The notes under the pieces: model-generated
The model's input: only the letters and a program-made list of their open reading frames with translations
The model's database searches: none
What the model was told of the DNA's origin: nothing
Program-made: the position numbers and the translations under genes
Origin: an uncultured Acetobacteroides sp.
GTDB taxonomy: Bacteria; Bacteroidota; Bacteroidia; Bacteroidales; ZOR0009
Assembly (NCBI RefSeq): GCF_963678165.1
Contig: NZ_OY782755.1
Span: forward strand, 1,240,001 to 1,304,000
DNA: 64,000 bases
Direction of reading: 5' to 3'
Shown here: positions 1 through 64,000 of the stretch, in pieces
Layout of the letters: each line of letters begins with the position of its first letter
Position numbering within the stretch: the stretch's first letter is position 1

Positions 1-188
1 ACTGCCGTCTTAAGGTTTAAGAAGTTTACTTTGTTTAAATGGAGTGATTCTGCGTAAAGCTTGCACCATTCGTCATCATGTAGCTTATCCGGATCGATAT
101 GGAAATAATGGCGAATGGATGCATCGCCCTCCCTTATATAATCTCCCTCTTCGGAAATCTCGTGCTGCTTTACGCCTTCGATAAAAAA
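1..188 (-). CDS. -1 frameshift extension of the tail assembly chaperone, partial
   Basis: After the slippery heptamer at 188-182, the -1 frame stays open for about 60 codons to the window edge. It starts IEGVKQHEIS and reads on through HIDPDKLHDDEW. The frame has no ATG, GTG or TTG codon in this stretch, so it cannot easily be started on its own. The zero frame stops at once (TAA at 172-170). In lambda (G/GT), Mu and many myophages, the gene between the tail tube and the tape measure makes a longer chaperone by exactly this kind of frameshift. I infer that this is the GT-like C-terminal part. Its true end is outside the window. Confidence 0.7.
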
Positions 189-820
189 CTTTCGTAGGGA
201 GCAATCAGCTCTTGAAGCTGCTGAACTACGCCCATAAAGACTAGGCCATCCTCCAAGGCATCCATATCACCAGCAACCACCAAGTTCTTTACCCCTTTTT
301 CAGAAAACTCGTCCAGCTTCTTTTGCTGGGCCAGCGGCATAAGCATCTTAATTAATCCCCTGTCTGGACGTCTAACCGCAAACTGATACTTTTCGCCTTC
401 GTCGACCACTTTACCCGATGCAATGCTCCTTATCTTATCCTTTGCCGACTCGTCTTTTTCGCTATCGTTTAGTGATGCCGTTACGGATGATAGCCGTTGT
501 TCCAGTGATAGGCTTTTGTTAGTTAGTAGGAGCGTGTCTACCCCTTGCGATTTTAGGTATTGAAGCTGATCTGAAGTAAGTATGTCGATATCGTACTCCT
601 CAGGCTCAACAATCACCGTAATTATTTTGATCTGCCCGTACTTTACCTTCATTTCTTGAATGACTTCAGGGGTTAGCTTTGCGCTGAATATGGCCGCAGG
701 AGCCAGCGCATAAATGGTATTTTGTAGAGCACCTCCATCGGCATGAGCAACCGCACCTGCAGTTAAAACAAACGCTAGTAGCGTGAATAATCCGAGCAAA
801 ATGGCTTTTGAGTTTTTCAT
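170..820 (-). CDS. Tail assembly chaperone (gpG-like), zero-frame product
   Basis: 216 residues, placed directly after the tail tube gene (23 bp gap), where myophages encode the tail assembly chaperone that coats the tape measure during tail building. Residues 145-212 (YQFAVRRPDRGLIKMLMP and on) resemble the part of chaperones that begins with an aromatic-x-x-RRP motif. The N-terminus is odd: residues 1-28 look like a Sec signal peptide (MKNSK, a hydrophobic stretch, then AVAHA), which a cytoplasmic chaperone should not need. Translation could instead begin at Met57 (base 652), giving about 160 residues. A slippery site near the 3' end joins it to a -1 frame extension. The role is inferred mainly from position and the frameshift. 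Confidence 0.65.
   Translation of the reverse strand: MKNSKAILLGLFTLLAFVLTAGAVAHADGGALQNTIYALAPAAIFSAKLTPEVIQEMKVKYGQIKIITVIVEPEEYDIDILTSDQLQYLKSQGVDTLLLTNKSLSLEQRLSSVTASLNDSEKDESAKDKIRSIASGKVVDEGEKYQFAVRRPDRGLIKMLMPLAQQKKLDEFSEKGVKNLVVAGDMDALEDGLVFMGVVQQLQELIAPYESFLSKA
182..188 (-). promoter_or_regulatory. Probable programmed -1 frameshift site (TTTTTTA)
   Basis: On the minus strand the zero-frame codons read AGT TTT TTA TCG, so the heptamer T TTT TTA fits the X XXY YYZ rule for -1 slippage. It sits four codons before the zero-frame stop, and the -1 frame beyond it is open. I saw no convincing downstream stem-loop by eye. Confidence 0.65.
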
Positions 821-842
821 TTAAATGCTATTTAAAATGGTT

Positions 843-1280
843 TTACAATACGGACCAGCCGATATGGCTTACCACAAGTTCTAGCTTGTTGGCGATGGTC
901 TTGTCGCCTTGCTTTACCGCAATCGAACGGCCTTTGAACTGGCAGTTATGGATTCTATCCTTAACCTTAAAATCGTTGTACTCGTACTCGACAACAATAT
1001 CGAATGGAGCAATGTCAGATAGTCGTTTACCCGGAGGTAGCGATCGTTGAATGGCATTTACCTCTTCTACGTATAGGGTAACCGAGGCTTTTGCCTCATA
1101 GTTGCCTTCACCTCTCCCGCAAGGATACTTACCTTGCCCTTTAGCATTCTCCAACTCAACACTATCGTCATACTCCAGTTCGGTAATTCCTTCAACGTCT
1201 CTGCCAAGAAGGTTGACAGTAATGGAGTTCCATCCTGTCATCTTTCCAAACTTGTTAATTAGCGTACTTGCTGTTGACAT
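843..1280 (-). CDS. Phage tail tube protein
   Basis: 145 residues, ending 3 bp from the sheath stop-start junction and just upstream of the chaperone gene. The order sheath, tube, chaperone is fixed in contractile-tailed phages. The size and the beta-rich sequence (INKFGKMTGWNSITVNLLGR at residues 8-27, then alternating hydrophobic strands) fit the inner tube subunit that polymerises inside the sheath. I do not recognise a named family with certainty, so the call rests on position, length and composition. It is the counterpart of Mu gpM. Confidence 0.75.
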   Translation of the reverse strand: MSTASTLINKFGKMTGWNSITVNLLGRDVEGITELEYDDSVELENAKGQGKYPCGRGEGNYEAKASVTLYVEEVNAIQRSLPPGKRLSDIAPFDIVVEYEYNDFKVKDRIHNCQFKGRSIAVKQGDKTIANKLELVVSHIGWSVL

Positions 1281-1283
1281 ATC

Positions 1284-2507
1284 CTAAAGTTTTTCGGTTA
1301 AACCTAAATCCACGTCAAACTCGTGGACAATTTTCCCAACCACAACAAGCGCCTTTATCTTCAACGGGGTGGTTTCGCTTGGGGCCTGAACCTCGCTAAT
1401 CGAAACATCCTTTCCATCGATATTGCCAGAGGCTTCCATCGCGCTCAATGCGCTTAGGCAAGCAGCTTCCAGTCCCGACACCCAGGTACTTTTCAGGTAT
1501 CCGGTTGTTGGATCAGTTGGTGCTTTGGAGCGCACCCTTGGGATTAGCGTATTGCGAATAATCCTTGCTGCCTTATTCCAAATGCAGTTAAGGTTGAAGT
1601 ACGCATAATCGCTATTGGCGCTTACTGCTGTTGGGCAACCGTTGAAGTAGAACCCTCCATAGTTGGCAAATGAGCCTACGTACATGTAACCCTTAGCCGT
1701 CAGCGCCTTTTGTTCTTGTGGAGTTAGGCTGGCGAATTTCTTGCCATCCGATAACGAGGCAGATAGCCAACGTCCGGTTTGCTCATCGCTTAGCGAATAA
1801 TTCTCCTCTCCTCGGCGTGATCGTGGCTTCTCTTCAATATCCACGCTCCCGATATCCTCGTGAATGCGCCTTACCGCAACGGAACCAAGGGCAGTACCAA
1901 CAGCAGCACGCTTGGCGTAACCAGCCTTTAATGCAGCCATGACAGGATCTTGTGCCACAACGTAGGTTACGTTAGGAGCAGTCACCGTTCTTAAGTCGGG
2001 GTAGGCCGTAATGGCAAGCGGAGCAACTCCTCCAACGCCTTCTACAAATACCCCATCAATAAGAATATGCTCATCGGCAAGGCTATTTACCAAACCTTGT
2101 AGGCTTACCGCATCAGCAAGCGAGGTGTCAACCGTAGTTGCAAGCCCGGTAATGCCAAGCACGTTCAGGTTCTTTATGCTCCGAATGGCCGTTTTCAAAT
2201 CAGCATCTGCCACTAGGGCCGCTACTGTTTTAGATTTATCCACAGGGATAAGCCAGAACTTTGACTCAGAGGCTAACCTAAACATCTCGCTCAGGTGGTA
2301 GTGTGCAAGCTCGCTATTGGTATCGTCAGTGGTTTGGGTGATTCCTAAATCCTCAGCCGTTTCAATAGAGAGCAGCTCGTAGGCAGTGTTGTAGGCCATA
2401 CCGCTAGGGAGTGTCATCCCTCCGATAAGGCAAACAACTCTGTCCGATTCTGAATGGCGGTTTAATCCGCCATTCAGCTTGTTGATTGATGCACCAGCGA
2501 AGCTCAT
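1284..2507 (-). CDS. Contractile tail sheath protein (DUF2586-like)
   Basis: 407 residues. The product forms the contractile sheath around the tail tube. It resembles DUF2586-type sheath proteins: an N-terminal segment (SINKLNGGLNRHSESDRV), a glycine/alanine-rich central domain, and a C-terminal domain with NYAYFNLNCIWNKAARII-like features (residues about 310-330 read YAYFNLNCIWNKAARIIR) followed by the strand-rich tail used for subunit handshakes. It lies 1 bp from the downstream end of the 124-residue gene and 3 bp from the tube gene, so the block is one transcript. It is the equivalent of Mu gpL. Confidence 0.85.
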   Translation of the reverse strand: MSFAGASINKLNGGLNRHSESDRVVCLIGGMTLPSGMAYNTAYELLSIETAEDLGITQTTDDTNSELAHYHLSEMFRLASESKFWLIPVDKSKTVAALVADADLKTAIRSIKNLNVLGITGLATTVDTSLADAVSLQGLVNSLADEHILIDGVFVEGVGGVAPLAITAYPDLRTVTAPNVTYVVAQDPVMAALKAGYAKRAAVGTALGSVAVRRIHEDIGSVDIEEKPRSRRGEENYSLSDEQTGRWLSASLSDGKKFASLTPQEQKALTAKGYMYVGSFANYGGFYFNGCPTAVSANSDYAYFNLNCIWNKAARIIRNTLIPRVRSKAPTDPTTGYLKSTWVSGLEAACLSALSAMEASGNIDGKDVSISEVQAPSETTPLKIKALVVVGKIVHEFDVDLGLTEKL

Positions 2508-2508
2508 T

Positions 2509-2883
2509 CTACTCGTTATTTAGCGAGTTCAACTTCTCAGTTGCAGCGTCTATAACCGTTTTGCGATTCTTGCCTGCAGCCTCCTCGTTTTTAATAGCCT
2601 CTACCTCTTCAGCAGTAGTTGCTGCTAGAATAAGCGCAATCAGATCTTCTGCCTTGATAGGCTTTTGTCCCTTCGAATCTTCGAGTTCTTCACGGGTAAA
2701 CGAGGTAATCTTAAGTTCCTTCTTGTAAACATTGTTTACAGCGTGATTCTTAACAGCGTTCTCGCCTTCGTCGGTAATGAAAGCCATTCCATCGCTGGTT
2801 ACGGCTACCTTTTGGGCGTTTGGATAGCGAGAAAAAATATCCTTAGCAATTGCCTTTAGCTCTTCTGAATTGTATGTTTTCAT
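2509..2883 (-). CDS. Small phage structural-region protein, function unknown
   Basis: 124 residues between the major capsid gene and the sheath gene. The first 45 residues hold KDIFSRYPNAQKVAVTSDG and TDEGENAV, a short alpha/beta segment. The C-terminal half is charged and helical (TAEEVEAIKNEEAAGKNRK). In Mu, the genes between capsid and sheath code for gp35 to gp38, small head-completion and neck factors. A similar role is possible, but no motif proves it. Its start codon lies 46 bp after the capsid stop and its stop is 1 bp from the sheath start, so it is co-transcribed with both. Confidence 0.6.
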   Translation of the reverse strand: MKTYNSEELKAIAKDIFSRYPNAQKVAVTSDGMAFITDEGENAVKNHAVNNVYKKELKITSFTREELEDSKGQKPIKAEDLIALILAATTAEEVEAIKNEEAAGKNRKTVIDAATEKLNSLNNE

Positions 2884-2929
2884 GTGTGCTTAAGTGTTAG
2901 AGCCGGAATTACCCGGCTCATTGGTGAAA

Positions 2930-3859
2930 CTAAACCGCAATACCCGAAACAATGGCGCCAACGCCAATCTCCTCAATTCGGTCAATCAAACCGTAGGTTT
3001 GAGTTCTGAAGATGGACTTAGGATCTGCCGATTTGGTGTCGGTAGTCTCAGGGCTGTAGAGGATCTTTACCGATTCGATATGGTAAACGGTGTTTGGAGC
3101 ATAGAAGAAGAGCGATGCTCTACGGTCGGTAGCGCCAAGTGCAGCACCTTTTGCCTTTTTCGTTCCATCAGCAGCGTATGCCAATGCGGCGTTATTCGAG
3201 AAGAACTTAAAGCCCATAACCGAGCGAACCTTGCCTGTAGTTACGTCAAAGAAGATATTCTTATCGGCAAAGTAGTTGGCGCTATCGCGGTCCAGAATAA
3301 GGTCGGTTTCGTGCTCTGGACAAAGAACCATGTACAGTTCCTGCTCATTAGGCAAATTCAGGTTCTTTACCTTTTCAAGGTACTTTACCAAGTCGGCAAA
3401 GGAGAGTCGTAAACGACCTGTTCCGTCATTTGCCCCGGAGGTACGCATAACAGGCATGTTGGCATCGGTGGATACCGATGGGGCAAGCTTCCACATTACA
3501 TGGTCGCGAATACCCATCTTAAACGCCTCAGCATGCTTAACACGAACTGCCGAACGCTTATCGTAGGCCAAATACCTAATCTCTGAATCATCTACCTCGG
3601 TAGGCTCAGTATCGTACTTTTCCCAGTCAACAAAGATTTTCTTCCCGGTCATCTTCTTGGCAGTAAACTCCGAGGTGTTGTTTACCAAGAATCCAACGTT
3701 GTTGATGAGCTTGTTAAAGCGAATACCATCAGCAGTAATTGCCGAGGCTGGCGCTCCCTTCAGTACGCCAATGAAATCGTCCTTGTAGTTTTTAAACTCA
3801 GCAAGGAGCTGAGGGGATACAAACTGGGTTAACCAGCTGCCATCTGCTATAGTTGCCAT
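2930..3859 (-). CDS. Major capsid protein
   Basis: 309 residues, directly downstream of the ClpP-type protease/scaffold gene, the usual place for the major head protein of Mu-like phages (Mu gpT). The N-terminus (FVSPQLLAEFKNYKDDFIGV) and the central segments that bind chain to chain (KMTGKKIFVDWEKYDTEPTE, ELYMVLCPEHETDL, FFYAPNTVYHIESV) fit an HK97-fold capsid with P- and A-domain strands. The C-terminus reads through TYGLIDRIEEIGVGAIV. The 11 bp gap to the protease gene suggests tight co-expression. Confidence comes from gene order together with length and composition. Confidence 0.82.
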   Translation of the reverse strand: MATIADGSWLTQFVSPQLLAEFKNYKDDFIGVLKGAPASAITADGIRFNKLINNVGFLVNNTSEFTAKKMTGKKIFVDWEKYDTEPTEVDDSEIRYLAYDKRSAVRVKHAEAFKMGIRDHVMWKLAPSVSTDANMPVMRTSGANDGTGRLRLSFADLVKYLEKVKNLNLPNEQELYMVLCPEHETDLILDRDSANYFADKNIFFDVTTGKVRSVMGFKFFSNNAALAYAADGTKKAKGAALGATDRRASLFFYAPNTVYHIESVKILYSPETTDTKSADPKSIFRTQTYGLIDRIEEIGVGAIVSGIAV

Positions 3860-3870
3860 TCGGTAGCCTC

Positions 3871-4986
3871 CTATTTAATTTTGTTACGTTTCTTCCAATC
3901 AGCAAAGAGCGCGTTGTAGGTCTCTTCATCTTCGTCCTGTAGGGTTGCCAGTAGCTCTGGATCTTCGTCCTGTAGCTGCTCGAAGTTCTTACCTTGGTAG
4001 GTATTTCCGTTAGCGTCAATGCCAGTTTTGGTGAATGCAGAAAGCGGCTTAGTGATAGGCTTAAGCCCTTCGTAAAGAGCCTTGGTTCCTTCAAAATTCT
4101 GTTCGAACATTTCCTGCCACTTTGCTCGGGCATCAGCGGCAAAAAGCTTATCCTTTTCACCTTTGTCCAGCAAAGCCTTTATCTGAGCGGCCTTTTGCTC
4201 CTTTTCCTTGCGATCACTTTCCGCTTTTAGCGTATCATAATCGCCTGCCTTACGGGCATTTTCTTGAAGCCTAGCATTTATCTGCTCCTCAGTAGAGGCT
4301 TCAGGCATTCCGAGCGATCTTGCAATTGCTTTTAAATCCATTTCTTCATTGTCGTTTTTGTGAATTAAATCGGTATTTAGAATGGCAATCGGAGAGCCGC
4401 TCTCTTGTATTGCCTTCGCTGTTTCTTGGTCTATTTTTACAGCATCCTTAACGCTAGACGCAAAGCCCCATTCAACGGCTTCCTGTGCGGTAAGCCAGAA
4501 ATCGCCACCATCCCACTTGGCCTTAAAGTCCTTTTCCGGCTTATTAAGCTTAGCCTTATAGGCGTCGTAGTAGGTAACGGTCATGTTCTTGATAAGCTTT
4601 AGGTAGTTCTCTACCTCGGTCTCATTACCTTCAACCCATCCGCTTGGCTTGTGAATCATGTACTGCCCGTTCTTGGCCATAGTGAATTCCGTTGCACAAA
4701 CGCCTATATAGGTACCTGCACTTGCAACGATAGCACCTCCCTCGGCAGTATACGTTCCGAATACCTGATTGAGGATGTTTACGATCTCATTGGCCTGAAA
4801 GCAATCACCTCCAACTGTCATCAGGTAAACATGGCAGCTGGTTGCTCCGCCATCCTTAAGTTCCTGGCATCGGGTTCTAAGGTCAACAGCATTGTTACGT
4901 CCCCATTCCGAGATCGACCCTATAATATCAACTCGTGAAGCGGTGCCTTCTGCTGAAATACTTATCTGTAATTTTTCATGCGCCAT
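3871..4986 (-). CDS. Head maturation protease (ClpP-like, S14) fused to scaffold domain
   Basis: 371 residues from the ATG at 4986, chosen because MAHEKLQISIS begins the protease fold; an in-frame ATG at 5028 would add 14 unlikely residues. The N-terminal half is a ClpP-type serine protease: the catalytic Ser89 lies in VASAGTYIG and His112 in YMIHKPSG. The protease processes the scaffold and capsid during head assembly. The C-terminal half (about 205-371) is charged, helical and rich in K/E/A with low-complexity segments (LKAESDRKEKEQKAAQ), as expected for a scaffold. In Mu, gpI and gpZ combine these two roles in a similar way. It is the first gene of the leftward structural block. Confidence 0.88.
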   Translation of the reverse strand: MAHEKLQISISAEGTASRVDIIGSISEWGRNNAVDLRTRCQELKDGGATSCHVYLMTVGGDCFQANEIVNILNQVFGTYTAEGGAIVASAGTYIGVCATEFTMAKNGQYMIHKPSGWVEGNETEVENYLKLIKNMTVTYYDAYKAKLNKPEKDFKAKWDGGDFWLTAQEAVEWGFASSVKDAVKIDQETAKAIQESGSPIAILNTDLIHKNDNEEMDLKAIARSLGMPEASTEEQINARLQENARKAGDYDTLKAESDRKEKEQKAAQIKALLDKGEKDKLFAADARAKWQEMFEQNFEGTKALYEGLKPITKPLSAFTKTGIDANGNTYQGKNFEQLQDEDPELLATLQDEDEETYNALFADWKKRNKIK

Positions 4987-5039
4987 AGTGCTTGTCAATG
5001 ATGGGTTTTGTGTTCCATTAGACCACAAAGTTTCCCCCT

Positions 5040-5193
5040 TTTTACCTATCCCACAAATCGCTATTTCAGCAGCTTACTATTTCAGCAGTAGAACCTAAAA
5101 TTCTTATAGTAGAACTTGAAATTTTTATAGTAGAAAAAATCAACTTTTTACAATACAACTAATTACAATCACCTTTGTGTAAATAACTATTGT
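5040..5193. promoter_or_regulatory. Divergent late-gene control region with 21-bp spaced repeats
   Basis: This is the only non-coding space between the leftward (protease, capsid, tail) and rightward (terminase, portal) structural blocks, so both late promoters must lie here. AGTAGAA occurs at 5087, 5108 and 5129, exactly 21 bp apart, within copies of a longer unit (AGTAGAACYTRAAATTYTTAT). Upstream, CTATTTCAGCAG is repeated at 5061 and 5077. The sequence is A/T rich. The repeats look like binding sites for a late activator on one face of the DNA. This is inferred from spacing and place only. Confidence 0.6.
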
Positions 5194-5721
5194 ATGGGCA
5201 CAGGTAAAAAGGTAGTACGTAAGCGAAAGGATTACGAGAAGCTAAAGCACACGGCGTATGAGTATGTTGTCGTTCAGGGGCTAGACCAAAAAGAGGTGGC
5301 TCAAATGCTTGATATTTCTGAGCCAACCATGTCCAAATGGGCAAAGGAAGGTAGCTGGAGGGAAGAGCGTGAAGCGCGTCAACACTGTTCAAGCGTCGAT
5401 ATCGAAAACACTAAACGTCTACTATCCCTCATGGCCAAGCAGCGGCTTAACCTCGAAACGCTAATACAGGATGCCGTTGCTGGCGGTAATGCTGAAGAGG
5501 AGGCTCGGCTAAGAAAGCAGGCAAGCGCGCTAAGCGACGAGATGAGCAAAATCAATAAGACGCTTATTTCTCTTGGAGGCAAGAACTACACCCTTGGCGT
5601 ATTCATCGATATTATGGACGAAATATTTAACTCGCTCCGCGTATACGATGAGGACCTATGGGAAAAGACCATCGACTTTCAATCCCAGCTAATCCGTAAA
5701 AAAACTAACGAACTAGGCTAA
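5194..5721 (+). CDS. Terminase small subunit
   Basis: 175 residues. The N-terminal third carries a helix-turn-helix (residues about 26-48: VVQGLDQKEVAQMLDISEPT then SKWAKEGSW) like the DNA-recognition domain of small terminase subunits and Mu gp27-type (DUF1804-like) proteins. The rest is helical, with a coiled-coil-like segment (KQRLNLETLIQDAVAG, RLRKQASALSDEMSKIN) for ring assembly. Its stop codon overlaps the start of the large subunit (the A of TAA is the A of ATG), the usual coupling of the two subunits. It opens the rightward late block. Confidence 0.85.
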   Translation: MGTGKKVVRKRKDYEKLKHTAYEYVVVQGLDQKEVAQMLDISEPTMSKWAKEGSWREEREARQHCSSVDIENTKRLLSLMAKQRLNLETLIQDAVAGGNAEEEARLRKQASALSDEMSKINKTLISLGGKNYTLGVFIDIMDEIFNSLRVYDEDLWEKTIDFQSQLIRKKTNELG

Positions 5722-7259
5722 TGGCAACATCACGTCAAAAAGCGGATAAGCAAAGGGCTGAGGAATACCTTAAGAAGTTGGAGATCGTCCGAAAAGCCAA
5801 CGATGTAAACCCATTCGAAACGAAAGCCGAACAAAAGGCGCGAATCGAAAGGGCCAAAGTTGACGTTGCCTACTTCGTGGTAAGCTACCTCCCTCATTAC
5901 GCAACAGCCGATTGTGCCCCGTTTCATATTGACTTTGCGACAATGGTTAAGGAAGATCCCCTTTTTAAGGGCTGTGCCGAATGGGGGCGCGGACTTGCTA
6001 AGTCGGTGTGGTGTGATGTAATCATACCGCTGTGGCTATGGGTAAGAGGCGAAGAAGTCTTTTTCTGCCTAATGTCCGACAGTAAGGAGCGCGCCCAGGA
6101 GTTACTTGCCGACGTGCAAGCGGAGCTGGAAGGTAATCCGCTACTCATACACGATTTTGGAGCCCAAAAATGTGAGGGTGACTGGGAAATAGGGAACTTC
6201 AAAACCATCGACCAGCGCTTTATTGGAATGGCCTTTGGTATAAAGAAGAAGGTGCGCGGGGTGCGCGTTAAGCAGCGTCGCCCTAACCTTTGGGTAATCG
6301 ATGACCTCGAAACTCCGGACACTATCAGCAATCCAAAGCGAATGCGCAAGCAGTCGGAGCAGGTTGAGAGGGACATTATTCCAACAATGACTGGTCCTAT
6401 CCGACGAATGCTATATGCGAACAATAAGTTTGCCCGTGTGATGACGCAAACTATGCTGCAGGAAAAACACCCGCACTGGAAGGTTCACCAAATTAAGGCT
6501 TACAACAAGGCAACCCATGAGCCTGCATGGAAAAGCATGTACACAAAGGAGTACTATATCGAGCAGGAGCGCGACATGGGCATCGTTGCTGCCTATGCAG
6601 AGTACCTGCACGAGACGAAGTTGGAGGGCACCATTTTTAGCGAGGATCAAATACAATGGGCTAATATTCCTGATTTCCGAGAGTTCAAAATGATAATTGT
6701 CCATTGGGATATTGCCTATACGGACAACGAAAAGAGCGACTATAATTCGGTAAAAGCGTGGGGACTGCACGAAACTGACTTTTGGCTGGTGGATTGCTAC
6801 GTGAAGCAATCAAAAATGAAGATGGCCGTACAATGGATGTGCGACTTCAAAAAAAGGCTTCCTGAGGGGGTAAATGTCATATTTCAGTACGAATCGCAGT
6901 TTTGGAATGGCGAGGTACAACGTGCCATTGAAGAGGTGGAATACGAAACGGGTATTTCATTAAACCTGATAAAGATCAACACCCCTCACAGCAATAAAAC
7001 CATGCGTATGATAACCATGCAGCCGTATTACCAAAACAGCCGAATATTCTACAACGATAAGTTGAAAAGTCACTCCGACACGCAGGTTGGGATTATGCAG
7101 CTATGTGCCGTTGAAGAAGGCAACACCGAGCATGACGATAGTCCGGATGCCGATCAGCAGGCTATATCTAAGTTGGAACTGTACTGTACTCCTAAGCGCA
7201 AAGAAGGTAAAAGTTGGTGGAAAACAGGAAAGATGAAACGTTCAATAGAACTACCATGA
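5721..7259 (+). CDS. Terminase large subunit
   Basis: 512 residues. This is the DNA-packaging motor. The N-terminal ATPase shows a Walker A variant at residues 89-95 (GRGLAKS, Lys94) and a Walker B at 189-195 (NLWVIDD), followed by the expected acidic residues (LETPD). The C-terminal nuclease (RNase H-like) begins with HWDIAYTDNEKSDYN at about 330, which carries the first metal-binding Asp. It matches Mu gp28 in place. The start overlaps the stop of the small subunit, and its own stop overlaps the ATG of the gp36-like gene (ATGA). Confidence 0.92.
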   Translation: MATSRQKADKQRAEEYLKKLEIVRKANDVNPFETKAEQKARIERAKVDVAYFVVSYLPHYATADCAPFHIDFATMVKEDPLFKGCAEWGRGLAKSVWCDVIIPLWLWVRGEEVFFCLMSDSKERAQELLADVQAELEGNPLLIHDFGAQKCEGDWEIGNFKTIDQRFIGMAFGIKKKVRGVRVKQRRPNLWVIDDLETPDTISNPKRMRKQSEQVERDIIPTMTGPIRRMLYANNKFARVMTQTMLQEKHPHWKVHQIKAYNKATHEPAWKSMYTKEYYIEQERDMGIVAAYAEYLHETKLEGTIFSEDQIQWANIPDFREFKMIIVHWDIAYTDNEKSDYNSVKAWGLHETDFWLVDCYVKQSKMKMAVQWMCDFKKRLPEGVNVIFQYESQFWNGEVQRAIEEVEYETGISLNLIKINTPHSNKTMRMITMQPYYQNSRIFYNDKLKSHSDTQVGIMQLCAVEEGNTEHDDSPDADQQAISKLELYCTPKRKEGKSWWKTGKMKRSIELP

Positions 7260-7693
7260 AATATATCAATAAAGAAGATTTGGTTTCAATTATCCAGGAG
7301 CGATTAATGAACGACAGCATCGCTACCGAAGCGCCTGTAAATATCAACGATAACGATATTCTTGATAACATAGAGGCTAAAACGATCGACCTTGTCATAT
7401 CCTACATATCTGGCAAGTACATCTGCGACAAGATATTTACAGAAACACCTATTCGCAATGGCGTGCTAGTCCAAATCATTGCATCAATTGTAGTTTACCG
7501 TTCCGTACGTAGAAATGCAGCCCGCAAGGTGCCTGAAGATTACGTTCTGCTTTACAACGATTCAGTAAAGCAACTCGAAAAGATTCAATCTGGAGCAATG
7601 AAACTGGTCAACTGTCCTCTTCTTATTAAGGAAGACGGCTCTTCTGCAAGTCCTCTATTTGGCAACAATACCAACGATAACTATTTTATTTAA
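7256..7693 (+). CDS. Phage gp36-like (DUF1320-type) head-tail protein
   Basis: 145 residues from the ATG at 7256, which overlaps the terminase TGA (ATGA); an earlier in-frame ATG at 7214 would lie deep inside the terminase gene. The sequence opens MKYINKEDLVSIIQERLMN and continues with a helical bundle (NIEAKTIDLVISYISGKYIC, LVQIIASIVVYRSVRRNAAR), the pattern of DUF1320/Mu gp36 proteins that join head to tail. It is usually found after capsid genes. Here it sits between terminase and portal, another sign that the module order is rearranged. Confidence 0.75.
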   Translation: MKYINKEDLVSIIQERLMNDSIATEAPVNINDNDILDNIEAKTIDLVISYISGKYICDKIFTETPIRNGVLVQIIASIVVYRSVRRNAARKVPEDYVLLYNDSVKQLEKIQSGAMKLVNCPLLIKEDGSSASPLFGNNTNDNYFI

Positions 7694-7704
7694 ACGCCAT
7701 TTAA

Positions 7705-10233
7705 ATGCAAAGTAAATCCATCGTAAATAGACTTACTGCGGCAGCAGAAAGAGTCATACTTAGCCGTGTAAAGAGTTCTTCTCTTTTCAACGAATACTAT
7801 AATCGTACAGAGAAGAGGGCTAGTTATACAAAGCAAGCAACTACCTACAAAAGAAAAGAAATCAAGGACTGGATTAATGGTGTTATGGCCGCAACAGACC
7901 CGGAAAATCCAAGAAGGGGAATGCTTATGCGCGTTTACGAATCCTTGATGCTTGATCTACATCTGGGCAGCTGTATTGACAACCGCATTCTGCCGATTCA
8001 ATGTGCTGCCTATAAGTTGACGGATGCCAATGGGGTTGAAGATTTGGAAGCGCACAAATTACTCGAAAGGCCTTGGTACATCGAACTTGTTAAGCTCGTA
8101 TGTATGCATACATACGAAGGAACGAAGCTGCTCGAACTTTTCGAGTTGAACGAAAAAGGCGAGCTGAAAGAGGTAAAGCAAATACCTCAGTCAAACTTTA
8201 TTGCAACAAAGGGTATTGTCATACAAGAAGAATACGATGACAATGGCGTTTCGTACAAAGATGGTCTTTACAAGGACTATTATATACAGATAGGGGGGGA
8301 TTGGAGTTTAGGAATGCTCAATCAGCTAGCGTCAATAGTTCTTGCAAAGAAACTAGGACTAGGATCATGGTTGAGTTACATAGAAAAATTTGGAGTGCCA
8401 CCTATTTTCGCTATTACCGAACGCATGGATGATGGCAGGCGTCAAGAACTCTACGAAATGCTTGAGAACTTTAGAATGAATCATTTTGCAGTTCTCCAAG
8501 GTAACGAGAAAATTGAAGTCCCCAATAACTACAACGTTGACGCATACAACTCTTTTGAGACGTTGATTAGCAAGGTTGCCAACAACGAAATGAGTAAGCG
8601 CATACTTGGAGGTTCGGGTATTTCAGATGAAAAGAGTTTCGTAGGATCGGCAGAGGTACAAGAGAGACTGTTGAAGTATAGGCATCAGGTTGATAAGCTT
8701 ATCTTCAAATACTATTTCAACGAAGAAATTAAGCCAAGGCTCGTTAAGTTGAGTTCGGTATATAAACCACTCGAAAACTTAACCTTCGAATTCGATGAAA
8801 CGGAATCCCTATCGCTAAAAGATATATTGGAAGCGGTAAAGGCGTTGTCCTCATTCTATAATTTTGATGTCGATGAGCTTGTTAAAATAACAGGACTTCC
8901 TATTGTTAGCATAAAGTCTGCTCTTGGGGATACCACTCCGCCTGCAGGCGAAAAAAAAAAGCCTAGTTCAACCCTAAATAGTGGCACTCCTCAAAGTGAA
9001 GCTACACCTATTATATATAGTGCCACTTGGGATGCAGCCTTTGATCGGTTGGCCAATCAGGTTTGGAACGGAGAGATTAAGGCAGATCAGCTAGACAAAG
9101 ACCTGGTACTAAAAAACTACTCCGCCTTCAGCAAGGAAACTCAATCCGCATGGGGTAAGGGATACGACGAAAGTCCGGTTACTCGAAGGATTCGAGAGAA
9201 CTTGCTGAAGTTTTCGGGAGCAAAGGCCTACAACCTAATTAAGCGGATCGAAGATTTATCGAAGCAGAATCTTTCAAAGGATGATTTCGTTAATCAAGCA
9301 AAGAAGGCTGCCATGCTCCATAACGAAACATGGATGGAGGTGGAGAAAAAGTTTGTGGCCAACTCTGCCAGTTCTGCTCGCGACTTTGAGTCATATATGG
9401 CCGATGCCGACATATATCCATACCTCAAGAATAGGACAATGGGCGACTCGGAGGTGCGCGATAGCCATGCCGTAAACGATGGCGTAATTAAGCCAATAGA
9501 CGAATGGAAGCAAATCCCACCATACGACCCCGGTTGCCGTTGCTGGCTCGAGCAGACTAACGAACCGCCAACAACGCACCATAAAATGCAAAACTTGGAC
9601 GAAAAGTGGGCAAACAACCCTGTTTTTTCAGGAAAGATTTTCGTGGAAAACCATAGTTACTTCGCTTCAATACCCAGTGGTTCCAAAAAGGTAACTGCCG
9701 ACAATTCGGAGAAAATGAAGGTGTATGCACCTTACAGTAAAAGCATGTCTGCTGGCGGCGATAGCAAGGTTTTCATCAGCGACTTTTCTGATATCTCCGA
9801 CACCGATTCAAACGTAACTGCCGCAAAGACGCTTGCCAAAAACCTTAAGACTAACATCTACGTAAGGCCTCACGTCAACAATATTGTTGGATACAAGAAC
9901 CCTGAACTTGGAATAGGTGCTCCAAATTCAAAGGCCGATCTAAAAACATTCGAAGCCGTCAGGAATGGCAAGCCCATTAAGTTGGATAAGTTCATTGTAA
10001 ACTCCTTTAAATCGGCAAACGAGCAGGGTGCTAAATCGGTTGTTATTGATATAAGCGCAGAAAAGAACGACTGCAAGGATATTCTTATTCGAAGAATATG
10101 CGGAGGGATAAACAAGGGTATAAACACCAACCTAAAGCAGGTATTTGTCATTGCCAATGGCAAGGTTGCTTCAATCACACGCGACCAGGTATCAAAGCGG
10201 AAGTTTGACGAATTCCTAAAAGACCTGGATTAA
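7705..10233 (+). CDS. Portal (DUF935) fused to MuF head-morphogenesis domain and C-terminal nuclease-like toxin domain
   Basis: 842 residues, three parts. Residues 1-400 match DUF935-type portal proteins (Mu gp29), the ring through which DNA enters the head. A linker (PAGEKKKPSSTLNSG, about 411-425) leads to the MuF/gp30-type domain at about 430-615, ending in the family motif DSEVRDSHAVNDGVIKP followed by CRCW (Cys611-Cys613). Residues about 640-842 are not needed for either role. They resemble BECR-fold nuclease toxins found at the C-termini of MuF proteins and of CdiA (ELGIGAPNSKADLKTFEAV; VNSFKSANEQGAKSVVIDIS). MuF-linked polymorphic toxins are known from temperate phages. Portal and MuF are normally separate genes, so the triple fusion is notable. 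No immunity gene is obvious next to it. Confidence 0.82.
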   Translation: MQSKSIVNRLTAAAERVILSRVKSSSLFNEYYNRTEKRASYTKQATTYKRKEIKDWINGVMAATDPENPRRGMLMRVYESLMLDLHLGSCIDNRILPIQCAAYKLTDANGVEDLEAHKLLERPWYIELVKLVCMHTYEGTKLLELFELNEKGELKEVKQIPQSNFIATKGIVIQEEYDDNGVSYKDGLYKDYYIQIGGDWSLGMLNQLASIVLAKKLGLGSWLSYIEKFGVPPIFAITERMDDGRRQELYEMLENFRMNHFAVLQGNEKIEVPNNYNVDAYNSFETLISKVANNEMSKRILGGSGISDEKSFVGSAEVQERLLKYRHQVDKLIFKYYFNEEIKPRLVKLSSVYKPLENLTFEFDETESLSLKDILEAVKALSSFYNFDVDELVKITGLPIVSIKSALGDTTPPAGEKKKPSSTLNSGTPQSEATPIIYSATWDAAFDRLANQVWNGEIKADQLDKDLVLKNYSAFSKETQSAWGKGYDESPVTRRIRENLLKFSGAKAYNLIKRIEDLSKQNLSKDDFVNQAKKAAMLHNETWMEVEKKFVANSASSARDFESYMADADIYPYLKNRTMGDSEVRDSHAVNDGVIKPIDEWKQIPPYDPGCRCWLEQTNEPPTTHHKMQNLDEKWANNPVFSGKIFVENHSYFASIPSGSKKVTADNSEKMKVYAPYSKSMSAGGDSKVFISDFSDISDTDSNVTAAKTLAKNLKTNIYVRPHVNNIVGYKNPELGIGAPNSKADLKTFEAVRNGKPIKLDKFIVNSFKSANEQGAKSVVIDISAEKNDCKDILIRRICGGINKGINTNLKQVFVIANGKVASITRDQVSKRKFDEFLKDLD

Positions 10234-10237
10234 ATCG

Positions 10238-10270
10238 AAAAGGCGACAACCGGAGTTATCGCCTTTTCTT
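10238..10270 (+). terminator. Intrinsic terminator after portal-MuF gene
   Basis: A 9-bp perfect stem (AAAAGGCGA at 10238-10246 with TCGCCTTTT at 10259-10267) around a 12-base loop, ending in CTTGG after four T. It starts 4 bp after the stop codon. It may partly attenuate transcription into the gpG-like and later genes. Confidence 0.7.
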
Positions 10271-10331
10271 GGTTGGGATTGTGACGAATCACGCTCCCAT
10301 AGCATCACAAATATACAACTTATTTTGATTT

Positions 10332-10901
10332 ATGTCGAAAAACAAAATTCCTGAGTTTTTAAGGCATGCCAAGCTGCTCAAGAAAAATGCCATAAGGTAT
10401 GCCGCATCTGAGTCTGTTATCTTTTTTAAGGAGTCGTTCGTTAACGAAGGGTGGACGGACGGTGCTTTAACCAAGTGGAAGAAATCGAGCACTCCGCTGG
10501 CTGGCAAGCGAACGCTTTATAAAAGCGGGAAGTTGATGCAATCAATAAGGAAGCTGGAGGCTACAGACCAAAGGCTGGTTGTTATTGCCGACTCCGATCA
10601 TGCCGAGATCCACAACGAAGGTGGATACATCACCGTAACCGAACAAATGAAGCGCTACTTCTGGGCGCAGCACCTGAAGTTTAAGAAAAGGAATAAGAAG
10701 AAAGCGGAGTTTTGCAAGTTCATGGCGCTTAAAAAGGTCGGTTCTAAGGTAAAGATCGATAAGCGACAGTTTATAGGCGAAAGCCGAACGCTAATGCAAA
10801 ACCTAGATAGTTGGTTCCGTGGTACGGTTAATACAAATTTCGACAAACAAAAACAGGAGTACACGTTTATTCTACAAAGCGATGGTAATAGCGCTTACTA
10901 A
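10332..10901 (+). CDS. Phage virion morphogenesis protein (Mu gpG-like)
   Basis: 189 residues. The central motif HAEIHNEGGYITVTEQM (about 96-112) and LYKSGKLMQSIRKLEA (about 57-72) match the phage virion morphogenesis family, to which Mu gpG and P2 gpS (tail completion) belong. The family joins or finishes tails before head attachment. The N-terminus is basic and helical (FLRHAKLLKKNAIRYAASES). It follows the MuF domain in Mu (gp30-gp31) as it does here. It is separated from the upstream gene by a terminator-like hairpin and from the next gene by 11 bp. Confidence 0.82.
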   Translation: MSKNKIPEFLRHAKLLKKNAIRYAASESVIFFKESFVNEGWTDGALTKWKKSSTPLAGKRTLYKSGKLMQSIRKLEATDQRLVVIADSDHAEIHNEGGYITVTEQMKRYFWAQHLKFKKRNKKKAEFCKFMALKKVGSKVKIDKRQFIGESRTLMQNLDSWFRGTVNTNFDKQKQEYTFILQSDGNSAY

Positions 10902-10912
10902 AAATACTAGCA

Positions 10913-11461
10913 ATGGAAGCATGGGATGACTTATACGTAGAGCTATCTACAACGATTAAAGAGAAGCTGCCCGAAGTGGAATGGGTAGACTTATGGCACG
11001 ATCAGGTTGCCTACCTAACCGATGAGTTGCCATTTCCGACTCCTGCGCTATTCCTTTCCTTCAACACGATCGGGTGCGACGATAAGGGATTGCTCATTCA
11101 GGATTGCGACACTCAAATAGACATGTACCTTTTCTACGAGACCTTTAGCGACACCTACCAAGGATCGTACAACCAAGGCTCTGCACTTGAGTTTCTCAGG
11201 ACGCTAACAAAGATCCACCAGACTTTTCACGGAAAATCGGGTGTCAACTACGGTACGCTTAGGCGAGTTGGAATGGGGAAAGAAGAAAGTGGCGGTGCCG
11301 GCAACTTGTACCGCATTTCGTTTGGCTGTGTGATAGAGGACTCCAGCGCAAAGGTTGACTATCCTGACAAGCCTGTGGCTGATATAGCTGTTGAAAGTTC
11401 GAGAATTGAAAGACCTAAGGTTATTGACGCTAATCCGCTGTTTTTTGTCGATACCAAATAA
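10913..11461 (+). CDS. Putative head-tail connection protein
   Basis: 182 residues, last gene of the rightward structural block. The order portal, gpG, then a 180-residue acidic alpha/beta protein fits a Mu gp37-like or tail-terminator protein (strands and helices in PFPTPALFLSFNTIG and TQIDMYLFYETFSDTYQGS). The C-terminal 35 residues look unstructured. I recognise no family motif with certainty. The stop codon is inside the bidirectional terminator at 11460-11486. Confidence 0.55.
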   Translation: MEAWDDLYVELSTTIKEKLPEVEWVDLWHDQVAYLTDELPFPTPALFLSFNTIGCDDKGLLIQDCDTQIDMYLFYETFSDTYQGSYNQGSALEFLRTLTKIHQTFHGKSGVNYGTLRRVGMGKEESGGAGNLYRISFGCVIEDSSAKVDYPDKPVADIAVESSRIERPKVIDANPLFFVDTK

Positions 11462-11486
11462 AAAAGGGGATCGAATCCCCTTTTTT
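11460..11486. terminator. Bidirectional terminator between converging late and early operons
   Basis: AAAAAAGGGGAT / ATCCCCTTTTTT is a perfect 12-bp stem with a 3-base loop (CGA), with A and T tracts on both sides, so it works in both directions. The rightward late block (ending at 11461) and the leftward early block (ending at 11492) meet here. Confidence 0.9.
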
Positions 11487-11491
11487 AAACC

Positions 11492-11713
11492 TTAATCTTG
11501 CAGCGATTTGCTTTTAAGTAGCTCGTTGTAGTAAGCGTTATTTTCTTGGCAGTAGAATATTCGGCTATAGATGTAGTCCTCGTTCAAAAAGAACACGTTT
11601 TCCGACAGTTCCTTTAGAACATCGTCCATCCGTTTGCGCTTTACATCGTACAGCTCGTGAAACTTTTGTACCAGCTGCTGATCTCGCTTTTTTATAAGGT
11701 CACGCTTACGCAT
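11492..11713 (-). CDS. Small basic protein at end of early operon, possible regulator
   Basis: 73 residues, last gene of the leftward early block. Basic N-terminus (RKRDLIKKRDQQLVQKFHEL), then a helix-turn-helix-like sequence (KRMDDVLKELSENVFFLNED followed by YIYSRIF). In Mu the gene at the early-late border codes for the middle/late activators Mor and C, so a role as late activator would fit its place and size. I have no motif that proves it. Transcription meets the terminator at 11460-11486 just after it. Confidence 0.5.
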   Translation of the reverse strand: MRKRDLIKKRDQQLVQKFHELYDVKRKRMDDVLKELSENVFFLNEDYIYSRIFYCQENNAYYNELLKSKSLQD

Positions 11714-11783
11714 ACAGTAGATTTTTTCGAATGGGGTAAAGTTGTACTACAAATATAATGAATTCCTATTTTATGCTTTTTGC

Positions 11784-11819
11784 AAAAAAAGAGGCTCGAT
11801 ATTCGCGCCTCTTTTTTTT
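11784..11819. terminator. Terminator-like hairpin with T tracts on both strands
   Basis: Stem AAAAAAAGAGGC (11784-11795) with GCCTCTTTTTTT (11807-11818) and an 11-base loop. It lies 28 bp after the stop of the 57-residue gene on the minus strand and upstream of the 73-residue gene, so it separates that gene from the early operon. Confidence 0.8.
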
Positions 11820-11846
11820 CTATAAACTACATTTTGCACCTAACAA

Positions 11847-12020
11847 TCATTTACCATCGACAAAATCTGCGACTAAGTTTAGGGCTTCATTTAGTTTTGT
11901 AATTGCGTCTGTAAGTTTTACATCCGCACCTGCTTTTTCAACCTCTTCCATCGCTTTGTAGATGGATAATTCAGCAGGAGTACATTTATCCAACTGATTA
12001 CGTCTCGGAAAATTTTCCAT
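11847..12020 (-). CDS. Small phage protein, 57 residues
   Basis: A short open frame from the ATG at 12020 to TGA at 11847. The protein begins MENFPRRNQLDKCTPAELSI and ends in an amphipathic helix (LTDAITKLNEALNLVADFVD). It lies in line with the leftward early genes, 29 bp from the next gene upstream, and a strong terminator follows, all of which support that it is real. The repeated leucine/valine spacing suggests a small helical bundle or coiled coil. No family recognised. Confidence 0.6.
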   Translation of the reverse strand: MENFPRRNQLDKCTPAELSIYKAMEEVEKAGADVKLTDAITKLNEALNLVADFVDGK

Positions 12021-12049
12021 AACAATTGAGTTTAAACTTCGGATTTACA

Positions 12050-12478
12050 TTATTTAATCTTGCTCCATTCGGTCTCCCAGCCGTACCGCTTTAGCCAGTT
12101 CTCCGGATCCATCTTTGCCCGGTTATGCAGCTGTACAAAGAAATCATACTGTTTGATTGCCATTATGCACTTTACCTTTTCGCTTTCATCCAGCTTGTCG
12201 TAAAGCGGCTCGCATCGCTTGCGGTTGATCTTCCTATTGTACCGCTCCCAAAACGAGGCAAAGGTTATGTCGATGGGAACATCCTTTAATCGTAGCGTTT
12301 TCGTGTTGTCGATCATCCACGTCAAAACTCCCGTCGTTAGCGGAAAGTAATCGAGAAACCACTTGAGCATGGCGGGTTCAAGCTTCGCCCTATTCTCAAA
12401 CTTTTCCAGTACGCCATTCTCATCGTACCGCAGCTCTATCTCACCATCAAATTTTGACGATACTAGTAGCACATGCAT
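12050..12478 (-). CDS. Phage early-region protein, function unknown
   Basis: 142 residues. The sequence opens MHVLLVSSKFDGEIELRYD, with GVLEKFENRAKLEPAML following. A central helical part (FASFWERYNRKINRKRCEPL) is strongly basic, which could mean nucleic-acid contact. It ends WLKRYGWETEWSKIK. Only 11 bp separate it from the NdpA-like gene, so the two are co-transcribed. No family recognised. Confidence 0.65.
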   Translation of the reverse strand: MHVLLVSSKFDGEIELRYDENGVLEKFENRAKLEPAMLKWFLDYFPLTTGVLTWMIDNTKTLRLKDVPIDITFASFWERYNRKINRKRCEPLYDKLDESEKVKCIMAIKQYDFFVQLHNRAKMDPENWLKRYGWETEWSKIK

Positions 12479-12489
12479 TGGTCAAATGT

Positions 12490-13542
12490 TTAAACGGTTT
12501 CAGAATCAAAGTAAATCTTGTAAAAGGACATCTTCTTTTCGGCATCGTAACCTTTTTCCATTAACTCCCGGTTGCCATGCATGTAGATATGGAAGTTCTT
12601 GTCTAACTTAATCACGCTCTTAAACTGCTTGGCCATGCCTTTAACAACCCCTTCCGAAATATCGAATTCATCTTCTACCTTAACTTGGTAGAGTGTCGAG
12701 TACTTATCCTTGTAATCCTTAAAGGCTTCAACGATCTCGGGCTGCTCCAGGACCGTTGCCTCAAAGTCACCAGCGTTAAACACCTCGTTATCCTTAAAGT
12801 ACTGCGCGGTGCGGTTGAGCATATCCACCCGATCCGCTGGATCTACCTCATTATCCTCGTTGAACACCTTCTTTACAAACTGCTTGCAAACATCTAGGTA
12901 GGTGCGGGTCTTGTAGTAGCTATCGTTTCTAGCCTTAACCTGCAGGAAGGCTTCCTTCCAGTAAACAGCCTCGCTATTCCTTGATGTGTTATCAACCACG
13001 CACACCTTGTAGCCAAAGTCCGATTCTGTATTAAGCACTAAGCATGCCTTATCCAGCGAGGTAGGGTTAATTCCAATAATCGGCTTAAGGTTCTTACCCT
13101 TGCCATTGTTTTCTACCACTAGGCTTGCCTGTGTACTTTCCGACTTAAAGATTCCCAACCCATCTACCACCTCTCCATCGCATACTATGTCTTTAAATAG
13201 GGCAACGAACAGCTCACCGCTTTTAATGTTGGGGTGATCCGAAACCTCGTAAAGCAACGTTGCCAATATTTTACTTGCATGCCCCAATGTATGGCCACCA
13301 CTAAACACCTGCTCAACCGTTTTATAAACGGGATTTAAGTCGAGCGATGTAGCATGCCAAAAATTAAAGTAGGCGTCCCCTTTTATTGGAGCAAAGAAGA
13401 AGTTCAGCAGCAGTCCGGTAAGCATTTCGTTATTGTCAATGGCTACCTCATTCTCCGAAAACGACACGCCGTCTCCAACAAATTTATTACCTACACCATG
13501 AACGTAAAGTTCAACCATTGTGGCCTCTGAAAATTGAATCAT
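12490..13542 (-). CDS. Nucleoid-associated protein, NdpA/YejK-like
   Basis: 350 residues, the usual size of the 37-kDa nucleoid-associated protein family (NA37/NdpA). Features include the N-terminal ATMVELYVHGVGNKFVGDGV, the LLNFFFAPIKG segment, the SGGHTLGHASKILATLLYEV segment at about residues 80-100, and HPNIKSGELFVALFKDI, the pattern of this family. NdpA binds DNA and is part of the nucleoid. Why a phage should carry it is unclear: it might compact phage DNA, help transposition target choice or counter a host system. It sits in the early block between small genes with 10-20 bp gaps. Confidence 0.78.
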   Translation of the reverse strand: MIQFSEATMVELYVHGVGNKFVGDGVSFSENEVAIDNNEMLTGLLLNFFFAPIKGDAYFNFWHATSLDLNPVYKTVEQVFSGGHTLGHASKILATLLYEVSDHPNIKSGELFVALFKDIVCDGEVVDGLGIFKSESTQASLVVENNGKGKNLKPIIGINPTSLDKACLVLNTESDFGYKVCVVDNTSRNSEAVYWKEAFLQVKARNDSYYKTRTYLDVCKQFVKKVFNEDNEVDPADRVDMLNRTAQYFKDNEVFNAGDFEATVLEQPEIVEAFKDYKDKYSTLYQVKVEDEFDISEGVVKGMAKQFKSVIKLDKNFHIYMHGNRELMEKGYDAEKKMSFYKIYFDSETV

Positions 13543-13562
13543 TGTTTTAGATTTTATAAGGG

Positions 13563-13835
13563 TTACAACTTTTGATATAAGGGTTTATTTCTTTCAAGAC
13601 TCTCGATCATGGCTACCGCTACGGCGGCAACCTGAATAAGCTCTTTTCTGTAGTTGGCAAGGCGATCAACATCTCGGTAGTACTCTTTGAAATGGTTTTC
13701 GAGAGCCTCTTTGCTGACCTCTCCAACTTCTTCAGTTAATATCGCAACCCATTCTATGGGTTTGTGGTTTTGCTCACCCCATTTGGCATCCTGAGCGAGC
13801 CTTTCATTTTTTATCTCTTCAAAGATTGAATCCAT
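13563..13835 (-). CDS. MazG-like nucleotide pyrophosphohydrolase
   Basis: 90 residues. Typical MazG/dUTPase-like phage protein: the helix EIKNERLAQDAKWGEQNHKP, the metal-binding ILTEEVGEVSKEALE (E-x-x-E pattern) and the final helix RKELIQVAAVAVAMIESLER. Such enzymes cleave nucleoside triphosphates to monophosphates plus PPi and may alter the nucleotide or alarmone pool during infection. The family is common in phages. Its start overlaps the end of the 74-residue gene upstream by 25 bp. Confidence 0.8.
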   Translation of the reverse strand: MDSIFEEIKNERLAQDAKWGEQNHKPIEWVAILTEEVGEVSKEALENHFKEYYRDVDRLANYRKELIQVAAVAVAMIESLERNKPLYQKL

Positions 13836-14035
13836 AATGCTTTAGTTTTTTGATTGTAGACTGTTGAAACTTTTTTAGCGTCTTCAAAGCCTTTTATACA
13901 CCCTTCGTTGTATATCACATCCAGTTTATCTTTGATTTTTTCAAGGAAAAGCATGGAGTCATATATGGTTTCAAGTTTCGGTGGATTAGACAAGAAGTTT
14001 ATCATATCTCGGATTAACTCTTCCTTTGTTTTCAT
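13811..14035 (-). CDS. Small phage protein, 74 residues
   Basis: 74 residues, helical (EELIRDMINFLSNPPKLETI, then YDSMLFLEKIKDKLDVIYNE). The start overlaps the stop of the membrane protein gene (ATG-A overlap at 14032-14035), and its end overlaps the MazG-like gene by 25 bp, which suggests translational coupling of all three. Function unknown. Confidence 0.6.
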   Translation of the reverse strand: MKTKEELIRDMINFLSNPPKLETIYDSMLFLEKIKDKLDVIYNEGCIKGFEDAKKVSTVYNQKTKALWIQSLKR

Positions 14036-14766
14036 GCAAGCACCTCCTCCAGTTTTACAGACTCTCCAGCCTTGATTTTTTCCGCAAGGGTAATCGCCTT
14101 CTTTTCATCAGGCGTTCGATTCGATTCATTTTTCTTCTTTGCCCCCCACGCTAGGAAACAAAGATGATTCGCCATGAAATCCTTTGCCGCATTTTCGTAT
14201 CGCTGGCGTTTCGCTTTCTCATGATCGAGTATCAGACTTAATTCAGTAACCTTCGATTCTGATTCACCAACCGCCACCGACAAGCATGAAACGTTTCTTT
14301 CCAAATCATCAATGATACATTTCGATTCCGCTTTGATTCGTTCAACATCCTCTGCGTATCGTTTCGAATCATTTGCATCGGCCACGTGGTCGGTGTAGTT
14401 AATCAAACCGAGCGAGTAGGTGATTAATCCTGTAAAAACGGCCATAAAAACCGACAGAAGTAAACGAACGGGGTTATCATGCCCCGATGCAATTTGAGCG
14501 GCGAATTGAAGGTTAAAACCACAAAAGACGAGAAGAGCATCAAACGCCGGAAACACCACCTTTATCCACCTCTCCCGGCTCTTGCGCATCACCAGCACGG
14601 TGACCATGCTAAAGGCCATAGAGCCTACCACGGCAAAGAGCTTGTCTATCGCTCCAAACTCGTTGCCCAGGAATAGCAGGCTTTTCGAGTTAATGTAGCT
14701 CAGCTCGCACACCATAAACAGGAGCACAAATCCAACGCCAAGCTTACTGAGTAATTTATCTACCAT
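14032..14766 (-). CDS. Phage membrane protein with coiled-coil tail
   Basis: 244 residues. Residues 1-125 hold about four transmembrane helices (LGVGFVLLFMVCELSYI, LFAVVGSMAFSMVTVLVM, VFPAFDALLVFCGFNLQ, LLLSVFMAVFTGLITYSLGL). Residues 130-215 form a long charged helical region likely to be a coiled coil (VERIKAESKCIIDDLERN, VTELSLILDHEKAKRQRYE). The layout is a membrane anchor with a cytoplasmic coiled coil. It might act in superinfection exclusion or membrane change during infection, but no family is recognised. Confidence 0.6.
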   Translation of the reverse strand: MVDKLLSKLGVGFVLLFMVCELSYINSKSLLFLGNEFGAIDKLFAVVGSMAFSMVTVLVMRKSRERWIKVVFPAFDALLVFCGFNLQFAAQIASGHDNPVRLLLSVFMAVFTGLITYSLGLINYTDHVADANDSKRYAEDVERIKAESKCIIDDLERNVSCLSVAVGESESKVTELSLILDHEKAKRQRYENAAKDFMANHLCFLAWGAKKKNESNRTPDEKKAITLAEKIKAGESVKLEEVLA

Positions 14767-14771
14767 CTCGT

Positions 14772-14966
14772 TTAGTCAAATAGTGATGGAAGTTTCTCTT
14801 CCGGTTCTGGCTCTGTTTGCTCAGGGAATAGGGCGCAGAGCGCTTCGTCAACCCCTACTTCCGCCATTATCTTTAAGGAAAGCATCTTCTTATCTCTGCT
14901 TCTATTGTACTCCTTTTGCAGCTGACGCATTACAAGTACCATTTCTTCAAACGATTTTTTTGCCAT
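14772..14966 (-). CDS. Small phage protein, 64 residues
   Basis: 64 residues from ATG at 14966; the frame is open further upstream, but that part overlaps the next gene almost entirely and looks like a shadow. The protein begins MAKKSFEEMVLVMRQLQKEY, continues with a basic stretch and ends in an acidic tail (EQTEPEPEEKLPSLFD). It overlaps the 93-residue gene upstream by 20 bp. Function unknown. Confidence 0.55.
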   Translation of the reverse strand: MAKKSFEEMVLVMRQLQKEYNRSRDKKMLSLKIMAEVGVDEALCALFPEQTEPEPEEKLPSLFD

Positions 14967-15228
14967 TGTTCCTTCTATTGGTAGTTTCACAATACACCTT
15001 GTAGCGCTTCCTGCGCTCCTTATTACTTTCAAAGCAGTTTGGTGGGTGAATTCGGTAGTACTTATCACCGATAATCTTGTAGTTTTTAGCAAGCCAATCG
15101 TTGTAGCTGTCGGCATTACCGATGCCAATATGATCTTTACAGCCTCCAGCGATAATGGTTACCAGCCCAACTACGGCGTATGCGGCTAATGTTGCTTTTA
15201 CTAGTTCTGGTATCATTTTAAGCGGCAT
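14947..15228 (-). CDS. Small membrane-anchored phage protein
   Basis: 93 residues. The N-terminus holds one hydrophobic helix (LAAYAVVGLVTIIAGG) followed by Cys-Lys-Asp, so it may be a transmembrane anchor or an atypical lipoprotein signal. The rest is polar and basic, with KYYRIHPPNCFESNKERRKR near the end. In many phages a small membrane protein in the early region alters host membrane or blocks superinfection; that is only a guess here. Confidence 0.55.
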   Translation of the reverse strand: MPLKMIPELVKATLAAYAVVGLVTIIAGGCKDHIGIGNADSYNDWLAKNYKIIGDKYYRIHPPNCFESNKERRKRYKVYCETTNRRNNGKKIV

Positions 15229-15240
15229 TTAAATGGTTTT

Positions 15241-15498
15241 TCAATAGGTTTTAACTGGCTTTTTAAAGAACTCCAACCTCTTTGGTTCGTATCGTATCAT
15301 ATACCTTCCGGTGCCTTGGCAATTCGAGCATACAACATCCTCGTAGTCGTCCATTCTGTCGTTCATCTGAGTCAGGAACCCAAACCCATGACAGAAGGAG
15401 CATAGCATCACCTTGTATCCATCGGCATCCAGCACATGTCTGGGTTTTGGTAGGGGCACAACATCTTGTGCCCTTACCGATATTTTAGAGTTTTCCAC
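15241..15498 (-). CDS. Zinc-ribbon protein with two DnaJ-like CxxCxGxG motifs
   Basis: 85 residues with CSFCHGFG at about 33-40 and CSNCQGTG at about 57-64, the DnaJ cysteine-rich repeat pattern that binds one zinc ion with four cysteines. The spacing of 24 residues between motifs fits a single hairpin-like zinc domain. Phages often carry such small zinc proteins in the early region; they could bind nucleic acid or act as co-chaperones. The function is not known. Confidence 0.7.
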   Translation of the reverse strand: MENSKISVRAQDVVPLPKPRHVLDADGYKVMLCSFCHGFGFLTQMNDRMDDYEDVVCSNCQGTGRYMIRYEPKRLEFFKKPVKTY

Positions 15499-15508
15499 AA
15501 CCCAACGT

Positions 15509-16162
15509 TTAGATGTCCGTGTATTTTAGAGCTACCCTGCGCATCTTCCCATTTTCTTCCGCCACGTCAACGTAGTAAAGGCGGTTGCCCGGCTCGGTTC
15601 GGATGGCCTTGTCAAATAGGTCGACCGCTTCTACAAATAGCTCCCATCCGGGGATCTTGTTGCGTTCTGCAGTAGCCTTATGGGCGCGTATCTCGTTAAC
15701 GCTTGTTTGGTCTAGGTCGCCGCTACCCTTAAAGAGTAGGGAGTTTACCATGTCGCGGAGAAACGAGAACTTCTTAGACTCCTTTTCGTCCTTGTCGAAC
15801 ACAGCAAAGAACTCCTCAAACTTTGCCTTTACGATGCTCACGTAGGTCTTATCGAATATTAGCCTACGGGTGGTTCTGATATCAACGCCGATGGTCTTGT
15901 CGAAAGCCGAGAAGGTGAGCGATTCTGGCGTAGGTAGGCGCTTGTAGTCCTTTACTTGAGCATCCTTTAGCTTTGCCTCGTATACTTCCTGCTGGGCATC
16001 ATCAACAGCATCGTTCAGCTCCTTTAGCGCCTTTTCTGCCTTAAGGGCACACCCGGCAATGCGCTGGGCATGCTTCTCTTCAACCTTTAGCACTGGATTA
16101 ATAGCCCATGTATCCAGCTGCTTGCCGCTACCATCAGTCCAAACTTTACCTTTTTGCTTCAT
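15509..16162 (-). CDS. DUF3164-type Mu-like early protein
   Basis: 217 residues. The N-terminus (GKVWTDGSGKQLDTWAINPV then VEEKHAQRIAG), the long helix (ALKELNDAVDDAQQEVYEAK) and the central region (FDKTIGVDIRTTRRLIFD) match DUF3164, a protein of unknown role found in the early block of Mu-like phages next to GemA and the transposition genes. The start overlaps the end of the 82-residue gene by 17 bp. Confidence 0.78.
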   Translation of the reverse strand: MKQKGKVWTDGSGKQLDTWAINPVLKVEEKHAQRIAGCALKAEKALKELNDAVDDAQQEVYEAKLKDAQVKDYKRLPTPESLTFSAFDKTIGVDIRTTRRLIFDKTYVSIVKAKFEEFFAVFDKDEKESKKFSFLRDMVNSLLFKGSGDLDQTSVNEIRAHKATAERNKIPGWELFVEAVDLFDKAIRTEPGNRLYYVDVAEENGKMRRVALKYTDI

Positions 16163-16394
16163 CTCTATTGTTTTTTAGTTGATTTTCTCGGTTTATTTCG
16201 TTCAAGTTTTCTTCCTTCAGTTCCTGCAGGCGGCGTTCCAGCGTTCGTGTATCTTCCGCAACCGCCTGATAGGTTCTCCGTTTGCGGTTTTCTGGTTTGC
16301 TCAACCAGTCATGTCGAGCATTTACCAGCTTGCTGAGGCTCTTTATATCCAGCACAAGAGCCTCTCGTGTGCTACGCTTATCCTTAACTTCCAT
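16146..16394 (-). CDS. Small charged helical phage protein
   Basis: 82 residues, rich in Lys, Arg, Glu and Asn (TREALVLDIKSLSKLVNARH, TRTLERRLQELKEENLNEIN). The C-terminal 45 residues look like a coiled coil. It overlaps the DUF3164 gene downstream by 17 bp and lies 3 bp from the end of the 80-residue gene. Function unknown. Confidence 0.6.
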   Translation of the reverse strand: MEVKDKRSTREALVLDIKSLSKLVNARHDWLSKPENRKRRTYQAVAEDTRTLERRLQELKEENLNEINRENQLKNNRDEAKR

Positions 16395-16397
16395 AGC

Positions 16398-16640
16398 CTA
16401 TTGCATTATTTGTAAGGGTTCGATATCGTATTTACCACTCAACGGAGGATCTATTCTATCCTCCAGCTGCTTCACCTTAAGTTCGGCAGCGCGGTAAAGG
16501 CGTAAATTCTTGTCCAAATCGTCGGTGGAGCACGTGCTTACTATTCGTTGCAGCTTATTAAGTTCCTTGTTGGCCTTTCTAAGCGCCCGCATGTACGTCC
16601 GTGTGTCATACTGTTTGGTTGGTTTTTCTTCGGTTTTCAT
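16398..16640 (-). CDS. Small helical phage protein
   Basis: 80 residues with a central helical stretch (MRALRKANKELNKLQRIVST, LYRAAELKVKQLEDRI) that may form a coiled coil, then a Pro-rich tail. It lies 11 bp after the GemA-like gene on the same strand. Function unknown. Confidence 0.6.
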   Translation of the reverse strand: MKTEEKPTKQYDTRTYMRALRKANKELNKLQRIVSTCSTDDLDKNLRLYRAAELKVKQLEDRIDPPLSGKYDIEPLQIMQ

Positions 16641-16651
16641 GCTAATGGGTA

Positions 16652-17092
16652 TTAGTTGAGATACGAGGCAACCTCTATCTCGGCTTTGGTTAGGTTATCC
16701 ACGAATTTTAAGTCCTTTTGCTTTTTGATAAAGGCGTTGTAGATTGATCGTAGGCGCTCCAGCGGGATATCGTTAAACGCCTTGGTTTCCGCAGCCCTGC
16801 AGGCGATAGACTTAATCAGCTTGATATCGTTCTCCCGGCCCATTGCAGTAAGCCATCCGCCTATGGCGGCAATAACGCGCTTGCGGTATTTATCCAGCTC
16901 CCTTTTTTGTGGATTCAGCTCGCATTCCAGCTTGTCGCAAAGTTCTGCGAGCTGCTTCGAGGTTAAGTCCGTGCTGCTGGTCACCCCGTAGTTTTCAAAC
17001 AGCATTTCCCGCTTGGATTCCTTGTCAAATCCGAGCCTCCCAAATAGGGTGTGCAGGCGTTTTATCAGGTATTTTTCGTGTACGGTTTGCAT
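16652..17092 (-). CDS. GemA-like regulator (Mu gp16, DUF1018)
   Basis: 146 residues. The start (VHEKYLIKRLHTLFGRLGFD), a variable loop with the conserved SSTDLTSKQLAELCDKLE block, and a basic helix (KRELDKYRKRVIAAIGGWL) fit DUF1018/gp16, known in Mu as GemA, which changes host gene expression and DNA supercoiling. It follows the two ATPase genes in the early operon, as in other Mu-like phages of Bacteroidota. The gap to the ATPase gene is 21 bp. Confidence 0.72.
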   Translation of the reverse strand: MQTVHEKYLIKRLHTLFGRLGFDKESKREMLFENYGVTSSTDLTSKQLAELCDKLECELNPQKRELDKYRKRVIAAIGGWLTAMGRENDIKLIKSIACRAAETKAFNDIPLERLRSIYNAFIKKQKDLKFVDNLTKAEIEVASYLN

Positions 17093-17113
17093 GGTTATGT
17101 TTTTTAGAATGGT

Positions 17114-17815
17114 TTAACTTGCTTGACCAACTTCACCCCAGTAGAGCTCCGCGTTGCGTTCCTCTATATCCACATGTCCTCCCTGAGAGAACCTGCTTAC
17201 CACAAAGGCTCGTAGTCCAACTACGTTGATAATAACCTTGCTGAGTTTTCTCGCCATCTGCGCTACTGCAGGATATGGTTTCTTTCTATCCTCATGGGCA
17301 ATAAGAATGATCAGCTTATTGGGTAGCCTATCAAGTAGATCCTTTTTTAGTCGGCTACTCTTAAGCTCATCGGCATACATCGTTAGGTTATCAATAATGA
17401 TGATATTGGGAGTCTTGGGCTTGCTAAACTTCTCTACAATATCATCTACCGACAAGTACTCGTCAAAAACAATCTTGTCCGATGCGGTTATATTAGCCCT
17501 TAGGCATGCTTGCTTAAACGAGTCATCGACACCTTCTTCTGCTGATATGTAGGCTACCTTTTCCGATAGCGAGATGTCCTTTGCCAGCTGAAGCGTAAAC
17601 CACGTTTTACCGTTCTTTTCCATGCCATATATCAGCCAGTAACCCTTCGCTTCAGCCTCACCAATCAGCTGGCGTAGTATCGGGTTTTGCAGCTTAACAG
17701 TTCGACCTCTTTTCTTTTGAAGTACGTTTGCCGCAGTTAGGCTTCTTGGCTGCGTTCGTTTCTTCTCGGCTCCCTTATCCGTTATATCTACCCCAACAGT
17801 CGCTTGCTCCTCCAT
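17114..17815 (-). CDS. RecA/DnaB-type P-loop ATPase
   Basis: 233 residues. The Walker A motif is GMEKNGKTW with Lys70, and a likely Walker B is NIIIIDNLTM at about 134-143. The HEDRKKPYPAVAQMARKLSK segment at about 173-192 fits the RecA/DnaB-like ATPases used in phage replication (AAA_25-type). It sits between the MuB-like gene (2 bp gap) and GemA. Mu itself has no second ATPase here, so it may load or help the replisome after transposition. The role is inferred. Confidence 0.72.
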   Translation of the reverse strand: MEEQATVGVDITDKGAEKKRTQPRSLTAANVLQKKRGRTVKLQNPILRQLIGEAEAKGYWLIYGMEKNGKTWFTLQLAKDISLSEKVAYISAEEGVDDSFKQACLRANITASDKIVFDEYLSVDDIVEKFSKPKTPNIIIIDNLTMYADELKSSRLKKDLLDRLPNKLIILIAHEDRKKPYPAVAQMARKLSKVIINVVGLRAFVVSRFSQGGHVDIEERNAELYWGEVGQAS

Positions 17816-17817
17816 CT

Positions 17818-18720
17818 CTAAGCCTCCATGTTTAGGATTAGCAGACTCTCAGCGCGGCGTAAACCGCCTACGTACCCGCTTCCATCGGTTGTTAGACACT
17901 TCTTAAGTATCGTAGGGAGTAGGCTCTTATCCTGCATATTTACCTCAAGAACGTCTGTTATGAGCTTCCTGTAAAACTGAAGCCTATCATGGTTGCCTGT
18001 GGGCACTACAGATGTATATCGTTCCGAGTATCGGCTAAAAAGTTCTCGGTAGCCTACTTTTCTACCATTGATTCCTCTTTCTATTTTGGCTCTTAAACCA
18101 TCAGCACCTATCAGGTACCATCCGCAGGCACCGTCGGTTCCGTTCCATAGCTCCTTTAGCTCCAAAAAGGCGGGGTAGTCAAGGTCGCCAGCCTCATCAA
18201 TTATGATGATTGGGTTAGGAAGCATCTTTATGTAGTACTTGATATTGGCCTTTACATCGGCAAATCGTCCTGTCGAATCCAATCCTATACGTTGGGCTAT
18301 AAGCCTAATGAACAGCTGCTTTGTTTTAGCTTGAGAAGCATCGACGTAAAAGCAGTTTTTAAGGGATCTTGATAGGTACTGAGCGGTATAGGTTTTACCA
18401 ATGCCACAATCGTCTACGCAAATTCGCCCTTTAGCGTACTCCTTACAAAAAAGTACGTCCTCCTCAATGGTCTTAAATACTTCCGTTTTTGCCGTATTCC
18501 ATCGGCGCTCCGACATAGAAACTCCCAATTCACGGCCAAGGCTCAACCACTTTCCATCCTTCAAAATCTGTTCGGTTTCGCCTGCCTTCATACGGTTGAA
18601 AACAGAGCCGTTTATGCCCCACTGACGAGCAAAAGCAGCATCGGTACCATCAAAGTTCTTTCGAACCTCAAGTAGCGTTGTAATCACGCTATTTTTAAAT
18701 TCGTTGGTTAGCTGTAACAT
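17818..18720 (-). CDS. MuB-like transposition ATPase
   Basis: 300 residues. The N-terminal 20-65 is a helix-turn-helix region (TDAAFARQWGINGSVFNRM), as in MuB. The AAA core follows with Walker A DDCGIGKT (Lys109) and Walker B PIIIIDEAGD (Asp175-Glu176). MuB binds target DNA in an ATP-dependent way, picks target sites away from the phage ends and activates the transposase. It lies 16 bp after the transposase gene, the canonical A-B order. Confidence 0.9.
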   Translation of the reverse strand: MLQLTNEFKNSVITTLLEVRKNFDGTDAAFARQWGINGSVFNRMKAGETEQILKDGKWLSLGRELGVSMSERRWNTAKTEVFKTIEEDVLFCKEYAKGRICVDDCGIGKTYTAQYLSRSLKNCFYVDASQAKTKQLFIRLIAQRIGLDSTGRFADVKANIKYYIKMLPNPIIIIDEAGDLDYPAFLELKELWNGTDGACGWYLIGADGLRAKIERGINGRKVGYRELFSRYSERYTSVVPTGNHDRLQFYRKLITDVLEVNMQDKSLLPTILKKCLTTDGSGYVGGLRRAESLLILNMEA

Positions 18721-18736
18721 ATCGGTTGTTTTTTAA

Positions 18737-20917
18737 TTAGAATCTATCCTTTAGTGAGCGGCTATACGATACCTCGCAGCGCTCGTTTTCAAACTCCTCC
18801 AGCGCTGGCATCATTTCTGCCTTATGCTCAGTCGTTGGAAGCGCCATTGGCTTCAGCTCGCTAATCTGAAACTTGCGATTCGGAGTCACTGGCCTCTTAT
18901 CCTCAATGTGTATTCGTTCGAGCTTCTTCTTTTGGCGGCTCATGTAGCCATCTATGGTAGCGGTGTAGCGGCTCATCAGCTCTAAGGCCTTTTTATCCGA
19001 TTCCTTTTGCTCAATTCTTGCCCTGTTGTATCGGGGTTTAGGGTGTAGCTCGCAGATGTAGCGGTCACCATCGGCTAGATAAACAAGCGCCTTCATCACT
19101 TTCCCGGCATTATCATCCAGCCAGTAAACATCCAGTTCCCGTCCTTCCACGATATCCATCAGATGTAGGAGTTTATCCCCCGTACAGATGCCTTCAGCAT
19201 CACCAATTAGGTACTCTTCATACTGCAGGTTAACTATTCCAACATGGCAGCTGGTTCGGGTTTTATAGCCTAACGATGGGAGTATGGCCCTCCAGTTGGT
19301 AGGCTGCACGTCTGGATTTTGCGACTCCAGAAATACCTCCCAGCGTGTTTTGTCCTTAATTTTGGAGTGAGGCATGTTGTTCCAAGTCTCGATATCGCGA
19401 AGGCAGCCTTCAACTATCTTTTCGTAGGGTATTTGTGGCACTTGTCCTGGACCTGCCTCGTTCGCTTCGCTAATGGCAAACGGACGGGCCAGCCATCCCT
19501 CGCGCTTCTTCTCCAACTGGTAGCGTAGCTGTCTGTAGTAGGCCTCTATTCGCTTACCTCGTGCCTTGTTGGCTTCAATCCTGACATACTCAAACATGGC
19601 TCCTTCTCTTAGGAAGGTACTCTGGAAGCTGGAGTTTAAGCTTTTCTCACCCTCAAGCTCAGCAGGCATGCTTAACCCCCACATGGTGTAGTTTCTTACC
19701 AACTGACGGTAAAAGTCGATGATGATTCCTTCTTTGGTTTTGCCGTAAACCCAGCAGGTGAAGCATTCGCTACCAATATCGATGGCGTTATAGAACCATA
19801 GGCGCTTGCCCTTTGCATACTCAAACGGTGGTTGGCGGTCATCGATGGATATTAAGCTACCAGCCATCGTTGGCTGATCCATCGAGGCGTATGGTTTAAA
19901 GCGCTGCATGAACTTCTGCCTATCTCCGCTACGCTCCGCTTGCGTTCCGATAGCATTACGCCATTCCGCTAGGTAGTTGGTAACAGTTGCCGTGCTCAGC
20001 GACTTAATCGAAAAGTCAGATGGTTTATATATTTCTCCTGTTCTTTCGTTGGTCAGCTCAATGTAGCCTGAAAGGAAACCATCAAACTGGCGAGCAATTT
20101 CGGTGGCCGTTGGCTTATGCTCCTGCTTCGCGAAAAGGCAGTTAAGCAGTTGCTCAATATCTTCATCAACCTTCCTTGCGCTATCGTTACCCCAACCTCC
20201 ATGAATAAGAACCTTGTATCCGTTTTTCTTATACTCGTTAAGCTTTTGCCTAAGTCGGGTAGGGTTAGATGGAAGGGTATGCCCAAATTTCTCCTTTACA
20301 CGGTTGCATTCGTCCACCGTAGCCTCCCATGCTGTTTTGGTAGAACCTCGCAGGCTCTTGCGGTAGCCTACGCGTTCGGTGTACACCTTATTAAGCGTAT
20401 TTAGCACCGAGGCGTTTACGGTATACTCTTCAATGGCCTCATCGGTAAGCGCCACCCCCGCTTTGGTTTCGCACGATGAGTAGAATGCAAGTGCCCTAGC
20501 ATCCCGTTCGTACTTCGATTCGAACAGAGGAACCCTTACCTTTTCAGGTGGAGCTCCAAATGTCTTAACCAGTGCATCGCGCCATGCTTGCGGTAGGCTA
20601 GCCCACATCACAAGCATGGGAGTTCCTGGCCCATTTGAACGGAGTTTTCTTAAAGCCCCCTTGCTAATGCGAAGTTGGAATCCTCGCTCTCCTATAAGTT
20701 TTAGGCTATGCTCGCTGGCATTACGTCCATCAAACAGGTATCGGGCTAGCACGCCTAGTATATCGTTATGGTATTCGTATGGTGATTCCATAAATCCCTT
20801 AATTTTCCGTTTGCTCCCCGGCAGGTTCCGATGTGGCTGCTTACACGTACTCAAATCGTCGGGGATTGATATTGGGGCAGTATTAATTCTGTTTTTTTTC
20901 AATGCCGCCTCTTTCAA
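18737..20917 (-). CDS. MuA-like DDE transposase
   Basis: 726 residues. It catalyses cutting of the phage ends and strand transfer into target DNA. Domains: N-terminal DNA-binding part (about 1-200), catalytic core (about 340-500) and a C-terminal part that, in MuA, contacts MuB. The core shows SIDDRQPP with Asp359 (Asp360 is next to it) and GKRIEAYY with Glu458. Where the second catalytic Asp is expected the sequence reads PAELEGEKSLN, with Glu420, Glu422 and Glu424 but no Asp. This may be a D-E-E family variant rather than damage, since the frame is intact. The start overlaps the end of the Ner-like gene by 35 bp. Confidence 0.93.
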   Translation of the reverse strand: MKEAALKKNRINTAPISIPDDLSTCKQPHRNLPGSKRKIKGFMESPYEYHNDILGVLARYLFDGRNASEHSLKLIGERGFQLRISKGALRKLRSNGPGTPMLVMWASLPQAWRDALVKTFGAPPEKVRVPLFESKYERDARALAFYSSCETKAGVALTDEAIEEYTVNASVLNTLNKVYTERVGYRKSLRGSTKTAWEATVDECNRVKEKFGHTLPSNPTRLRQKLNEYKKNGYKVLIHGGWGNDSARKVDEDIEQLLNCLFAKQEHKPTATEIARQFDGFLSGYIELTNERTGEIYKPSDFSIKSLSTATVTNYLAEWRNAIGTQAERSGDRQKFMQRFKPYASMDQPTMAGSLISIDDRQPPFEYAKGKRLWFYNAIDIGSECFTCWVYGKTKEGIIIDFYRQLVRNYTMWGLSMPAELEGEKSLNSSFQSTFLREGAMFEYVRIEANKARGKRIEAYYRQLRYQLEKKREGWLARPFAISEANEAGPGQVPQIPYEKIVEGCLRDIETWNNMPHSKIKDKTRWEVFLESQNPDVQPTNWRAILPSLGYKTRTSCHVGIVNLQYEEYLIGDAEGICTGDKLLHLMDIVEGRELDVYWLDDNAGKVMKALVYLADGDRYICELHPKPRYNRARIEQKESDKKALELMSRYTATIDGYMSRQKKKLERIHIEDKRPVTPNRKFQISELKPMALPTTEHKAEMMPALEEFENERCEVSYSRSLKDRF

Positions 20918-21080
20918 TTGCGGCCTTCCTTATCCGTAGCGCTGTTGGTGATTCAATTTCCCCGTTTAACGCCTTACGCACAGTGGGGTGACTTACTTTA
21001 AAAAGTTCTGCAAGAACCTTTTTTTCCCCAAGGTCAACCAGTATGGGGTTCAACCCTTCAACCTTCTTTTTTTTTCTCAT
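20883..21080 (-). CDS. Ner-like helix-turn-helix early regulator
   Basis: 65 residues from the ATG at 21080, preferred over longer upstream starts because a GGAG Shine-Dalgarno-like sequence lies 6 bp before it and the longer frame runs through the operator region. The protein holds a helix-turn-helix (VLAELFKVSHPTVRKALNG, about 24-42). In Mu, Ner is the first gene of the lytic operon and lowers early transcription later in infection. It is the first leftward gene, facing the repressor gene. Confidence 0.8.
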   Translation of the reverse strand: MRKKKKVEGLNPILVDLGEKKVLAELFKVSHPTVRKALNGEIESPTALRIRKAAIERGGIEKKQN

Positions 21081-21216
21081 GATATCTCCGCTTTTAAAAA
21101 TTAATATCTTTACAGGGTGTTTTACTTCAGAAACATATTGCAATATTATACGCTTTTGCGAACATTTCAAAATAATAAACTCTAAAAATACGCGTTTGCG
21201 AATATTATTTTGTGTT
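21081..21216. promoter_or_regulatory. Lysis/lysogeny operator region between ner-like and repressor genes
   Basis: 136 bp between divergent genes, A/T rich, holding two direct repeats of ATACGCKTTTGCGAAYATT at 21148-21166 and 21188-21206, exactly 40 bp apart. A third, weaker copy of the core (ATTGCAATATT) lies at 21137-21147. The second copy ends 10 bp before the repressor ATG. These are good candidates for repressor or Ner binding sites over the early promoter and the repressor promoter. Confidence 0.75.
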
Positions 21217-21915
21217 ATGACTATCAATGAGAAGTTTAGTAAGATTATAGATGAACTTTATTCGGGTAACAAAAGGGCCTTTGCAAACTCAATAGGGGTT
21301 GCACCAACCGTTATTGAGAATATTGTAGGTAAAAGACAGGGGAATCCATCGTTCGACGTTTTGCAAAAAACCATATCCGCAAATGCGAACATAAATTCAG
21401 AATGGCTGCTTTCTGACAGAGGGGAAATGTTAAAGGCAAATGAAGAATCAAACGTTATAGTCCGTGAGTTTAAACTTAAAACCGACGATATGCGTAGATC
21501 TGATAGGGTTCCTTTATACAACATCGAAGCAGTTGCTGGTGTTGTAGCCATATTCGACGACTTACACAAGCAAAAGCCTACAGATTATCTAACCATTCCA
21601 AACCTCCCAAAGTGCGATGGTGCAGTTCATGTTACAGGAGATAGCATGTATCCGCTTCTAAAGTCTGGAGATATTATCGCTTACAAGGTCATTAATAACA
21701 AGGAAAATATCTTTTGGGGAGAAATGTACCTCCTTTCCATAGACTTCGACGGCGACACCTATATCACGGTTAAGTACGTACAGAAAAGCGACAAGGAAGG
21801 ATACGTTAAGCTCGTATCCCAAAACCAATATCACCAAGACAAAGAAGTTCCTTTAGACAGCATCAAATTCGCTGCACTTGTAAAAGCGTCAATCCGTATC
21901 AACAGTATGGGATAG
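21217..21915 (+). CDS. CI/LexA-type phage repressor (XRE HTH plus S24 peptidase)
   Basis: 232 residues from the ATG at 21217; the frame is open further upstream, but that part would cross the operator and the early promoter. N-terminal helix-turn-helix at about 15-50 (NKRAFANSIGVAPTVIENIV). C-terminal S24 peptidase domain with the serine in VTGDSMYP (Ser143) and the lysine in ITVKYV (Lys186), 43 residues apart as in lambda CI. The auto-cleavage cut site is probably the Ala-Gly or Ala-Val near EAVAGVVA (about 107-114). The protein should keep the prophage silent and be cut after DNA damage. It is divergent from the early operon. Confidence 0.9.
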   Translation: MTINEKFSKIIDELYSGNKRAFANSIGVAPTVIENIVGKRQGNPSFDVLQKTISANANINSEWLLSDRGEMLKANEESNVIVREFKLKTDDMRRSDRVPLYNIEAVAGVVAIFDDLHKQKPTDYLTIPNLPKCDGAVHVTGDSMYPLLKSGDIIAYKVINNKENIFWGEMYLLSIDFDGDTYITVKYVQKSDKEGYVKLVSQNQYHQDKEVPLDSIKFAALVKASIRINSMG

Positions 21916-22460
21916 CGCACACGTTTTGAAGCACACTACTAGATGTTGTTTTATTCTATATTATTGGTTTTCACAACTTAAATTCATATTGTTATTTATA
22001 TAACGCTAGGAATATAGGGGGGGCTATCCTTCTTTTTACCCATGTTAGCGGCTTGTTTTTGGATGTATCGGGGGGATTATGCCGCATTTTCAAACCCTGT
22101 TTTGTTCGCCTGTTATTTCGCCTGTTGCTTTTTTCGGGGTCTTTTTTGCATAAAAAAGCCCGGTAAGGCATCAACCTTCCGGGCGTCTGTTTTAATGCTG
22201 CTATATATGGCTATTTTAGCCAATTTAGGCTACTGTAAAGCCGTTTATGGCTGTTTGTACGTGTGGGGTAATTGGCGTTTAAATACACCTTTAAAAGTTA
22301 AAGCAGAATTAAACTGCAATTAAAGAAAATCACAACTCGTTTTAAATTTGCCGAATTTCAAAACACGTGTAACTAATTGTGTTTAAACAGAAATCGCACA
22401 ATTTTATAATGCTATACAGATACAATTCATTTTTTACCCCCTAGCAGAAGTTTCAAAGCT
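21916..22460. other. Prophage terminal region without convincing genes
   Basis: 545 bp after the repressor stop. It holds the hairpin at 22158-22184 and an A/T-rich end (22320-22440) with short repeats of AAATCACAA/AAATCGCACAA type that could be transposase binding sites. A rightward 93-codon frame at 22042 crosses the hairpin and has a cysteine/aromatic-rich composition typical of chance frames. The prophage end (expected to read CA at its rightmost bases) lies here but I cannot fix it. Confidence 0.55.
22158..22190 (-). terminator. Strong terminator near the prophage end
   Basis: On the minus strand, GCCCGGAAGG, a 6-base loop (TTGATG) and CCTTACCGGGC (one bulge) are followed by TTTTTTATGC. 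This would stop transcripts that come from the host DMT gene and enter the prophage against the repressor gene. On the plus strand the T tract is weaker. Confidence 0.8.
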
Positions 22461-22675
22461 GCCTGTGAAAGTTTGATTCTAGCTTGTAAAACATGAGTTA
22501 TTGTAGGTAAAACATGCATTTCGGTATGGTAAATGTGTTTTTCAGTGGGTAAAAGTCACTTTCCTGTAGGTAAAAGTATCTTTCTGGTGGGGAAAAGCCT
22601 CCTTCCTGCAGGTGAAAGTTACTCTTCTGTGGGTAAAACTTGTTTTCTACAGGTGAAAATCTCTTGCCGATGGCG
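22461..22675. repeat. Degenerate tandem array A, about ten units of ~21 bp
   Basis: Core (T/A)GGTAAAA is found at 22464, 22484, 22505, 22527, 22547, 22568, 22589, 22611, 22631 and 22651, with spacings of 20-22 bp (mean about 21). A shared unit is about TGTAGGTAAAAGTNNCTTTCC. The array ends at the stop codon of the DMT transporter (22676-22678). Because the period is a multiple of three, open frames of seven-residue repeats run through it on both strands, but they show no coding sense. Confidence 0.85.
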
Positions 22676-23590
22676 CTACAGAAAGAAAAGGCCAACTCCC
22701 GCAATGGCAATCAGTGCCCCGATAACCTCCTTTGACGTCACCTTTTCTTTGAATAGAAAGATGGCCGCTGGAATGATGAGGATGGGCATTATGGACATGA
22801 TGGTGGAGGCAATGCCTGTTGATGTATGCTGTATGGCAAATAGCGAGAGGGATACTCCCAGAAAGGGGCCAAACACCGAGCCAATGGCAACCACGCCTAC
22901 AACCTTCGGATTTTGGACAGACTGAAAGAACTTCGGCCACTGCCTGATGAAAAAGAAAACTAAAGCAAAGCCAACCAGTGCCGCAATAGCCCTGATTTCC
23001 GTTCCCTGAATGGCGTTGTAGCTGCCAATGCCGTACTTGCTTAGCACCAGCCCAAATCCTTGTCCGAATGCGCCACCAAAGGCAAGAAGAATGCCCTTTA
23101 GCGGATACGAAAGCTTGAGTTTCCCATTCTCGGTTCCATTTTCACCGTTGTCGGAGGGGCGCTCCAGAATCACTAGGGCAATTCCGCTAAGGGTTAAAGC
23201 CATTCCCAGCAGGCTGGTTGCCGACATCGTTTCACCCATGATCAGCCAGCCGAAGATGGCCGCAATCGGCGAACTGAGTGTCATTACCAGCATACCAACG
23301 CGCGCTCCAACCACAACGTAGGCCTGAAAGAGGCAGAGATCGCCAAATACGAAACCAACTAGGCCAGATAGCGACAGCCAAAGTATGTTGTGCGAAGTAG
23401 CGTTAACTGGTAAGAAACTTCCGTAGGTAAAGTAGCTGTATGCCGAAAGAAGTACAATGGCTATGAGCATTCGGATCATGTTAACGTTTACCGACCCAAT
23501 CTTTTTCCCTGCTATTTGGTAGGTTATCCCTGTAATCGTCCAACAGAATGCGGTGACAAGAGCCGCCAACTGCCCAATGTGGTGTGCCAT
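22676..23590 (-). CDS. DMT-family EamA transporter
   Basis: 304 residues from ATG at 23590. The frame extends to 23623, but the promoter-like TAAATTTG at 23613-23606 lies between, so translation from the longer start is unlikely. Ten transmembrane helices are expected, in two EamA halves. N half: HHIGQLAALVTAFCWTITGI and WLIMGETMSATSLLGMALTL. C half: LVFFFIRQWPKFFQ, IPAAIFLFKEKVTSKEV and ending IALIAIAGVGLFFL-like (GALIAIAGVGLFFL). The paired E-x-x-x-x-x-G motifs in both halves are typical. EamA proteins export metabolites; the substrate is unknown. It stands alone in its strand between two repeat arrays. Confidence 0.85.
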   Translation of the reverse strand: MAHHIGQLAALVTAFCWTITGITYQIAGKKIGSVNVNMIRMLIAIVLLSAYSYFTYGSFLPVNATSHNILWLSLSGLVGFVFGDLCLFQAYVVVGARVGMLVMTLSSPIAAIFGWLIMGETMSATSLLGMALTLSGIALVILERPSDNGENGTENGKLKLSYPLKGILLAFGGAFGQGFGLVLSKYGIGSYNAIQGTEIRAIAALVGFALVFFFIRQWPKFFQSVQNPKVVGVVAIGSVFGPFLGVSLSLFAIQHTSTGIASTIMSIMPILIIPAAIFLFKEKVTSKEVIGALIAIAGVGLFFL

Positions 23591-23605
23591 TAAAATGAAT
23601 TTTGG

Positions 23606-23613
23606 CAAATTTA
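23606..23613 (-). promoter_or_regulatory. -7 element for the DMT transporter
   Basis: On the minus strand the sequence is TAAATTTG, a full match to the Bacteroidota TAnnTTTG element, 16 bp before the ATG at 23590. That would leave a leader of about 9 bases. No TTTG at -33 is seen. Confidence 0.6.
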
Positions 23614-23691
23614 CAATTCTCAAAAAAATACGAGCCTCGCTTTAAGAAAAATACAGAAATTATCCCAAGGGTGACTCTCTTGGATTAGGCT

Positions 23692-23922
23692 GTGTATCGT
23701 GCGTTTGTGATAGTATATCGTACGTTTATGATAGTATACCGTACAATATGTGTAGAAAACCGTGTGAAAGTAGTAATGTATCGTGTAGAATTGTTAATGA
23801 ACCGTGTTAAAATGCAAAAGAAACGTTTAAGTACAGCTATTAGACGTGTATAATAATCAAAAATACGTGCATTTGATGTATAAATACGTGTAAAACGAGC
23901 AAAAATACGTGTGATTTGCAGA
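23692..23922. repeat. Phased tandem array B, eleven 21-bp units with CGT cores
   Basis: CGT begins at 23698, 23719, 23740, 23761, 23782, 23803, 23824, 23845, 23866, 23887 and 23908: eleven cores exactly 21 bp apart, with no insertion or deletion over 210 bp. The core is CGT followed by G or A, mostly preceded by TA or AC, while the other bases of the unit have diverged widely. The array lies in the divergent space between the DMT transporter and the flavin reductase gene. It contains no plausible coding frame. Confidence 0.92.
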
Positions 23923-24002
23923 TAAAGCTAAAAAACATATGAGCTGCAATACCAACCTTTTTCTGCTCTTTTAGCTGGCTACGTAGATTTTTTACCATCA
24001 AT

Positions 24003-24010
24003 TATTTTTG
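24003..24010 (+). promoter_or_regulatory. -7 element for the flavin reductase gene
   Basis: TATTTTTG matches TAnnTTTG. It lies about 90 bp before the chosen ATG at 24102, and after array B. No -33 TTTG is seen at the expected place. Confidence 0.45.
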
Positions 24011-24101
24011 CAGTAAAATGAAAAAAAAACGGAGCAATAGCATGTATTGTTGTTAAAACATTTTAATATTGCCAATAGTAGAAACCCTTAATGATGACGA
24101 T

Positions 24102-24602
24102 ATGCTAAAAAAAGTTGATATAAATGAGGTAAAGAAAAGCGCCACTAAGCTTATAGGGAAAGACTGGATGCTAATTACCGCTGGCAATCCAGACAATTGC
24201 AATACAATGACGGCTTCGTGGGGAGGATTTGGAGAACTTTGGAATATGCCCGTTGTGATGATTTTTGTTCGCCCATCTAGGTTTACGTACAGCTTTGTTG
24301 AAAGCGAAGATTACTTTACGGTGTCATTCTTCGATGAGAAGTATCGTAGCACGTTGCAGCTATGCGGAACGGTATCAGGCCGTAAGGTGGAAAAGATAAA
24401 GGAGGCCGGCTTGACCCCTGTTCTTTCGGAACATGGAAGCACCTATTTCGGGGAAGCTAAACTGGTATGCGAATGCCGAAAAGTATACTTTGCCGATATC
24501 GATCCAGCCAATTTCCTTGAGGAGAAAATAAAGAAGTTTTACCCTCATAACGATTACCATCGCATGTTTATTGGGGAAATTGTGAATACGTACATGAAGT
24601 AG
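24102..24602 (+). CDS. Flavin reductase-like (FMN-binding) protein
   Basis: 166 residues from ATG at 24102; a TTG-start extension from 24069 is less likely. The fold is seen in TKLIGKDWMLITAGN at residues 13-27 and NTMTASWGGFGELWNMPVV, the FMN-binding loop of the flavin reductase-like (FMN-binding split barrel) family, followed by FVRPSRFTYSFVESEDYFTV. The C-terminus holds EAKLVCECRKVYF and HRMFIGEIVNTYM. Such proteins bind FMN and may act as flavin or metal reductases. It is followed by a membrane protein gene on the same strand (66 bp gap). Confidence 0.8.
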   Translation: MLKKVDINEVKKSATKLIGKDWMLITAGNPDNCNTMTASWGGFGELWNMPVVMIFVRPSRFTYSFVESEDYFTVSFFDEKYRSTLQLCGTVSGRKVEKIKEAGLTPVLSEHGSTYFGEAKLVCECRKVYFADIDPANFLEEKIKKFYPHNDYHRMFIGEIVNTYMK

Positions 24603-24668
24603 GGAGATTTATATCTTCCTCTTTTTTGATTATAATCTTGGGCTGCATTTAAAATTAATTGTATTTGT

Positions 24669-25220
24669 ATGTTCGCACTTCGAAGATGTCGACGAACTCT
24701 TCCTTATGGATTAAAAGATGTAGAGTTTTACCTCTATCTTTTAGTCTTTGTGCTATCGTACCTACTGCTAAAAGAGATACTCACCTGCCTTCCTGGCGGG
24801 TGTAGTTACTTTTATCCGCAGCTTGTTGCCGTGATAGTTGGCACCATATTTTTTGGATTTGAGTTTGGTTTGATAAATGCGGTTGCTCCCCCTTTGCTAT
24901 TTTTCTTTTTTATTGGGGCAGATACTTCCTTTTTGGAGCTAGAGCTAACGCGTGAGGTGCTCGTTTTTATACTAGTCGTAGCTGCGTTGGTGTTCCGTAG
25001 GATTACTCCCAAGTTCTGGAATTTCTTTATCCTAATCGTTATTGCGGAGGTGGGGGCAATGCTCGTCCTGCTGGTGGCAGGTGGCGAATTTCTCATCTTG
25101 CTGAAACAAGCGGTATTCTTATTGCCAGGAATGGCTTTGGGGAGCTTGCTTTCGCTTGCCCTGCTGAAGGCCTTATGTGCGATAGAGAGTCGTAGTATTG
25201 ATCAATGTCGTAGAAAATAA
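24669..25220 (+). CDS. Small integral membrane protein
   Basis: 183 residues, with a short basic N-terminus (ALRRCRRTLPYGLKDVEF) and about five hydrophobic segments (YLYLLVFVLSYLLLKE, LVAVIVGTIFFGFEFGLI, VAPPLLFFFFIGAD, VLVFILVVAALVF, NFFILIVIAEVGAMLVLLVA, FLLPGMALGSLLSLALLK). The layout recalls small ECF-type or biotin/queuosine-type S components, but no motif proves it. Function unknown. A strong palindromic terminator follows. Confidence 0.65.
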   Translation: MFALRRCRRTLPYGLKDVEFYLYLLVFVLSYLLLKEILTCLPGGCSYFYPQLVAVIVGTIFFGFEFGLINAVAPPLLFFFFIGADTSFLELELTREVLVFILVVAALVFRRITPKFWNFFILIVIAEVGAMLVLLVAGGEFLILLKQAVFLLPGMALGSLLSLALLKALCAIESRSIDQCRRK

Positions 25221-25222
25221 AG

Positions 25223-25244
25223 GAGGGGGTCAATTGACCCCCTC
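25223..25244. terminator. Palindromic terminator between converging genes
   Basis: GAGGGGGTCAA / TTGACCCCCTC is a perfect 22-bp palindrome at 25223-25244, between the plus-strand membrane protein (ends 25220) and the minus-strand galK (ends 25262). T tracts are short, but the stem is very stable and serves both directions. Confidence 0.75.
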
Positions 25245-25261
25245 TCTAATTATCTAATTAT

Positions 25262-26410
25262 TTACGAAATCTTTCTAGCGCCATCGCTGATGACTACATC
25301 GTAAACGGTAGGCTTTTTCCCGAATTGCTTTTCGAATTGAGCTACTGCTGCTGCAACAAACTCGTCGTGGTTGGCCTCGGCAACAACGTTGATGGTGCAC
25401 CCACCAAAGCCGCCGCCCATCATTCTGGCACCAATTACTCCGCTAACCGACTTTGCCACATCAACAAGGAAGTCGAGTTCCTTGCAGCTAACCTCGTAGT
25501 ACTTGCTGAGCCCTTCGTGAGAGCCGTACATCTCCTTGCCAAACGAAAGGATGTCGCCTTTCTTTAGCGCTTCGCAGGCCGCGTTAAGGCGGATGTTCTC
25601 CTTCACCACGTACTCGCAGCGGTTGTAAACCACAGGGCTAAGCTCCGCCTTTACTTCGGCAAGCATTTCGAGGGTAACATCGCGCAGGCTTTCTACTTTA
25701 GGATGTCTCTTGATAATCGTAGCAATGCCTTCCTCGCATTGGGCCCTGCGAACGTTGTACTCCGAAGAAGCCAACGAGTGCTTAACGTTGGTGTCGAGTA
25801 GGATTACCCTGTATCCATCAAGTTTAAAAGGAACCAGCTCGTAATCCAACGAACGGCAGTCGAGCTTCATCAGCATGTCCTTCTGCCCATGCAGCGAGGC
25901 AAACTGGTCCATAATTCCACAGCGTACACCTGCATAGTTGTGCTCGGCTAGCTGACCAACCTTAGCCAGCTGCATGCGGCTTAGACCAAAGCCATTCATG
26001 TCGTTAATGGCAAAGGCAAAAGCGCTCTCAAGTGCTGCTGATGATGATAGTCCGCCGCCAAGTGGAATGTTTCCTCCAAATACGCAGTCGAATCCAGGAG
26101 TCGTAAAGCCTAGCGCCTTAAGCTCCATGATAACGCCTAGGATGTAGTTGGCCCAGGCATATGGAGTTTTTTGTCCGTTTGCTACAAATGAGGTTTCCTC
26201 GTTGTAGTCGATAGACCTTACGTTGAAAGATTCGGTGCCGTTAGGCTTAACCTCAAGGATGATAGCCTTGTCGATAGCACCAGGAAGAACGAAGCCAAGG
26301 TTGTAGTCGGTGTGTTCGCCAATGAGATTCACACGGCCAGGAGCAGCGTAAACTGCTCCGGTGGTGTGAAACCTTTCATTGAAAGACTTTCTAACTGTTT
26401 CCTTTAACAT
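25262..26410 (-). CDS. galK: Galactokinase
   Basis: 382 residues. It phosphorylates alpha-D-galactose to galactose 1-phosphate with ATP. GHMP signature motifs are all present: PGRVNLIGEHTDYN (residues 24-37, with Arg26 and Asp35), GGLSSSAALESAFAF (about 122-136, ATP loop) and MMGGGFGGCTINVV (about 332-345). The catalytic Asp lies in GIMDQFASL (about 168-176). Length is typical. It is the last gene of the galactose operon, 15 bp after the symporter gene. Confidence 0.97.
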   Translation of the reverse strand: MLKETVRKSFNERFHTTGAVYAAPGRVNLIGEHTDYNLGFVLPGAIDKAIILEVKPNGTESFNVRSIDYNEETSFVANGQKTPYAWANYILGVIMELKALGFTTPGFDCVFGGNIPLGGGLSSSAALESAFAFAINDMNGFGLSRMQLAKVGQLAEHNYAGVRCGIMDQFASLHGQKDMLMKLDCRSLDYELVPFKLDGYRVILLDTNVKHSLASSEYNVRRAQCEEGIATIIKRHPKVESLRDVTLEMLAEVKAELSPVVYNRCEYVVKENIRLNAACEALKKGDILSFGKEMYGSHEGLSKYYEVSCKELDFLVDVAKSVSGVIGARMMGGGFGGCTINVVAEANHDEFVAAAVAQFEKQFGKKPTVYDVVISDGARKIS

Positions 26411-26425
26411 TTTGTGATGTTGGTA

Positions 26426-28057
26426 TTACCACCAAATGGTGTAGATTACTATAAGAAATAAACAGATTAACGCTGCAGATACTTTAAACCTAGTTGTGGT
26501 TTTAAATAGATCTGGAGTAATGATAATTGCTTTGTCGCTTGGTTTGTTACCCTCAGCGTATGCAGTAACAACCATTACTAAAACGCATAGGATAAACACA
26601 ATGCCCATACGGTCCATGAAAGGGATCTCAGGTGCTAAGAACTTCAATGCTACAGAGAAGATGAAAGTACCTAATGCCGCAAGAAGCGCACCGTTTGCAG
26701 ATGCCTTTTTCCAGAAGAATCCGAGTAGGAAGATGGCAAGAGCACCTGGGCTAACAAAACCGGTGAATTCCTGAATGAACTGGAATGCTTGATCGAGGTT
26801 CTGTAGCATAATCGCAATAGGGAACGCAATAATAAGAACTACACCAGCAGAGATTCTCCCGGTAAGAACAAGGTTGTTTTGCGATGCCTTCTTGTTGATA
26901 AATCCTTTGTAGATGTCCATCGTAAAAATGGTTGAGATGCTATTAAGCATTCCGGCAACAGCACCAATAATTGCAGCAACCAGAGCAGCAAAAGCCAACC
27001 CTTTAATACCAGTAGGTACAATGTTAGAAAGCAACCAAGGATAAGCCTCGTCGGGTTTGCTGATGTCTGCATTTAGTGCAAATGCAACAATACCAGGAAT
27101 AACAACGATTAGGGGGAGAAGAAGTTTAAGGAATCCGGCAAATACTAACCCTTTTTGGGCTTCGTTGATGCTCTTTGCAGCAAGCGCACGTTGAATGATG
27201 AATTGGTTACATCCCCAGTAGTATAGGTTGGCAATCCATAATCCACCAACAAGAACGCTAATACCAGGAAGATCCATGTAGGCATCCTTGCTGCCACCCT
27301 TACCATCGGCTATCATGTGCTGACCTTTGGTTAGTACCATATCGAAGTGGTCCTTGTGATCTCTGGTAAGTGTTATGAATCCATCGAGAGGATTTCCGTG
27401 TCCAAGTGCTTTTAGGGCAACATAGGTGGTAACCAAGCCACCTCCAATTAGGAATACTACCTGTACAACATCGGTTACAGCTACTGCTTTTAATCCGCCA
27501 AAGATTGCGAACGAAGCAGCGAGCAATCCAAGCACAATGATACCAATCCATAATGGATCAACAACGACACCCGATATGAGCAGGTTTTGTCCTTCAAAAA
27601 GAACGTTCTTAACGGTAAGGGCACCTAAGTAGAGGATAGAAGCAAGGTTTACGAAAACGAATACGATCAACCAGAATATGGCCATAACCGTCTTTACGCG
27701 CTTGTCGTAGCGTTGCTCTAGGAACTCGGGCATGGTGTAAATACCCATCTTTAGGAAGATTGGTAGGAAGAATACCGCTACGATAATCAGCGTTAGTGCT
27801 GCCATAAACTCGTACGATGCAATACCCATTCCTATCGCATAACCCGATCCCGACATGGCGATAAACTGCTCGGCCGAAATGTTACTTGCAATAAGCGATG
27901 TGCCAATAACCCACCAACTAAGGCTCTTGTCCGCAATAAAGTACTCAGAGGCATTCTTTTTTTTACCCCCCTTGTTGCGCGAAACCCACAATCCGACGCT
28001 TATAATAATCAAAATATAAGCCATCAGGACAACGTAATCCAATGTTGAAAATGACAT
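26426..28057 (-). CDS. Sodium/sugar symporter (SSS family)
   Basis: 543 residues with about fourteen transmembrane helices. It resembles SglT/vSGLT-type transporters: the N-terminal YIVLMAYILIIISVGLWVS-like segment (YVVLMAYILIIISVGLWVSR), the sodium site region SWWVIGTSLIASNISAEQFI, and YYWGCNQFIIQRALAAKS in the middle. Such proteins take up galactose or glucose with sodium, which fits the neighbouring kinase, mutarotase and regulator. The start lies 5 bp after the galM stop. Confidence 0.88.
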   Translation of the reverse strand: MSFSTLDYVVLMAYILIIISVGLWVSRNKGGKKKNASEYFIADKSLSWWVIGTSLIASNISAEQFIAMSGSGYAIGMGIASYEFMAALTLIIVAVFFLPIFLKMGIYTMPEFLEQRYDKRVKTVMAIFWLIVFVFVNLASILYLGALTVKNVLFEGQNLLISGVVVDPLWIGIIVLGLLAASFAIFGGLKAVAVTDVVQVVFLIGGGLVTTYVALKALGHGNPLDGFITLTRDHKDHFDMVLTKGQHMIADGKGGSKDAYMDLPGISVLVGGLWIANLYYWGCNQFIIQRALAAKSINEAQKGLVFAGFLKLLLPLIVVIPGIVAFALNADISKPDEAYPWLLSNIVPTGIKGLAFAALVAAIIGAVAGMLNSISTIFTMDIYKGFINKKASQNNLVLTGRISAGVVLIIAFPIAIMLQNLDQAFQFIQEFTGFVSPGALAIFLLGFFWKKASANGALLAALGTFIFSVALKFLAPEIPFMDRMGIVFILCVLVMVVTAYAEGNKPSDKAIIITPDLFKTTTRFKVSAALICLFLIVIYTIWW

Positions 28058-28062
28058 GCGTG

Positions 28063-29112
28063 CTAATGTTTTAGATTAAACTGATAAACTATTGTCTGGT
28101 TGTACTCTCTGCCTGGTCGGAGCAGGGTACTCGGAAAAGACTCAATGTTTGGACTGTTAGGGTAGAACTGTGGCTCTAGGCAAAAGGCACTCCTTTTGGG
28201 ATAGACTTTGCCATGTTTGCCGGGTTGTACCCCATTTTCGAAGTTGTCTGTGTAAAATTGAACCCCTGGAAGTGTACAGTATACGTCCAGGGTTCTGCCC
28301 GATTTAGGATCGAGTACTCGAGCACAGTGCGAGAGTCCTTCCTCCTTTTTGTCGATAACGTAGCAGTGATCGTAACCTTTACATTTCTGTATAGGCTCGT
28401 ATTCGCTGAAGATGCCATCACCTATAACCTTGGCTTCCTTTAGATCGAGCGGTGTATTTGCAACAGGAAGTATGTTGCCTGTTGGAACGGAGTTGCAGTC
28501 CGTCTCGAGGTAGCTACTGGCATCAATGGATACGATATGATCTAGTATCGAATCGCAGTCATCTCCGTTAAGGTTAAAGTAGGAGTGATGCGTTAGGTTG
28601 ATGTGGGTAGGCTTGCTGGTAGTTGCTCGATAGTCCAGCGACAACTTTAAGTTGTTGCTCCACTTGTAGCAAATGCTGATGTTGGTATCGCCAGGGAATC
28701 CGTATTTCCCATCGGGTATGCTGCAGCTGAATGTTACCGCATCGTTCTCTACCTCGTAGTCCCAAACCTCGGCCTCAATGGCGCTGCTGCCGCTATGGAG
28801 CAGGTTGGCACCCTCGTTGGGGGTAAGGTGGTAGGTTTGTCCGTCGATGGTAAACGAGGCATCCTTAATGCGGTTCGCAAATGGACCTGGGTTCGATCCA
28901 AAAAAGCGCTCTCCGTTAAGGTAGCTTTCCAGATCGTTGTAGCCAAGTACAACATCGGCTAACTTGCCATTTTTGTCAGGGATAACAAGCGATACTAACT
29001 TTGCTCCGTAGCTGGTAACCTTAATGTATGCCCCACTTTCGTTTTCGAAAGTAATTAGGTCGACTTGCTTTCCTTGAGGCGTTACCCCAAACTTGTCTAT
29101 TGAGATTTTCAT
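28063..29112 (-). CDS. galM: Aldose 1-epimerase (galactose mutarotase)
   Basis: 349 residues. It converts beta- to alpha-galactose for GalK. Catalytic His in LTHHSYFNL (His175-His176) and Glu313 in FCLEPQFYPNSPN. Other family parts: AKLVSLVIPDKNGKLADVVL (about 36-55) and FGSNPGPFANRIKDASFT (about 72-89). There is no signal peptide, so the enzyme is cytoplasmic. It lies 90 bp downstream of the nucleotidyltransferase gene and 5 bp before the symporter gene. Confidence 0.93.
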   Translation of the reverse strand: MKISIDKFGVTPQGKQVDLITFENESGAYIKVTSYGAKLVSLVIPDKNGKLADVVLGYNDLESYLNGERFFGSNPGPFANRIKDASFTIDGQTYHLTPNEGANLLHSGSSAIEAEVWDYEVENDAVTFSCSIPDGKYGFPGDTNISICYKWSNNLKLSLDYRATTSKPTHINLTHHSYFNLNGDDCDSILDHIVSIDASSYLETDCNSVPTGNILPVANTPLDLKEAKVIGDGIFSEYEPIQKCKGYDHCYVIDKKEEGLSHCARVLDPKSGRTLDVYCTLPGVQFYTDNFENGVQPGKHGKVYPKRSAFCLEPQFYPNSPNIESFPSTLLRPGREYNQTIVYQFNLKH

Positions 29113-29202
29113 GTGATGGCGTCTCTCTTTGCTTTTGTTAGGCTTGGAAAGAGCAGTGCTTACTGCCTTTTAGGTGGCAGGCACCGCTCTTTGTCCCTAT
29201 GT

Positions 29203-30111
29203 CTATTCCCAAAGTTTGCTTGGGTATTCGCCGTTCTTGATAAGGCTATTCAGCTTCTCAACTACAGCAGGACGGTCGCCTTGGTAGGTTACGCCAAACC
29301 ACTGCGCGTTGGTGTCAAGAACCTTAAGGATTGATGTCCCATCGTTGATGAGCTTGTTAACCACTAGCGGAATAAAGAATTCCGACTTGATGTTTTCCAT
29401 GTTGTTGGCAAGGAAATCGGTGAACATGGCATCCGAATGCTCGAAGTAGTCGGGGGTAAAGCCCCACATGTTCATCGAAACAATGGTGTCGGCTGCAACG
29501 GCAACCTGTTCGCCATTTTCGTCCTTATACTTAATAACGCCATCGATCTTTTCGATGCTGGTACGCTCTACCACACCAGTTAGGTTCTTGTTGGCATCAG
29601 AGCTGCAAACTCCGCGCGATACAGAACCCATCTCCGAAAGCGTATTGCCCAAGTGATAGCCCACCATGCAGTACTCGTTCTTCTTGCCGTTGATCTCGCT
29701 AAGGAACTTACCTAGTACGGCAAAGGCATCCTTGCCGTAGAAATCGTCGGCATTGATAACCGCAAAAGGTTCCTTAATGGCATCCTTTGCCATCATAACG
29801 GCATGGTTTGTACCCCAAGGCTTGGAGCGCTCTGGATTAAGGGTAAACTGGCTTGGGATCTTGTTTAGCTCCTGAAGCACGTAGTCCACTTCAATCTTAT
29901 TGCCGTAGCGCTCCTTCGAGAACATTTCCTTAAACTCCTTTTCGAAGCTGCCACGGATTACGAATACCACCTTGCCGAATCCGGCGCGGATAGCGTCGTA
30001 AACCGAGTAATCCATGATGGTCTCGCCGTTTGGACCAAGCCCATCCATTTGCTTAAGGCTGCCGTAGCGGCTTCCCATTCCGGCAGCGAGTATCAACAAT
30101 GTTGGTTTCAT
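29203..30111 (-). CDS. Sugar-phosphate nucleotidyltransferase
   Basis: 302 residues. The nucleotide-binding loop is LAAGMGSRYGSLKQMDGLG (about 7-25), then the metal-binding FAVINADDFYGKDAF at about 105-119. It belongs to the family that makes NDP-sugars from sugar 1-phosphates. In the operon between the regulator and galM it would suit a UDP-sugar pyrophosphorylase that acts on glucose 1-phosphate or galactose 1-phosphate. The window has no galT, so it may take over that step. The exact substrate cannot be read from sequence. Confidence 0.8.
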   Translation of the reverse strand: MKPTLLILAAGMGSRYGSLKQMDGLGPNGETIMDYSVYDAIRAGFGKVVFVIRGSFEKEFKEMFSKERYGNKIEVDYVLQELNKIPSQFTLNPERSKPWGTNHAVMMAKDAIKEPFAVINADDFYGKDAFAVLGKFLSEINGKKNEYCMVGYHLGNTLSEMGSVSRGVCSSDANKNLTGVVERTSIEKIDGVIKYKDENGEQVAVAADTIVSMNMWGFTPDYFEHSDAMFTDFLANNMENIKSEFFIPLVVNKLINDGTSILKVLDTNAQWFGVTYQGDRPAVVEKLNSLIKNGEYPSKLWE

Positions 30112-30147
30112 CTTATTATTTTTATTGCTGTTGTTTGTAATGCTCGA

Positions 30148-31155
30148 TTAAAGAGAACCGCGGATGATTAGCGAGAACGGATTCTCGATTTGTGCGGTTG
30201 TTTTGTTTAGGATAAAGTTGGCAAGCGTTTCTCCCATTTTGGCAAAGTCGGTGGATATGGTGGTGATACCGTTGGCAACTACCTCCTTTAGTGGCGTATC
30301 ATTAAGCGAGATAATGCCGATGTCGGAGCCGATCTCTAAGTTGTTGCTGCGGGCAAGTTTCACCAACTCCACTAGGTGTGCATCGTTAACTACTAGGTAT
30401 GCTTCCCCTGCCTTAACCGTTCTATCTTTTAGGTCGTTTACCACCTCGAAGGGGATGTTTGCTTCCTTGCAGAAGTGGATGAATCCGCGTAACTGAGACT
30501 CTGGCTCTTTACCACCAGGGTACACCGATATGATTTTTTTGTACTTGGCGATTAAATCCTTTGCCTCCATCAGCCCGCTGTACACCTGCTTCTCAAAGTT
30601 CTGGTAGATGGTTGGGTAGTTCCCTCTCAGCTCCACAGGAAGCTGGTCGAGGACGTAAACCTTACCCTTTAGGTCACCAAGTAGCGACGATATGCCGGTA
30701 AACTGGGCGGGCATTACCACATAGGCTGTGTACTTGTAGTTGTTCTCCTTCAGCAGGTGGTTGAAGATCTTTCGATTGAAATTGTGGAAGTAGAGATCGA
30801 CGTTGGCTTTGCCATCGATGGTTTTGATGAATGAGTTGTAAAGTTCCTCCTTGAAGGCGTTTAATTCATCGTATAGAAGCATGATGTTTTGCTCCATCTT
30901 CACGTTGGTGGAGCAGACATAGTACGCCTTGCCAGGATGAGCGGATATGATACCTTTTGACTTTAACTCGTTGTAGGCGGCAAGCACCGTGTCGCGCGAA
31001 AGATCGAATTCGTCGCAGATTTCGTTAATGGATGGCATTTTATCGCCCAGCACCAACCGACCCTCGCTAATAGCGCCAAGGACGGAATTGATGATCTGCT
31101 TGTACTTCGAAACAGATAGGCTTTTGTCGATGCAAATGAAATCGAGTTGGCACAT
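30148..31155 (-). CDS. GntR/LacI-type galactose operon regulator
   Basis: 335 residues. N-terminal GntR winged helix (about 18-78: SKYKQIINSVLGAISEGRLV, MPSINEICDEFDLSRDTVLA, YNELKSKGIISAHPGKAYYV). The C-terminal part (about 90-335) is a LacI/periplasmic-binding-like sugar sensor (VYVLDQLPVELRGNYPTIYQ; EIGSDIGIISLNDTPLKE). This fusion class is common in Bacteroidota. It is the first gene of the operon and probably controls it by direct binding near its own start. Ligand probably galactose or a related sugar. Confidence 0.88.
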   Translation of the reverse strand: MCQLDFICIDKSLSVSKYKQIINSVLGAISEGRLVLGDKMPSINEICDEFDLSRDTVLAAYNELKSKGIISAHPGKAYYVCSTNVKMEQNIMLLYDELNAFKEELYNSFIKTIDGKANVDLYFHNFNRKIFNHLLKENNYKYTAYVVMPAQFTGISSLLGDLKGKVYVLDQLPVELRGNYPTIYQNFEKQVYSGLMEAKDLIAKYKKIISVYPGGKEPESQLRGFIHFCKEANIPFEVVNDLKDRTVKAGEAYLVVNDAHLVELVKLARSNNLEIGSDIGIISLNDTPLKEVVANGITTISTDFAKMGETLANFILNKTTAQIENPFSLIIRGSL

Positions 31156-31174
31156 AAGGTTCCCTCTTTTAACT

Positions 31175-31194
31175 GGTGGGTAAAGGTAGGTAAA
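31175..31194 (-). promoter_or_regulatory. Promoter/operator with tandem 10-bp repeats before the GntR gene
   Basis: Two direct repeats, GGTGGGTAAA and GGTAGGTAAA, lie side by side on the plus strand; on the minus strand they read TTTACCTACC and TTTACCCACC. The overlap reads TACCTTTA (7 of 8 fit to TAnnTTTG), about 25 bp before the ATG at 31155. A related GGTAGGTGAA occurs at about 31340. It may bind the regulator. Confidence 0.5.
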
Positions 31195-31353
31195 AAATGA
31201 AATGGCTTAGCTTAAGTTCGTTTATAGATTGGAGGATTAACGTTTTGTAGCAACTTTTATTGTTTGTGAATGACTGTCTTTTTGATGTAAATACCATATT
31301 TTCAATTGTATCTTGATTGTGTTTTCTGTGGTGTGTACTGGTAGGTGAAAAAC

Positions 31354-31406
31354 AAAAGCCTGAATTCTATGTTGACTCGTGATAGTCGTAAGAATTCAGG
31401 CCTTTT
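31354..31406 (-). terminator. Terminator after the GH3 gene
   Basis: Long imperfect stem AAAAGCCTGAATTCT (from 31354) with AGAATTCAGGCCTTTT (31391-31406), loop about 22 bases. It lies 14 bp after the GH3 stop on the minus strand. TTTTGTTTTT follows on that strand. Confidence 0.8.
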
Positions 31407-31419
31407 AATTAGAATTTTA

Positions 31420-33732
31420 CTAGTAAGTTACATCTTCAACTAGTGACAACTGTTGAGATAAATTGCCAATTTCAATAGTGAAGTTTCCTTTCTCTGCTTT
31501 TGCCTTACCCTCCAAATCGAAGAATTTAAGATCATTTGGTGTTATAGTGAAGTTTACTGTTTTTTGTTCGCCTGGGTTTAATTCTATCTTTTCGAATTTG
31601 CGTAGGCGCTTAACATCAGGTGTGAGTGAAGCTACTAGATCAGAAGAGAAAAGCATTACCACTTCTTTTCCACTCCGGTTGCCTGTGTTTTTAACATCTA
31701 CAGTAACTGTTATTGATCCATTTTTTTGCAACTCTTTTGAACTAAGTAGTAGGTTGCTGTAGGTGAAGTTGGTGTAAGATAGTCCGTATCCAAATGGATA
31801 TTGTGGCGTAAATTCACCGTTGTAGTCGTAGGCTCCTTCTGATTTCTTTTGTTCTTCGGCTGGCTTGTGGTGGTAGGCTATGAGTGAGTTGGGGTAGGCT
31901 GGGTAAGTAATAGGAAGTTTACCTGATGGGTTTTCTTTACCTGATAGAATTGCAGCAAGAGCATCTCCTCCATAGTTTCCAGGTAGATAGGCCATTACTA
32001 CCCCTTTACAATACCGTTCTATCTTGCTTATGATTCGAGGTCGTCCTTCGTTGAGTACCAAAATGATTGGTTTGCCTACTTTTGAGAGTTCTTTTATTAG
32101 TTGTTGTTGGTTTTCTGATAGGTAAAGATCTTGAAGATCTCCAGGTTTCTCAGTATAGGAGTTTTCTCCAAGGCAAGCCACTATGTAATCCACCTGTTTT
32201 GCTTTCTCCACTGCTGCTGTAATATCAGTATTTTGTTCCTCGTAGTATTGTCCTTTCATGTTGTACTCAAGACCAGGGGTGTAAAGAACGTTTTCTTTAC
32301 CGAATTCGTTGGTCATGGCTTCAAGAATAGTATTGTACATTTGTGCGTATTCTTCGGTTTTTTCACCTTGCCAAGAGTAACTCCATCCACCATTAAGCGT
32401 GCGCATTGAGTTGGCATTTGGTCCTGTTACCAGCAATTTTGCTCCTTTTTTTATTGGAAGAATGTTGTCGTTCTTAAGTAGAGTAATTGCCTCGCATGCG
32501 GCATTGTACGCAGAGTTTTCAAATTCTTTTGAGCCAAATAGAGGGTAGTCCTTATAGTCAGTAGTTGGTTTTTCGAAAAGTCCGAGTTCCAACTTCATTA
32601 CTAAAATACGATGAACAGCATCGTCAATGCGACTTGTTGATACTTCACCTTCCTTAACCAACTGCACAAGATAGTCGCAAAAATCAGTGGAGTATGGAAC
32701 CATAGACATGTCTATACCAGCATTGATAGCTAGTTTGACAGCCTCTTTAGGGGTTGCTGCTATTTTGTCGCGTTTATATAGATTTTCGATGTCAGCCCAG
32801 TCTGTTACTACTACACCATCGAACTTCAGTTCCTTTTTAAGTAAGTCTGTGAGTATACGGTGGCTGGCGTGAATCGATTCGCCATTAATGATGCCTGAGT
32901 TTATCATGATAGACTTTGCGCCTGCCTCAATTGCTGCCTTAAACGAAGGTAGATGGTATTCGCAGAGGTAGTTATTGGGAATAAGAGCTGGTGTTCTATC
33001 CTTTCCACTAACAGGTGCTGAGTATCCTAGAAAGTGTTTTAGGCAAGCTGCTCCTTTGTTGGTGGCTCCAACGTTGTTGTCGGCTCCTTGATAGCCTTTT
33101 ATCATTTGTACTCCCATTTCTGCTGCAAGGTAGGGGTCTTCACCAAAGGTTTCCCATATGCGAGGCCAACGAGGATCGATACCCAAATCGAGTACAGGAG
33201 AGAATGTCCAAGGAATAGATGACGCACGCATCTCATATGAGGTAATAGAAGCTCCTCTTTCTACCAATGATCTATTCCATGTAGCTGCCATCGCCAGTTG
33301 CTGGGGGAATAGGGTCGAGCCTTGGGTGTAGTTTACCCCATGGATGGCATCTATTCCAAAAAGAATCGGAATTTTCAGTCTTGTTTTAGCGCTCTCTTCT
33401 TGGATTCGGGTAATGATCTGTGACCAGTGTTCTTTGCTTAGAGCCCGATTATTGGAGGTGTTCAGTATGGAGCCAATCTTGTAATCGACAACGGCTTTTT
33501 TTATTCTTTCGTTGTCAATCATAAAGGGCTCGTATGATGTAAACACATCAGCACCTTTGCCAATGGTGTTGAGGGATAGCTGGCACATTTGCCCAACCTT
33601 TTCCTCTAGGGTCATCTTTTTTAAAAGTTCAGTTGCTTCTTTCTCTATTGAAATTCGATTGGGCTGAGCGTAACATCCCAAGCCACATGTTAATATAGAT
33701 AGAGGAAGAGTGAAAAATAAAGATTTTTTCAT
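31420..33732 (-). CDS. Glycoside hydrolase family 3 beta-glucosidase
   Basis: 770 residues from ATG at 33732 (MKKSLFFTLPLSILTCGLGC), a signal peptide; a longer frame upstream is less likely. The GH3 N-terminal domain (about 40-400) has the nucleophile Asp311 in VVVTDWADI and the substrate-binding ILFGIDAIHGVN-like and ACLKHFLGYSAPVSGKDR parts. The GH3 C-terminal domain (about 420-640) carries a likely acid/base region (SEGAYDYNGEFTPQYPFGYG). A fibronectin-like domain ends the protein. It releases glucose from beta-glucan oligosaccharides in the periplasm. It is the last gene of the PUL. Confidence 0.93.
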   Translation of the reverse strand: MKKSLFFTLPLSILTCGLGCYAQPNRISIEKEATELLKKMTLEEKVGQMCQLSLNTIGKGADVFTSYEPFMIDNERIKKAVVDYKIGSILNTSNNRALSKEHWSQIITRIQEESAKTRLKIPILFGIDAIHGVNYTQGSTLFPQQLAMAATWNRSLVERGASITSYEMRASSIPWTFSPVLDLGIDPRWPRIWETFGEDPYLAAEMGVQMIKGYQGADNNVGATNKGAACLKHFLGYSAPVSGKDRTPALIPNNYLCEYHLPSFKAAIEAGAKSIMINSGIINGESIHASHRILTDLLKKELKFDGVVVTDWADIENLYKRDKIAATPKEAVKLAINAGIDMSMVPYSTDFCDYLVQLVKEGEVSTSRIDDAVHRILVMKLELGLFEKPTTDYKDYPLFGSKEFENSAYNAACEAITLLKNDNILPIKKGAKLLVTGPNANSMRTLNGGWSYSWQGEKTEEYAQMYNTILEAMTNEFGKENVLYTPGLEYNMKGQYYEEQNTDITAAVEKAKQVDYIVACLGENSYTEKPGDLQDLYLSENQQQLIKELSKVGKPIILVLNEGRPRIISKIERYCKGVVMAYLPGNYGGDALAAILSGKENPSGKLPITYPAYPNSLIAYHHKPAEEQKKSEGAYDYNGEFTPQYPFGYGLSYTNFTYSNLLLSSKELQKNGSITVTVDVKNTGNRSGKEVVMLFSSDLVASLTPDVKRLRKFEKIELNPGEQKTVNFTITPNDLKFFDLEGKAKAEKGNFTIEIGNLSQQLSLVEDVTY

Positions 33733-33848
33733 TCGTCTATTGTATTGAAGGTTGTTTTGTATTTCCAAGGATTGTGAGTATTCTATGCATTGTTTGTTTC
33801 GTTTTTTCTATCGCATGAATACAATAAGGATCGTGCTGCTATTCCCTT

Positions 33849-34664
33849 TTATATTGGTTGATAAACTCTAATGTAGTCTATTTCCATTCTTTTGGGAAAG
33901 GAAGATTCGTCGACAGTTCCACCCCAGTTTCCGCCTATGGCTAAATTGAAAATGATAAAACAAGGATTGTTAAAAGGCCATTTACTTGGTGTGTATTCGT
34001 TGGGTTGATAACTGAAATATAGTTGGTTGTCAACGTAAAAGTCGATGCACAAGGGGCTCCATTCTACAGCATATACATGAAATTTACCTGCTACATCATC
34101 CACCAAAATGTTGGCAGTTTTTTGAGTTTGGGCAGGATGGTTATACGACTTGGTGTGAATAGAACCGTGAACTCTGTTCATATCAAAACCTACATGTTCC
34201 ATTATGTCAATTTCGCCGCAGTCAGGCCATGGAGTCGTATCTATGTTAGAACCTAGCATCCATATTGCAGGCCAAGTACCTTTCCCATCAGGTAGTTTTG
34301 CAGATATTTCAACTCTTCCATAAGTAAAATCCTTTTTCCCTTTGGTTATAAGTCGGGCTGAAGTGAATCTGCTACCTTGATAGTCCTCTTTTTTTGCAGT
34401 AATGACTAAATGGCCATTCTTAACTTCTGCATTTTCTTTGCGGTCAGTGTAGTATTGCAGCTCGTTATTTCCCCAGCCATGTCCACCGATTTCGATAGTC
34501 CAGATTTTGGGGTCAGGTGTACCGTCTTTGTTGAACTCATCAGACCAAAGTAACTTGTATCCATGCATTAAAGGGGGACGTTGTTTTTTTATGTTGTTAT
34601 CTTGAGCATAAGCGCTAAAGTATATTAGCATAAAGGTCAATGTTAAGGTAGCGAATCTACTCAT
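33849..34664 (-). CDS. Glycoside hydrolase family 16 (laminarinase-like)
   Basis: 271 residues with a signal peptide (LTLTFMLIYFSAYAQ). The GH16 catalytic motif is GEIDIMEHVG with nucleophile Glu151, Asp153 and acid/base Glu156. The N-terminal strand WSDEFNKDGTPDPKIWT and WPAIWMLGSNID are typical of laminarinase-type beta-1,3-glucanases. It cleaves internal beta-1,3 bonds. The mature protein is one domain. It lies between GH3 and PKD-GH16 and shares about 60% of its motifs by eye with the latter. Confidence 0.93.
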   Translation of the reverse strand: MSRFATLTLTFMLIYFSAYAQDNNIKKQRPPLMHGYKLLWSDEFNKDGTPDPKIWTIEIGGHGWGNNELQYYTDRKENAEVKNGHLVITAKKEDYQGSRFTSARLITKGKKDFTYGRVEISAKLPDGKGTWPAIWMLGSNIDTTPWPDCGEIDIMEHVGFDMNRVHGSIHTKSYNHPAQTQKTANILVDDVAGKFHVYAVEWSPLCIDFYVDNQLYFSYQPNEYTPSKWPFNNPCFIIFNLAIGGNWGGTVDESSFPKRMEIDYIRVYQPI

Positions 34665-34693
34665 GATTGTGAATGTCTTTTATTGTTCTACTG

Positions 34694-36238
34694 TTATTCT
34701 TGGTAAACCCTAACGTAGTCTACTACCATATTTTGAGGGAAAATGGAGTCATCTATTTCGCCGCCTAAGTTGCCGCCTATTGCAATGTTCATGATAAAGA
34801 AGCAGGGCTTGTCGAATGGCCAAGTACTGCTATTCCTAACAGAAGGGCTATAAGTGTAGAATACGTTATCGGGGGTGTCGATATAAAACTTCAAGTATTT
34901 CTCGGTCCATATTAATCCATAGTTGTGGAACTCGGTTTCAGCATCGGGTAAGTTTTGTTGCTTAACGTTTATGGTGGCACCATAACTCGAAGGCGTATGA
35001 ATGGCTGCTTGTACCATACTTGGATTACTCCCAATATGCTCTAGAATGTCTATTTCTCCACAAGCAGGCCATCCGGCAGAACCAATGTTGGAGCCAAGCA
35101 TCCAAATGGCGGGCCAGGTGCCTTTGCCCTTAGGAAGTTTTGCACGTATCTCTATTCTACCGTAACGGAAGTCTCTTTTTCCTGCTGTTACCATACGGGT
35201 TGAGGTGTAGGAGCCCACCTTGTGGGTGTCGTTCTCTTTTCGAGCGGTTATGGTGAGCATCCCATTACTTACCGAGGCATTTTCGCCATTTGTGTAGTTT
35301 TGGAGTTCATTGTTGCCCCAACCACTAGCCCCTGTTTCAAATTTCCAGTTGTTTTGATTTATAGATGTTCCATCAAATTCGTCGGACCACGCTAGTTTAA
35401 GGTTGTCGACGTAATTAGGATCGTCACTAGAGATGGTGAAAGTTTCCTCTTTCTTAAATGAGTACTTTTCGGTGTCTACTGTTAGTATAACGGTATAAGT
35501 GCCCATAAAGGGAAAGTATGCTTCTGTTTCCGTAGTGCCTGCTATTTCTTTGCCTTTTATCGACCATTTGATATTGCTGTAAGTCCCATCAACTAGGGCT
35601 TTTAGTTTATACTTATGCCCGTTAGATTTGTCAACTTTTTGGGATACGATGGCGAGGTTGACGATATCCTTGCTAATGGTTACAGTTTTTTCTGCCTTAA
35701 ATTCAACATCGTGCGACCAAGCCGAAAGAGTTACTGTATAGGTGCCTGCGTAGGGGTAGGTGACTGATGTTTCTTTAATATTGTCTGAGGTTGTATTATT
35801 GCCAAAGTTCCATGTGATTTTATCATAGCTGCCAGTTAAGATCGCCTTGAAATCAATAGTATTATTGTTGTTAGGGTTGTGCGTTAGCGAAAAATCTAAG
35901 TCTAGTATGTCTTTCTCTATAACAATTTCTTTCTCGCATTTAAACTCTGTCAGTCCTTTCCATGCGGAAAGTGTAATTTTGTAAGTGCCTTTATGTATGT
36001 AAGTGTGAGTTGGGGACGTTTCTCCTGATAGAGTTTGTTCATCACCAAAATTCCATCGGATAATATCGTAGTTTCCTTTAATATTGGCGTTAAGTTTTAC
36101 CTCGTTTGGGGTTGTACCATCGATGGTTGTTGTGAAATCAATAGTTAAAGGAGTTGCCTTATCTTTTTCAGATTTGCAGGAGGAAACTACTGATATTGCC
36201 ATGAAAAGTACTATTTGCAGGTAGGCCTTGATGCGCAT
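34694..36238 (-). CDS. PKD-repeat lipoprotein with GH16 domain
   Basis: 514 residues. Lipoprotein signal ending MAISVVSSCKSE, so probably on the cell surface. Three PKD-like domains follow (about 32-110, 113-190, 192-270), each ending in a ...YPYAGTYTVTLSAW or similar motif. The GH16 domain (about 278-514) carries GEIDILEHIG with Glu395, Asp397 and Glu400. PKD domains hold the enzyme away from the membrane. It would make the first cuts in beta-1,3-glucan at the surface. It sits in the PUL between the SGBP-like and GH16 genes (30 bp gap to the latter). Confidence 0.92.
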   Translation of the reverse strand: MRIKAYLQIVLFMAISVVSSCKSEKDKATPLTIDFTTTIDGTTPNEVKLNANIKGNYDIIRWNFGDEQTLSGETSPTHTYIHKGTYKITLSAWKGLTEFKCEKEIVIEKDILDLDFSLTHNPNNNNTIDFKAILTGSYDKITWNFGNNTTSDNIKETSVTYPYAGTYTVTLSAWSHDVEFKAEKTVTISKDIVNLAIVSQKVDKSNGHKYKLKALVDGTYSNIKWSIKGKEIAGTTETEAYFPFMGTYTVILTVDTEKYSFKKEETFTISSDDPNYVDNLKLAWSDEFDGTSINQNNWKFETGASGWGNNELQNYTNGENASVSNGMLTITARKENDTHKVGSYTSTRMVTAGKRDFRYGRIEIRAKLPKGKGTWPAIWMLGSNIGSAGWPACGEIDILEHIGSNPSMVQAAIHTPSSYGATINVKQQNLPDAETEFHNYGLIWTEKYLKFYIDTPDNVFYTYSPSVRNSSTWPFDKPCFFIMNIAIGGNLGGEIDDSIFPQNMVVDYVRVYQE

Positions 36239-36298
36239 TAGATTCTTTGTTTTAAAGGGAGGACAATCCTCAAAGAAGAGGACTGTCCTTTGAAAAAA

Positions 36299-37744
36299 CT
36301 ATTTAGTAAACTCGAAGTTGTCGAAGAAGAAGATTCCTGTTCCAGAATGTCCTTCGCCGCCAAACTGAATTACGATTTTATCGTAGTTCTTATTTGTACT
36401 AACTATGCTAAAGTCGAACTCTAGGTCAATCCACGTATTGGTAGGAAGGTTATCTTTAATAATCTCTGTTTGAGTTTCCCAAGAACTACTTCCACGGCTG
36501 CTATCCTGTAGTTTGACGGATACTTGAGGACGAAGCTTCGCATTCTTAATCCAGTTACCAGCTGTACTATTGTCTTTTGTGTAGTCGTTGTACGAAGGAA
36601 TATACACCTTAAGTTTTACCTTGTGTTGGTTGGTGAGGTCAAACTTATAGCCATTAGTCTTGTAATAGACGTTGCTGTAGAAATCGTTACTTTTTTGGTA
36701 TAGGAAAACCTTCGACGAAGTGTCGACTGGAACAGGTGCTGGGTTGGAGTACGATGCTGAAGTCAGAAGTCCCATAGCTTCGCTAGTAAAACTTACCGCT
36801 GGTACGGTTTTCTCGAAATCTTCAGCAAGTGGCTTCTCCTTAATAGGAATCACTGGTTTAACCCTCTTTTCTATTGGAATAAAACGGTAGTACCATGCAT
36901 TGCTTGGTTCTACTTTGCTATTACATCTTACGTAAAGTTCATTGTCCGTAAGCTTTACAATTTTGTATTCCGATGTTCCCGCATAGTGCCCCAAAAATGC
37001 ACCATCGCTAAGTGTCAGCGTCATAGTGGCCTCGTTGAGGGAGAATGTTAGGTTGTTCTTTGGAGTGTAAGCAACGTCGAAATCGCCTACTCCGCCAGGG
37101 TTTTCTACAAAGTTTGAGGGAGGAAGAGCGTTCTTACCTGCACCATTGGTGTAGATGTAGGCATTGTTCTTCCATACTAGTTTAAGTCCGTCTTGAATGA
37201 AGGTGAACTCTTGAGTGAAAAGGCTAGAACCTGCTTTTTCGTCAGGGCCTGCATTCCACCACGAAGCGGTAGCACCGTCTGCTGGTCCGAGACCAAAGTA
37301 TCCTGACACATACTGGTCGAACACCCATGTTTTACCTTCTAGTTTAGTAGGACCACCTGTTAGTGCGGTAAAGTTTGGCGTGTTTAGCAGCGAGGGGTTG
37401 TCCTGGGCAATAGTAATTTGCGATGTGGTAGAAACAGCCCCTCCAGTGGTGTAAAGAGTCATAGTGATGGTATAGGTTCCTTTGTATGGATAACCGTTAC
37501 TTACGCTCTCACCCTTAAGTGATGTTCCCTCTCCAAGGTTCCATGTTGTAACACCTGCCACTTTCGAGGTGTTTTTAAATTCGATGATGTTTGCATTTGC
37601 AGCGCTGGGAGTTGCTGTAAACGATAACTCGCTGGCGTTCGGAAGTCTGCCCAACGAGTAGTCATTGTCTTCCTGTGGATCGCAAGCCACCATTGTCATT
37701 ATCGACAACAGGGCGAGAATTCCTATTTTGAGAATGTTTTTCAT
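36299..37744 (-). CDS. PKD-containing surface glycan-binding lipoprotein
   Basis: 481 residues. Lipoprotein signal (LLSIMTMVACDPQEDND). One PKD-like domain at about 37-110 (WNLGEGTSLKGESVSNGYPY; KGTYTITMTLYTTGG). A central domain (about 130-300) and a C-terminal beta-sandwich (about 305-481, ending IVIQFGGEGHSGTGIFFFDN) resemble carbohydrate-binding modules. No catalytic motif is seen. In position (after SusD) it is the third gene of the PUL, typical of surface glycan-binding proteins. The ligand is probably beta-1,3-glucan. Confidence 0.78.
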   Translation of the reverse strand: MKNILKIGILALLSIMTMVACDPQEDNDYSLGRLPNASELSFTATPSAANANIIEFKNTSKVAGVTTWNLGEGTSLKGESVSNGYPYKGTYTITMTLYTTGGAVSTTSQITIAQDNPSLLNTPNFTALTGGPTKLEGKTWVFDQYVSGYFGLGPADGATASWWNAGPDEKAGSSLFTQEFTFIQDGLKLVWKNNAYIYTNGAGKNALPPSNFVENPGGVGDFDVAYTPKNNLTFSLNEATMTLTLSDGAFLGHYAGTSEYKIVKLTDNELYVRCNSKVEPSNAWYYRFIPIEKRVKPVIPIKEKPLAEDFEKTVPAVSFTSEAMGLLTSASYSNPAPVPVDTSSKVFLYQKSNDFYSNVYYKTNGYKFDLTNQHKVKLKVYIPSYNDYTKDNSTAGNWIKNAKLRPQVSVKLQDSSRGSSSWETQTEIIKDNLPTNTWIDLEFDFSIVSTNKNYDKIVIQFGGEGHSGTGIFFFDNFEFTK

Positions 37745-37833
37745 TCGTTTTATGTTTTGGTTGAAGAACCCTCTATGGTTGAGATAGAGGATTCTTCGTT
37801 AAACTAATGATTTACTTTGTTAGAAGTACTTTA

Positions 37834-39384
37834 CTAGTACTTGCTAAGCTGTTTTAGTTCGTATTCTCCAGTCCCTTTGGTTTTATCTATTTCAGACTGG
37901 GGAATTGGGAGGTATTTCTTGTTCTCATTCCAAGTACGGGTGCTAAGAGGTGTCGATTCGGTTAGCACAGTGGCTGCATCGCCCCAACGTACTAAATCCC
38001 AGTAGCGCATGCCTTCGCCAATAAACTCGCGATGACGCTCTAACTTAATGTTTGCTGCAGTCACAGGAATTGACTTGTCGGTTCCGAATGCACGCTTTCT
38101 TATTTGGTCAAGGCACCATTGTGCAGTAATTCCATCGACTTCAGATTGTCCATTCATAACAACCAATTCTGCATAGTTAAGTAGCGTTTCTGCATAGCGG
38201 AAGATTCGAAGGTTGTTGCAGTAGTTGAGGTCAACGTCCCCTTGGGGGTTATATCCCTTACGAGCAGCGTACTTGGCAAGAAAGTAGCCTGTGTTTTGGA
38301 ATCGGGCTGTGTAACCTTCTTCGAAATGATTTATAGAGCCTTCGCGGCGGGTATCTCCCTCTTCGAAGATATTCCAAGAGGAAACGCGTACAGGAGCAAA
38401 TCCCCAACCTCCTTGAAAATCTCCAATCTCTTTGCCAGCAAGTCCGTTTGGCGAGATGAACGCAGGAAGGTTGGTGCCGTAGCCTTGCCATCCGCTTGAC
38501 CATGTTTTGCCTTCGGGAAGGTGGTTGACCTCAAAGATATTTTCCTTGCAGAATTCGTAGTTATTCTTCCACATTGCTGCAAAAGGAGTGCTGGTTTCTC
38601 CTGAGATTATGCTTGATGCGTCAATTAGGACGTAATCGCCGCTTTTAATAATAGCAGCCATGTTCTTGGCAACCTCAGTATATCGGCTTTGATCTTTTTG
38701 GTACATCACCACACGTGCTTTGAGCATCATCGCTGCTGCTTTAGTGATGCGGCCTTGGTCGCTGCCGCTAACCGACATGGGGAGCTTATCTCCAGCAATT
38801 GCAAAGTCTAAGTCTTCCATGATTTCCTTGTAGATATCATCAGGGTTAGTCATTTGCTTGGCAAGGTATGGTGCTTTTAGTGGTTCCTTAAAGTATGGAA
38901 TATAGCCCCAAAATTTCCACAGAAGATGGGTGTAGTAGGCGCGTAAAAAATGGGCTTCTGCGCTGTATTGGTTAACCTTTGCCTCTGTTACTCCAACAGC
39001 TTTGCTGCAGGCAATGATGGCATTGTTGCAGCGGGCAATACCAGTGAAGTAGATGTTCCAAAGGCCCGATGGTTGCTCTTGGGGTGTGGCGTTAAACTGA
39101 GATAGTAGGTAGAGTTGGTGCTGGTCGCCGGCATCACCACCGCCCTTGTAGATGTCATCCGATTGCAGATCAGACATTAGTACGATGCTGTTGTAGTTGT
39201 TGTTGGCGTAGCTATCGAAGAGCAACGGCTGATAACTTGCTGCCAAGTTCGAAAGAATGGCTCCCTCTGTTGCTGGTCCACCTGCCTCTTGAGATTCGGT
39301 AGGGTTCGAGGTGAGAAACTCTTCGCTGCACGAGGTGAAGGCCACCGCAGCCATGAGTAAAACTATAAAGCTATATTTCTTCAT
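37834..39384 (-). CDS. SusD/RagB outer-membrane glycan-binding protein
   Basis: 516 residues from ATG at 39384; an open extension to 39552 overlaps SusC and is unlikely. Lipoprotein signal MKKYSFIVLLMAAVAFTSCS, then EEFLTSNPTESQ. The N-terminal SusD-like part (NNYNSIVLMSDLQSDDIYKG, WNIYFTGIARCNNAIIACS) and the C-terminal RagB part (NNLRIFRYAETLLNYAELVV, LERHREFIGEGMRYWDLVRW) match the family, which binds glycans with TPR-like helices and forms a lid over SusC. It follows SusC with a 19 bp gap. Confidence 0.95.
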   Translation of the reverse strand: MKKYSFIVLLMAAVAFTSCSEEFLTSNPTESQEAGGPATEGAILSNLAASYQPLLFDSYANNNYNSIVLMSDLQSDDIYKGGGDAGDQHQLYLLSQFNATPQEQPSGLWNIYFTGIARCNNAIIACSKAVGVTEAKVNQYSAEAHFLRAYYTHLLWKFWGYIPYFKEPLKAPYLAKQMTNPDDIYKEIMEDLDFAIAGDKLPMSVSGSDQGRITKAAAMMLKARVVMYQKDQSRYTEVAKNMAAIIKSGDYVLIDASSIISGETSTPFAAMWKNNYEFCKENIFEVNHLPEGKTWSSGWQGYGTNLPAFISPNGLAGKEIGDFQGGWGFAPVRVSSWNIFEEGDTRREGSINHFEEGYTARFQNTGYFLAKYAARKGYNPQGDVDLNYCNNLRIFRYAETLLNYAELVVMNGQSEVDGITAQWCLDQIRKRAFGTDKSIPVTAANIKLERHREFIGEGMRYWDLVRWGDAATVLTESTPLSTRTWNENKKYLPIPQSEIDKTKGTGEYELKQLSKY

Positions 39385-39403
39385 GATTCTTCTTATTTGC
39401 GGA

Positions 39404-42400
39404 TTAGAACGTGATGTTTGCACCAACCGAAATGGTTCTAGATTGTGGGTAGATGCCACGGTCGATACCAATGGTTGTATAATCGCCAGAAGCAACTTCG
39501 GGGTCAAATCCATCGTATCCAGTAATGGTAATAAGGTTTTCGGCCGATACAAATAGGCGTAAACGTTGGATTGATGCCTTTTTGGTAAGTCCTAGTGGAA
39601 GGGTATAGCCTAATTGAGCGGTCTTTAGACGCAGGTACGAACCATCTTTGATGTAAAGATCCGAAGAACGCCAGTTTCCGTTGGGGTTTTCAATGGTCAT
39701 ACGTGGAAGCTTGTTTGAGGTTCCTTCGCCAATCCAGCGATCAAGGATCCAAGATGGACGGTTCATGGCTGGTATATCGCCGCGTTGAGAGAAGTCGAAT
39801 ATGTCGTTGCCCAGAGTTCCTTGGAAGAATAGGGCTAGGTCTATGCCTTTCCAGTCTGCATTAAGCGAGAGACCATAGGTCCAATCGGGCATACCTTTAC
39901 CGATCTTGGTTTTATCTGCATCTGTAATCTTACCGTCGTTATTTAGGTCGTGGAATAGTACGTCGCCAGCTTGAGCTTTTTCTCCGTACTTGGCATTATA
40001 GGCATCGGCTTGTGCTTTATTCTGTGCAATACCATCAGTTTTAAAACCGTAGAAGAATGGGAATATTTCACCATTTTCCTCCTTAACGTACGATCCAAGT
40101 CCCGAAGCACCTGCATTTTGGAGAATAGACTCGCCAGAGGCGTTGCCTAACTTTACTAACTTATTCTTTAGGTAGGTTGCATTGGCGTTAACCGAGAAGT
40201 TTACGTCTCCAATCTTTTCTTTGTAACCCAACTCAAACTCAAGTCCCCAGTTCTCCATGTCGCCAACGTTGCCCATTGGGGCTGCCATACCCACGTAATC
40301 GGGGATGGGAATGTACATCAACATGCCGTTGGTTTTCTTCTTGAAGTAGTCAAAGCCAAGGTTTACCTTGCTGCTAAAGAGGCGTGCGTCAAGGCCAAGG
40401 TCTACTTGTTCCGATTCCTCCCACTTAATATCAGGGTTTGCTATACGAGCAGGAGAACTTCCATACTGCATCATTCCTCCATTTTCCCCAACCTTTTGTA
40501 GAGTCCCTAGTTGGTACGATCCACCAAAGTAGTAGTTCTGACCGCCCTGCATAAGCGAGGTGTAAAGGAATCCTCCAATATGCTCGTTACCGTTCTTACC
40601 CCAACCTGCTCGTAACTTTAACTGGCTTAACCATGTTGGGCGATTTTGCATAAATTCTTCGTTGGTTATGTTCCATCCTAGCGAGAATGCGGGGAATATG
40701 GCCCATTTGTTGGCAGATCCGAAGTTAGATGAGCCATCGCGGCGTACGGTACCTTGTAGGATGTAGCGCTCGTTGTAGTTGTAATCTAGCCTGCCAAAGT
40801 ATGAGGCAAGCGTGGTGTTGTCGTACCCACCTGTTCCACCGTTAATTTTAGATAATTTTTGGTCGGCAATGCAGTAGTTTATCACTGCTTTGTTTGGATC
40901 GGTTTCTAGAAGGTCTCTAAAATTGCCTCCAATATTTTTGTAGGTGTATTTTTGGGCAGATTGGCCAAGAACAACGGTAAGGTTATGCTTGTCGAAAGAC
41001 TTGCTGTAGCTAAGCACATTTTCAACCTGCCACTTGTAGCCACGATTCATGTTGCTCGAAACGGTACTGAAGTCTTGATTCTTTCCTTGAGTGGCCAAGA
41101 AGTAGGGGAAGGAATAGTCGTCGTAACCCCAAAAGGCTAGGTCTGCCCCAAAGCTCGACTTGAACTTCAACCCTTCGAATATGTCTAGTTCGCCCCAGAA
41201 GTTGGCAACAAACTTATCGTCGTTGTTAACACTGCCATTAGGTTGGTTGAGCATACCAACTGGGTTGGCTAGTTCCTGGAAGCCTGCAGGCGGAGTCGAG
41301 AATACCTTGCCGTTTTTATCCTTTACAGCGTATGGGTGCTGGGCTAGGATTTCGGCGGCAGTAGCATCGTCGGCATAAACCGAAACAAGTGGCGAGAATG
41401 TAACGGCGCTACCTAGTATAGAGCCATACTCTGAGTTAGTTTCGATGCCCGACGACTTGCTGCGCGAGTAGCCAACGTTAGTGCCAGCTCTTAGCTTATT
41501 AAGAAAGTTACGGCTGTTGTCTTCAAACAGGTTGTAGCTGCTGTTTAAACGAATGCTGTAGCGGTTGTAGTTTGATTTGTTGTAGTTGCCTCCAACAATA
41601 CCTTCTTGGTCGTAGTAGCCAAATGAAAGGAAGTAGGTGCCCTTGTCGGTTCCTCCCGATACACTAACCTGGTGGCTTTGTACGGGAGCATCGTAGTTAA
41701 AGGTTTCCTTTTGCCAGTTGGTACCAGTACCTGCACTTTTTATCTGCTCAGCAGTATATCTAGGCGCTTTCCCATCGTTAACAAGCGACTCGTTCATGAT
41801 GTTCATGTACTCGGTTGCATTCAGAACTGACTTCTCCTTCCAAGGATTTTGCCAACCGTAGGTAACGTCGTAGCTAACGGTGGGTTTCCCTTTTTGTCCA
41901 TTCTTGGTGGTGATAAGGATAACGCCGTTGGCTGCGCGTGCCCCGTAAATGGCTGATGAGGCTGCATCCTTTAGCACTTCTACCGATTGAATGTCGGTTG
42001 GGTTTAGGTAGTTGATTCCTCCATCTACTGCCATGCCGTCTACAATATATAGAGGTTCGCTGTTGTTAATGGTACCAATACCACGGATACGCACTTTAGA
42101 GTCAGATCCTGGCTGTCCCGAACTTTGAGTGATTTGTACACCCGAAGCCTTTCCTTTTAACACATCCTCTACGCGCGAAGGCTTGGAGGTATTCAGCTGT
42201 TCGGCGGATACCTTACTGATGGCTGCTGTTACTACGCTTTTCTTTTGAATACCGTAGCCAACCACCACTAGTTCGTCGATCTTTTGGTTCGATTCTTTTA
42301 GGCTTACGTTTATCGCCTTTTGGCCAGTAAGAATCTCCTTGTAAGTCTCGTACCCAATAGACGAAAAAATGAGCGTTTCGCCCTTCTTCGCTTCTATAGA

Positions 42401-42580
42401 ATACATGCCATCTATGCTGGTAGTAACCCCTCTGGTACTACCCATAATTGCAACAGAAACCCCTGGTAGAGGTTGCCCATCATTGGCCGATGTAACCTTA
42501 CCTGTTATCTTACCCTGCGCATATGTCTGCAAGGTAAAGGCAAGGAGCAACCAAATTGTCAAGTGAATTTTTTGTTTCAT
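39404..42580 (-). CDS. SusC/RagA TonB-dependent glycan importer
   Basis: 1058 residues. Signal peptide (LTIWLLLAFTLQTYAQ), a carboxypeptidase-regulatory-like domain (about 25-100, GKITGKVTSANDGQPLPGVS), TonB plug (about 110-225, KVRIRGIGTINNSEPLYIVD and VEVLKDAASSAIYGARAANG) and a long beta-barrel with the C-terminal RLRLFVSAENLITITGYDGF block typical of SusC. With SusD it forms the outer-membrane pump for beta-glucan oligosaccharides, driven by TonB. It is the first gene of the PUL. Confidence 0.96.
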   Translation of the reverse strand: MKQKIHLTIWLLLAFTLQTYAQGKITGKVTSANDGQPLPGVSVAIMGSTRGVTTSIDGMYSIEAKKGETLIFSSIGYETYKEILTGQKAINVSLKESNQKIDELVVVGYGIQKKSVVTAAISKVSAEQLNTSKPSRVEDVLKGKASGVQITQSSGQPGSDSKVRIRGIGTINNSEPLYIVDGMAVDGGINYLNPTDIQSVEVLKDAASSAIYGARAANGVILITTKNGQKGKPTVSYDVTYGWQNPWKEKSVLNATEYMNIMNESLVNDGKAPRYTAEQIKSAGTGTNWQKETFNYDAPVQSHQVSVSGGTDKGTYFLSFGYYDQEGIVGGNYNKSNYNRYSIRLNSSYNLFEDNSRNFLNKLRAGTNVGYSRSKSSGIETNSEYGSILGSAVTFSPLVSVYADDATAAEILAQHPYAVKDKNGKVFSTPPAGFQELANPVGMLNQPNGSVNNDDKFVANFWGELDIFEGLKFKSSFGADLAFWGYDDYSFPYFLATQGKNQDFSTVSSNMNRGYKWQVENVLSYSKSFDKHNLTVVLGQSAQKYTYKNIGGNFRDLLETDPNKAVINYCIADQKLSKINGGTGGYDNTTLASYFGRLDYNYNERYILQGTVRRDGSSNFGSANKWAIFPAFSLGWNITNEEFMQNRPTWLSQLKLRAGWGKNGNEHIGGFLYTSLMQGGQNYYFGGSYQLGTLQKVGENGGMMQYGSSPARIANPDIKWEESEQVDLGLDARLFSSKVNLGFDYFKKKTNGMLMYIPIPDYVGMAAPMGNVGDMENWGLEFELGYKEKIGDVNFSVNANATYLKNKLVKLGNASGESILQNAGASGLGSYVKEENGEIFPFFYGFKTDGIAQNKAQADAYNAKYGEKAQAGDVLFHDLNNDGKITDADKTKIGKGMPDWTYGLSLNADWKGIDLALFFQGTLGNDIFDFSQRGDIPAMNRPSWILDRWIGEGTSNKLPRMTIENPNGNWRSSDLYIKDGSYLRLKTAQLGYTLPLGLTKKASIQRLRLFVSAENLITITGYDGFDPEVASGDYTTIGIDRGIYPQSRTISVGANITF

Positions 42581-42620
42581 TCAGGTCTAGATTTTAGTTG
42601 GTTTAATCTTAAATCACGGG

Positions 42621-42628
42621 CAAATATA
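42621..42628 (-). promoter_or_regulatory. -7 element for SusC operon
   Basis: TATATTTG on the minus strand, a full match to TAnnTTTG, 41 bp before the SusC ATG. Leader about 33 bases. No TTTG is seen near -33, as expected for an activator-dependent promoter. Confidence 0.65.
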
Positions 42629-43156
42629 TCTTAATGAATCCTTTTAGTGTTAATAAGTGTTACTTCAAAAATTCATCAAATCGATTTTTGCAACTCATCT
42701 TAAATACATCATATGGATGTTTAAATATTTGAATAGTAGTAAAGATGATGTCTTGAAAACACATCTTGCGAAATATTTTGAAATTATGTCATTTCGACTC
42801 TGTGTTTTGAAATTTTTGTAAAATAACAACTCCGTTTTTTTTTGATTGTATGGGAGCCTTTTTCTTAATCAATGCCACTGCTGGTGCTTCCTTGTTTGCC
42901 ATTTTCCCTCGCATTATATGGACGCTTACTATTAGCGGAGGTAGAGGGCGGATTGCTGGGGATTTTGCTCATCATGTTTTGCCTACTGAAGATACTGTTC
43001 TATATTACCTTGTAAGGGGAGGTGTCTTGTCTGCCATGTTCTGTAACTATTGTTACTCCATTAATGGGGCTTTAATTGCTTGTGGTCTTTGTTCTTAATG
43101 AAGAAATCTCCTCGTTACTTTTATACAAGCCTCTCTGATGATGAGGGGCTGTTTTA

Positions 43157-43207
43157 AAAGATAAATTCCTACAATAAGGATTACCCTTGTTGTAGGAATT
43201 TATCTTT
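43157..43207 (-). terminator. Terminator-like hairpin after the SusR-like gene
   Basis: An 18-bp perfect stem: AAAGATAAATTCCTACAA (43157-43174) with TTGTAGGAATTTATCTTT (43190-43207), loop of 15 bases. It lies 35 bp after the stop on the minus strand; the T tract after it is short (TTTT). Confidence 0.7.
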
Positions 43208-43241
43208 GATTCTTGCTCGTATGTAAGGCTTACTAGGAAAT

Positions 43242-46118
43242 CTATATTTCCATTAGTATTTCTGAAAGACCCTCGGCGCGTTCCAAACCCAGCTTCTTCC
43301 TTACCCTATAGCGGCTAATCTCTACGCCTCTGGGAGAGATGTTCATAAGCGTTGCAATCTCTTTAGACGACATATTCATCTTTAGATATACGCAAAGCCG
43401 AAGCTCGCGCGAGGTAATATCTGGATATTTCACCTTCAATCGCTTCATGAAATCCTCATGGATTTGTTCTAGGTGCATCTCAAATATCTTCCAGTCCGAT
43501 TTATTATCGATGTCCTTTGATATCTTTTTGATGATGTTACTTGCCTTCTCCTTTACCGTTTTGTCGGTGGTGTTGGATTGTAACTTTGAAAGCTCTGACT
43601 TCATCTTGTTGATCATCTCGTTTTTTTGGATGATGTGCATTGTCGAAAGAGCAAGTTCGCGCTCTTTGCGCTTCATCACCTCCTGTAGATTCTCATTCTT
43701 AATTCGAATCATTTCATTCTCCGACTGCAGGGCGTCTTTTATGAGCTGTTCCTCCCGGTCTTTAAACCTCAACTTCTGCTTTTCCTCACCATGCATTCTC
43801 GACTTCTCGATGTTGAGGTAGTATCGCTTCTTGATTTTTACCACAATAGCCAGCAGCAGGATAAGGTAAATGATGTAGGCGTAAATTGTTCTATGCCATG
43901 GAGGAAGAATGGTTAGCGATTTTGTCTCTGCTTCGCGGATTTCTCCATTAATGCTTTTGGCCCTAACCCTTATTTTGTACTCACCCTCGCTTAAGTTCAT
44001 GTATTCTTTGTGGTTGTTGTCGCTCCATTGCGACCATTCGTCATCAAATCCCTCGAGCTTAAAGGAGTACTGTACGGCATCGTTGTTTTTGTAGGGTACG
44101 GAGGCCTTTATGGTTATAGGCGTGTTGCTATGCTTAATTCTTACCGATAGATTTGGAGTGAAGCTGTATGAAAAGGTTTCGCCTTTAGCGCTAATGCTCT
44201 TAGTTATAACCTTAAATTGGGTTGAGTTGCCCTTGCTTGCCATGGGGTCGTAAAGAGCAATGCCATCTTCAGTTCCAATTAGGGTTGTGTTATCGGGAAG
44301 GCTGGCTATGTATTCGAAGGTTATGTTGTTGTGGTTGGTTAAGGGGTAGAATGGGCTACTTATTTTTGCGTATTTCTCATCTTCCTGAAGCCTTAATACC
44401 GAAAGCTGGTTGTTCTTGTAGTACCAAATGTTTCCGCGTTCGTCCTGCTTCATGTAGCTGATCATTGAAGTCTCGGGGATGAGTTTGTTGTAGTAGCAGC
44501 TTGCGGTAAAGAGGTTTCGTGAAGGGTTGTACTCGTAGATTCCCTTCTGGGTTGATGCAATTATCTTACCGTTGATCCTCCAAATGTTATTGTCCTTGTC
44601 GGATGGAAGGCCGCTGCGGGTGCCGTAGAATTCGATGGCGGTGAACTTTGTGAGCTCCTTGTTGGGCTTGATCTTGTAGATTCCCTTGTACCCATGGCTC
44701 ACCCAGATGTATCCGTTGTCGTCAACTTCAATAAAGCGCGACGACTCGTTGAACCCCGATATGTTGTTGACGAACTTCCATTGGGCGCCAACCTTCTCGA
44801 TGACGGCTATGCCGGAGTAGTGGCCAACGAGCACTTTGGTCTTCTCCTTGTTGATTGGGATGAATAGCCAAGCGCCTCTAACTCCTTTAACCTCCGTGAC
44901 CCTAGAATTCGATACCGCATAAACCCCGTTGTTGTGCCCGCAGAAGAGGGTGCCCCCCACTTGGGTTAGGTTCCAGACCTGCCCTTCCGAGCCGGGTACG
45001 AGCTTGAAGTCGCTCTCGCTCTTCATCGGATCTAAAAACTTGTTCCAGCTTATGCTGTATAGGCCCGAGTTGGTCCCGATATACAGCATCCCATTCAGGA
45101 GGCTTGAGGTGTACACCGATTCGATGTTGAAGGAATTCCCGATGTAGCTTAGAGAGGAGTTGAACTCAACCTTGGCGATGCCATTATTGAGCCCTAGCCA
45201 GATGTTGTTCTCTGCATCCTTCCCGATGCTTATGACGGTGTTGTTGCTCAGCCCCCGATTCTTGTTGATGTGGAGCACGATTTTGCCCCGGCTATCAATA
45301 ATGTAAAGGCCGTTGAGGATTGTCCCTATTGCATGGTACCCGTTAATTCTGCATTCTGAGTTGATCTGGTACGCCTTCAGCATGTTGGAGGCGGGGATGA
45401 CCCATTCCGAAATGGTATGGCCGTCGTAAATAAACAGCCCCTTGTCGATGGTTGATATGAGATATCGCTTTGAGTCGAGCATGGAAACCCCCGAGAGCTG
45501 TCGGGTTATGACCTTGCGCTTGGGGTCAATCGGCATCAGCTTCCCCTTTTCGAGGAGGAGGATTCCCTTCGCCGCATCATTTACGAATAGCCTGCCGTTG
45601 GCGATGAACGAGAAGTCGAAGCGCGAGGGGGCCTTGATGATGGTGATGCGGTTGCCGGTATACCTGAATATTGCCTCGTTGGATTGGAAGTAGATCTCGT
45701 TGTTTAGCTCGTGGATTTTCCAGATGTCGCTGAAGTAGAACTTCCGGCGCAGCTTGGGGGTGATGCTCTTGTAGGTAAGCACCCCGTGCGAGTTGGCCGA
45801 GTAGTAGCCGAAGTCGCAAAATCCGCCGACGTAAATCCGGCCATTGCTGTAGAGTACGGCCCTGTTCAGCACGTGCAGCTCCTTGTAGATGCTCCACTCT
45901 TTGCCGTCAAACTCGAGGAGCCCGTCGTTGTTTGCCACGTACATGAAGCCGTTGGCCGATTGGGTGAACATCCAGCTCTGGGTGCCCCCCTTGTACATCG
46001 ATTTGCTGTAGCTTACGATTCGGGGAATGCCCGCCAGCGAGCCTTGCGCAAGGGCTGGGTATATGCTGCTGCCCAGCAGGGCGAGCAGTAGCGTGAGGAG
46101 TGTTGCCGTCTTCTTCAT
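43242..46118 (-). CDS. SusR-like membrane-spanning regulator (propeller, Y_Y_Y, TM, LuxR-type HTH)
   Basis: 958 residues from ATG at 46118 (MKKTATLLTLLLALLGSSIY), a signal peptide. Residues about 30-660 form two-component-regulator propeller repeats (IWLGLNNGIAKVEFNSSLSY and similar blades), followed by a Y_Y_Y domain (about 670-735, YSFKLEGFDDEWSQWSDN). One transmembrane helix (TIYAYIIYLILLLAIVVKI) precedes a cytoplasmic coiled coil (about 770-880). The C-terminus is a LuxR-type helix-turn-helix (about 893-958, TSRELRLCVYLKMNMSSKEI). There is no kinase or receiver domain, unlike hybrid two-component systems. It is set like SusR to sense periplasmic glycan and turn on the PUL. Confidence 0.9.
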   Translation of the reverse strand: MKKTATLLTLLLALLGSSIYPALAQGSLAGIPRIVSYSKSMYKGGTQSWMFTQSANGFMYVANNDGLLEFDGKEWSIYKELHVLNRAVLYSNGRIYVGGFCDFGYYSANSHGVLTYKSITPKLRRKFYFSDIWKIHELNNEIYFQSNEAIFRYTGNRITIIKAPSRFDFSFIANGRLFVNDAAKGILLLEKGKLMPIDPKRKVITRQLSGVSMLDSKRYLISTIDKGLFIYDGHTISEWVIPASNMLKAYQINSECRINGYHAIGTILNGLYIIDSRGKIVLHINKNRGLSNNTVISIGKDAENNIWLGLNNGIAKVEFNSSLSYIGNSFNIESVYTSSLLNGMLYIGTNSGLYSISWNKFLDPMKSESDFKLVPGSEGQVWNLTQVGGTLFCGHNNGVYAVSNSRVTEVKGVRGAWLFIPINKEKTKVLVGHYSGIAVIEKVGAQWKFVNNISGFNESSRFIEVDDNGYIWVSHGYKGIYKIKPNKELTKFTAIEFYGTRSGLPSDKDNNIWRINGKIIASTQKGIYEYNPSRNLFTASCYYNKLIPETSMISYMKQDERGNIWYYKNNQLSVLRLQEDEKYAKISSPFYPLTNHNNITFEYIASLPDNTTLIGTEDGIALYDPMASKGNSTQFKVITKSISAKGETFSYSFTPNLSVRIKHSNTPITIKASVPYKNNDAVQYSFKLEGFDDEWSQWSDNNHKEYMNLSEGEYKIRVRAKSINGEIREAETKSLTILPPWHRTIYAYIIYLILLLAIVVKIKKRYYLNIEKSRMHGEEKQKLRFKDREEQLIKDALQSENEMIRIKNENLQEVMKRKERELALSTMHIIQKNEMINKMKSELSKLQSNTTDKTVKEKASNIIKKISKDIDNKSDWKIFEMHLEQIHEDFMKRLKVKYPDITSRELRLCVYLKMNMSSKEIATLMNISPRGVEISRYRVRKKLGLERAEGLSEILMEI

Positions 46119-46262
46119 TTTGTTAGGTTGTATTGCTTTATATGTAGGCATCTCGAATATTCGTGGTGCAGATAGTTGCCTAGCGCTAGAAGCTAAACGG
46201 TGTGAAAGTATTTAATTCGGTAACTTTCTACAAATATTTGACACCTTTTTCGTTTCAAATTA

Positions 46263-46372
46263 AAAGCGTCGGGTGTGGTAGCAGGCGTAAAACGGTAGTA
46301 CGGAGCGTGAAAAAAGTTGCCATGAGCATCAAAAAATGGTCACGATGCGCGAGAGCTGCGATGCTTCGCCAT
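46263..46372. repeat. Possible tandem array F, five to six ~21-bp units
   Basis: GCGT or a close variant occurs at 46266, 46285, 46305, 46326, 46347 and 46368, with spacings of 19, 20, 21, 21 and 21 bp. Units such as GCGTGAAAAAAGTTGCCATG and GCATCAAAAAATGGTCACGA share the same plan. It lies in the ~430-bp divergent space between the SusR-like gene and the gene at 46548; no gene is seen in that space. It is weaker than arrays B to D. Confidence 0.5.
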
Positions 46373-46547
46373 GCATCCGGCATCGGCCTCACCTGTAAAA
46401 GACCATCTCCGTTCGTCTATGGGAACCGCCTCTGCCCAACAGGGTCTCTATCTCGCTCGCTGATGCTAAACCGAAGCGGATATTGTGTATCTTCGTTTTT
46501 GGGTAGAAGCCTACCCGCTAACGCATAACCTACAAACTTGCTACGCT

Positions 46548-47021
46548 ATGATACAGGACAACCTCGCTAAAATCACCTTTACCCCCGACGAGGTGGCGGC
46601 ACTCGACGGTGCGCTGGCCACCATCGAGCAGGTGCTCGAAAAAAAGATGGTAAGCCTTACCCCCAAGCAGCGCAGGCAGTACAGCCGCGTGAGGTACAAC
46701 ATGGAGAATTGGGTGAACAAGGCCACTGGCTACATCGCCAACAACGCGGAGCTGACCCCCTCGTTTGTTGATGTCGGGCAGCTGCGGCTCGACATGGAGA
46801 CTCACCTGATGCTAAACCCTCGTATCGATAAGATGGAGGTACTCCTTCAAGGGATTAAGGATACTAACCTGCTGTTGGGTTCCGACATCTACAACGCCTG
46901 CATCTCCTTCTACCGCTCGGTTAAGCTGGCCTCTTTGGGCAATACCCCTAGCGCCTCGGCTATTTACGACGACCTAAAGAAGCAGTTCTCGGGTGGCCGT
47001 AAGAAGGCTGCCGAGAAGTAG
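46548..47021 (+). CDS. Conserved protein of unknown function
   Basis: 157 residues from ATG at 46548, which starts MIQDNLAKITFTPDEVAALD; the frame is open from 46485, but that part is less likely. The protein is all helical (LATIEQVLEKKMVSLTPKQ, then NWVNKATGYIANNAEL, LDMETHLMLNPRIDKMEV). The length and spacing of helices suggest a four-helix bundle or repeat. Basic tail (SGGRKKAAEK). Function unknown. Confidence 0.7.
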   Translation: MIQDNLAKITFTPDEVAALDGALATIEQVLEKKMVSLTPKQRRQYSRVRYNMENWVNKATGYIANNAELTPSFVDVGQLRLDMETHLMLNPRIDKMEVLLQGIKDTNLLLGSDIYNACISFYRSVKLASLGNTPSASAIYDDLKKQFSGGRKKAAEK

Positions 47022-47118
47022 CCTTGGCTTGGGGGCAGCTCTAGGCCCTGCTTTGGGTGGTTGGGTACGCCGCCGAGGGCGTTCTTCCGTATCTCCGCTA
47101 CCGTTAAAATCCATCTCG

Positions 47119-47470
47119 AAGCATCCTTAAGGTATCTCCAATATACCTTTGAGGTATCTTTGATATACCCTTAATGTATATCGGATATACGTTCGATGTA
47201 TTGTTGATATACCTTTGAGGTATCTTTGATATACCATCAATGTATATCGGATATACCTTCGATGTATCTTTAATATACCCATAATGTATATCTGATATAC
47301 GTTCGATGTATTGTTGATATACCCTTAATGTATATCAAAGATACGTTTGAGGCATTATTGATGTACATCATGGGGGACCGATATACGGTCGAGGCATCTT
47401 TGACATGCCTCTAGTGCAGGTCAAAGATGCCTCGATTGTATTCCGATATACCCCAAATACATCGTCGGCT
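47119..47470. repeat. Phased tandem array C, about fifteen 22-bp units
   Basis: ATATAC or a close variant begins at 47141, 47163, 47185, 47207, 47229, 47251, 47273, 47295, 47317, 47339 and 47361, each exactly 22 bp apart, then 47381, 47403, 47425 and 47446. Units are half palindromic (GGTATCTTTGATATACC), so hairpins can form. A higher-order copy of about 110 bp (five units) is visible (47185 and 47295 blocks). It lies between converging genes, upstream of the pruA terminator. Confidence 0.92.
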
Positions 47471-47516
47471 ACCTGTGATGCCTAATGCTGGTGGGTAATT
47501 GGGGTAGGGGGGAAGT

Positions 47517-47541
47517 AAAAAGGGCTCCCGAAGGAGCCCTT
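47517..47541 (-). terminator. Terminator after pruA
   Basis: AAGGGCTCC (47520-47528) pairs with GGAGCCCTT (47533-47541) over a 4-base loop; on the minus strand TTTTTAC follows. It lies 11 bp after the pruA stop. Confidence 0.88.
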
Positions 47542-47552
47542 AACAGAAGTTC

Positions 47553-49184
47553 TTATTCCGCTAGGAATGGGTATTTATAGTCGGTAGGTGGATTTAGGGT
47601 CTCCTTAATCGAGCGGGGGTTGGTCCAGCGGATCAGGTTGAGGTAGCTACCCGCCTTGTCGTTGGTTCCCGAAGCGCGTGCGCCGCCAAAGGGCTGCTGT
47701 CCCACAACGGCACCGGTTGGCTTATCGTTGATGTAGAAGTTGCCAGCGGCATACTTCAGCTTTTCGAAGGCCACCTCGGTAGCGTAGCGGTCGTTCGAGA
47801 AGATCGATCCGGTTAGCGCGTAGGGCGAGGTGGTGTCAACCAGCTCCAGCGTCTCCTCGTACTTGTCGTCCTCGTACACGTAAACGGTGAGCACCGGCCC
47901 GAAGATCTCCTCCTCGATGGTTACGAAGTGGGGATCGTTGGCCAGGATAACGGTAGGCTCAACGAAGTACCCCTTGCTCTTATCGTAGCTTCCGCCAAAT
48001 ACAATCTCGGCATGCTTCGTGTCGCGGGCTTTTTCGATGTAGCTGGTGATGGAGTCGAAGGCCGCCTCGTCGATAACCGCGTTGACGTAGTTGCTGAAGC
48101 TGCGCACATCGCCCACCTTGATCTCGGTCAGCATTTCGCCGATGCTATCCTTAACGGCATACCACAGCGACTTAGGCAGGTAGGCGCGCGATGCGGCCGA
48201 GCACTTCTGCCCCTGGTACTCGAATGATCCACGAACCAGCGCAACGGCCACCTGCTGTGTGTCGGCCGATGGATGAACCATCACGAAGTCCTTGCCTCCA
48301 GTTTCGCCAACAATCTTGGGGTACGAGCGGTAGTGAGGCAGATTCTTGGCAATCTCCGACCAGAAGGTGTTGAACGTCGAGGTAGAACCCGTAAAGTGAA
48401 CCCCAGCAAACTCGCGGTGGGCGAAGATCTCCTTGCCAATAACCGACCCCTTTCCGGGGATGAAGTTGATGATGCCATCGGGCAGCCCAGCCTCCTTATA
48501 GATCTGCATCAGGTAGTAGTTGGATAGGATGGCGGTGGTAGCCGGCTTCCAAACCACGGCATTACCCATAATAGCTGGCGACATGCACAGGTTGGAGGCA
48601 ATGGCGGTAAAGTTGAATGGGGTAACCGCAAACACGAACCCCTCCAGCGGGCGGTACTCCATGCGGTTGATCACGTCGGTGGTCGGCGACATGGGCTGGT
48701 CGGCATAGATCTGCGACATGAAGTAGGCGTTGAAGCGAAGGAAGTCGATTGTTTCGCAGGCAGAGTCGATCTCGGCCTGGAAGGCATTCTTGCTTTGGCC
48801 CAGCATGGTGGCGGCATTCATAACGGCCCTATACTTCTTGGAGATGAGTTCGGCAACGCGAAGGGCGATGGAGGCTCTATCTATCCAAGAGATTTTCTCC
48901 CATTTCTTGCGTGCCTCAAGGGCCGCTTCGATGGCCATCTTAACCTCATTTTCGCCGGCCAAGTGGTAGGTTGCCAAAACATGGTTGTGGTCGTGCGGCA
49001 TAACAACCTTACCGGTGTTGCCCGTTCTGATCTCCTTGCCCCCAATTATTAGTGGAATTTCGATCTGTTGAGAAGACATCTTTTCGAGTTCGGCAACCAG
49101 CTCGCGGCGTTCTGGCGAGTTGGGCGCGTAGCTTAGAACAGGCTCGTTCTTTGGCTTCTCGAAGCTAAATACTGAACTATTCAT
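47553..49184 (-). CDS. pruA: L-glutamate gamma-semialdehyde dehydrogenase
   Basis: 543 residues. It oxidises glutamate semialdehyde (1-pyrroline-5-carboxylate) to glutamate with NAD, the second step of proline use. The aldehyde dehydrogenase fold is clear: catalytic Cys328 in EYQGQKCSAAS and Glu294 in KIVGETGGKDF, with the NAD part VFAVTPFNFTAIASNLCMSP. The C-terminal QQPFGGARASGTNDKAG is typical of this family. It belongs to the group 1 P5C dehydrogenases without a proline dehydrogenase domain. It is a single-gene unit with a terminator after it. Confidence 0.95.
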   Translation of the reverse strand: MNSSVFSFEKPKNEPVLSYAPNSPERRELVAELEKMSSQQIEIPLIIGGKEIRTGNTGKVVMPHDHNHVLATYHLAGENEVKMAIEAALEARKKWEKISWIDRASIALRVAELISKKYRAVMNAATMLGQSKNAFQAEIDSACETIDFLRFNAYFMSQIYADQPMSPTTDVINRMEYRPLEGFVFAVTPFNFTAIASNLCMSPAIMGNAVVWKPATTAILSNYYLMQIYKEAGLPDGIINFIPGKGSVIGKEIFAHREFAGVHFTGSTSTFNTFWSEIAKNLPHYRSYPKIVGETGGKDFVMVHPSADTQQVAVALVRGSFEYQGQKCSAASRAYLPKSLWYAVKDSIGEMLTEIKVGDVRSFSNYVNAVIDEAAFDSITSYIEKARDTKHAEIVFGGSYDKSKGYFVEPTVILANDPHFVTIEEEIFGPVLTVYVYEDDKYEETLELVDTTSPYALTGSIFSNDRYATEVAFEKLKYAAGNFYINDKPTGAVVGQQPFGGARASGTNDKAGSYLNLIRWTNPRSIKETLNPPTDYKYPFLAE

Positions 49185-49218
49185 ACTGGTAGATTAAGTT
49201 TGTGTGATTTGTAAAAAC

Positions 49219-49226
49219 CAAAGTTA
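49219..49226 (-). promoter_or_regulatory. -7 element for pruA
   Basis: TAACTTTG on the minus strand (TAnnTTTG), 35 bp before the ATG at 49184. A TTTG on the minus strand at 49245-49242 is closer than usual for a -33 element. Confidence 0.55.
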
Positions 49227-49438
49227 AAGATTTAAAAATACCAAAGATGATTTTGCTGCTCTTTTTTTGATGGGGTGGTGGGTTACTTTATTTTGGTGTA
49301 GAGGCAGGGGGCACGTTTTTTTGCGGATGTCTCATGTTTTGCTTAGCGTTTCTTTTTCTTGTTGTCCGATGAGCGGTGAGTGAACACAAATTGTGGATAA
49401 TTATGTTAATCACTCTCGGTTAGGTGGTTTTCGAAGTA

Positions 49439-49446
49439 TACTTTTG
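49439..49446 (+). promoter_or_regulatory. -7 element for the lipoprotein/DUF5723 pair
   Basis: TACTTTTG (TAnnTTTG), 29 bp before the ATG at 49475. The divergent space of 290 bp to pruA holds no gene. Confidence 0.55.
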
Positions 49447-49474
49447 CGGACGTTAAGTAAAAAAATAAGGCTGT

Positions 49475-51043
49475 ATGATCGTAAAAAACCGCTTGCTAGT
49501 AGCAGTTCTTCTTGCTTTAGCCTCCGTTTCGTGTGTTAAGGAGGATTACAACATTGATAAGCTTTCCTCGTCGGTTGATGTAACCTCGTCGGTTGCGCTT
49601 CCCATTGCCAGTGGCTCTATTGCGCTAGAGCAGGTGCTGCCTAAGAGCAGCGATACCACCAAATACATCTACGTGGATGGCGATAAGCTGCTTCACTTGG
49701 TGTACAAGCAAACCTTCGATTCGCTTACGTTTAGCAAGTACGCCAACATTGTAAAGGACATGCAGGGCAGCACCTCTATCGCTGCTCCCGATGGCATTTC
49801 GTTTCCCCTGGGCACTACTAGTGGGCAAACTTCCTTTAGCTTTACGATCAGCTTAGATAGAGCCGATCAAACGTTAACTGAGGCGCTACTCGAAGGCGGA
49901 TTGCTTTCCATTAGCAGCAGCGCAACTTTTTATGGGTCGTTCTCCTATACTGTCGAGTCGCAGGATGTCGTAGATGCTAATGGCGAAAATCTGAAAAGAT
50001 CGTTTAACCAAAGTATGAGCTTAAGCCTTGCAGGGTGTAAGATAAAACCCTCCGGCGGCAAGCAAATTAGTTTCAAAATAACTTATGCCATTACCAAGCA
50101 GGGCAGCAGCACCACCAACGATAAGGTTACGCTATCGTTTGGGTTAAGCTCGCTTAGGATTAGCGAGCTGGTTGGCAACCTAGGGCAAATCAGCATTCCG
50201 CTTCAGAATAACTCTCTGCCGCTAGATTTTAGCGATATGGTGGATAACGTTGGCGACTTCGACATAAAGAATCCTCAGGTTAAGCTGATCTTTAGGAATC
50301 AGGCAGTACTACCATTCGCCTTTTCGCATAGCGGAGTAATGGCAACCAAGGATGGTCAAGCCTACAGAATTACAGGGCTCCCCTCACCAATAAATATATA
50401 CTCGCCCACATATGGTGTCGAGAAGGTGAGGCTTAGCGAGGCAGCCATAGATCCAAGCTCAAACTTGGTGAGTGTTCTTGCAAAGTTCCCTCAGAAGCTA
50501 AACTTTAACGGGAGTTTGGTTGCAAACCCAAGCAGCCTTCCCGCGGTGACAAACAGAATAAATACTAAGGATAAGCTTTACATTGGAGCTGCTGCCGATT
50601 TGCCTCTCGATGTTAAGTTGTCGAATGTTGTTTTAAAGGATACGTCGTCGTATGACTTTTCGAGTGTTGTTAAGGATTCGAAGAGCATCGATCTGATGAA
50701 GCTGCAGTTTCAGTTCAAGAACGGTTTCCCTCTCAACCTTAAGGTTACAGCCGTAATTATTGATGCCGCAGGTAATGTTCTCGATAATGTTTTCGCAGCA
50801 CCTTTTGATGTTAAGTCGGCTTCTACCCAGAATGGGAAGGTGGTTGCCGCAACCGAATCAAAGGTTGAGGTATCCTACAATCAGGCACGCATCCAGAAGT
50901 TAAAAGCTGGCGACAGAATCGTGTTCATATCAACGGCGAATACCGACGGAAATAGCACGGGGCAAACGGTTAAGCTGCTTGCCAGCTACAAGGTCGACAT
51001 TAAGGTTGTAGGCTTTATTCAGGCAAACCTCAATAATCTATAG
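49475..51043 (+). CDS. Large lipoprotein of unknown function
   Basis: 522 residues. Lipoprotein signal (LLVAVLLALASVSCVKED), then long beta-rich sequence with three or four repeated modules (SVDVTSSVALPIASGSIALE, DLPLDVKLSNVVLKDTSSYD). No catalytic motif seen. It precedes a DUF5723 outer membrane protein by 23 bp, so the two are one unit and may work together at the outer membrane. It is a conserved type in Bacteroidota. Function unknown. Confidence 0.8.
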   Translation: MIVKNRLLVAVLLALASVSCVKEDYNIDKLSSSVDVTSSVALPIASGSIALEQVLPKSSDTTKYIYVDGDKLLHLVYKQTFDSLTFSKYANIVKDMQGSTSIAAPDGISFPLGTTSGQTSFSFTISLDRADQTLTEALLEGGLLSISSSATFYGSFSYTVESQDVVDANGENLKRSFNQSMSLSLAGCKIKPSGGKQISFKITYAITKQGSSTTNDKVTLSFGLSSLRISELVGNLGQISIPLQNNSLPLDFSDMVDNVGDFDIKNPQVKLIFRNQAVLPFAFSHSGVMATKDGQAYRITGLPSPINIYSPTYGVEKVRLSEAAIDPSSNLVSVLAKFPQKLNFNGSLVANPSSLPAVTNRINTKDKLYIGAAADLPLDVKLSNVVLKDTSSYDFSSVVKDSKSIDLMKLQFQFKNGFPLNLKVTAVIIDAAGNVLDNVFAAPFDVKSASTQNGKVVAATESKVEVSYNQARIQKLKAGDRIVFISTANTDGNSTGQTVKLLASYKVDIKVVGFIQANLNNL

Positions 51044-51066
51044 TTTAAAAATACACTGATAAAGAG

Positions 51067-52518
51067 ATGAGAAGAGTAATACTTTCTATTATATTGCTGG
51101 TTGCTACTATTGCTGAAGTTAATGCGCAAGATAAAACCCTTTACTATATGACAAGGGTTCCCCAATCAACATTCCTTAACCCGTCAACCAATCCAGAATT
51201 TTCGACCTACGTAGGGTTTCCTGCGCTTTCGAACATTGGGATCTCCTATAATAACTCGTCGTTTTCGCTTGTAGATGTGCTAAAGAAGGGGAGCGGCTTG
51301 CAAAAGGACTCCTTGGTATTCGATGTTAACGGACTTTCGAAGAACTTGGGCAAGATGAACTTTATCCGCTTGGATAATAACATTGATTTGCTCTCTTTCG
51401 GTTTTAGGGTGAATAGCTTCTACGGGCATTTTAACATATCATCGAAAACATCTGTTGGATACAATTATCCCAAGGGGCTTGTCGATCTTAAGAATGGTAA
51501 CTACGATTTCGAAACAAACCGTCCTCGAACCATCGATCTTGACGATATGGGGGTTAACGGTTTTTCGTATGTAGAGTTGGGTTTAGGTCTTTCGAAGGTG
51601 GTAAACGAGAAGTTGACAGTAGGTGCGCGCCTTAAGATCCTTAATGGCTTGGCTGCTGTAAAAACCAGCAAGTTTAAGGCGAACATTGTAACCTCCGATG
51701 ATTTTTCGAAGTCAACTATAAATGTAGACGCCGAGATGTTTGTGTCGGCACCTAAGCTGTCGTTTACCCGCAATGCGGAAGGGAAAATCGACGACGTTAG
51801 CTTTGACGATGAGGGAACCAATGGTTCTAAGGATTATAAGTTTGGTTCGAACCTCGGCTTGGGAGTCGATTTTGGGGGAACCTACAAGTTCGACGATAAG
51901 TTTACATTCTACGGTAGCGTTAACGACTTTGGCTTTATCCGATGGTCGCAGAACGGCTATAAGCTGGTTTCGAAAGGTGCTTACGACTTTAATGGGGCCG
52001 ACATCACCCCAGATGAAAATGGCGATGTTGACTTTGATAAGGCAATGGAGGCTATTGCAGATACGCTAAAGACAAAGTTTAAGCCAACAGATGAGAATGC
52101 TAAGTTTACTACGATGTTAAAAACGAAGGTTTACCTTGGGGCAACCTACAATGCGCTTAGCTGGTTAAACTGTGGTGCGCTTCTTCGTGGAGGTTTCTAT
52201 GGTAGCTATTTCGATCCTGCACTAACGCTTTCGGCTAATGCTACACCTTTTAGGGTGCTTGCATTTACGCTTACCTATTCGATCTACAACCGAAGCATGA
52301 ATAACTTTGGGGCAGGTTTGGTTGTTGGCGGAAAGCCTGTTCAGTTCTACGTGGTTGCCGACAACATTCTCTCCAGAATGGTTAACCTTAAATCGGATGA
52401 TGGCTCTTCTGTGATGGTTCCGGGGTATACTCGAAGCTTTAACCTTCAGTTTGGTATTAACCTTCAGTTTGGTTCTAGGGTAAAGAAAGGCGCTCAGGCT
52501 GCTCAGTCGAAGAACTAA
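51067..52518 (+). CDS. DUF5723 outer-membrane beta-barrel protein
   Basis: 483 residues. Signal peptide (ILSIILLVATIAEVNA). The start of the mature part (DKTLYYMTRVPQSTFLNPST, VGFPALSNIGISYNNSSFSL) and the end (LNLQFGINLQFGSR-like) match DUF5723, a PorP/OmpP1-like barrel family in Bacteroidota. Strands alternate through the whole length (YVELGLGLSKVVNEKLTVGA). A terminator follows. Function unknown; it is probably a porin or a surface assembly part. Confidence 0.85.
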   Translation: MRRVILSIILLVATIAEVNAQDKTLYYMTRVPQSTFLNPSTNPEFSTYVGFPALSNIGISYNNSSFSLVDVLKKGSGLQKDSLVFDVNGLSKNLGKMNFIRLDNNIDLLSFGFRVNSFYGHFNISSKTSVGYNYPKGLVDLKNGNYDFETNRPRTIDLDDMGVNGFSYVELGLGLSKVVNEKLTVGARLKILNGLAAVKTSKFKANIVTSDDFSKSTINVDAEMFVSAPKLSFTRNAEGKIDDVSFDDEGTNGSKDYKFGSNLGLGVDFGGTYKFDDKFTFYGSVNDFGFIRWSQNGYKLVSKGAYDFNGADITPDENGDVDFDKAMEAIADTLKTKFKPTDENAKFTTMLKTKVYLGATYNALSWLNCGALLRGGFYGSYFDPALTLSANATPFRVLAFTLTYSIYNRSMNNFGAGLVVGGKPVQFYVVADNILSRMVNLKSDDGSSVMVPGYTRSFNLQFGINLQFGSRVKKGAQAAQSKN

Positions 52519-52578
52519 AAGCATTTGTCTTTTTTAAGAGCGGGAGCTGCGTTCATCGAGTTTGCTCGCATATTATAC

Positions 52579-52622
52579 ATCAACGGGATTACCTACCATG
52601 TGGGTAATCCCGTTGATCTTTT
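52579..52622. terminator. Terminator between converging DUF5723 and SIMPL genes
   Basis: ATCAACGGGATTACC (52579-52593) pairs with GGTAATCCCGTTGAT (52603-52617), a perfect 15-bp stem with a 9-base loop; CTTTTATT follows. Works for the plus gene; on the minus strand T tract is weaker. Confidence 0.85.
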
Positions 52623-52641
52623 ATTATAGTATTCGGATAGG

Positions 52642-53397
52642 CTATTCTATCGAGTATTCCACGCCAACCACCACCTTAATGCGCTTGTAGAGGTCATTCG
52701 TGCCAGAACCTCCGCCACCTTCAGCTTGTCCGGAGAGCGACTCATCCCGGTCAACAATGGAAAAGATCCCCTGGCTGGCGTGCTTCATCTTTCCCAATTT
52801 GGTTTGGCTTTCGTTGGCAAAGCGAATGGCGGCATTCTTGGCATTGACGGTTGCCTCCGACAGCATGTCGGGCTTAATATCATTGAGCTTGGTGAATACA
52901 TATTTTACAGAGCTGCCGCCATACTCGTTTGCGCTGGTAAGTACTACGCCTGCTTTCAGCAGTTCGTCGGTCATTCGGCTAATCTTTTGGATGTTTTCGA
53001 CGTTGGTGGATCGAACCTGAATGGTCTTGTCAATAAGGTAGCGGAATCCACTTGCCTCGTTATAGTTGCTATACTCCTGTGCCTTTCGGTCGTTAACCAC
53101 TAGATCCTTTTGAACGATCTCACTTGGCTTAACTCCATTTTTAAGCAGGAAGTTAACCACCTTGATCTTCGCCTCATCAATCGATCGGCTTCCCAACGCG
53201 AGGTCGTTTCCTGCAACGCGAGTCTTTATCGACCAAACTGAGAAGTCTGCCTTTACCTCACGTTCGGCAAAGCCTTTAACCGAGATGGTGCGATCTTCCT
53301 TCCGAAAGCGCTGAATGGAGCTGCCCAAGAGTATGGCTTGAAGTCCTAGCCCAACCACAATGGCTGCGCCGATAATAATGCTGGTTCGTTTTTCCAT
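52642..53397 (-). CDS. SIMPL-domain (DUF541) protein
   Basis: 251 residues. N-terminal membrane anchor (SIIIGAAIVVGLGLQAILLG) then the SIMPL domain: TISVKGFAEREVKADFSVWS at about 37-56 and a repeated alpha/beta fold, ending IKVVVGVEYSIE. The family includes BP26/OMP28 and periplasmic proteins of unknown role. Single gene, 117 bp from the MFS gene upstream on the same strand. Confidence 0.85.
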   Translation of the reverse strand: MEKRTSIIIGAAIVVGLGLQAILLGSSIQRFRKEDRTISVKGFAEREVKADFSVWSIKTRVAGNDLALGSRSIDEAKIKVVNFLLKNGVKPSEIVQKDLVVNDRKAQEYSNYNEASGFRYLIDKTIQVRSTNVENIQKISRMTDELLKAGVVLTSANEYGGSSVKYVFTKLNDIKPDMLSEATVNAKNAAIRFANESQTKLGKMKHASQGIFSIVDRDESLSGQAEGGGGSGTNDLYKRIKVVVGVEYSIE

Positions 53398-53514
53398 AAT
53401 ACCTTACATTTTTAAATTACACTGAGCGTTTAGCAATGCTGCATCTTAACACAAATTTAGTGCCAATGGTTCGTTGCCACGATGAAGAAGTATAGTTGGT
53501 GAAGAAAAGACATG

Positions 53515-54690
53515 TTAGCGATTCTCCTTAACAAAGAAAAAGAAGTAGGCAGCAACAATCGCTGCGGCAATGCCCGTAACAATAAAGGTGGTACTTGCCC
53601 CAAACCTAAACCAAATTAGTCCGGCTAAGGAACTTGCCAACATCGTACAGACGCTCTGAAATCCGGTGAAGGTGCCAATAGCCGTTGCTGTATCTTTCTT
53701 GTCGGCAATGTTGGTTATCCAAGCCTTAGAGATGCCCTCGGTGGCTGCCGCGTATACGCCGTAAAGAAAAAACATGGCAGCGATGGCGTAGATGTGGGTA
53801 AAGTACCCCATCCCTAGGTAGGTTGCTGCGAATATAAAAAGACCAATAACAAGTACCCGCTTTAGCCCAACCTTGTCGGCAAGTATGCCAGCCGGAAAGC
53901 TGAATAGCGCGTAGACTAGGTTGTAAAAAATGTAGATTCCTATTACGGCGGTGTCGCTTAGCCCAGCCTGCTTTGCTTTGAGCAGCAGAAACACGTCGGA
54001 GCTGTTGAATAGCGTAAAGATTAGAAGCCCAACCACGACCTTTCGGTAGAGTACTGGGCTTGTCTTCCAGTAACCAAGAAACGAAAAGAAGGAGGTAGAT
54101 CTTTTACTTTCATTTGTTATGCTGCCTTTATGCCTTTCGGTAAGGAAAAAGGTGGCGGCTATGGCAATCAACCCAGGTATAAATGCAATGAAGAATAGGG
54201 TTTTGTAGCTCTCGGGGTGGAGGTAGAGGAAGAGCAACGCTAGCGATGGTCCCAGCACTGCACCCAGCGTGTCCATCGAGCGATGAAAACCGAAGACCTT
54301 TCCTTTGTTCTCAGGGGTGGCTTCGTCTGACAAGATGGCGTCGCGGGCTCCTGTACGAATTCCCTTTCCGAGGCGATCGGTTGTGCGGGCGAAGAAAACC
54401 CAAAGCGGGAAGATGAACATCGCCATCATGGGCTTGGAGATGGCGCTTAGCGCGTAGCCTATCCGAACAAACGGGACGCGCCTGCCGCTGATGTCGGAGA
54501 GTTTGCCGAAGTACCCCTTGCTCAGCCCAGCGGTAGCCTCGGCCATTCCCTCAAGGATGCCTATCAGCACCACCGAAAAACCAATCGACCTTAGGTAGAA
54601 CGGCATGATGGGGTACAGCATCTCGCTGGCGGTATCGGTAAAGAGGCTTACAAGCGATAGTATCCAGATGGTGCGGGTGATGGATTTCAT
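53515..54690 (-). CDS. MFS transporter
   Basis: 391 residues with twelve transmembrane helices. The loop 2-3 motif (AGLSKGYFGKLSDISGRRVP, about 53-72) matches the MFS signature G-x-x-x-D-x-x-G-R-R. Loop with RTTDRLGKGIRTGARDAILS is typical of the YfkF/quinolone-resistance-like MFS group. The substrate is unknown. The gene stands by itself upstream of the SIMPL gene. Confidence 0.88.
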   Translation of the reverse strand: MKSITRTIWILSLVSLFTDTASEMLYPIMPFYLRSIGFSVVLIGILEGMAEATAGLSKGYFGKLSDISGRRVPFVRIGYALSAISKPMMAMFIFPLWVFFARTTDRLGKGIRTGARDAILSDEATPENKGKVFGFHRSMDTLGAVLGPSLALLFLYLHPESYKTLFFIAFIPGLIAIAATFFLTERHKGSITNESKRSTSFFSFLGYWKTSPVLYRKVVVGLLIFTLFNSSDVFLLLKAKQAGLSDTAVIGIYIFYNLVYALFSFPAGILADKVGLKRVLVIGLFIFAATYLGMGYFTHIYAIAAMFFLYGVYAAATEGISKAWITNIADKKDTATAIGTFTGFQSVCTMLASSLAGLIWFRFGASTTFIVTGIAAAIVAAYFFFFVKENR

Positions 54691-54941
54691 CTCTTTTATA
54701 ATCCTTAAGGTTTCTTTCCTGTTTTTTCTCGAAAATTGGGATCCCTATAGAAACAGTGTAAGTTGTATTCTTGTTTTACAAGTGTGCATTTGGCGGATAT
54801 GGGAAGTCGTTGGCATAAGACTTCCTAATTGGGGGCGTTTGCAATTTGTAGGTTAGGAATAGCAGACGCAATAGATATCCGCGAATGTCGTACTAGCATG
54901 TGCTGAGATGCATTTGTCTTTACGTTCCCGATTATATAGAA

Positions 54942-57176
54942 ATGGGTTATACTACAAGATTATTCGTGTTTTTTGTAATCATTCTATTGGCCAGTTCTGC
55001 TTTTGGGCAGGTGCGTACCGATGGAATTGTGGTTGATGCCCAAACACAAAAGCCTATTGCTGGTGTAGCCATACATGTTGATGGTGGAGAAACTTGCATC
55101 AGCGATTCTTTGGGCAAGTTTTATTTCTCTGTTTCGGGGAAAACTGCAGTGACGTTGTTTTTTGCCCACATTGCCTATAAACCCCAAGTGTTTGCGAATG
55201 TCAAAACAGGCGGCACCTTGCCGGTGTTTAGCTTGACATCAAGGACGTACGATTTAACGGAGATAACAATAGCAGGTGTTGTCCCAGAACGGAAGGGAAC
55301 GAATTTGGGGTTAAGCTCCATTGATATCAAGCAGGCCATTCCTGTACTAGGGGAGGCCAATGTTGTCCTCACGCTTCAGCAAAAGGCTGGAGTGGCGCAT
55401 GCCCACGAGATTAATCCAGGACTTTTTGTGCGGGGGCTGTCGAGCTCGCAGAATAAGGTATTCCTCAATGGGGCCCCCATATTCAACTCGAACCATACGC
55501 TTGGAATTTTCCCCTCGATAAATGCGAAAGCGTTGAGCAAGGTTGAACTGCTGAATGATGATGTTCATCCTAAGTATGGCGATTTTTTATCGGCTTGCTT
55601 GATTATGGAGGGCAATAGTCAGGTGGCCGATAGCAGCGAGCTGATGCTTGGGATTGGCGGGCTTACCTCGCATGTTTACAGTCGAGCACCTACTGTTAAG
55701 GGAAAGATGTCGTATATGGTGGCTGCTCGCCGATCGTACTTCGACCTTGTTGCTAACTACTACAACCGAAAGTATGGCAACGAGAGCGGGAGCAATAGGT
55801 TGCCAGACTACAGGCTTTACGATATTAATGGTTCTATTGTCATTCAGCCAACCAAAGAAGATAAGATTGTAGTAACCGGCTACTACTCGGATGATAAGCT
55901 GAAGCAAGAGAGGTTTGGTGTTGTTGATCTGGTTTGGGGAAATACGATGGCAACCCTCAGCTGGGAGAAGAAACTGACGGATGCTTTTACCATTAAGCTC
56001 AGCGTCGACGATTGCCATTACAACACTACCATGAAGCTGCTTAAGGTTGAACGGAATCAGGTCGTTAATCGTATAGGCCGACATCATTTCAACCTAGATG
56101 GGGTATACCGGGTAGGCAAGGACTTGCAGTTTGATGCAGGTGTTTTTGCGGCTCACATGCAAACGGCAATAAGCAACAACTCTAGGGAGTTTAACGGGAA
56201 CGAGTCGGTTTTAGATAGCATGGCAGGTGGCTATCGCAACTGGGGCGGGTATGCTGCCATTAACGTGTGGCCTTGGCGGCATCTTCAACTTAAAGGTGGG
56301 CTGCGGATGGAGAACTACGACCAGAGCCAGTTCTACTTCTCGCCGCGCATTTTCGTGCAGTCGCCGGTGACTTCTGCCTTAACGGTGTTTGCCGCTTTCT
56401 CGCATCGCCAGCAGTTCGATCATCTCTACGAGCCCATGGGCATCAACCTGCCCATTGATATGGTTATCCCTAGCCGCGGCAAGATTAAGCCGCAGAAGTC
56501 GCACTACTATAGCGCAGGGGTGAAGGTGCGGATGGGGGATCAGGCGCAGGTTACCGCATCGGCCTACTACTCCAAGCTGAGGAATCAGGTTGACTTTGTG
56601 AACCCCGAGCCGCTCTACCAGGGCTTCTACTATACCGTTGGACGGGGGACCTCGAGGGGGGCCGAGCTGTCGGTGTCGTATCAGGGGAACTGGTTAGGCG
56701 TTGAGGCGTCGTACTCGTTTAGTGAGTCGTTGAGGCAGTTTGCTCAGATTAACCAGGGGCGCTGGTTTCATCCTCCCTTTGACGTTACGCATAAGGTAGA
56801 TTTGCTGGCAAACCTGCAGCTGAGCCGAAGGCTGAGGCTGCAGGTGGCGCAGTTCCTGCAGAGTGGAACGCGAATTACCATTCCCACCTCCATCTACGTT
56901 ACTTCGGGAGGAGATTTGGTTCCCGTTTTTACCACGCGCTACAACCTTCAGCTGCCGCTGGCCCACCGGCTGGATGTGGCGCTGCACTACTCTGTGGTTC
57001 GATCGTACGGTTCGTTTAGCTGTAGCGTTGGGGTTTACAATGCCTACAACCAGGCGAATCCCTACTTTATCTACTTCGATCCTGTTCCGCTGGATAATAA
57101 GCAAAGAGCATTTGTTACAAAAAAGCGCTCGATGCTTCCAATGGTTCCCTTTATTATGATTGAATTCTTGCTATGA
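54942..57176 (+). CDS. TonB-dependent receptor
   Basis: 744 residues from ATG at 54942 (MGYTTRLFVFFVIILLASSA), a signal peptide; an earlier ATG at 54900 would add a poor prefix. A carboxypeptidase-regulatory-like domain (about 25-100, VRTDGIVVDAQTQKPIAGVA), a TonB plug (about 105-225, LFVRGLSSSQNKVFLNGAPI, LSKVELLNDDVHPKYGDFLS) and a beta-barrel follow. It resembles the TonB receptors paired with DUF4249. The next gene begins within its stop codon (ATGA), so the two are translationally coupled. Substrate unknown. Confidence 0.92.
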   Translation: MGYTTRLFVFFVIILLASSAFGQVRTDGIVVDAQTQKPIAGVAIHVDGGETCISDSLGKFYFSVSGKTAVTLFFAHIAYKPQVFANVKTGGTLPVFSLTSRTYDLTEITIAGVVPERKGTNLGLSSIDIKQAIPVLGEANVVLTLQQKAGVAHAHEINPGLFVRGLSSSQNKVFLNGAPIFNSNHTLGIFPSINAKALSKVELLNDDVHPKYGDFLSACLIMEGNSQVADSSELMLGIGGLTSHVYSRAPTVKGKMSYMVAARRSYFDLVANYYNRKYGNESGSNRLPDYRLYDINGSIVIQPTKEDKIVVTGYYSDDKLKQERFGVVDLVWGNTMATLSWEKKLTDAFTIKLSVDDCHYNTTMKLLKVERNQVVNRIGRHHFNLDGVYRVGKDLQFDAGVFAAHMQTAISNNSREFNGNESVLDSMAGGYRNWGGYAAINVWPWRHLQLKGGLRMENYDQSQFYFSPRIFVQSPVTSALTVFAAFSHRQQFDHLYEPMGINLPIDMVIPSRGKIKPQKSHYYSAGVKVRMGDQAQVTASAYYSKLRNQVDFVNPEPLYQGFYYTVGRGTSRGAELSVSYQGNWLGVEASYSFSESLRQFAQINQGRWFHPPFDVTHKVDLLANLQLSRRLRLQVAQFLQSGTRITIPTSIYVTSGGDLVPVFTTRYNLQLPLAHRLDVALHYSVVRSYGSFSCSVGVYNAYNQANPYFIYFDPVPLDNKQRAFVTKKRSMLPMVPFIMIEFLL

Positions 57177-57964
57177 AATCGCGTATCCTACTTTGGGGGC
57201 TTCTGCTGCTTGCCAGCTGCCAGCTGAGCGAGGATGTGAGCGTAACGCTTCCGCCTCAGCAGCCAAATTTTGTGGTGGAGGCAATCCTGCGGCCTGGCAT
57301 GCCCATGGAGCTGATGCTCCTCGAAAGTTCGCAACTGAAAGGTGTTGTAAGTCGGAGCTACGTGAAGGATGCCTTCGCCTGCTTTGTGCTTGGTGGCGAC
57401 ACCATCAAGCTTAAGTACCAGTTTTACACCCGGGCCGACGACAAGATGACGGTTAACTACACCAGCAAGGTGCTGCTGCCTAACAGCGAGAGCGGTCGCC
57501 TGCGGCTATACATCCGAAAGGGGGGCGATACCTTAACCGCCGAGGCCCAATTTATCAAGCCTGTTGCGATAAGGGCATGTGCGGTTGACGGTGTAAGCGT
57601 TGATGCCACCGTTGCTAACACCTTCGGGGATGATGACCGCTTCTTCCAGCTCCATGCCTACCTATACCTGCAGAAGAAGTGGATAGGGCGCTACTCCCGG
57701 ATCTACGACTTGAGAGACAACCGTACGGAGGAGTTGCCGCTGCATCTGGAGGTGGAGAATATACCGCGAGACTCGGTGAAGGTGGTGGTGTGGCACATCT
57801 CGCGCCAGTACTACGAATACATCTACACGTGCATCCGCTCGCTGGAGGCGTACCACGATCTGTACACCGTCCCCACGCCAATTAAGACGAACATTTTTGG
57901 AGGAGTGGGGGTGTTTACCGTTGTAGCGGAGGATAAGCGGGCGATGAGAAGCGTTTACCCGTAG
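57173..57964 (+). CDS. DUF4249 lipoprotein
   Basis: 263 residues. Lipoprotein signal MKSRILLWGLLLLASCQLSE. The N-terminal part (QQPNFVVEAILRPGMPMELM) and the sequence ending EAYHDLYTVPTPIKTNIFGG then VGVFTVVAEDKR are typical of DUF4249, found nearly always next to a TonB receptor. The protein may aid transport on the surface. Overlaps the receptor by 4 bp. Confidence 0.9.
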   Translation: MKSRILLWGLLLLASCQLSEDVSVTLPPQQPNFVVEAILRPGMPMELMLLESSQLKGVVSRSYVKDAFACFVLGGDTIKLKYQFYTRADDKMTVNYTSKVLLPNSESGRLRLYIRKGGDTLTAEAQFIKPVAIRACAVDGVSVDATVANTFGDDDRFFQLHAYLYLQKKWIGRYSRIYDLRDNRTEELPLHLEVENIPRDSVKVVVWHISRQYYEYIYTCIRSLEAYHDLYTVPTPIKTNIFGGVGVFTVVAEDKRAMRSVYP

Positions 57965-57981
57965 AGCGCCTGCCACGAAAA

Positions 57982-58018
57982 AAGGAAGCCCCTCCGCAGA
58001 TCGAGGAGGAGCTTCCTT
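57982..58018. terminator. Hairpin terminator after DUF4249
   Basis: AAGGAAGCCCCTCC (57982-57995) pairs with GGAGGAGCTTCCTT (58005-58018) with one mismatch and a 9-base loop. Confidence 0.8.
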
Positions 58019-58092
58019 GTAGTAAAATTTTCTGCGAGGAAGAATGCTTTACATATTTAGATTGTACAGAATCTTCTGCTAAATATATAAAA

Positions 58093-58124
58093 AAGGGCAG
58101 CATCCCTAGAAAAGAATGCTGCCC
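58093..58124 (-). terminator. Terminator after the ABC permease
   Basis: GGGCAGCAT (58095-58103) with ATGCTGCCC (58116-58124), a perfect 9-bp stem; TTTTTTATA follows on the minus strand, 30 bp after the permease stop. Confidence 0.88.
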
Positions 58125-58154
58125 CTGCTGCCTGAGGTTAGCTTGTCAATTATC

Positions 58155-58949
58155 TTACACCGCCATCCGCTTGGTGCAGGCCCTGTACCACGAGGCTAGG
58201 GTGAAGAGTACGAAGAACCCGCCTACGGTGAGCAGCTCCTTTGCGGCGAAGAGGCCGCCGTGTGCGGCTGCAATCTTTTGGTACTCCATTCCGCTTACCA
58301 TTGGGTAGAAAGTGGGGATCAGGTAGGCGTACTCCCATCTGGCCACAATGGTGGTTACGATAAAGAGCGAGATGCCGATGCCCATGGATTTCACCTGATT
58401 TTTTACCTCAAAGCAGATGTAGTAGTAGACCGATAGGATGCCGAAGCTGCATACGAACACCTTGCTGAAGAGCGCAGCGCAGTGCTGCCACGGAATGGCC
58501 GCCAGGGTGAATCCGAGGTCGGGCTTGATGACGGCCAGCAGCAGCCCCGTTGCAATGGTGAGCAGCATCGTGAGCAGGTGGGCCGACAGGTTGAGCGTAA
58601 ACAGCATGGCCAACTTGCTCCAGAAGATTACGTGCTTGCTGTGGGGCAGGGTGTAGGCCAGTCTCCAGGTGGTGTTCTTGTGCTCGAGGTTCAGCAGCTG
58701 GCTGGCGAGCAGAATCAGGTACATCGGCAGGAACACCATGGCCGCGCTATTCCATATTTGGGTGATGAAGGGCAGCCAAGGATCTACCTTCGGGGAAAGC
58801 ATCAGGTGCCCCTTGAAGTAGAAGGCCAGAAGGTAGATGAACAGGATGAATACGGGGCCAAGGTAGGTCAGCCAGTAGGCGGCCGTCCCCCTCGACTTGA
58901 TGGTTTCGGCCTTAAACGCAGCGCCGAATTGCTGTAGTGCGGTTCTCAT
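58155..58949 (-). CDS. ABC-2 type permease
   Basis: 264 residues with six transmembrane helices (YLGPVFILFIYLLAFYF, NSAAMVFLPMYLILLASQLL, LFTLNLSAHLLTMLLTIATG, LFSKVFVCSFGILSVYYYIC, GISLFIVTTIVARWEYA, TVGGFFVLFTLASWYRA). It resembles membrane parts of ABC-2-type exporters and lantibiotic-immunity-like (EfiE/NisG) permeases. It is 93 bp downstream of the ATPase gene and forms a two-gene exporter with it. Substrate unknown. Confidence 0.82.
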   Translation of the reverse strand: MRTALQQFGAAFKAETIKSRGTAAYWLTYLGPVFILFIYLLAFYFKGHLMLSPKVDPWLPFITQIWNSAAMVFLPMYLILLASQLLNLEHKNTTWRLAYTLPHSKHVIFWSKLAMLFTLNLSAHLLTMLLTIATGLLLAVIKPDLGFTLAAIPWQHCAALFSKVFVCSFGILSVYYYICFEVKNQVKSMGIGISLFIVTTIVARWEYAYLIPTFYPMVSGMEYQKIAAAHGGLFAAKELLTVGGFFVLFTLASWYRACTKRMAV

Positions 58950-59042
58950 TGTTGATCGGTTTTTAGATTTGCGGCAAACGATTTGAGTTGTGCAAGATTA
59001 CATGCTCAAGGCATTTTGCATCTAATGTCTTGATAATTGCGT

Positions 59043-59957
59043 CTATTTACTATCCTCGAATAGCTTCATGTACATCTCCTCGAGGGTTTGGTGCTCCTTG
59101 TGGATGCCGAATACCTCCACGCCCTTGGCGACCAGCCGATGGTTGCAGCGGGCAATTTCCTGGTCGGTGGCGTACTCAAATCCCACCTTAATGGAGCCAT
59201 TCTGCCGGATCTCCAGAGGCCTTTCGAGCACGCTACTGATGCCCTCGACGCTGCCCACGGTAAACCATACCCGCTTTTGGGTGGCAATGCGCTCTGTGAG
59301 CTGCTCGATGGGGCCCTCGAACACCGCCTGCCCTTGGTTGATGATGGAGAGGTGGGTGCATAGCTTCTCTACCTCCGATAGCAGGTGGCTGGAAACGAAG
59401 ATGGTGGTGCCCAGCTGCTGGTTGATGCGGATCAGCAGTTCGCGGATCTCGATGATGCCGTTGGGGTCGAGCCCGTTCGATGGCTCGTCGAGCACCAGCA
59501 GCTCGGGCTTGGGCAGCAGCGCCATGGCTAGGGCTAGCCGCTGCTTCATCCCCAGCGAGAACTCCGACACCTTTAGCCTCTTTGTGGCGCTGAGGCCAAC
59601 CAGCTGCAGCGCCTCGTCGATGCTCGCCTTGGGCAGGTCGTGGGCCAGGCGGACTACCTCCAGATTGTTGTAGGCCGTAAGGTGCTCGTAAAAGGTGGGC
59701 ATGTCGATTAGCGACCCGATGCGCGAGAGGATCGGAATTCTGGCCGTGCTGTACTGCTGCCCAAAGAGGGTTACTTCGCCCTCCTGCGCCTTAAGCAGGC
59801 CCATTACGATGCGGATGGTGGTACTTTTCCCCGAGCCGTTGGGCCCTAAGAATCCGTAGATGCTTCCCTGCGGAATGCGCAGCGAGAAGCGGTTGAGCAC
59901 CTTCACCCCGTTGGGGTAGGCGAACGTTGCGTTGGTTAACTCTACAATTGGTTGCAT
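59043..59957 (-). CDS. ABC transporter ATP-binding protein
   Basis: 304 residues. Walker A GPNGSGKST with Lys44, signature SLGMKQRLALAMALLP (about 135-150), Walker B LLVLDEPSNGLDPNG (about 154-168) and the H-loop IFVSSHLLSE. The C-terminal part (about 215-304) is a typical CcmA/NatA-type extension. It drives the exporter formed with the permease. Divergent from the two-component pair, which may control it. Confidence 0.93.
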   Translation of the reverse strand: MQPIVELTNATFAYPNGVKVLNRFSLRIPQGSIYGFLGPNGSGKSTTIRIVMGLLKAQEGEVTLFGQQYSTARIPILSRIGSLIDMPTFYEHLTAYNNLEVVRLAHDLPKASIDEALQLVGLSATKRLKVSEFSLGMKQRLALAMALLPKPELLVLDEPSNGLDPNGIIEIRELLIRINQQLGTTIFVSSHLLSEVEKLCTHLSIINQGQAVFEGPIEQLTERIATQKRVWFTVGSVEGISSVLERPLEIRQNGSIKVGFEYATDQEIARCNHRLVAKGVEVFGIHKEHQTLEEMYMKLFEDSK

Positions 59958-60234
59958 ACTTTATCGACGTTTAATTTTAAACTCTAGATCCCAGATTGCT
60001 GTAAGGCTTTGCTCGATGGTTGCCCTACAAATCCATCGCAAACATCACGCTTTGCCAGCGGCTCTTCAACTTTATTCGATAAATGAGTAGGATGGTGCGG
60101 CAAACGGCTAAAAGGGTTGCTGCCTGCCGTACTTGCTTTTGTGGAGGCCGTTCGTCGCAGCGCGGTGCGCTTTTGTCGAAAAGGGAGTCTCGTTTGCCGC
60201 CATTTTCCCTTACTTTGTGTAAAAAAAGAACGGA

Positions 60235-61275
60235 ATGGAAAAGGTGGTTCACTTTGCCCGGCAGCATGGTTTGGTTGTAGCAGCTCACCTGCTGATGATG
60301 ACGCTGCTGCTAATCGTAAGCTCGTTCCAAAAGTTTGTGCTGCTATTTGCTGTCAGCACCATTATTCCCATATACTTTAACCACTTTACGCTTATCCCAC
60401 GCTTGCTCAATCGGCGCCAGCTGTGGCGTTACATCGGCAATATTGTGCTGATGCTGGTGGTCTACTATGCGCTAATTTACCTGGTGATTGCGACCTCCTT
60501 CCACCTGGGGGAAACGTTCGGGGTGAATAAGTATCGCCCACAAGGGTACTTCGATAATATGTTCTTTGGAATGACCTCGTCGCTAACGATGCTGCTGATT
60601 ATTGTAGGTTTGGTTACCTCGATAATTCGGCTGCTGGCCGATTCGATGGCCGTATGCGAGATGCGGGAGCGGCTCTCCTCCATTGAGAGCGAGAAGGTGG
60701 CCGCCGAGCTTACCGGGCTCAAGTCGCAGATCAACCCGCACTTTTTCTTCAATGCGCTCAATAGCATCTACGCGCTATCGCTGGATGCCTCGCCGCAAAC
60801 CCCCGCCTACATCCTTAAGATCTCGGGGCTGATGCGCTACGTGCTCTACGAGTGCAACCAGCCCTTCGTGCCGCTGAGCAAGGAGGTCGAGTTTCTTCGG
60901 TCGTATATCGATCTGCAGGAGATTCGCCTTTCGGAGGGCAACCAGGTTCGCTTTGATGTTCGGGTTGACGACGACCAGCAGCCGGTTGCTCCGCTGCTCT
61001 TTCTTCCGCTGGTGGAGAACTGCTTCAAGCATGGGCTTTGCGGTGGTGCTAATGCTACCATTGGGGTGAGACTGCATGCCGATGGCGAATCCATCCGGTT
61101 TTATACGGAAAACCCGTGCAATCCGGCCGTCACCACCAAGGGCGATAGGGAGCGAGGTCGCATCGGCCTAAATAATGTGGCGAAGCGCCTAGAGCTGATC
61201 TATCCTGGAAGGCATGCCGTTTCGTACCAGGCAACCGATCGTATATTCACCTCCGAAATAACCATACAGCCATGA
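60235..61275 (+). CDS. LytS-like sensor histidine kinase
   Basis: 346 residues. Four transmembrane helices in residues 1-135 (LVVAAHLLMMTLLLIVSS, FVLLFAVSTIIPIYF, YIGNIVLMLVVYYALIYLV, MLLIIVGLVTSIIRLLA). The His_kinase motif LKSQINPHFFFNALNSIYAL carries His169. The ATP-binding domain has LFLPLVENCFKHGL and RIGLNNVAKRLELIYPG. No periplasmic sensor domain is seen. Its stop overlaps the response regulator start by 4 bp (ATGA). Confidence 0.93.
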   Translation: MEKVVHFARQHGLVVAAHLLMMTLLLIVSSFQKFVLLFAVSTIIPIYFNHFTLIPRLLNRRQLWRYIGNIVLMLVVYYALIYLVIATSFHLGETFGVNKYRPQGYFDNMFFGMTSSLTMLLIIVGLVTSIIRLLADSMAVCEMRERLSSIESEKVAAELTGLKSQINPHFFFNALNSIYALSLDASPQTPAYILKISGLMRYVLYECNQPFVPLSKEVEFLRSYIDLQEIRLSEGNQVRFDVRVDDDQQPVAPLLFLPLVENCFKHGLCGGANATIGVRLHADGESIRFYTENPCNPAVTTKGDRERGRIGLNNVAKRLELIYPGRHAVSYQATDRIFTSEITIQP

Positions 61276-62000
61276 ATGCTCGCTGCCTAATTGTTGATGA
61301 CGAACCGCTGGCCCAGCGCGTGGTGGAAAAGTATATCGAGCAAATGCCCATGCTTACCCTCGCGGGGAAGTGCTCTTGCGCCATAGACGCCGTTCCGTAC
61401 CTAAATGGTGGGGGCGTCGATCTGGTGTTCCTAGACATCAACATGCCCACCCTTACCGGGGTCGACTTTCTCCGCTCGCTTAGGAATCCTCCTTTGGTGA
61501 TCATCACAACGGCCTACCCCGAGTACGCCATCGAGGGCTTTGAACTCGACGTGGTAGACTACCTCCTTAAGCCAATCCCCTTCGAGCGCTTCTTTAAGGC
61601 GGTGAATAAGGCGCTCGATCGCCTACGCCTGGGTGCCGCACCGGTGGCGTTAGCGGCGATGCCTGTCCCCGAGCCGTTATCCGCCACCGAGAATGCCGTC
61701 CTGGCCGTTAAGGCCGATAAGCGCATCTACAAGATTCCTCATAGTACAATTCTCTTTATAGAAGGGCTGGGCGACTACGTAACCATCCATACCGTCAAGG
61801 GAAAGATCACCTCGCACGATACCATGAAGCGGCTGGAGGCCGAGCTGTGCCGCCCCGATTTTCTGCGAATCCACAAGTCGTACATCATTGCCGCTGGCCG
61901 GGTGGAGTACATCGAGGGGAATGCCGTAAAGGTGGGGGAGGAGCTTATCCCAATCGGCAAGAGCTACCGCGACGAGGTGCTGCCGCTGCTAGAGGGGTAG
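61272..62000 (+). CDS. LytTR response regulator
   Basis: 242 residues. Receiver domain with Asp9-Asp10 (IVDDEPLAQ) and phospho-acceptor Asp55 (VFLDINMPTLTG), then Lys in YLLKPIPF. A linker follows, with the LytTR DNA-binding domain at about 135-240 (ILFIEGLGDYVTIHTVKGKI, FLRIHKSYIIAAGRVEYIEG). It pairs with the kinase before it. LytTR regulators bind direct repeats near target promoters; the divergent ABC genes are likely targets. Confidence 0.94.
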   Translation: MNARCLIVDDEPLAQRVVEKYIEQMPMLTLAGKCSCAIDAVPYLNGGGVDLVFLDINMPTLTGVDFLRSLRNPPLVIITTAYPEYAIEGFELDVVDYLLKPIPFERFFKAVNKALDRLRLGAAPVALAAMPVPEPLSATENAVLAVKADKRIYKIPHSTILFIEGLGDYVTIHTVKGKITSHDTMKRLEAELCRPDFLRIHKSYIIAAGRVEYIEGNAVKVGEELIPIGKSYRDEVLPLLEG

Positions 62001-62043
62001 GCAATTTTGGCCTAGCTCCGCAATAAAAGTGGCATCCGTCTCG

Positions 62044-62078
62044 TTTGTTACCTGTAGAACCGTTTTTTCTTATATTTG
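62044..62078 (+). promoter_or_regulatory. Complete Bacteroidota-type promoter (-33 TTTG, -7 TATATTTG)
   Basis: TTTG at 62044-62047 and TATATTTG at 62071-62078, 23 bp apart, followed by the ATG at 62099. It sets the start of the barrel protein gene: an ATG-less extension from 62045 would lie inside the promoter. Confidence 0.7.
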
Positions 62079-62098
62079 TGCAAAAGATAAAAATAGCG

Positions 62099-62842
62099 AT
62101 GAAGAGATTATTACTTTTTTCTTTGGTAGGAATTGTTGGGATGCTAGGCGCCGGTAAGGCTCATGCCCAGCTGCACAACATGGGGCTTCAGATGTCGATT
62201 GTAAACCCCAAGGGCGACGCTAATAACAAAGGTGGGTTTAACAGCCTATACGGCGGGCTATTCTACGAGTACCGCTTTACAGGTGTTGATGTTGATAAGA
62301 ACGAGCTGCGCGACCACTTCGGCCTCGAGTTCGGATTGAACTATACTGAGTTTATCAAGAAAGGAACAGAGAGTGTCCCCTCTTCGAACCAGGCTTTTTA
62401 CACCTATTTTACGGAAATCAACGGGCGACCATACGCTAGTGTGAAGTCGAACAATAAGGGGGTGAACTTCTATGCTGCTCCAAAGTACTACGTAACGGTT
62501 TACCCAGAGTTGGTGGAGTTGTACGTGATGGGGAAGGTAGGGCTTCAATACCTAAATGGCGATAATACCGCAAGCGCTAAGCTTAGCAAGACGGTTAGCG
62601 CAACCAACCTGTTCTATGGTGCTTCATTGGGGCTAGAGGTAAAGCTGGGAACCGTTTTCGTTGGCGTCAACTATGGGTTTGACACCAATAGTCCCGAAAA
62701 GATAATGAAAAAGGTTGGCTACGACTTCCCTAATGCTGCACCTGGTGTAATACCTCAGTATAAGCCGTTCAACAACTACGACCTTTGGGGGAATACCGTG
62801 TTGGAGTTCAAGATTAAGGCGCTGCTCAACGCAAAGGACTAA
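62099..62842 (+). CDS. Outer-membrane beta-barrel protein
   Basis: 247 residues from ATG at 62099 (MKRLLLFSLVGIVGMLGAGK), signal peptide with AHA cut site. The mature part alternates strand-like segments (LYGGLFYEYRFTGVDVDKNE, GVNFYAAPKYYVTVYPELVE, LFYGASLGLEVKLGTVFVGV) and ends in NTVLEFKIKALLNAKD, as in eight-stranded OmpA-like barrels. Function unknown. A full promoter lies upstream and a terminator-like hairpin downstream, so it is a single-gene unit. Confidence 0.8.
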   Translation: MKRLLLFSLVGIVGMLGAGKAHAQLHNMGLQMSIVNPKGDANNKGGFNSLYGGLFYEYRFTGVDVDKNELRDHFGLEFGLNYTEFIKKGTESVPSSNQAFYTYFTEINGRPYASVKSNNKGVNFYAAPKYYVTVYPELVELYVMGKVGLQYLNGDNTASAKLSKTVSATNLFYGASLGLEVKLGTVFVGVNYGFDTNSPEKIMKKVGYDFPNAAPGVIPQYKPFNNYDLWGNTVLEFKIKALLNAKD

Positions 62843-62859
62843 TGTAACCACTATACGAG

Positions 62860-62887
62860 GAGGAGGCTTTCCGCAAGGGGCCTCCTC
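62860..62887 (+). terminator. Terminator-like hairpin
   Basis: GAGGAGGC (62860-62867) pairs with GCCTCCTC (62880-62887), loop 12 bases; TTCTGG follows, 18 bp after the barrel gene stop. Confidence 0.7.
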
Positions 62888-62938
62888 TTCTGGTATCTGG
62901 GGGGTATTCTTTCAATCCGTGCACGCCGCTAGTCTTCC

Positions 62939-63253
62939 AGAGCATGCATTTGACAATTCAGAGCATGTGGCTAGACTTTCAGAGCGTGCATTTGGCAATT
63001 CAGAACGTGTGGCTAGACTTTCAGAGCGTGCATTTGGCAATTCAGAACGTGTGGCTAGACTTCCAGAGCATGCATTTGGCAATTCCGAGCATGTGGCTAG
63101 TCTTTCCGAGCATGCATTTGGCGATTTAGAACATGTGGCTAGACATTCAGAGTGTGCATTTAGCAATTCAGAACGTGTGGCTAGACTTCCCGAGCATGCA
63201 TTTGGCAATTTAGAACATGCGGCTAAACATTCATAGAGTGCATTTGGCAGCTC
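62939..63253. repeat. Phased tandem array D, fifteen 21-bp units in a 42-bp alternation
   Basis: The core AGARCRTG places TG at 62945, 62966, 62987, 63008, 63029, 63050, 63071, 63092, 63113, 63134, 63155, 63176, 63197, 63218 and 63239: fifteen units, exactly 21 bp each. Units alternate between a GCATTTGGCAATTC type and a GTGGCTAGACTTTC type, giving a 42-bp dimer. Open frames of repeated seven-residue units cross it on both strands, as expected from the period. It lies between the barrel gene and the converging HAD gene. Confidence 0.93.
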
Positions 63254-63259
63254 CGCATG

Positions 63260-63952
63260 CTACATGCCGCAAATAACATCTTTCGCCTCACGGATAGAGG
63301 AAACCTCGCGGAACTTGGGGCTCTCTACCTTAACGTCCACCTTGTCGAGGCTCCAGTGGGTGTGGAAGGGGATGTGAATGCCGTAGCCGCCGAGCTTGAG
63401 TACCGGAATGATGTCCGATTTGAGCGAGTTGCCCACGATCAGAAACTCCTCGGGCTGCACGTCGAGGTGGTTGAGCAGCTTGCTGTAGTCCTCGGGAGCC
63501 TTTTCCGACATGATTTCAACGTGGTGGAAGTATCCTTCCAGGCCCGACTTGCGCAGCTTGCGCTCCTGGTCGAGCAGGTCGCCCTTGGTGGCAACCACCA
63601 GGCGGTATTGGTCGTAGAGCGCCTTTAGGGTTTCCTCAACGCCGTCAATTAGCTCCACGTCGTGGTCCAGCTGCTCACGGCCCAGCTCGATGATGCGGGC
63701 GATGACTTTAGATTCGAGCGACCCGTTGGAGATGCGCAGAGCCGTCTCCATCATCGATAGGGTGAAGGCCTTTACGCCGTAGCCGTATAGGGCAATGTTG
63801 TTTGCTTCGGTAGTAAGCAGCTCGCGCTCTATCTCGTGCGGTTCCAGCAGGTGGTCGAGTAGCCCAAAAAACTTCATCTCAGTTTCCCGAAAGTAGGGCT
63901 CGTTAACCCACAGCGTATCGTCGGCATCAAAGGCGATTACTTTTAGCGGCAT
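63260..63952 (-). CDS. HAD-superfamily phosphatase
   Basis: 230 residues. Motif I AFDADDTLW with Asp9 and Asp11, motif II VVATKGD (Thr), motif III SEKAPEDY (Lys) and motif IV IVGNSLKSDI (Asp). The cap part (about 18-95) is helical, as in C1-capped HADs (YjjG/phosphoglycolate phosphatase-like). It hydrolyses small phosphates; the substrate is unknown. Single gene; array D lies just after its stop. Confidence 0.9.
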   Translation of the reverse strand: MPLKVIAFDADDTLWVNEPYFRETEMKFFGLLDHLLEPHEIERELLTTEANNIALYGYGVKAFTLSMMETALRISNGSLESKVIARIIELGREQLDHDVELIDGVEETLKALYDQYRLVVATKGDLLDQERKLRKSGLEGYFHHVEIMSEKAPEDYSKLLNHLDVQPEEFLIVGNSLKSDIIPVLKLGGYGIHIPFHTHWSLDKVDVKVESPKFREVSSIREAKDVICGM

Positions 63953-63970
63953 GAATTTTAGATTTTGCCG

Positions 63971-63978
63971 TAAAGGTA
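63971..63978 (-). promoter_or_regulatory. -7-like element for the HAD gene
   Basis: TACCTTTA on the minus strand, 19 bp before the ATG at 63952. It fits TAnnTTTG in 7 of 8 places and is the same as the element before the GntR gene. Confidence 0.4.
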
Positions 63979-64000
63979 GGAAAAAGCGGGGTAGAGAGCA

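Follow-up and report, generated by a model that had tools for sequence, protein, structure and literature searches.

Intergenic arrays with a ~21-bp unit beside two small-protein families in Acetobacteroides and other Bacteroidota point to a so far undescribed two-part genetic system

Periodic arrays and their neighbours in the window

The window, which is the whole stretch of 64,000 nucleotides analysed from an uncultured Acetobacteroides sp. (NZ_OY782755.1, positions 1,240,001 to 1,304,000), carries four clear tandem arrays, none of which is assigned to a strand. Array A (22460..22673) has a period of 21 (42, 63) bp and about 10 units of 21 bp, with a Peptidase_S24-domain gene (+) on one side and an EamA transporter gene (-) on the other, as named from Pfam. 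Array B (23670..23926), with a period of 21 (42) bp, is flanked by the same EamA gene (-) and a flavin-reductase-domain gene (+). Array C (47101..47446) has a period of 22/44/66 bp with an 11-bp subperiod and lies directly 3' of a gene for a protein of the ~160-aa family described below (46548..47021, +), which starts with ATG at 46548, its longest ORF starting with GTG at 46485. Convergent with array C is an aldehyde dehydrogenase gene (47553..49184, -; Pfam Aldedh, 8e-100), separated from the array by its own terminator-like hairpin and T run as read from the sequence (47519..47541, -). Array D (62893..63275) repeats every 42 bp, its unit consisting of 21-bp halves, and shows a higher-order period of 126 bp; its flanks are two convergent genes, namely a 265-aa ORF with no Pfam match (62045..62842, +) and a HAD-like hydrolase gene (63260..63952, -; Pfam Hydrolase, 4.6e-15).

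The periodicity was compared with 300 dinucleotide-preserving shuffles per array, taking the maximum over lags 12-69. In no case did a shuffle reach the observed maximum, so the four arrays listed in the initial annotation of this DNA are real and far beyond chance. Arrays A and B had z 9.7 and 9.8 at lag 21, C had z 13.6 at lag 44 and 11.8 at lag 22, and D had z 21.3 at lag 42, with lag 21 also present. TRF reported units of 21/42 bp for A, 21 and 42 bp for B (in two pieces, 23695-23744 and 23844-23926), 22/44/66 bp for C, and 21/42/126 bp for D. The fifth, weaker array proposed there (F) was lost, as region 46150-46420 was equalled or exceeded by 221 of the 300 shuffles and 46271-46370 by 53, and a short 21-bp array absent from that annotation was found at 5067-5162 (z 4.6, 0/300 shuffles). 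Among lags 5-60 across the window, a match of at least 0.55 over 100 bp occurred only at 21, 22, 42, and 44, and at 11, 33, and 55 inside C. The arrays are not CRISPR, which combines repeats with unique spacers, whereas the units of the arrays inspected run head to tail without spacers; no cas-type family was found by Pfam in the eight neighbouring genes of the window.

Genome-wide census, period, and sequence divergence

In 864 kb of the same genome, 66 of 84 periodic arrays had a period of 21/22 or 41-44 bp (~76 per Mb), and the sister species G002 gave a count of 27 of 33 over 400 kb. The arrays are therefore much more abundant than the window alone implies, and the outcome that would have refuted the proposal of an array family, their absence elsewhere in the genome, did not arise. 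When lags up to 50 were allowed, 65 of the 84 arrays of this genome peaked at lag 21 or 41-44. The period class of 21 or 22 bp inferred from the window thus holds genome-wide, but the commonest unit is 42 bp (41-44), made of two ~21-bp halves, rather than 21 bp. Higher-order units of 63, 66, 84, and 126 bp were seen, and units of 31-33 bp (three turns) and 52-53 bp (five turns) were rare compared with those of two and four turns, for which reason a ~21-bp ruler fits the data better than helical phasing as such.

The intergenic placement also stood: arrays A, B, and C do not touch any predicted ORF of 120 aa or longer, D has a 4% overlap with one such ORF, and 58 of the 66 arrays of this genome are intergenic. 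Coding repeats were rejected on the same count, together with the occurrence of 41-, 43-, and 44-bp units beside the 42-bp unit, which would equal 14 codons. Gaps between convergent genes accounted for 26 of 64 array-bearing intergenic regions, compared with 51 of 225 others (p 0.006).

At E<1e-8, 77 of 122 array records matched no other record; the remaining 45 fell into 16 clusters, many of which consist of orthologous or duplicate records, and the largest held five. A single dispersed repeat family was thus rejected, in agreement with the earlier view that no shared repeat family explains the arrays. The accompanying statement that they have no sequence in common holds for most of them, but not for the 45 clustered records, and array D has two relatives elsewhere in its own genome at 72% identity.

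Twenty-one arrays could be compared between this genome and G002. Fourteen of them persist at the same locus, of which 11 keep the same period and five have no detectable similarity; the period is retained between sister species while the letters change. Array D is retained at the orthologous locus in both G001 and G002. With the aldehyde dehydrogenase gene as the anchor, array C was found to have an orthologous 44-bp array in G002, where a similar hairpin occupies the same position between array and gene, and the syntenic place of array B in G002 has no array. The arrays are an intergenic DNA class with a ~21-bp unit, single or as a 42-bp (41-44) doublet, at loci that are fixed between sister species, and the data support a genome-wide class set by period more than by sequence.

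Two protein families linked to the arrays

The ~160-aa family was picked up through its adjoining array C. Its matches at E<=0.01 numbered 10 in this genome, 9 in G002, and 6 in G001. An array was present at 24 of 25 loci in the genus, 16 on the 3' side and 8 on the 5' side; the sole miss lies at a contig end, and the 25 include two partial genes. Outside the genus, 52 of 76 matches were tested, a 3' array at z>6 being scored as positive. Such an array followed the gene at 35 loci, in 29 of 45 genomes with 20 family labels, and all 35 belonged to the 21/42 period class; the other 17 loci had no 3' array at this threshold. Control genes came from 13 genomes, were taken with whatever follows them, and were not matched for intergenic length; an array was present at 1 of 300 such genes where the genome carries the family (four genomes) and at 5 of 457 where it does not (nine genomes) (Fisher 3e-34 and 8e-36, respectively). 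A clear gammaproteobacterial homologue has no 3' array.

No consistent match to the ~160-aa family was retrieved from Pfam, NCBIfam, PHROGs, PADLOC, or PDB. Among 70 members, no Pfam family matched more than one at E<=0.01 and none was a transposase, and no PADLOC model matched more than two; the weak Cas-type matches (Cas3b in 2/70, best 8.7e-5; Cas13-ApeA in 1/70, 5e-4) were inconsistent across the family. The proteins are slightly acidic (median pI 5.8, net charge -1), with only the tail basic (+2). The predicted structure is all-helical and confident (pLDDT 94.7); no solved structure in the PDB was similar to it at E<=0.001, and no catalytic motif was recognised. The phage and plasmid collections searched gave one distant plasmid homologue, and none of 18 pattern matches in viral contigs was confirmed. 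No further conserved neighbours were observed in the gene neighbourhoods of the module, whose contexts change.

The second linked family is DUF6261 (PF19775), to which three scanned members matched at E 1e-34, 2e-26, and 1e-26, above the curated cut-off (93-120 bits vs 27); this genome has at least 18 matches. It was noticed since five of seven members in a sample adjoined arrays. The array was on the 5' side at 25 of 30 genus loci, and when the five members already seen were left out, 21 of the remaining 25 were positive; by comparison, 48 of 641 genes have an array within 500 bp 5'. Outside the genus the link is thin: three of seven loci pass, including one whose array is over 400 bp distant, and a further locus falls just below the threshold. 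DUF6261 and the ~160-aa family are not detectably homologous (hhalign probability 1%), and the arrays are strongly linked to two unrelated small-protein families. In the literature searched, the name DUF6261 occurs in one paper, on another subject, with no function or array described for it, and nothing was found on such arrays together with these genes. About 73 of 93 sampled genus arrays have neither family adjoining.

Nature of the arrays and possible explanations

A terminator-like hairpin lies between the gene stop and the 3' array at 26 of 51 loci, and array folding outside the genus showed no strand preference (18 vs 16); together these suggest that the arrays act as DNA rather than mRNA, and the hairpin led us to reject the 3' UTR RNA of the partner gene as an explanation. 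Self-complementarity was above that of column-permuted controls (mean z -2.3 for 36 arrays and -2.2 for 24 arrays). Plain selection for dyads is weakened because dyad pairs within arrays showed no compensatory change (62 observed vs 59.5 expected) and only 19 of 93 unit consensuses were palindromic at p<=0.05. Inside the units, a 7-bp component was at least as strong as the 10.5-bp component (7-bp z 10.2 and 5.3 in two genus sets; both 5.1 in the non-genus set), in an analysis where a half repeat raises even harmonics. As genus arrays are not dominated by the 10.5-bp component, A-tract helical phasing alone was rejected. The initial annotation had suggested a protein that reads helical phase: the two linked families provide a lead towards a protein partner, but the rarity of three- and five-turn units and the strength of the 7-bp component lend no support to phase as what is read. 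The word TCCGA/TCGGA recurs within 15 of 80 genus arrays, where 2.5 would be expected, and within 11 of 38 other arrays, where the expectation is 0.5; it is confined to this minority.

The arrays may be templates for a repetitive non-coding RNA acting together with the linked protein, as in type III toxin-antitoxin systems (ToxIN, AbiQ, and CptIN), in which, in the available text of PMC5086642, the array lies upstream and encodes the antitoxin RNA. Both have a tandem array next to the gene of a small protein and a terminator separating the two, the self-complementarity fits, and the DUF6261 array is on the expected 5' side. The array of the ~160-aa family is instead 3' in all 35 non-genus positives, often past the gene's own terminator-like hairpin; neither strand folds consistently better, the all-helical model without a PDB match does not indicate a ToxN-like endoribonuclease fold, and PADLOC gave no recurrent model. 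Rfam had no family matching the window or nine further loci. RNA hairpins would also give no obvious reason for a fixed ~21-bp ruler, and we consider this explanation unlikely. We see a similarly small chance that the arrays are selfish or domesticated repeats amplified or maintained by the linked protein, which escaped and spread in the genus. The resemblance here is to REPIN-RAYT, with extragenic palindrome-rich repeats and a dedicated gene with an adjoining repeat, and REPs, as far as the available text of PMC3116915 goes, form one sequence family per RAYT and occur as inverted doublets. The genus has few copies of the gene but, by extrapolation, hundreds of arrays, which agrees with such a spread, as do the partial partner gene beside the array at the orthologous loci L230 and L231, the varying module contexts, and the rarity of dispersed arrays in four genomes outside the genus that carry the gene (in 400 kb, only 3 of 11 periodic arrays belong to the 21/42 class). 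However, the arrays are tandem, of fixed period, and mostly singletons, which copies of a mobile repeat would not be; in the sister species, a number of the partner genes and many of the arrays sit at orthologous places; and the 70 members include no RAYT (TnpA_REP-type) or other recognised transposase, with no catalytic motif and no single dispersed palindromic family found.

Ordinary minisatellites, produced by slippage in unconstrained intergenic DNA with gene linkage as hitchhiking, appear quite improbable. The available text of PMC4596501 describes comparable intergenic tandem repeats of 41 and 23 nt (22 nt in W83) in Porphyromonas gingivalis, where BrickBuilt and 464/PgRS are regarded as MITEs with a trapped repeat. 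These resemble the present arrays in being intergenic, tandem, direct, imperfect, and foldable in a Bacteroidales genome, but they are copies of one element with a shared leader, tail, and terminal inverted repeats, whereas the arrays here vary by locus and accompany protein-coding genes. The higher-order units are as expected from slippage or unequal exchange, and the excess between convergent genes is where insertions would hurt least. Slippage nevertheless sets no single period for unrelated sequences, and the same period class recurs by the same genes in 20 family labels, is rare at surrounding genes, and stays constant while the letters change.

The loci of gene and array point to a two-part genetic system, so far undescribed. 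The reading that we favour, with a probability of roughly 0.35, is that each of them is a locus of such a system in which the array may serve as a DNA platform in a two-turn register. Iterons at plasmid origins offer a parallel: they are direct repeats of ~20-22 bp in helix phase, next to the gene for the protein by which they are read, each replicon having one origin and each Rep protein one sequence. The arrays (21/22, 41-44) likewise consist of directly repeated sites of this size, but they occupy hundreds of loci (extrapolated), and the partner families are not Rep-like by Pfam. A protein that contacts the array at matching positions two helical turns apart would build an extended nucleoprotein segment with even spacing, and selection would then act on the spacing, with the letters under weak constraint only. 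An array could be homogenised by slippage or by unequal exchange of whole units while its sequence drifts. Arrays without a partner, the majority in the genus, might be occupied in trans or by additional proteins yet to be recognised, and might act as local chromosome-organising or insulating sites. The weakest step of the platform model is that the partner proteins would be the array binders. The model is weakened by the ~160-aa proteins being not basic and having no similar solved structure, by the lack of dyad covariation, the ~73 of 93 partnerless arrays, and the non-dominant 10.5-bp component in the genus, and by the 17 of 52 non-genus loci and the gammaproteobacterial homologue that have no 3' array. 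A self-maintaining period-ruler system, in which the two unrelated families would keep arrays of a two- or four-turn unit next to their own genes and, in one genus, at hundreds of loci while the letters drift, is an unlikely further reading.

Sequence is the usual basis for classifying non-coding repeats in bacteria (REP, MITE, and CRISPR); here, the same genes are accompanied across a phylum by a conserved period in letters that change. Should a protein read or keep this period, it would be a new mode of chromosome marking and the first handle on two uncharacterised families, and if the period-ruler reading is true, nucleoprotein platforms would be addressable by spacing rather than sequence. 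If the cause is instead a mutational ~21-bp ruler, it would bear on the birth of tandem repeats. In either case, thanks to the linked gene, the question can be put to experiment in any cultured Bacteroidota that bear the module.

Periodic arrays in the window and the genus

Arrays in the window were evaluated by lag autocorrelation against 300 dinucleotide-preserving shuffles per region. The arrays A (22460–22673), B (23670–23926), C (47101–47446), and D (62893–63275) claimed in the initial annotation were upheld, and the candidate F at approximately 46.3 kb was rejected. A short array with a period of 21 bp, absent from that annotation, was found at 5067–5162 (z of 4.6; 0 of 300 shuffles), flanked by a gene with a CLP_protease domain on one side and an ORF matching no Pfam family on the other. 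Because positions 1–22000 carry mostly short ORFs in a single direction, together with genes for a CLP_protease domain and, at 21043–21915, a Peptidase_S24 domain (Pfam), the gene content suggests a prophage with one end near array A, and the 5067–5162 array is probably located within it.

The window (G000:C1:1240001–1304000) belongs to a genome of 4.30 Mb in one contig. Arrays also occur beyond it: autocorrelation over 864 kb (the window and 800 kb from four stretches) detected 84 periodic arrays at a loose threshold. The best lag (up to 50 bp) was 21 or 41–44 in 65 of these, and 66 belonged to the 21/42 class (period of 21/22 or 41–44 bp) when lags of 15–50 were considered; the block-shuffled first 464 kb yielded zero arrays. 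When a simple coding model was used for gene prediction, 58 of the 66 class arrays were intergenic, and arrays were somewhat commoner in gaps between convergent genes (26 of 64 versus 51 of 225). By extrapolation, the genome would hold approximately 330 arrays. Of 33 periodic arrays detected in the sister species (G002; 400 kb), 27 belonged to the class, as did three of four in a third genus member (G001; 80 kb).

Class arrays are rare outside the genus, as sampled in 13 genomes: they made up 3 of 11 periodic arrays in four genomes carrying the family-one gene described below (400 kb) and 3 of 21 in nine genomes where this gene was not found (720 kb). One locus of the named MAG Bacteroidales bacterium UBA5515 contained palindrome-rich 22/44-bp arrays at 1397–1614 and 6312–6424, within 7.6 kb; thus, dispersed arrays occur beyond this genus too.

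Unit structure and persistence

The mean identity autocorrelation over 55 own and 23 G002 arrays with a period of 41–44 had its main peak at 42 and lesser peaks at 21 and 63; a typical unit is thus a doublet of 42 bp, made of two halves of approximately 21 bp. Three-turn periods (31–33 bp) were rare. The earlier statement that the arrays share no common sequence held for 77 of 122 array records, which matched no other at E<1e-8; the rest, often orthologous or duplicate records, fell into 16 clusters, the largest of five members. The self-complementarity of the units exceeded that of column-permuted copies; covariation of paired positions was looked for among the units of arrays, and none was found.

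A component at 7 bp, a third of the 21-bp period, was present in unit composition (z of 10.2 in 41 own arrays and 5.3 in 20 of G002); its z of 5.1 in 29 non-genus arrays equaled that of the 10.5-bp component there. Of 80 genus arrays, 15 contained the word TCCGA/TCGGA repeatedly (expected 2.5), as did 11 of 38 arrays from other genomes (expected 0.5); GGTTC/GAACC recurred in 7 of the latter 38 (expected 0.33).

The syntenic part shared with G002 contained 25 own class arrays (63 bp counted in), four of them without a syntenic pair. A class array occupied the equivalent place for 14 of the 21 compared, with an identical period in 11 and one base apart in three; two of the others had a periodic stretch with a different lag, and five had none. 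Nine of the 14 retained pairs fell in a common similarity cluster and five did not. For one of these five (own array 1369284), inspection of the printout by eye revealed a stretch close to the dyad that is common to both species, with arms differing on either side.

Two gene families beside the arrays

The gene adjoining array C (46548–47021), with paralogues in all three genus genomes, represents an unnamed family (family one). An array of this kind lay within 1.5 kb at all 19 loci initially inspected, some of them orthologous to one another and with printed lags including 63, 65, and 84. A stricter test required z>6 within 700 bp on either side of the gene and a lag in class 21/42 or its multiples; of 25 genus loci, 24 were positive, 16 on the 3′ side and eight on the 5′ side, and the sole miss (L221) had just 104 bp of 3′ sequence. 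Two of the 25 loci (L230 and L231, which are related and lie in G002 and the own genome) carry partial genes (profile positions of approximately 104–148) adjoining 42-bp arrays, and these may be decaying modules.

Searched with the family-one profile, 198 genomes from the order gave matches in 23 and a phylum draw of 296 gave matches in 26, genus members counted. Of 76 non-genus matches, 52 were cut out and all were tested: 35 had a 3′ array, always in the class. These 35 come from 29 of the 45 genomes and 20 of the 28 family labels covered. The 5′ side exceeded z>6 at four of the 52 loci, two in the class. Control genes in the identical 3′ test gave class arrays at 1 of 300 and 5 of 457 (12 and 20 at any lag). 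A terminator-like hairpin separated the stop from the 3′ array at 26 of 51 loci, with a median gap of 97 bp. A gammaproteobacterial homologue on a Candidatus Thiodictyon syntrophicum plasmid (L361:2414–2881; 135 bits against the family-one profile) had no class array beside it, and therefore, protein and array are separable.

The protein of approximately 160 residues was modeled as all helical, including one 55-residue helix (AlphaFold2, 70 sequences, pLDDT of 94.7). Foldseek against the PDB returned nothing at E<=0.001, and no library family matched more than two of 70 members at E<=0.01 (19 members for PHROGs). Its median pI of 5.8 and net charge of −1 (tail +2) are atypical for a DNA-compacting protein.

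When 641 own genes were clustered into paralogues, another family emerged with arrays beside 5 of its 7 members; it was identified as DUF6261 and has no detectable homology to family one. The 38 genus matches yielded 30 excised loci; 25 of these had a class array on the 5′ side and one further locus a 40-bp array. Outside the genus, DUF6261 occurred in four other genomes among 247 drawn, and the 5′ test was positive at three of seven loci; at one DUF6261 locus (L359, G267), a 41-bp repeat lies more than 400 bp upstream and may be a different repeat. In sampled genus DNA, approximately 20 of 93 class arrays had either partner adjoining (DUF6261 for 14 and family one for approximately six, one a gene fragment), and approximately 73, including array D, had no recognized adjoining partner.

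Possible roles of the arrays

Among the published work found, the nearest likenesses are Porphyromonas gingivalis elements containing 23- and 41-nt repeats (PMC4596501), REPIN-RAYT (PMC3116915), and type III toxin-antitoxin loci (PMC5086642); none of these combines period-fixed, sequence-free arrays with these partners. A full-text literature search, with subscription papers and preprints outside its reach, returned no account of such arrays with these partners.

The function of the arrays we infer from the observations above. If they worked as RNA, the self-complementarity of the units and the 5′ arrays of DUF6261 would be accounted for, but the 3′ arrays would not. Selfish, REPIN-like repeats would account for array expansion in a single genus and fail on the absence of a common sequence among arrays. 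We tentatively favor, at a probability of about 0.35, a DNA platform read by a protein every two helical turns, which would explain why the spacing is fixed while the letters drift, why neither strand is preferred, and why the position is behind a terminator; it leaves unexplained the lack of covariation and the acidic partner protein. Under this model, the many arrays without an adjoining partner would have to be bound in trans or by further proteins. The class itself has a fixed spacing, stays at its locus, and is linked to two gene families; for one of these, the link holds across 20 family labels.
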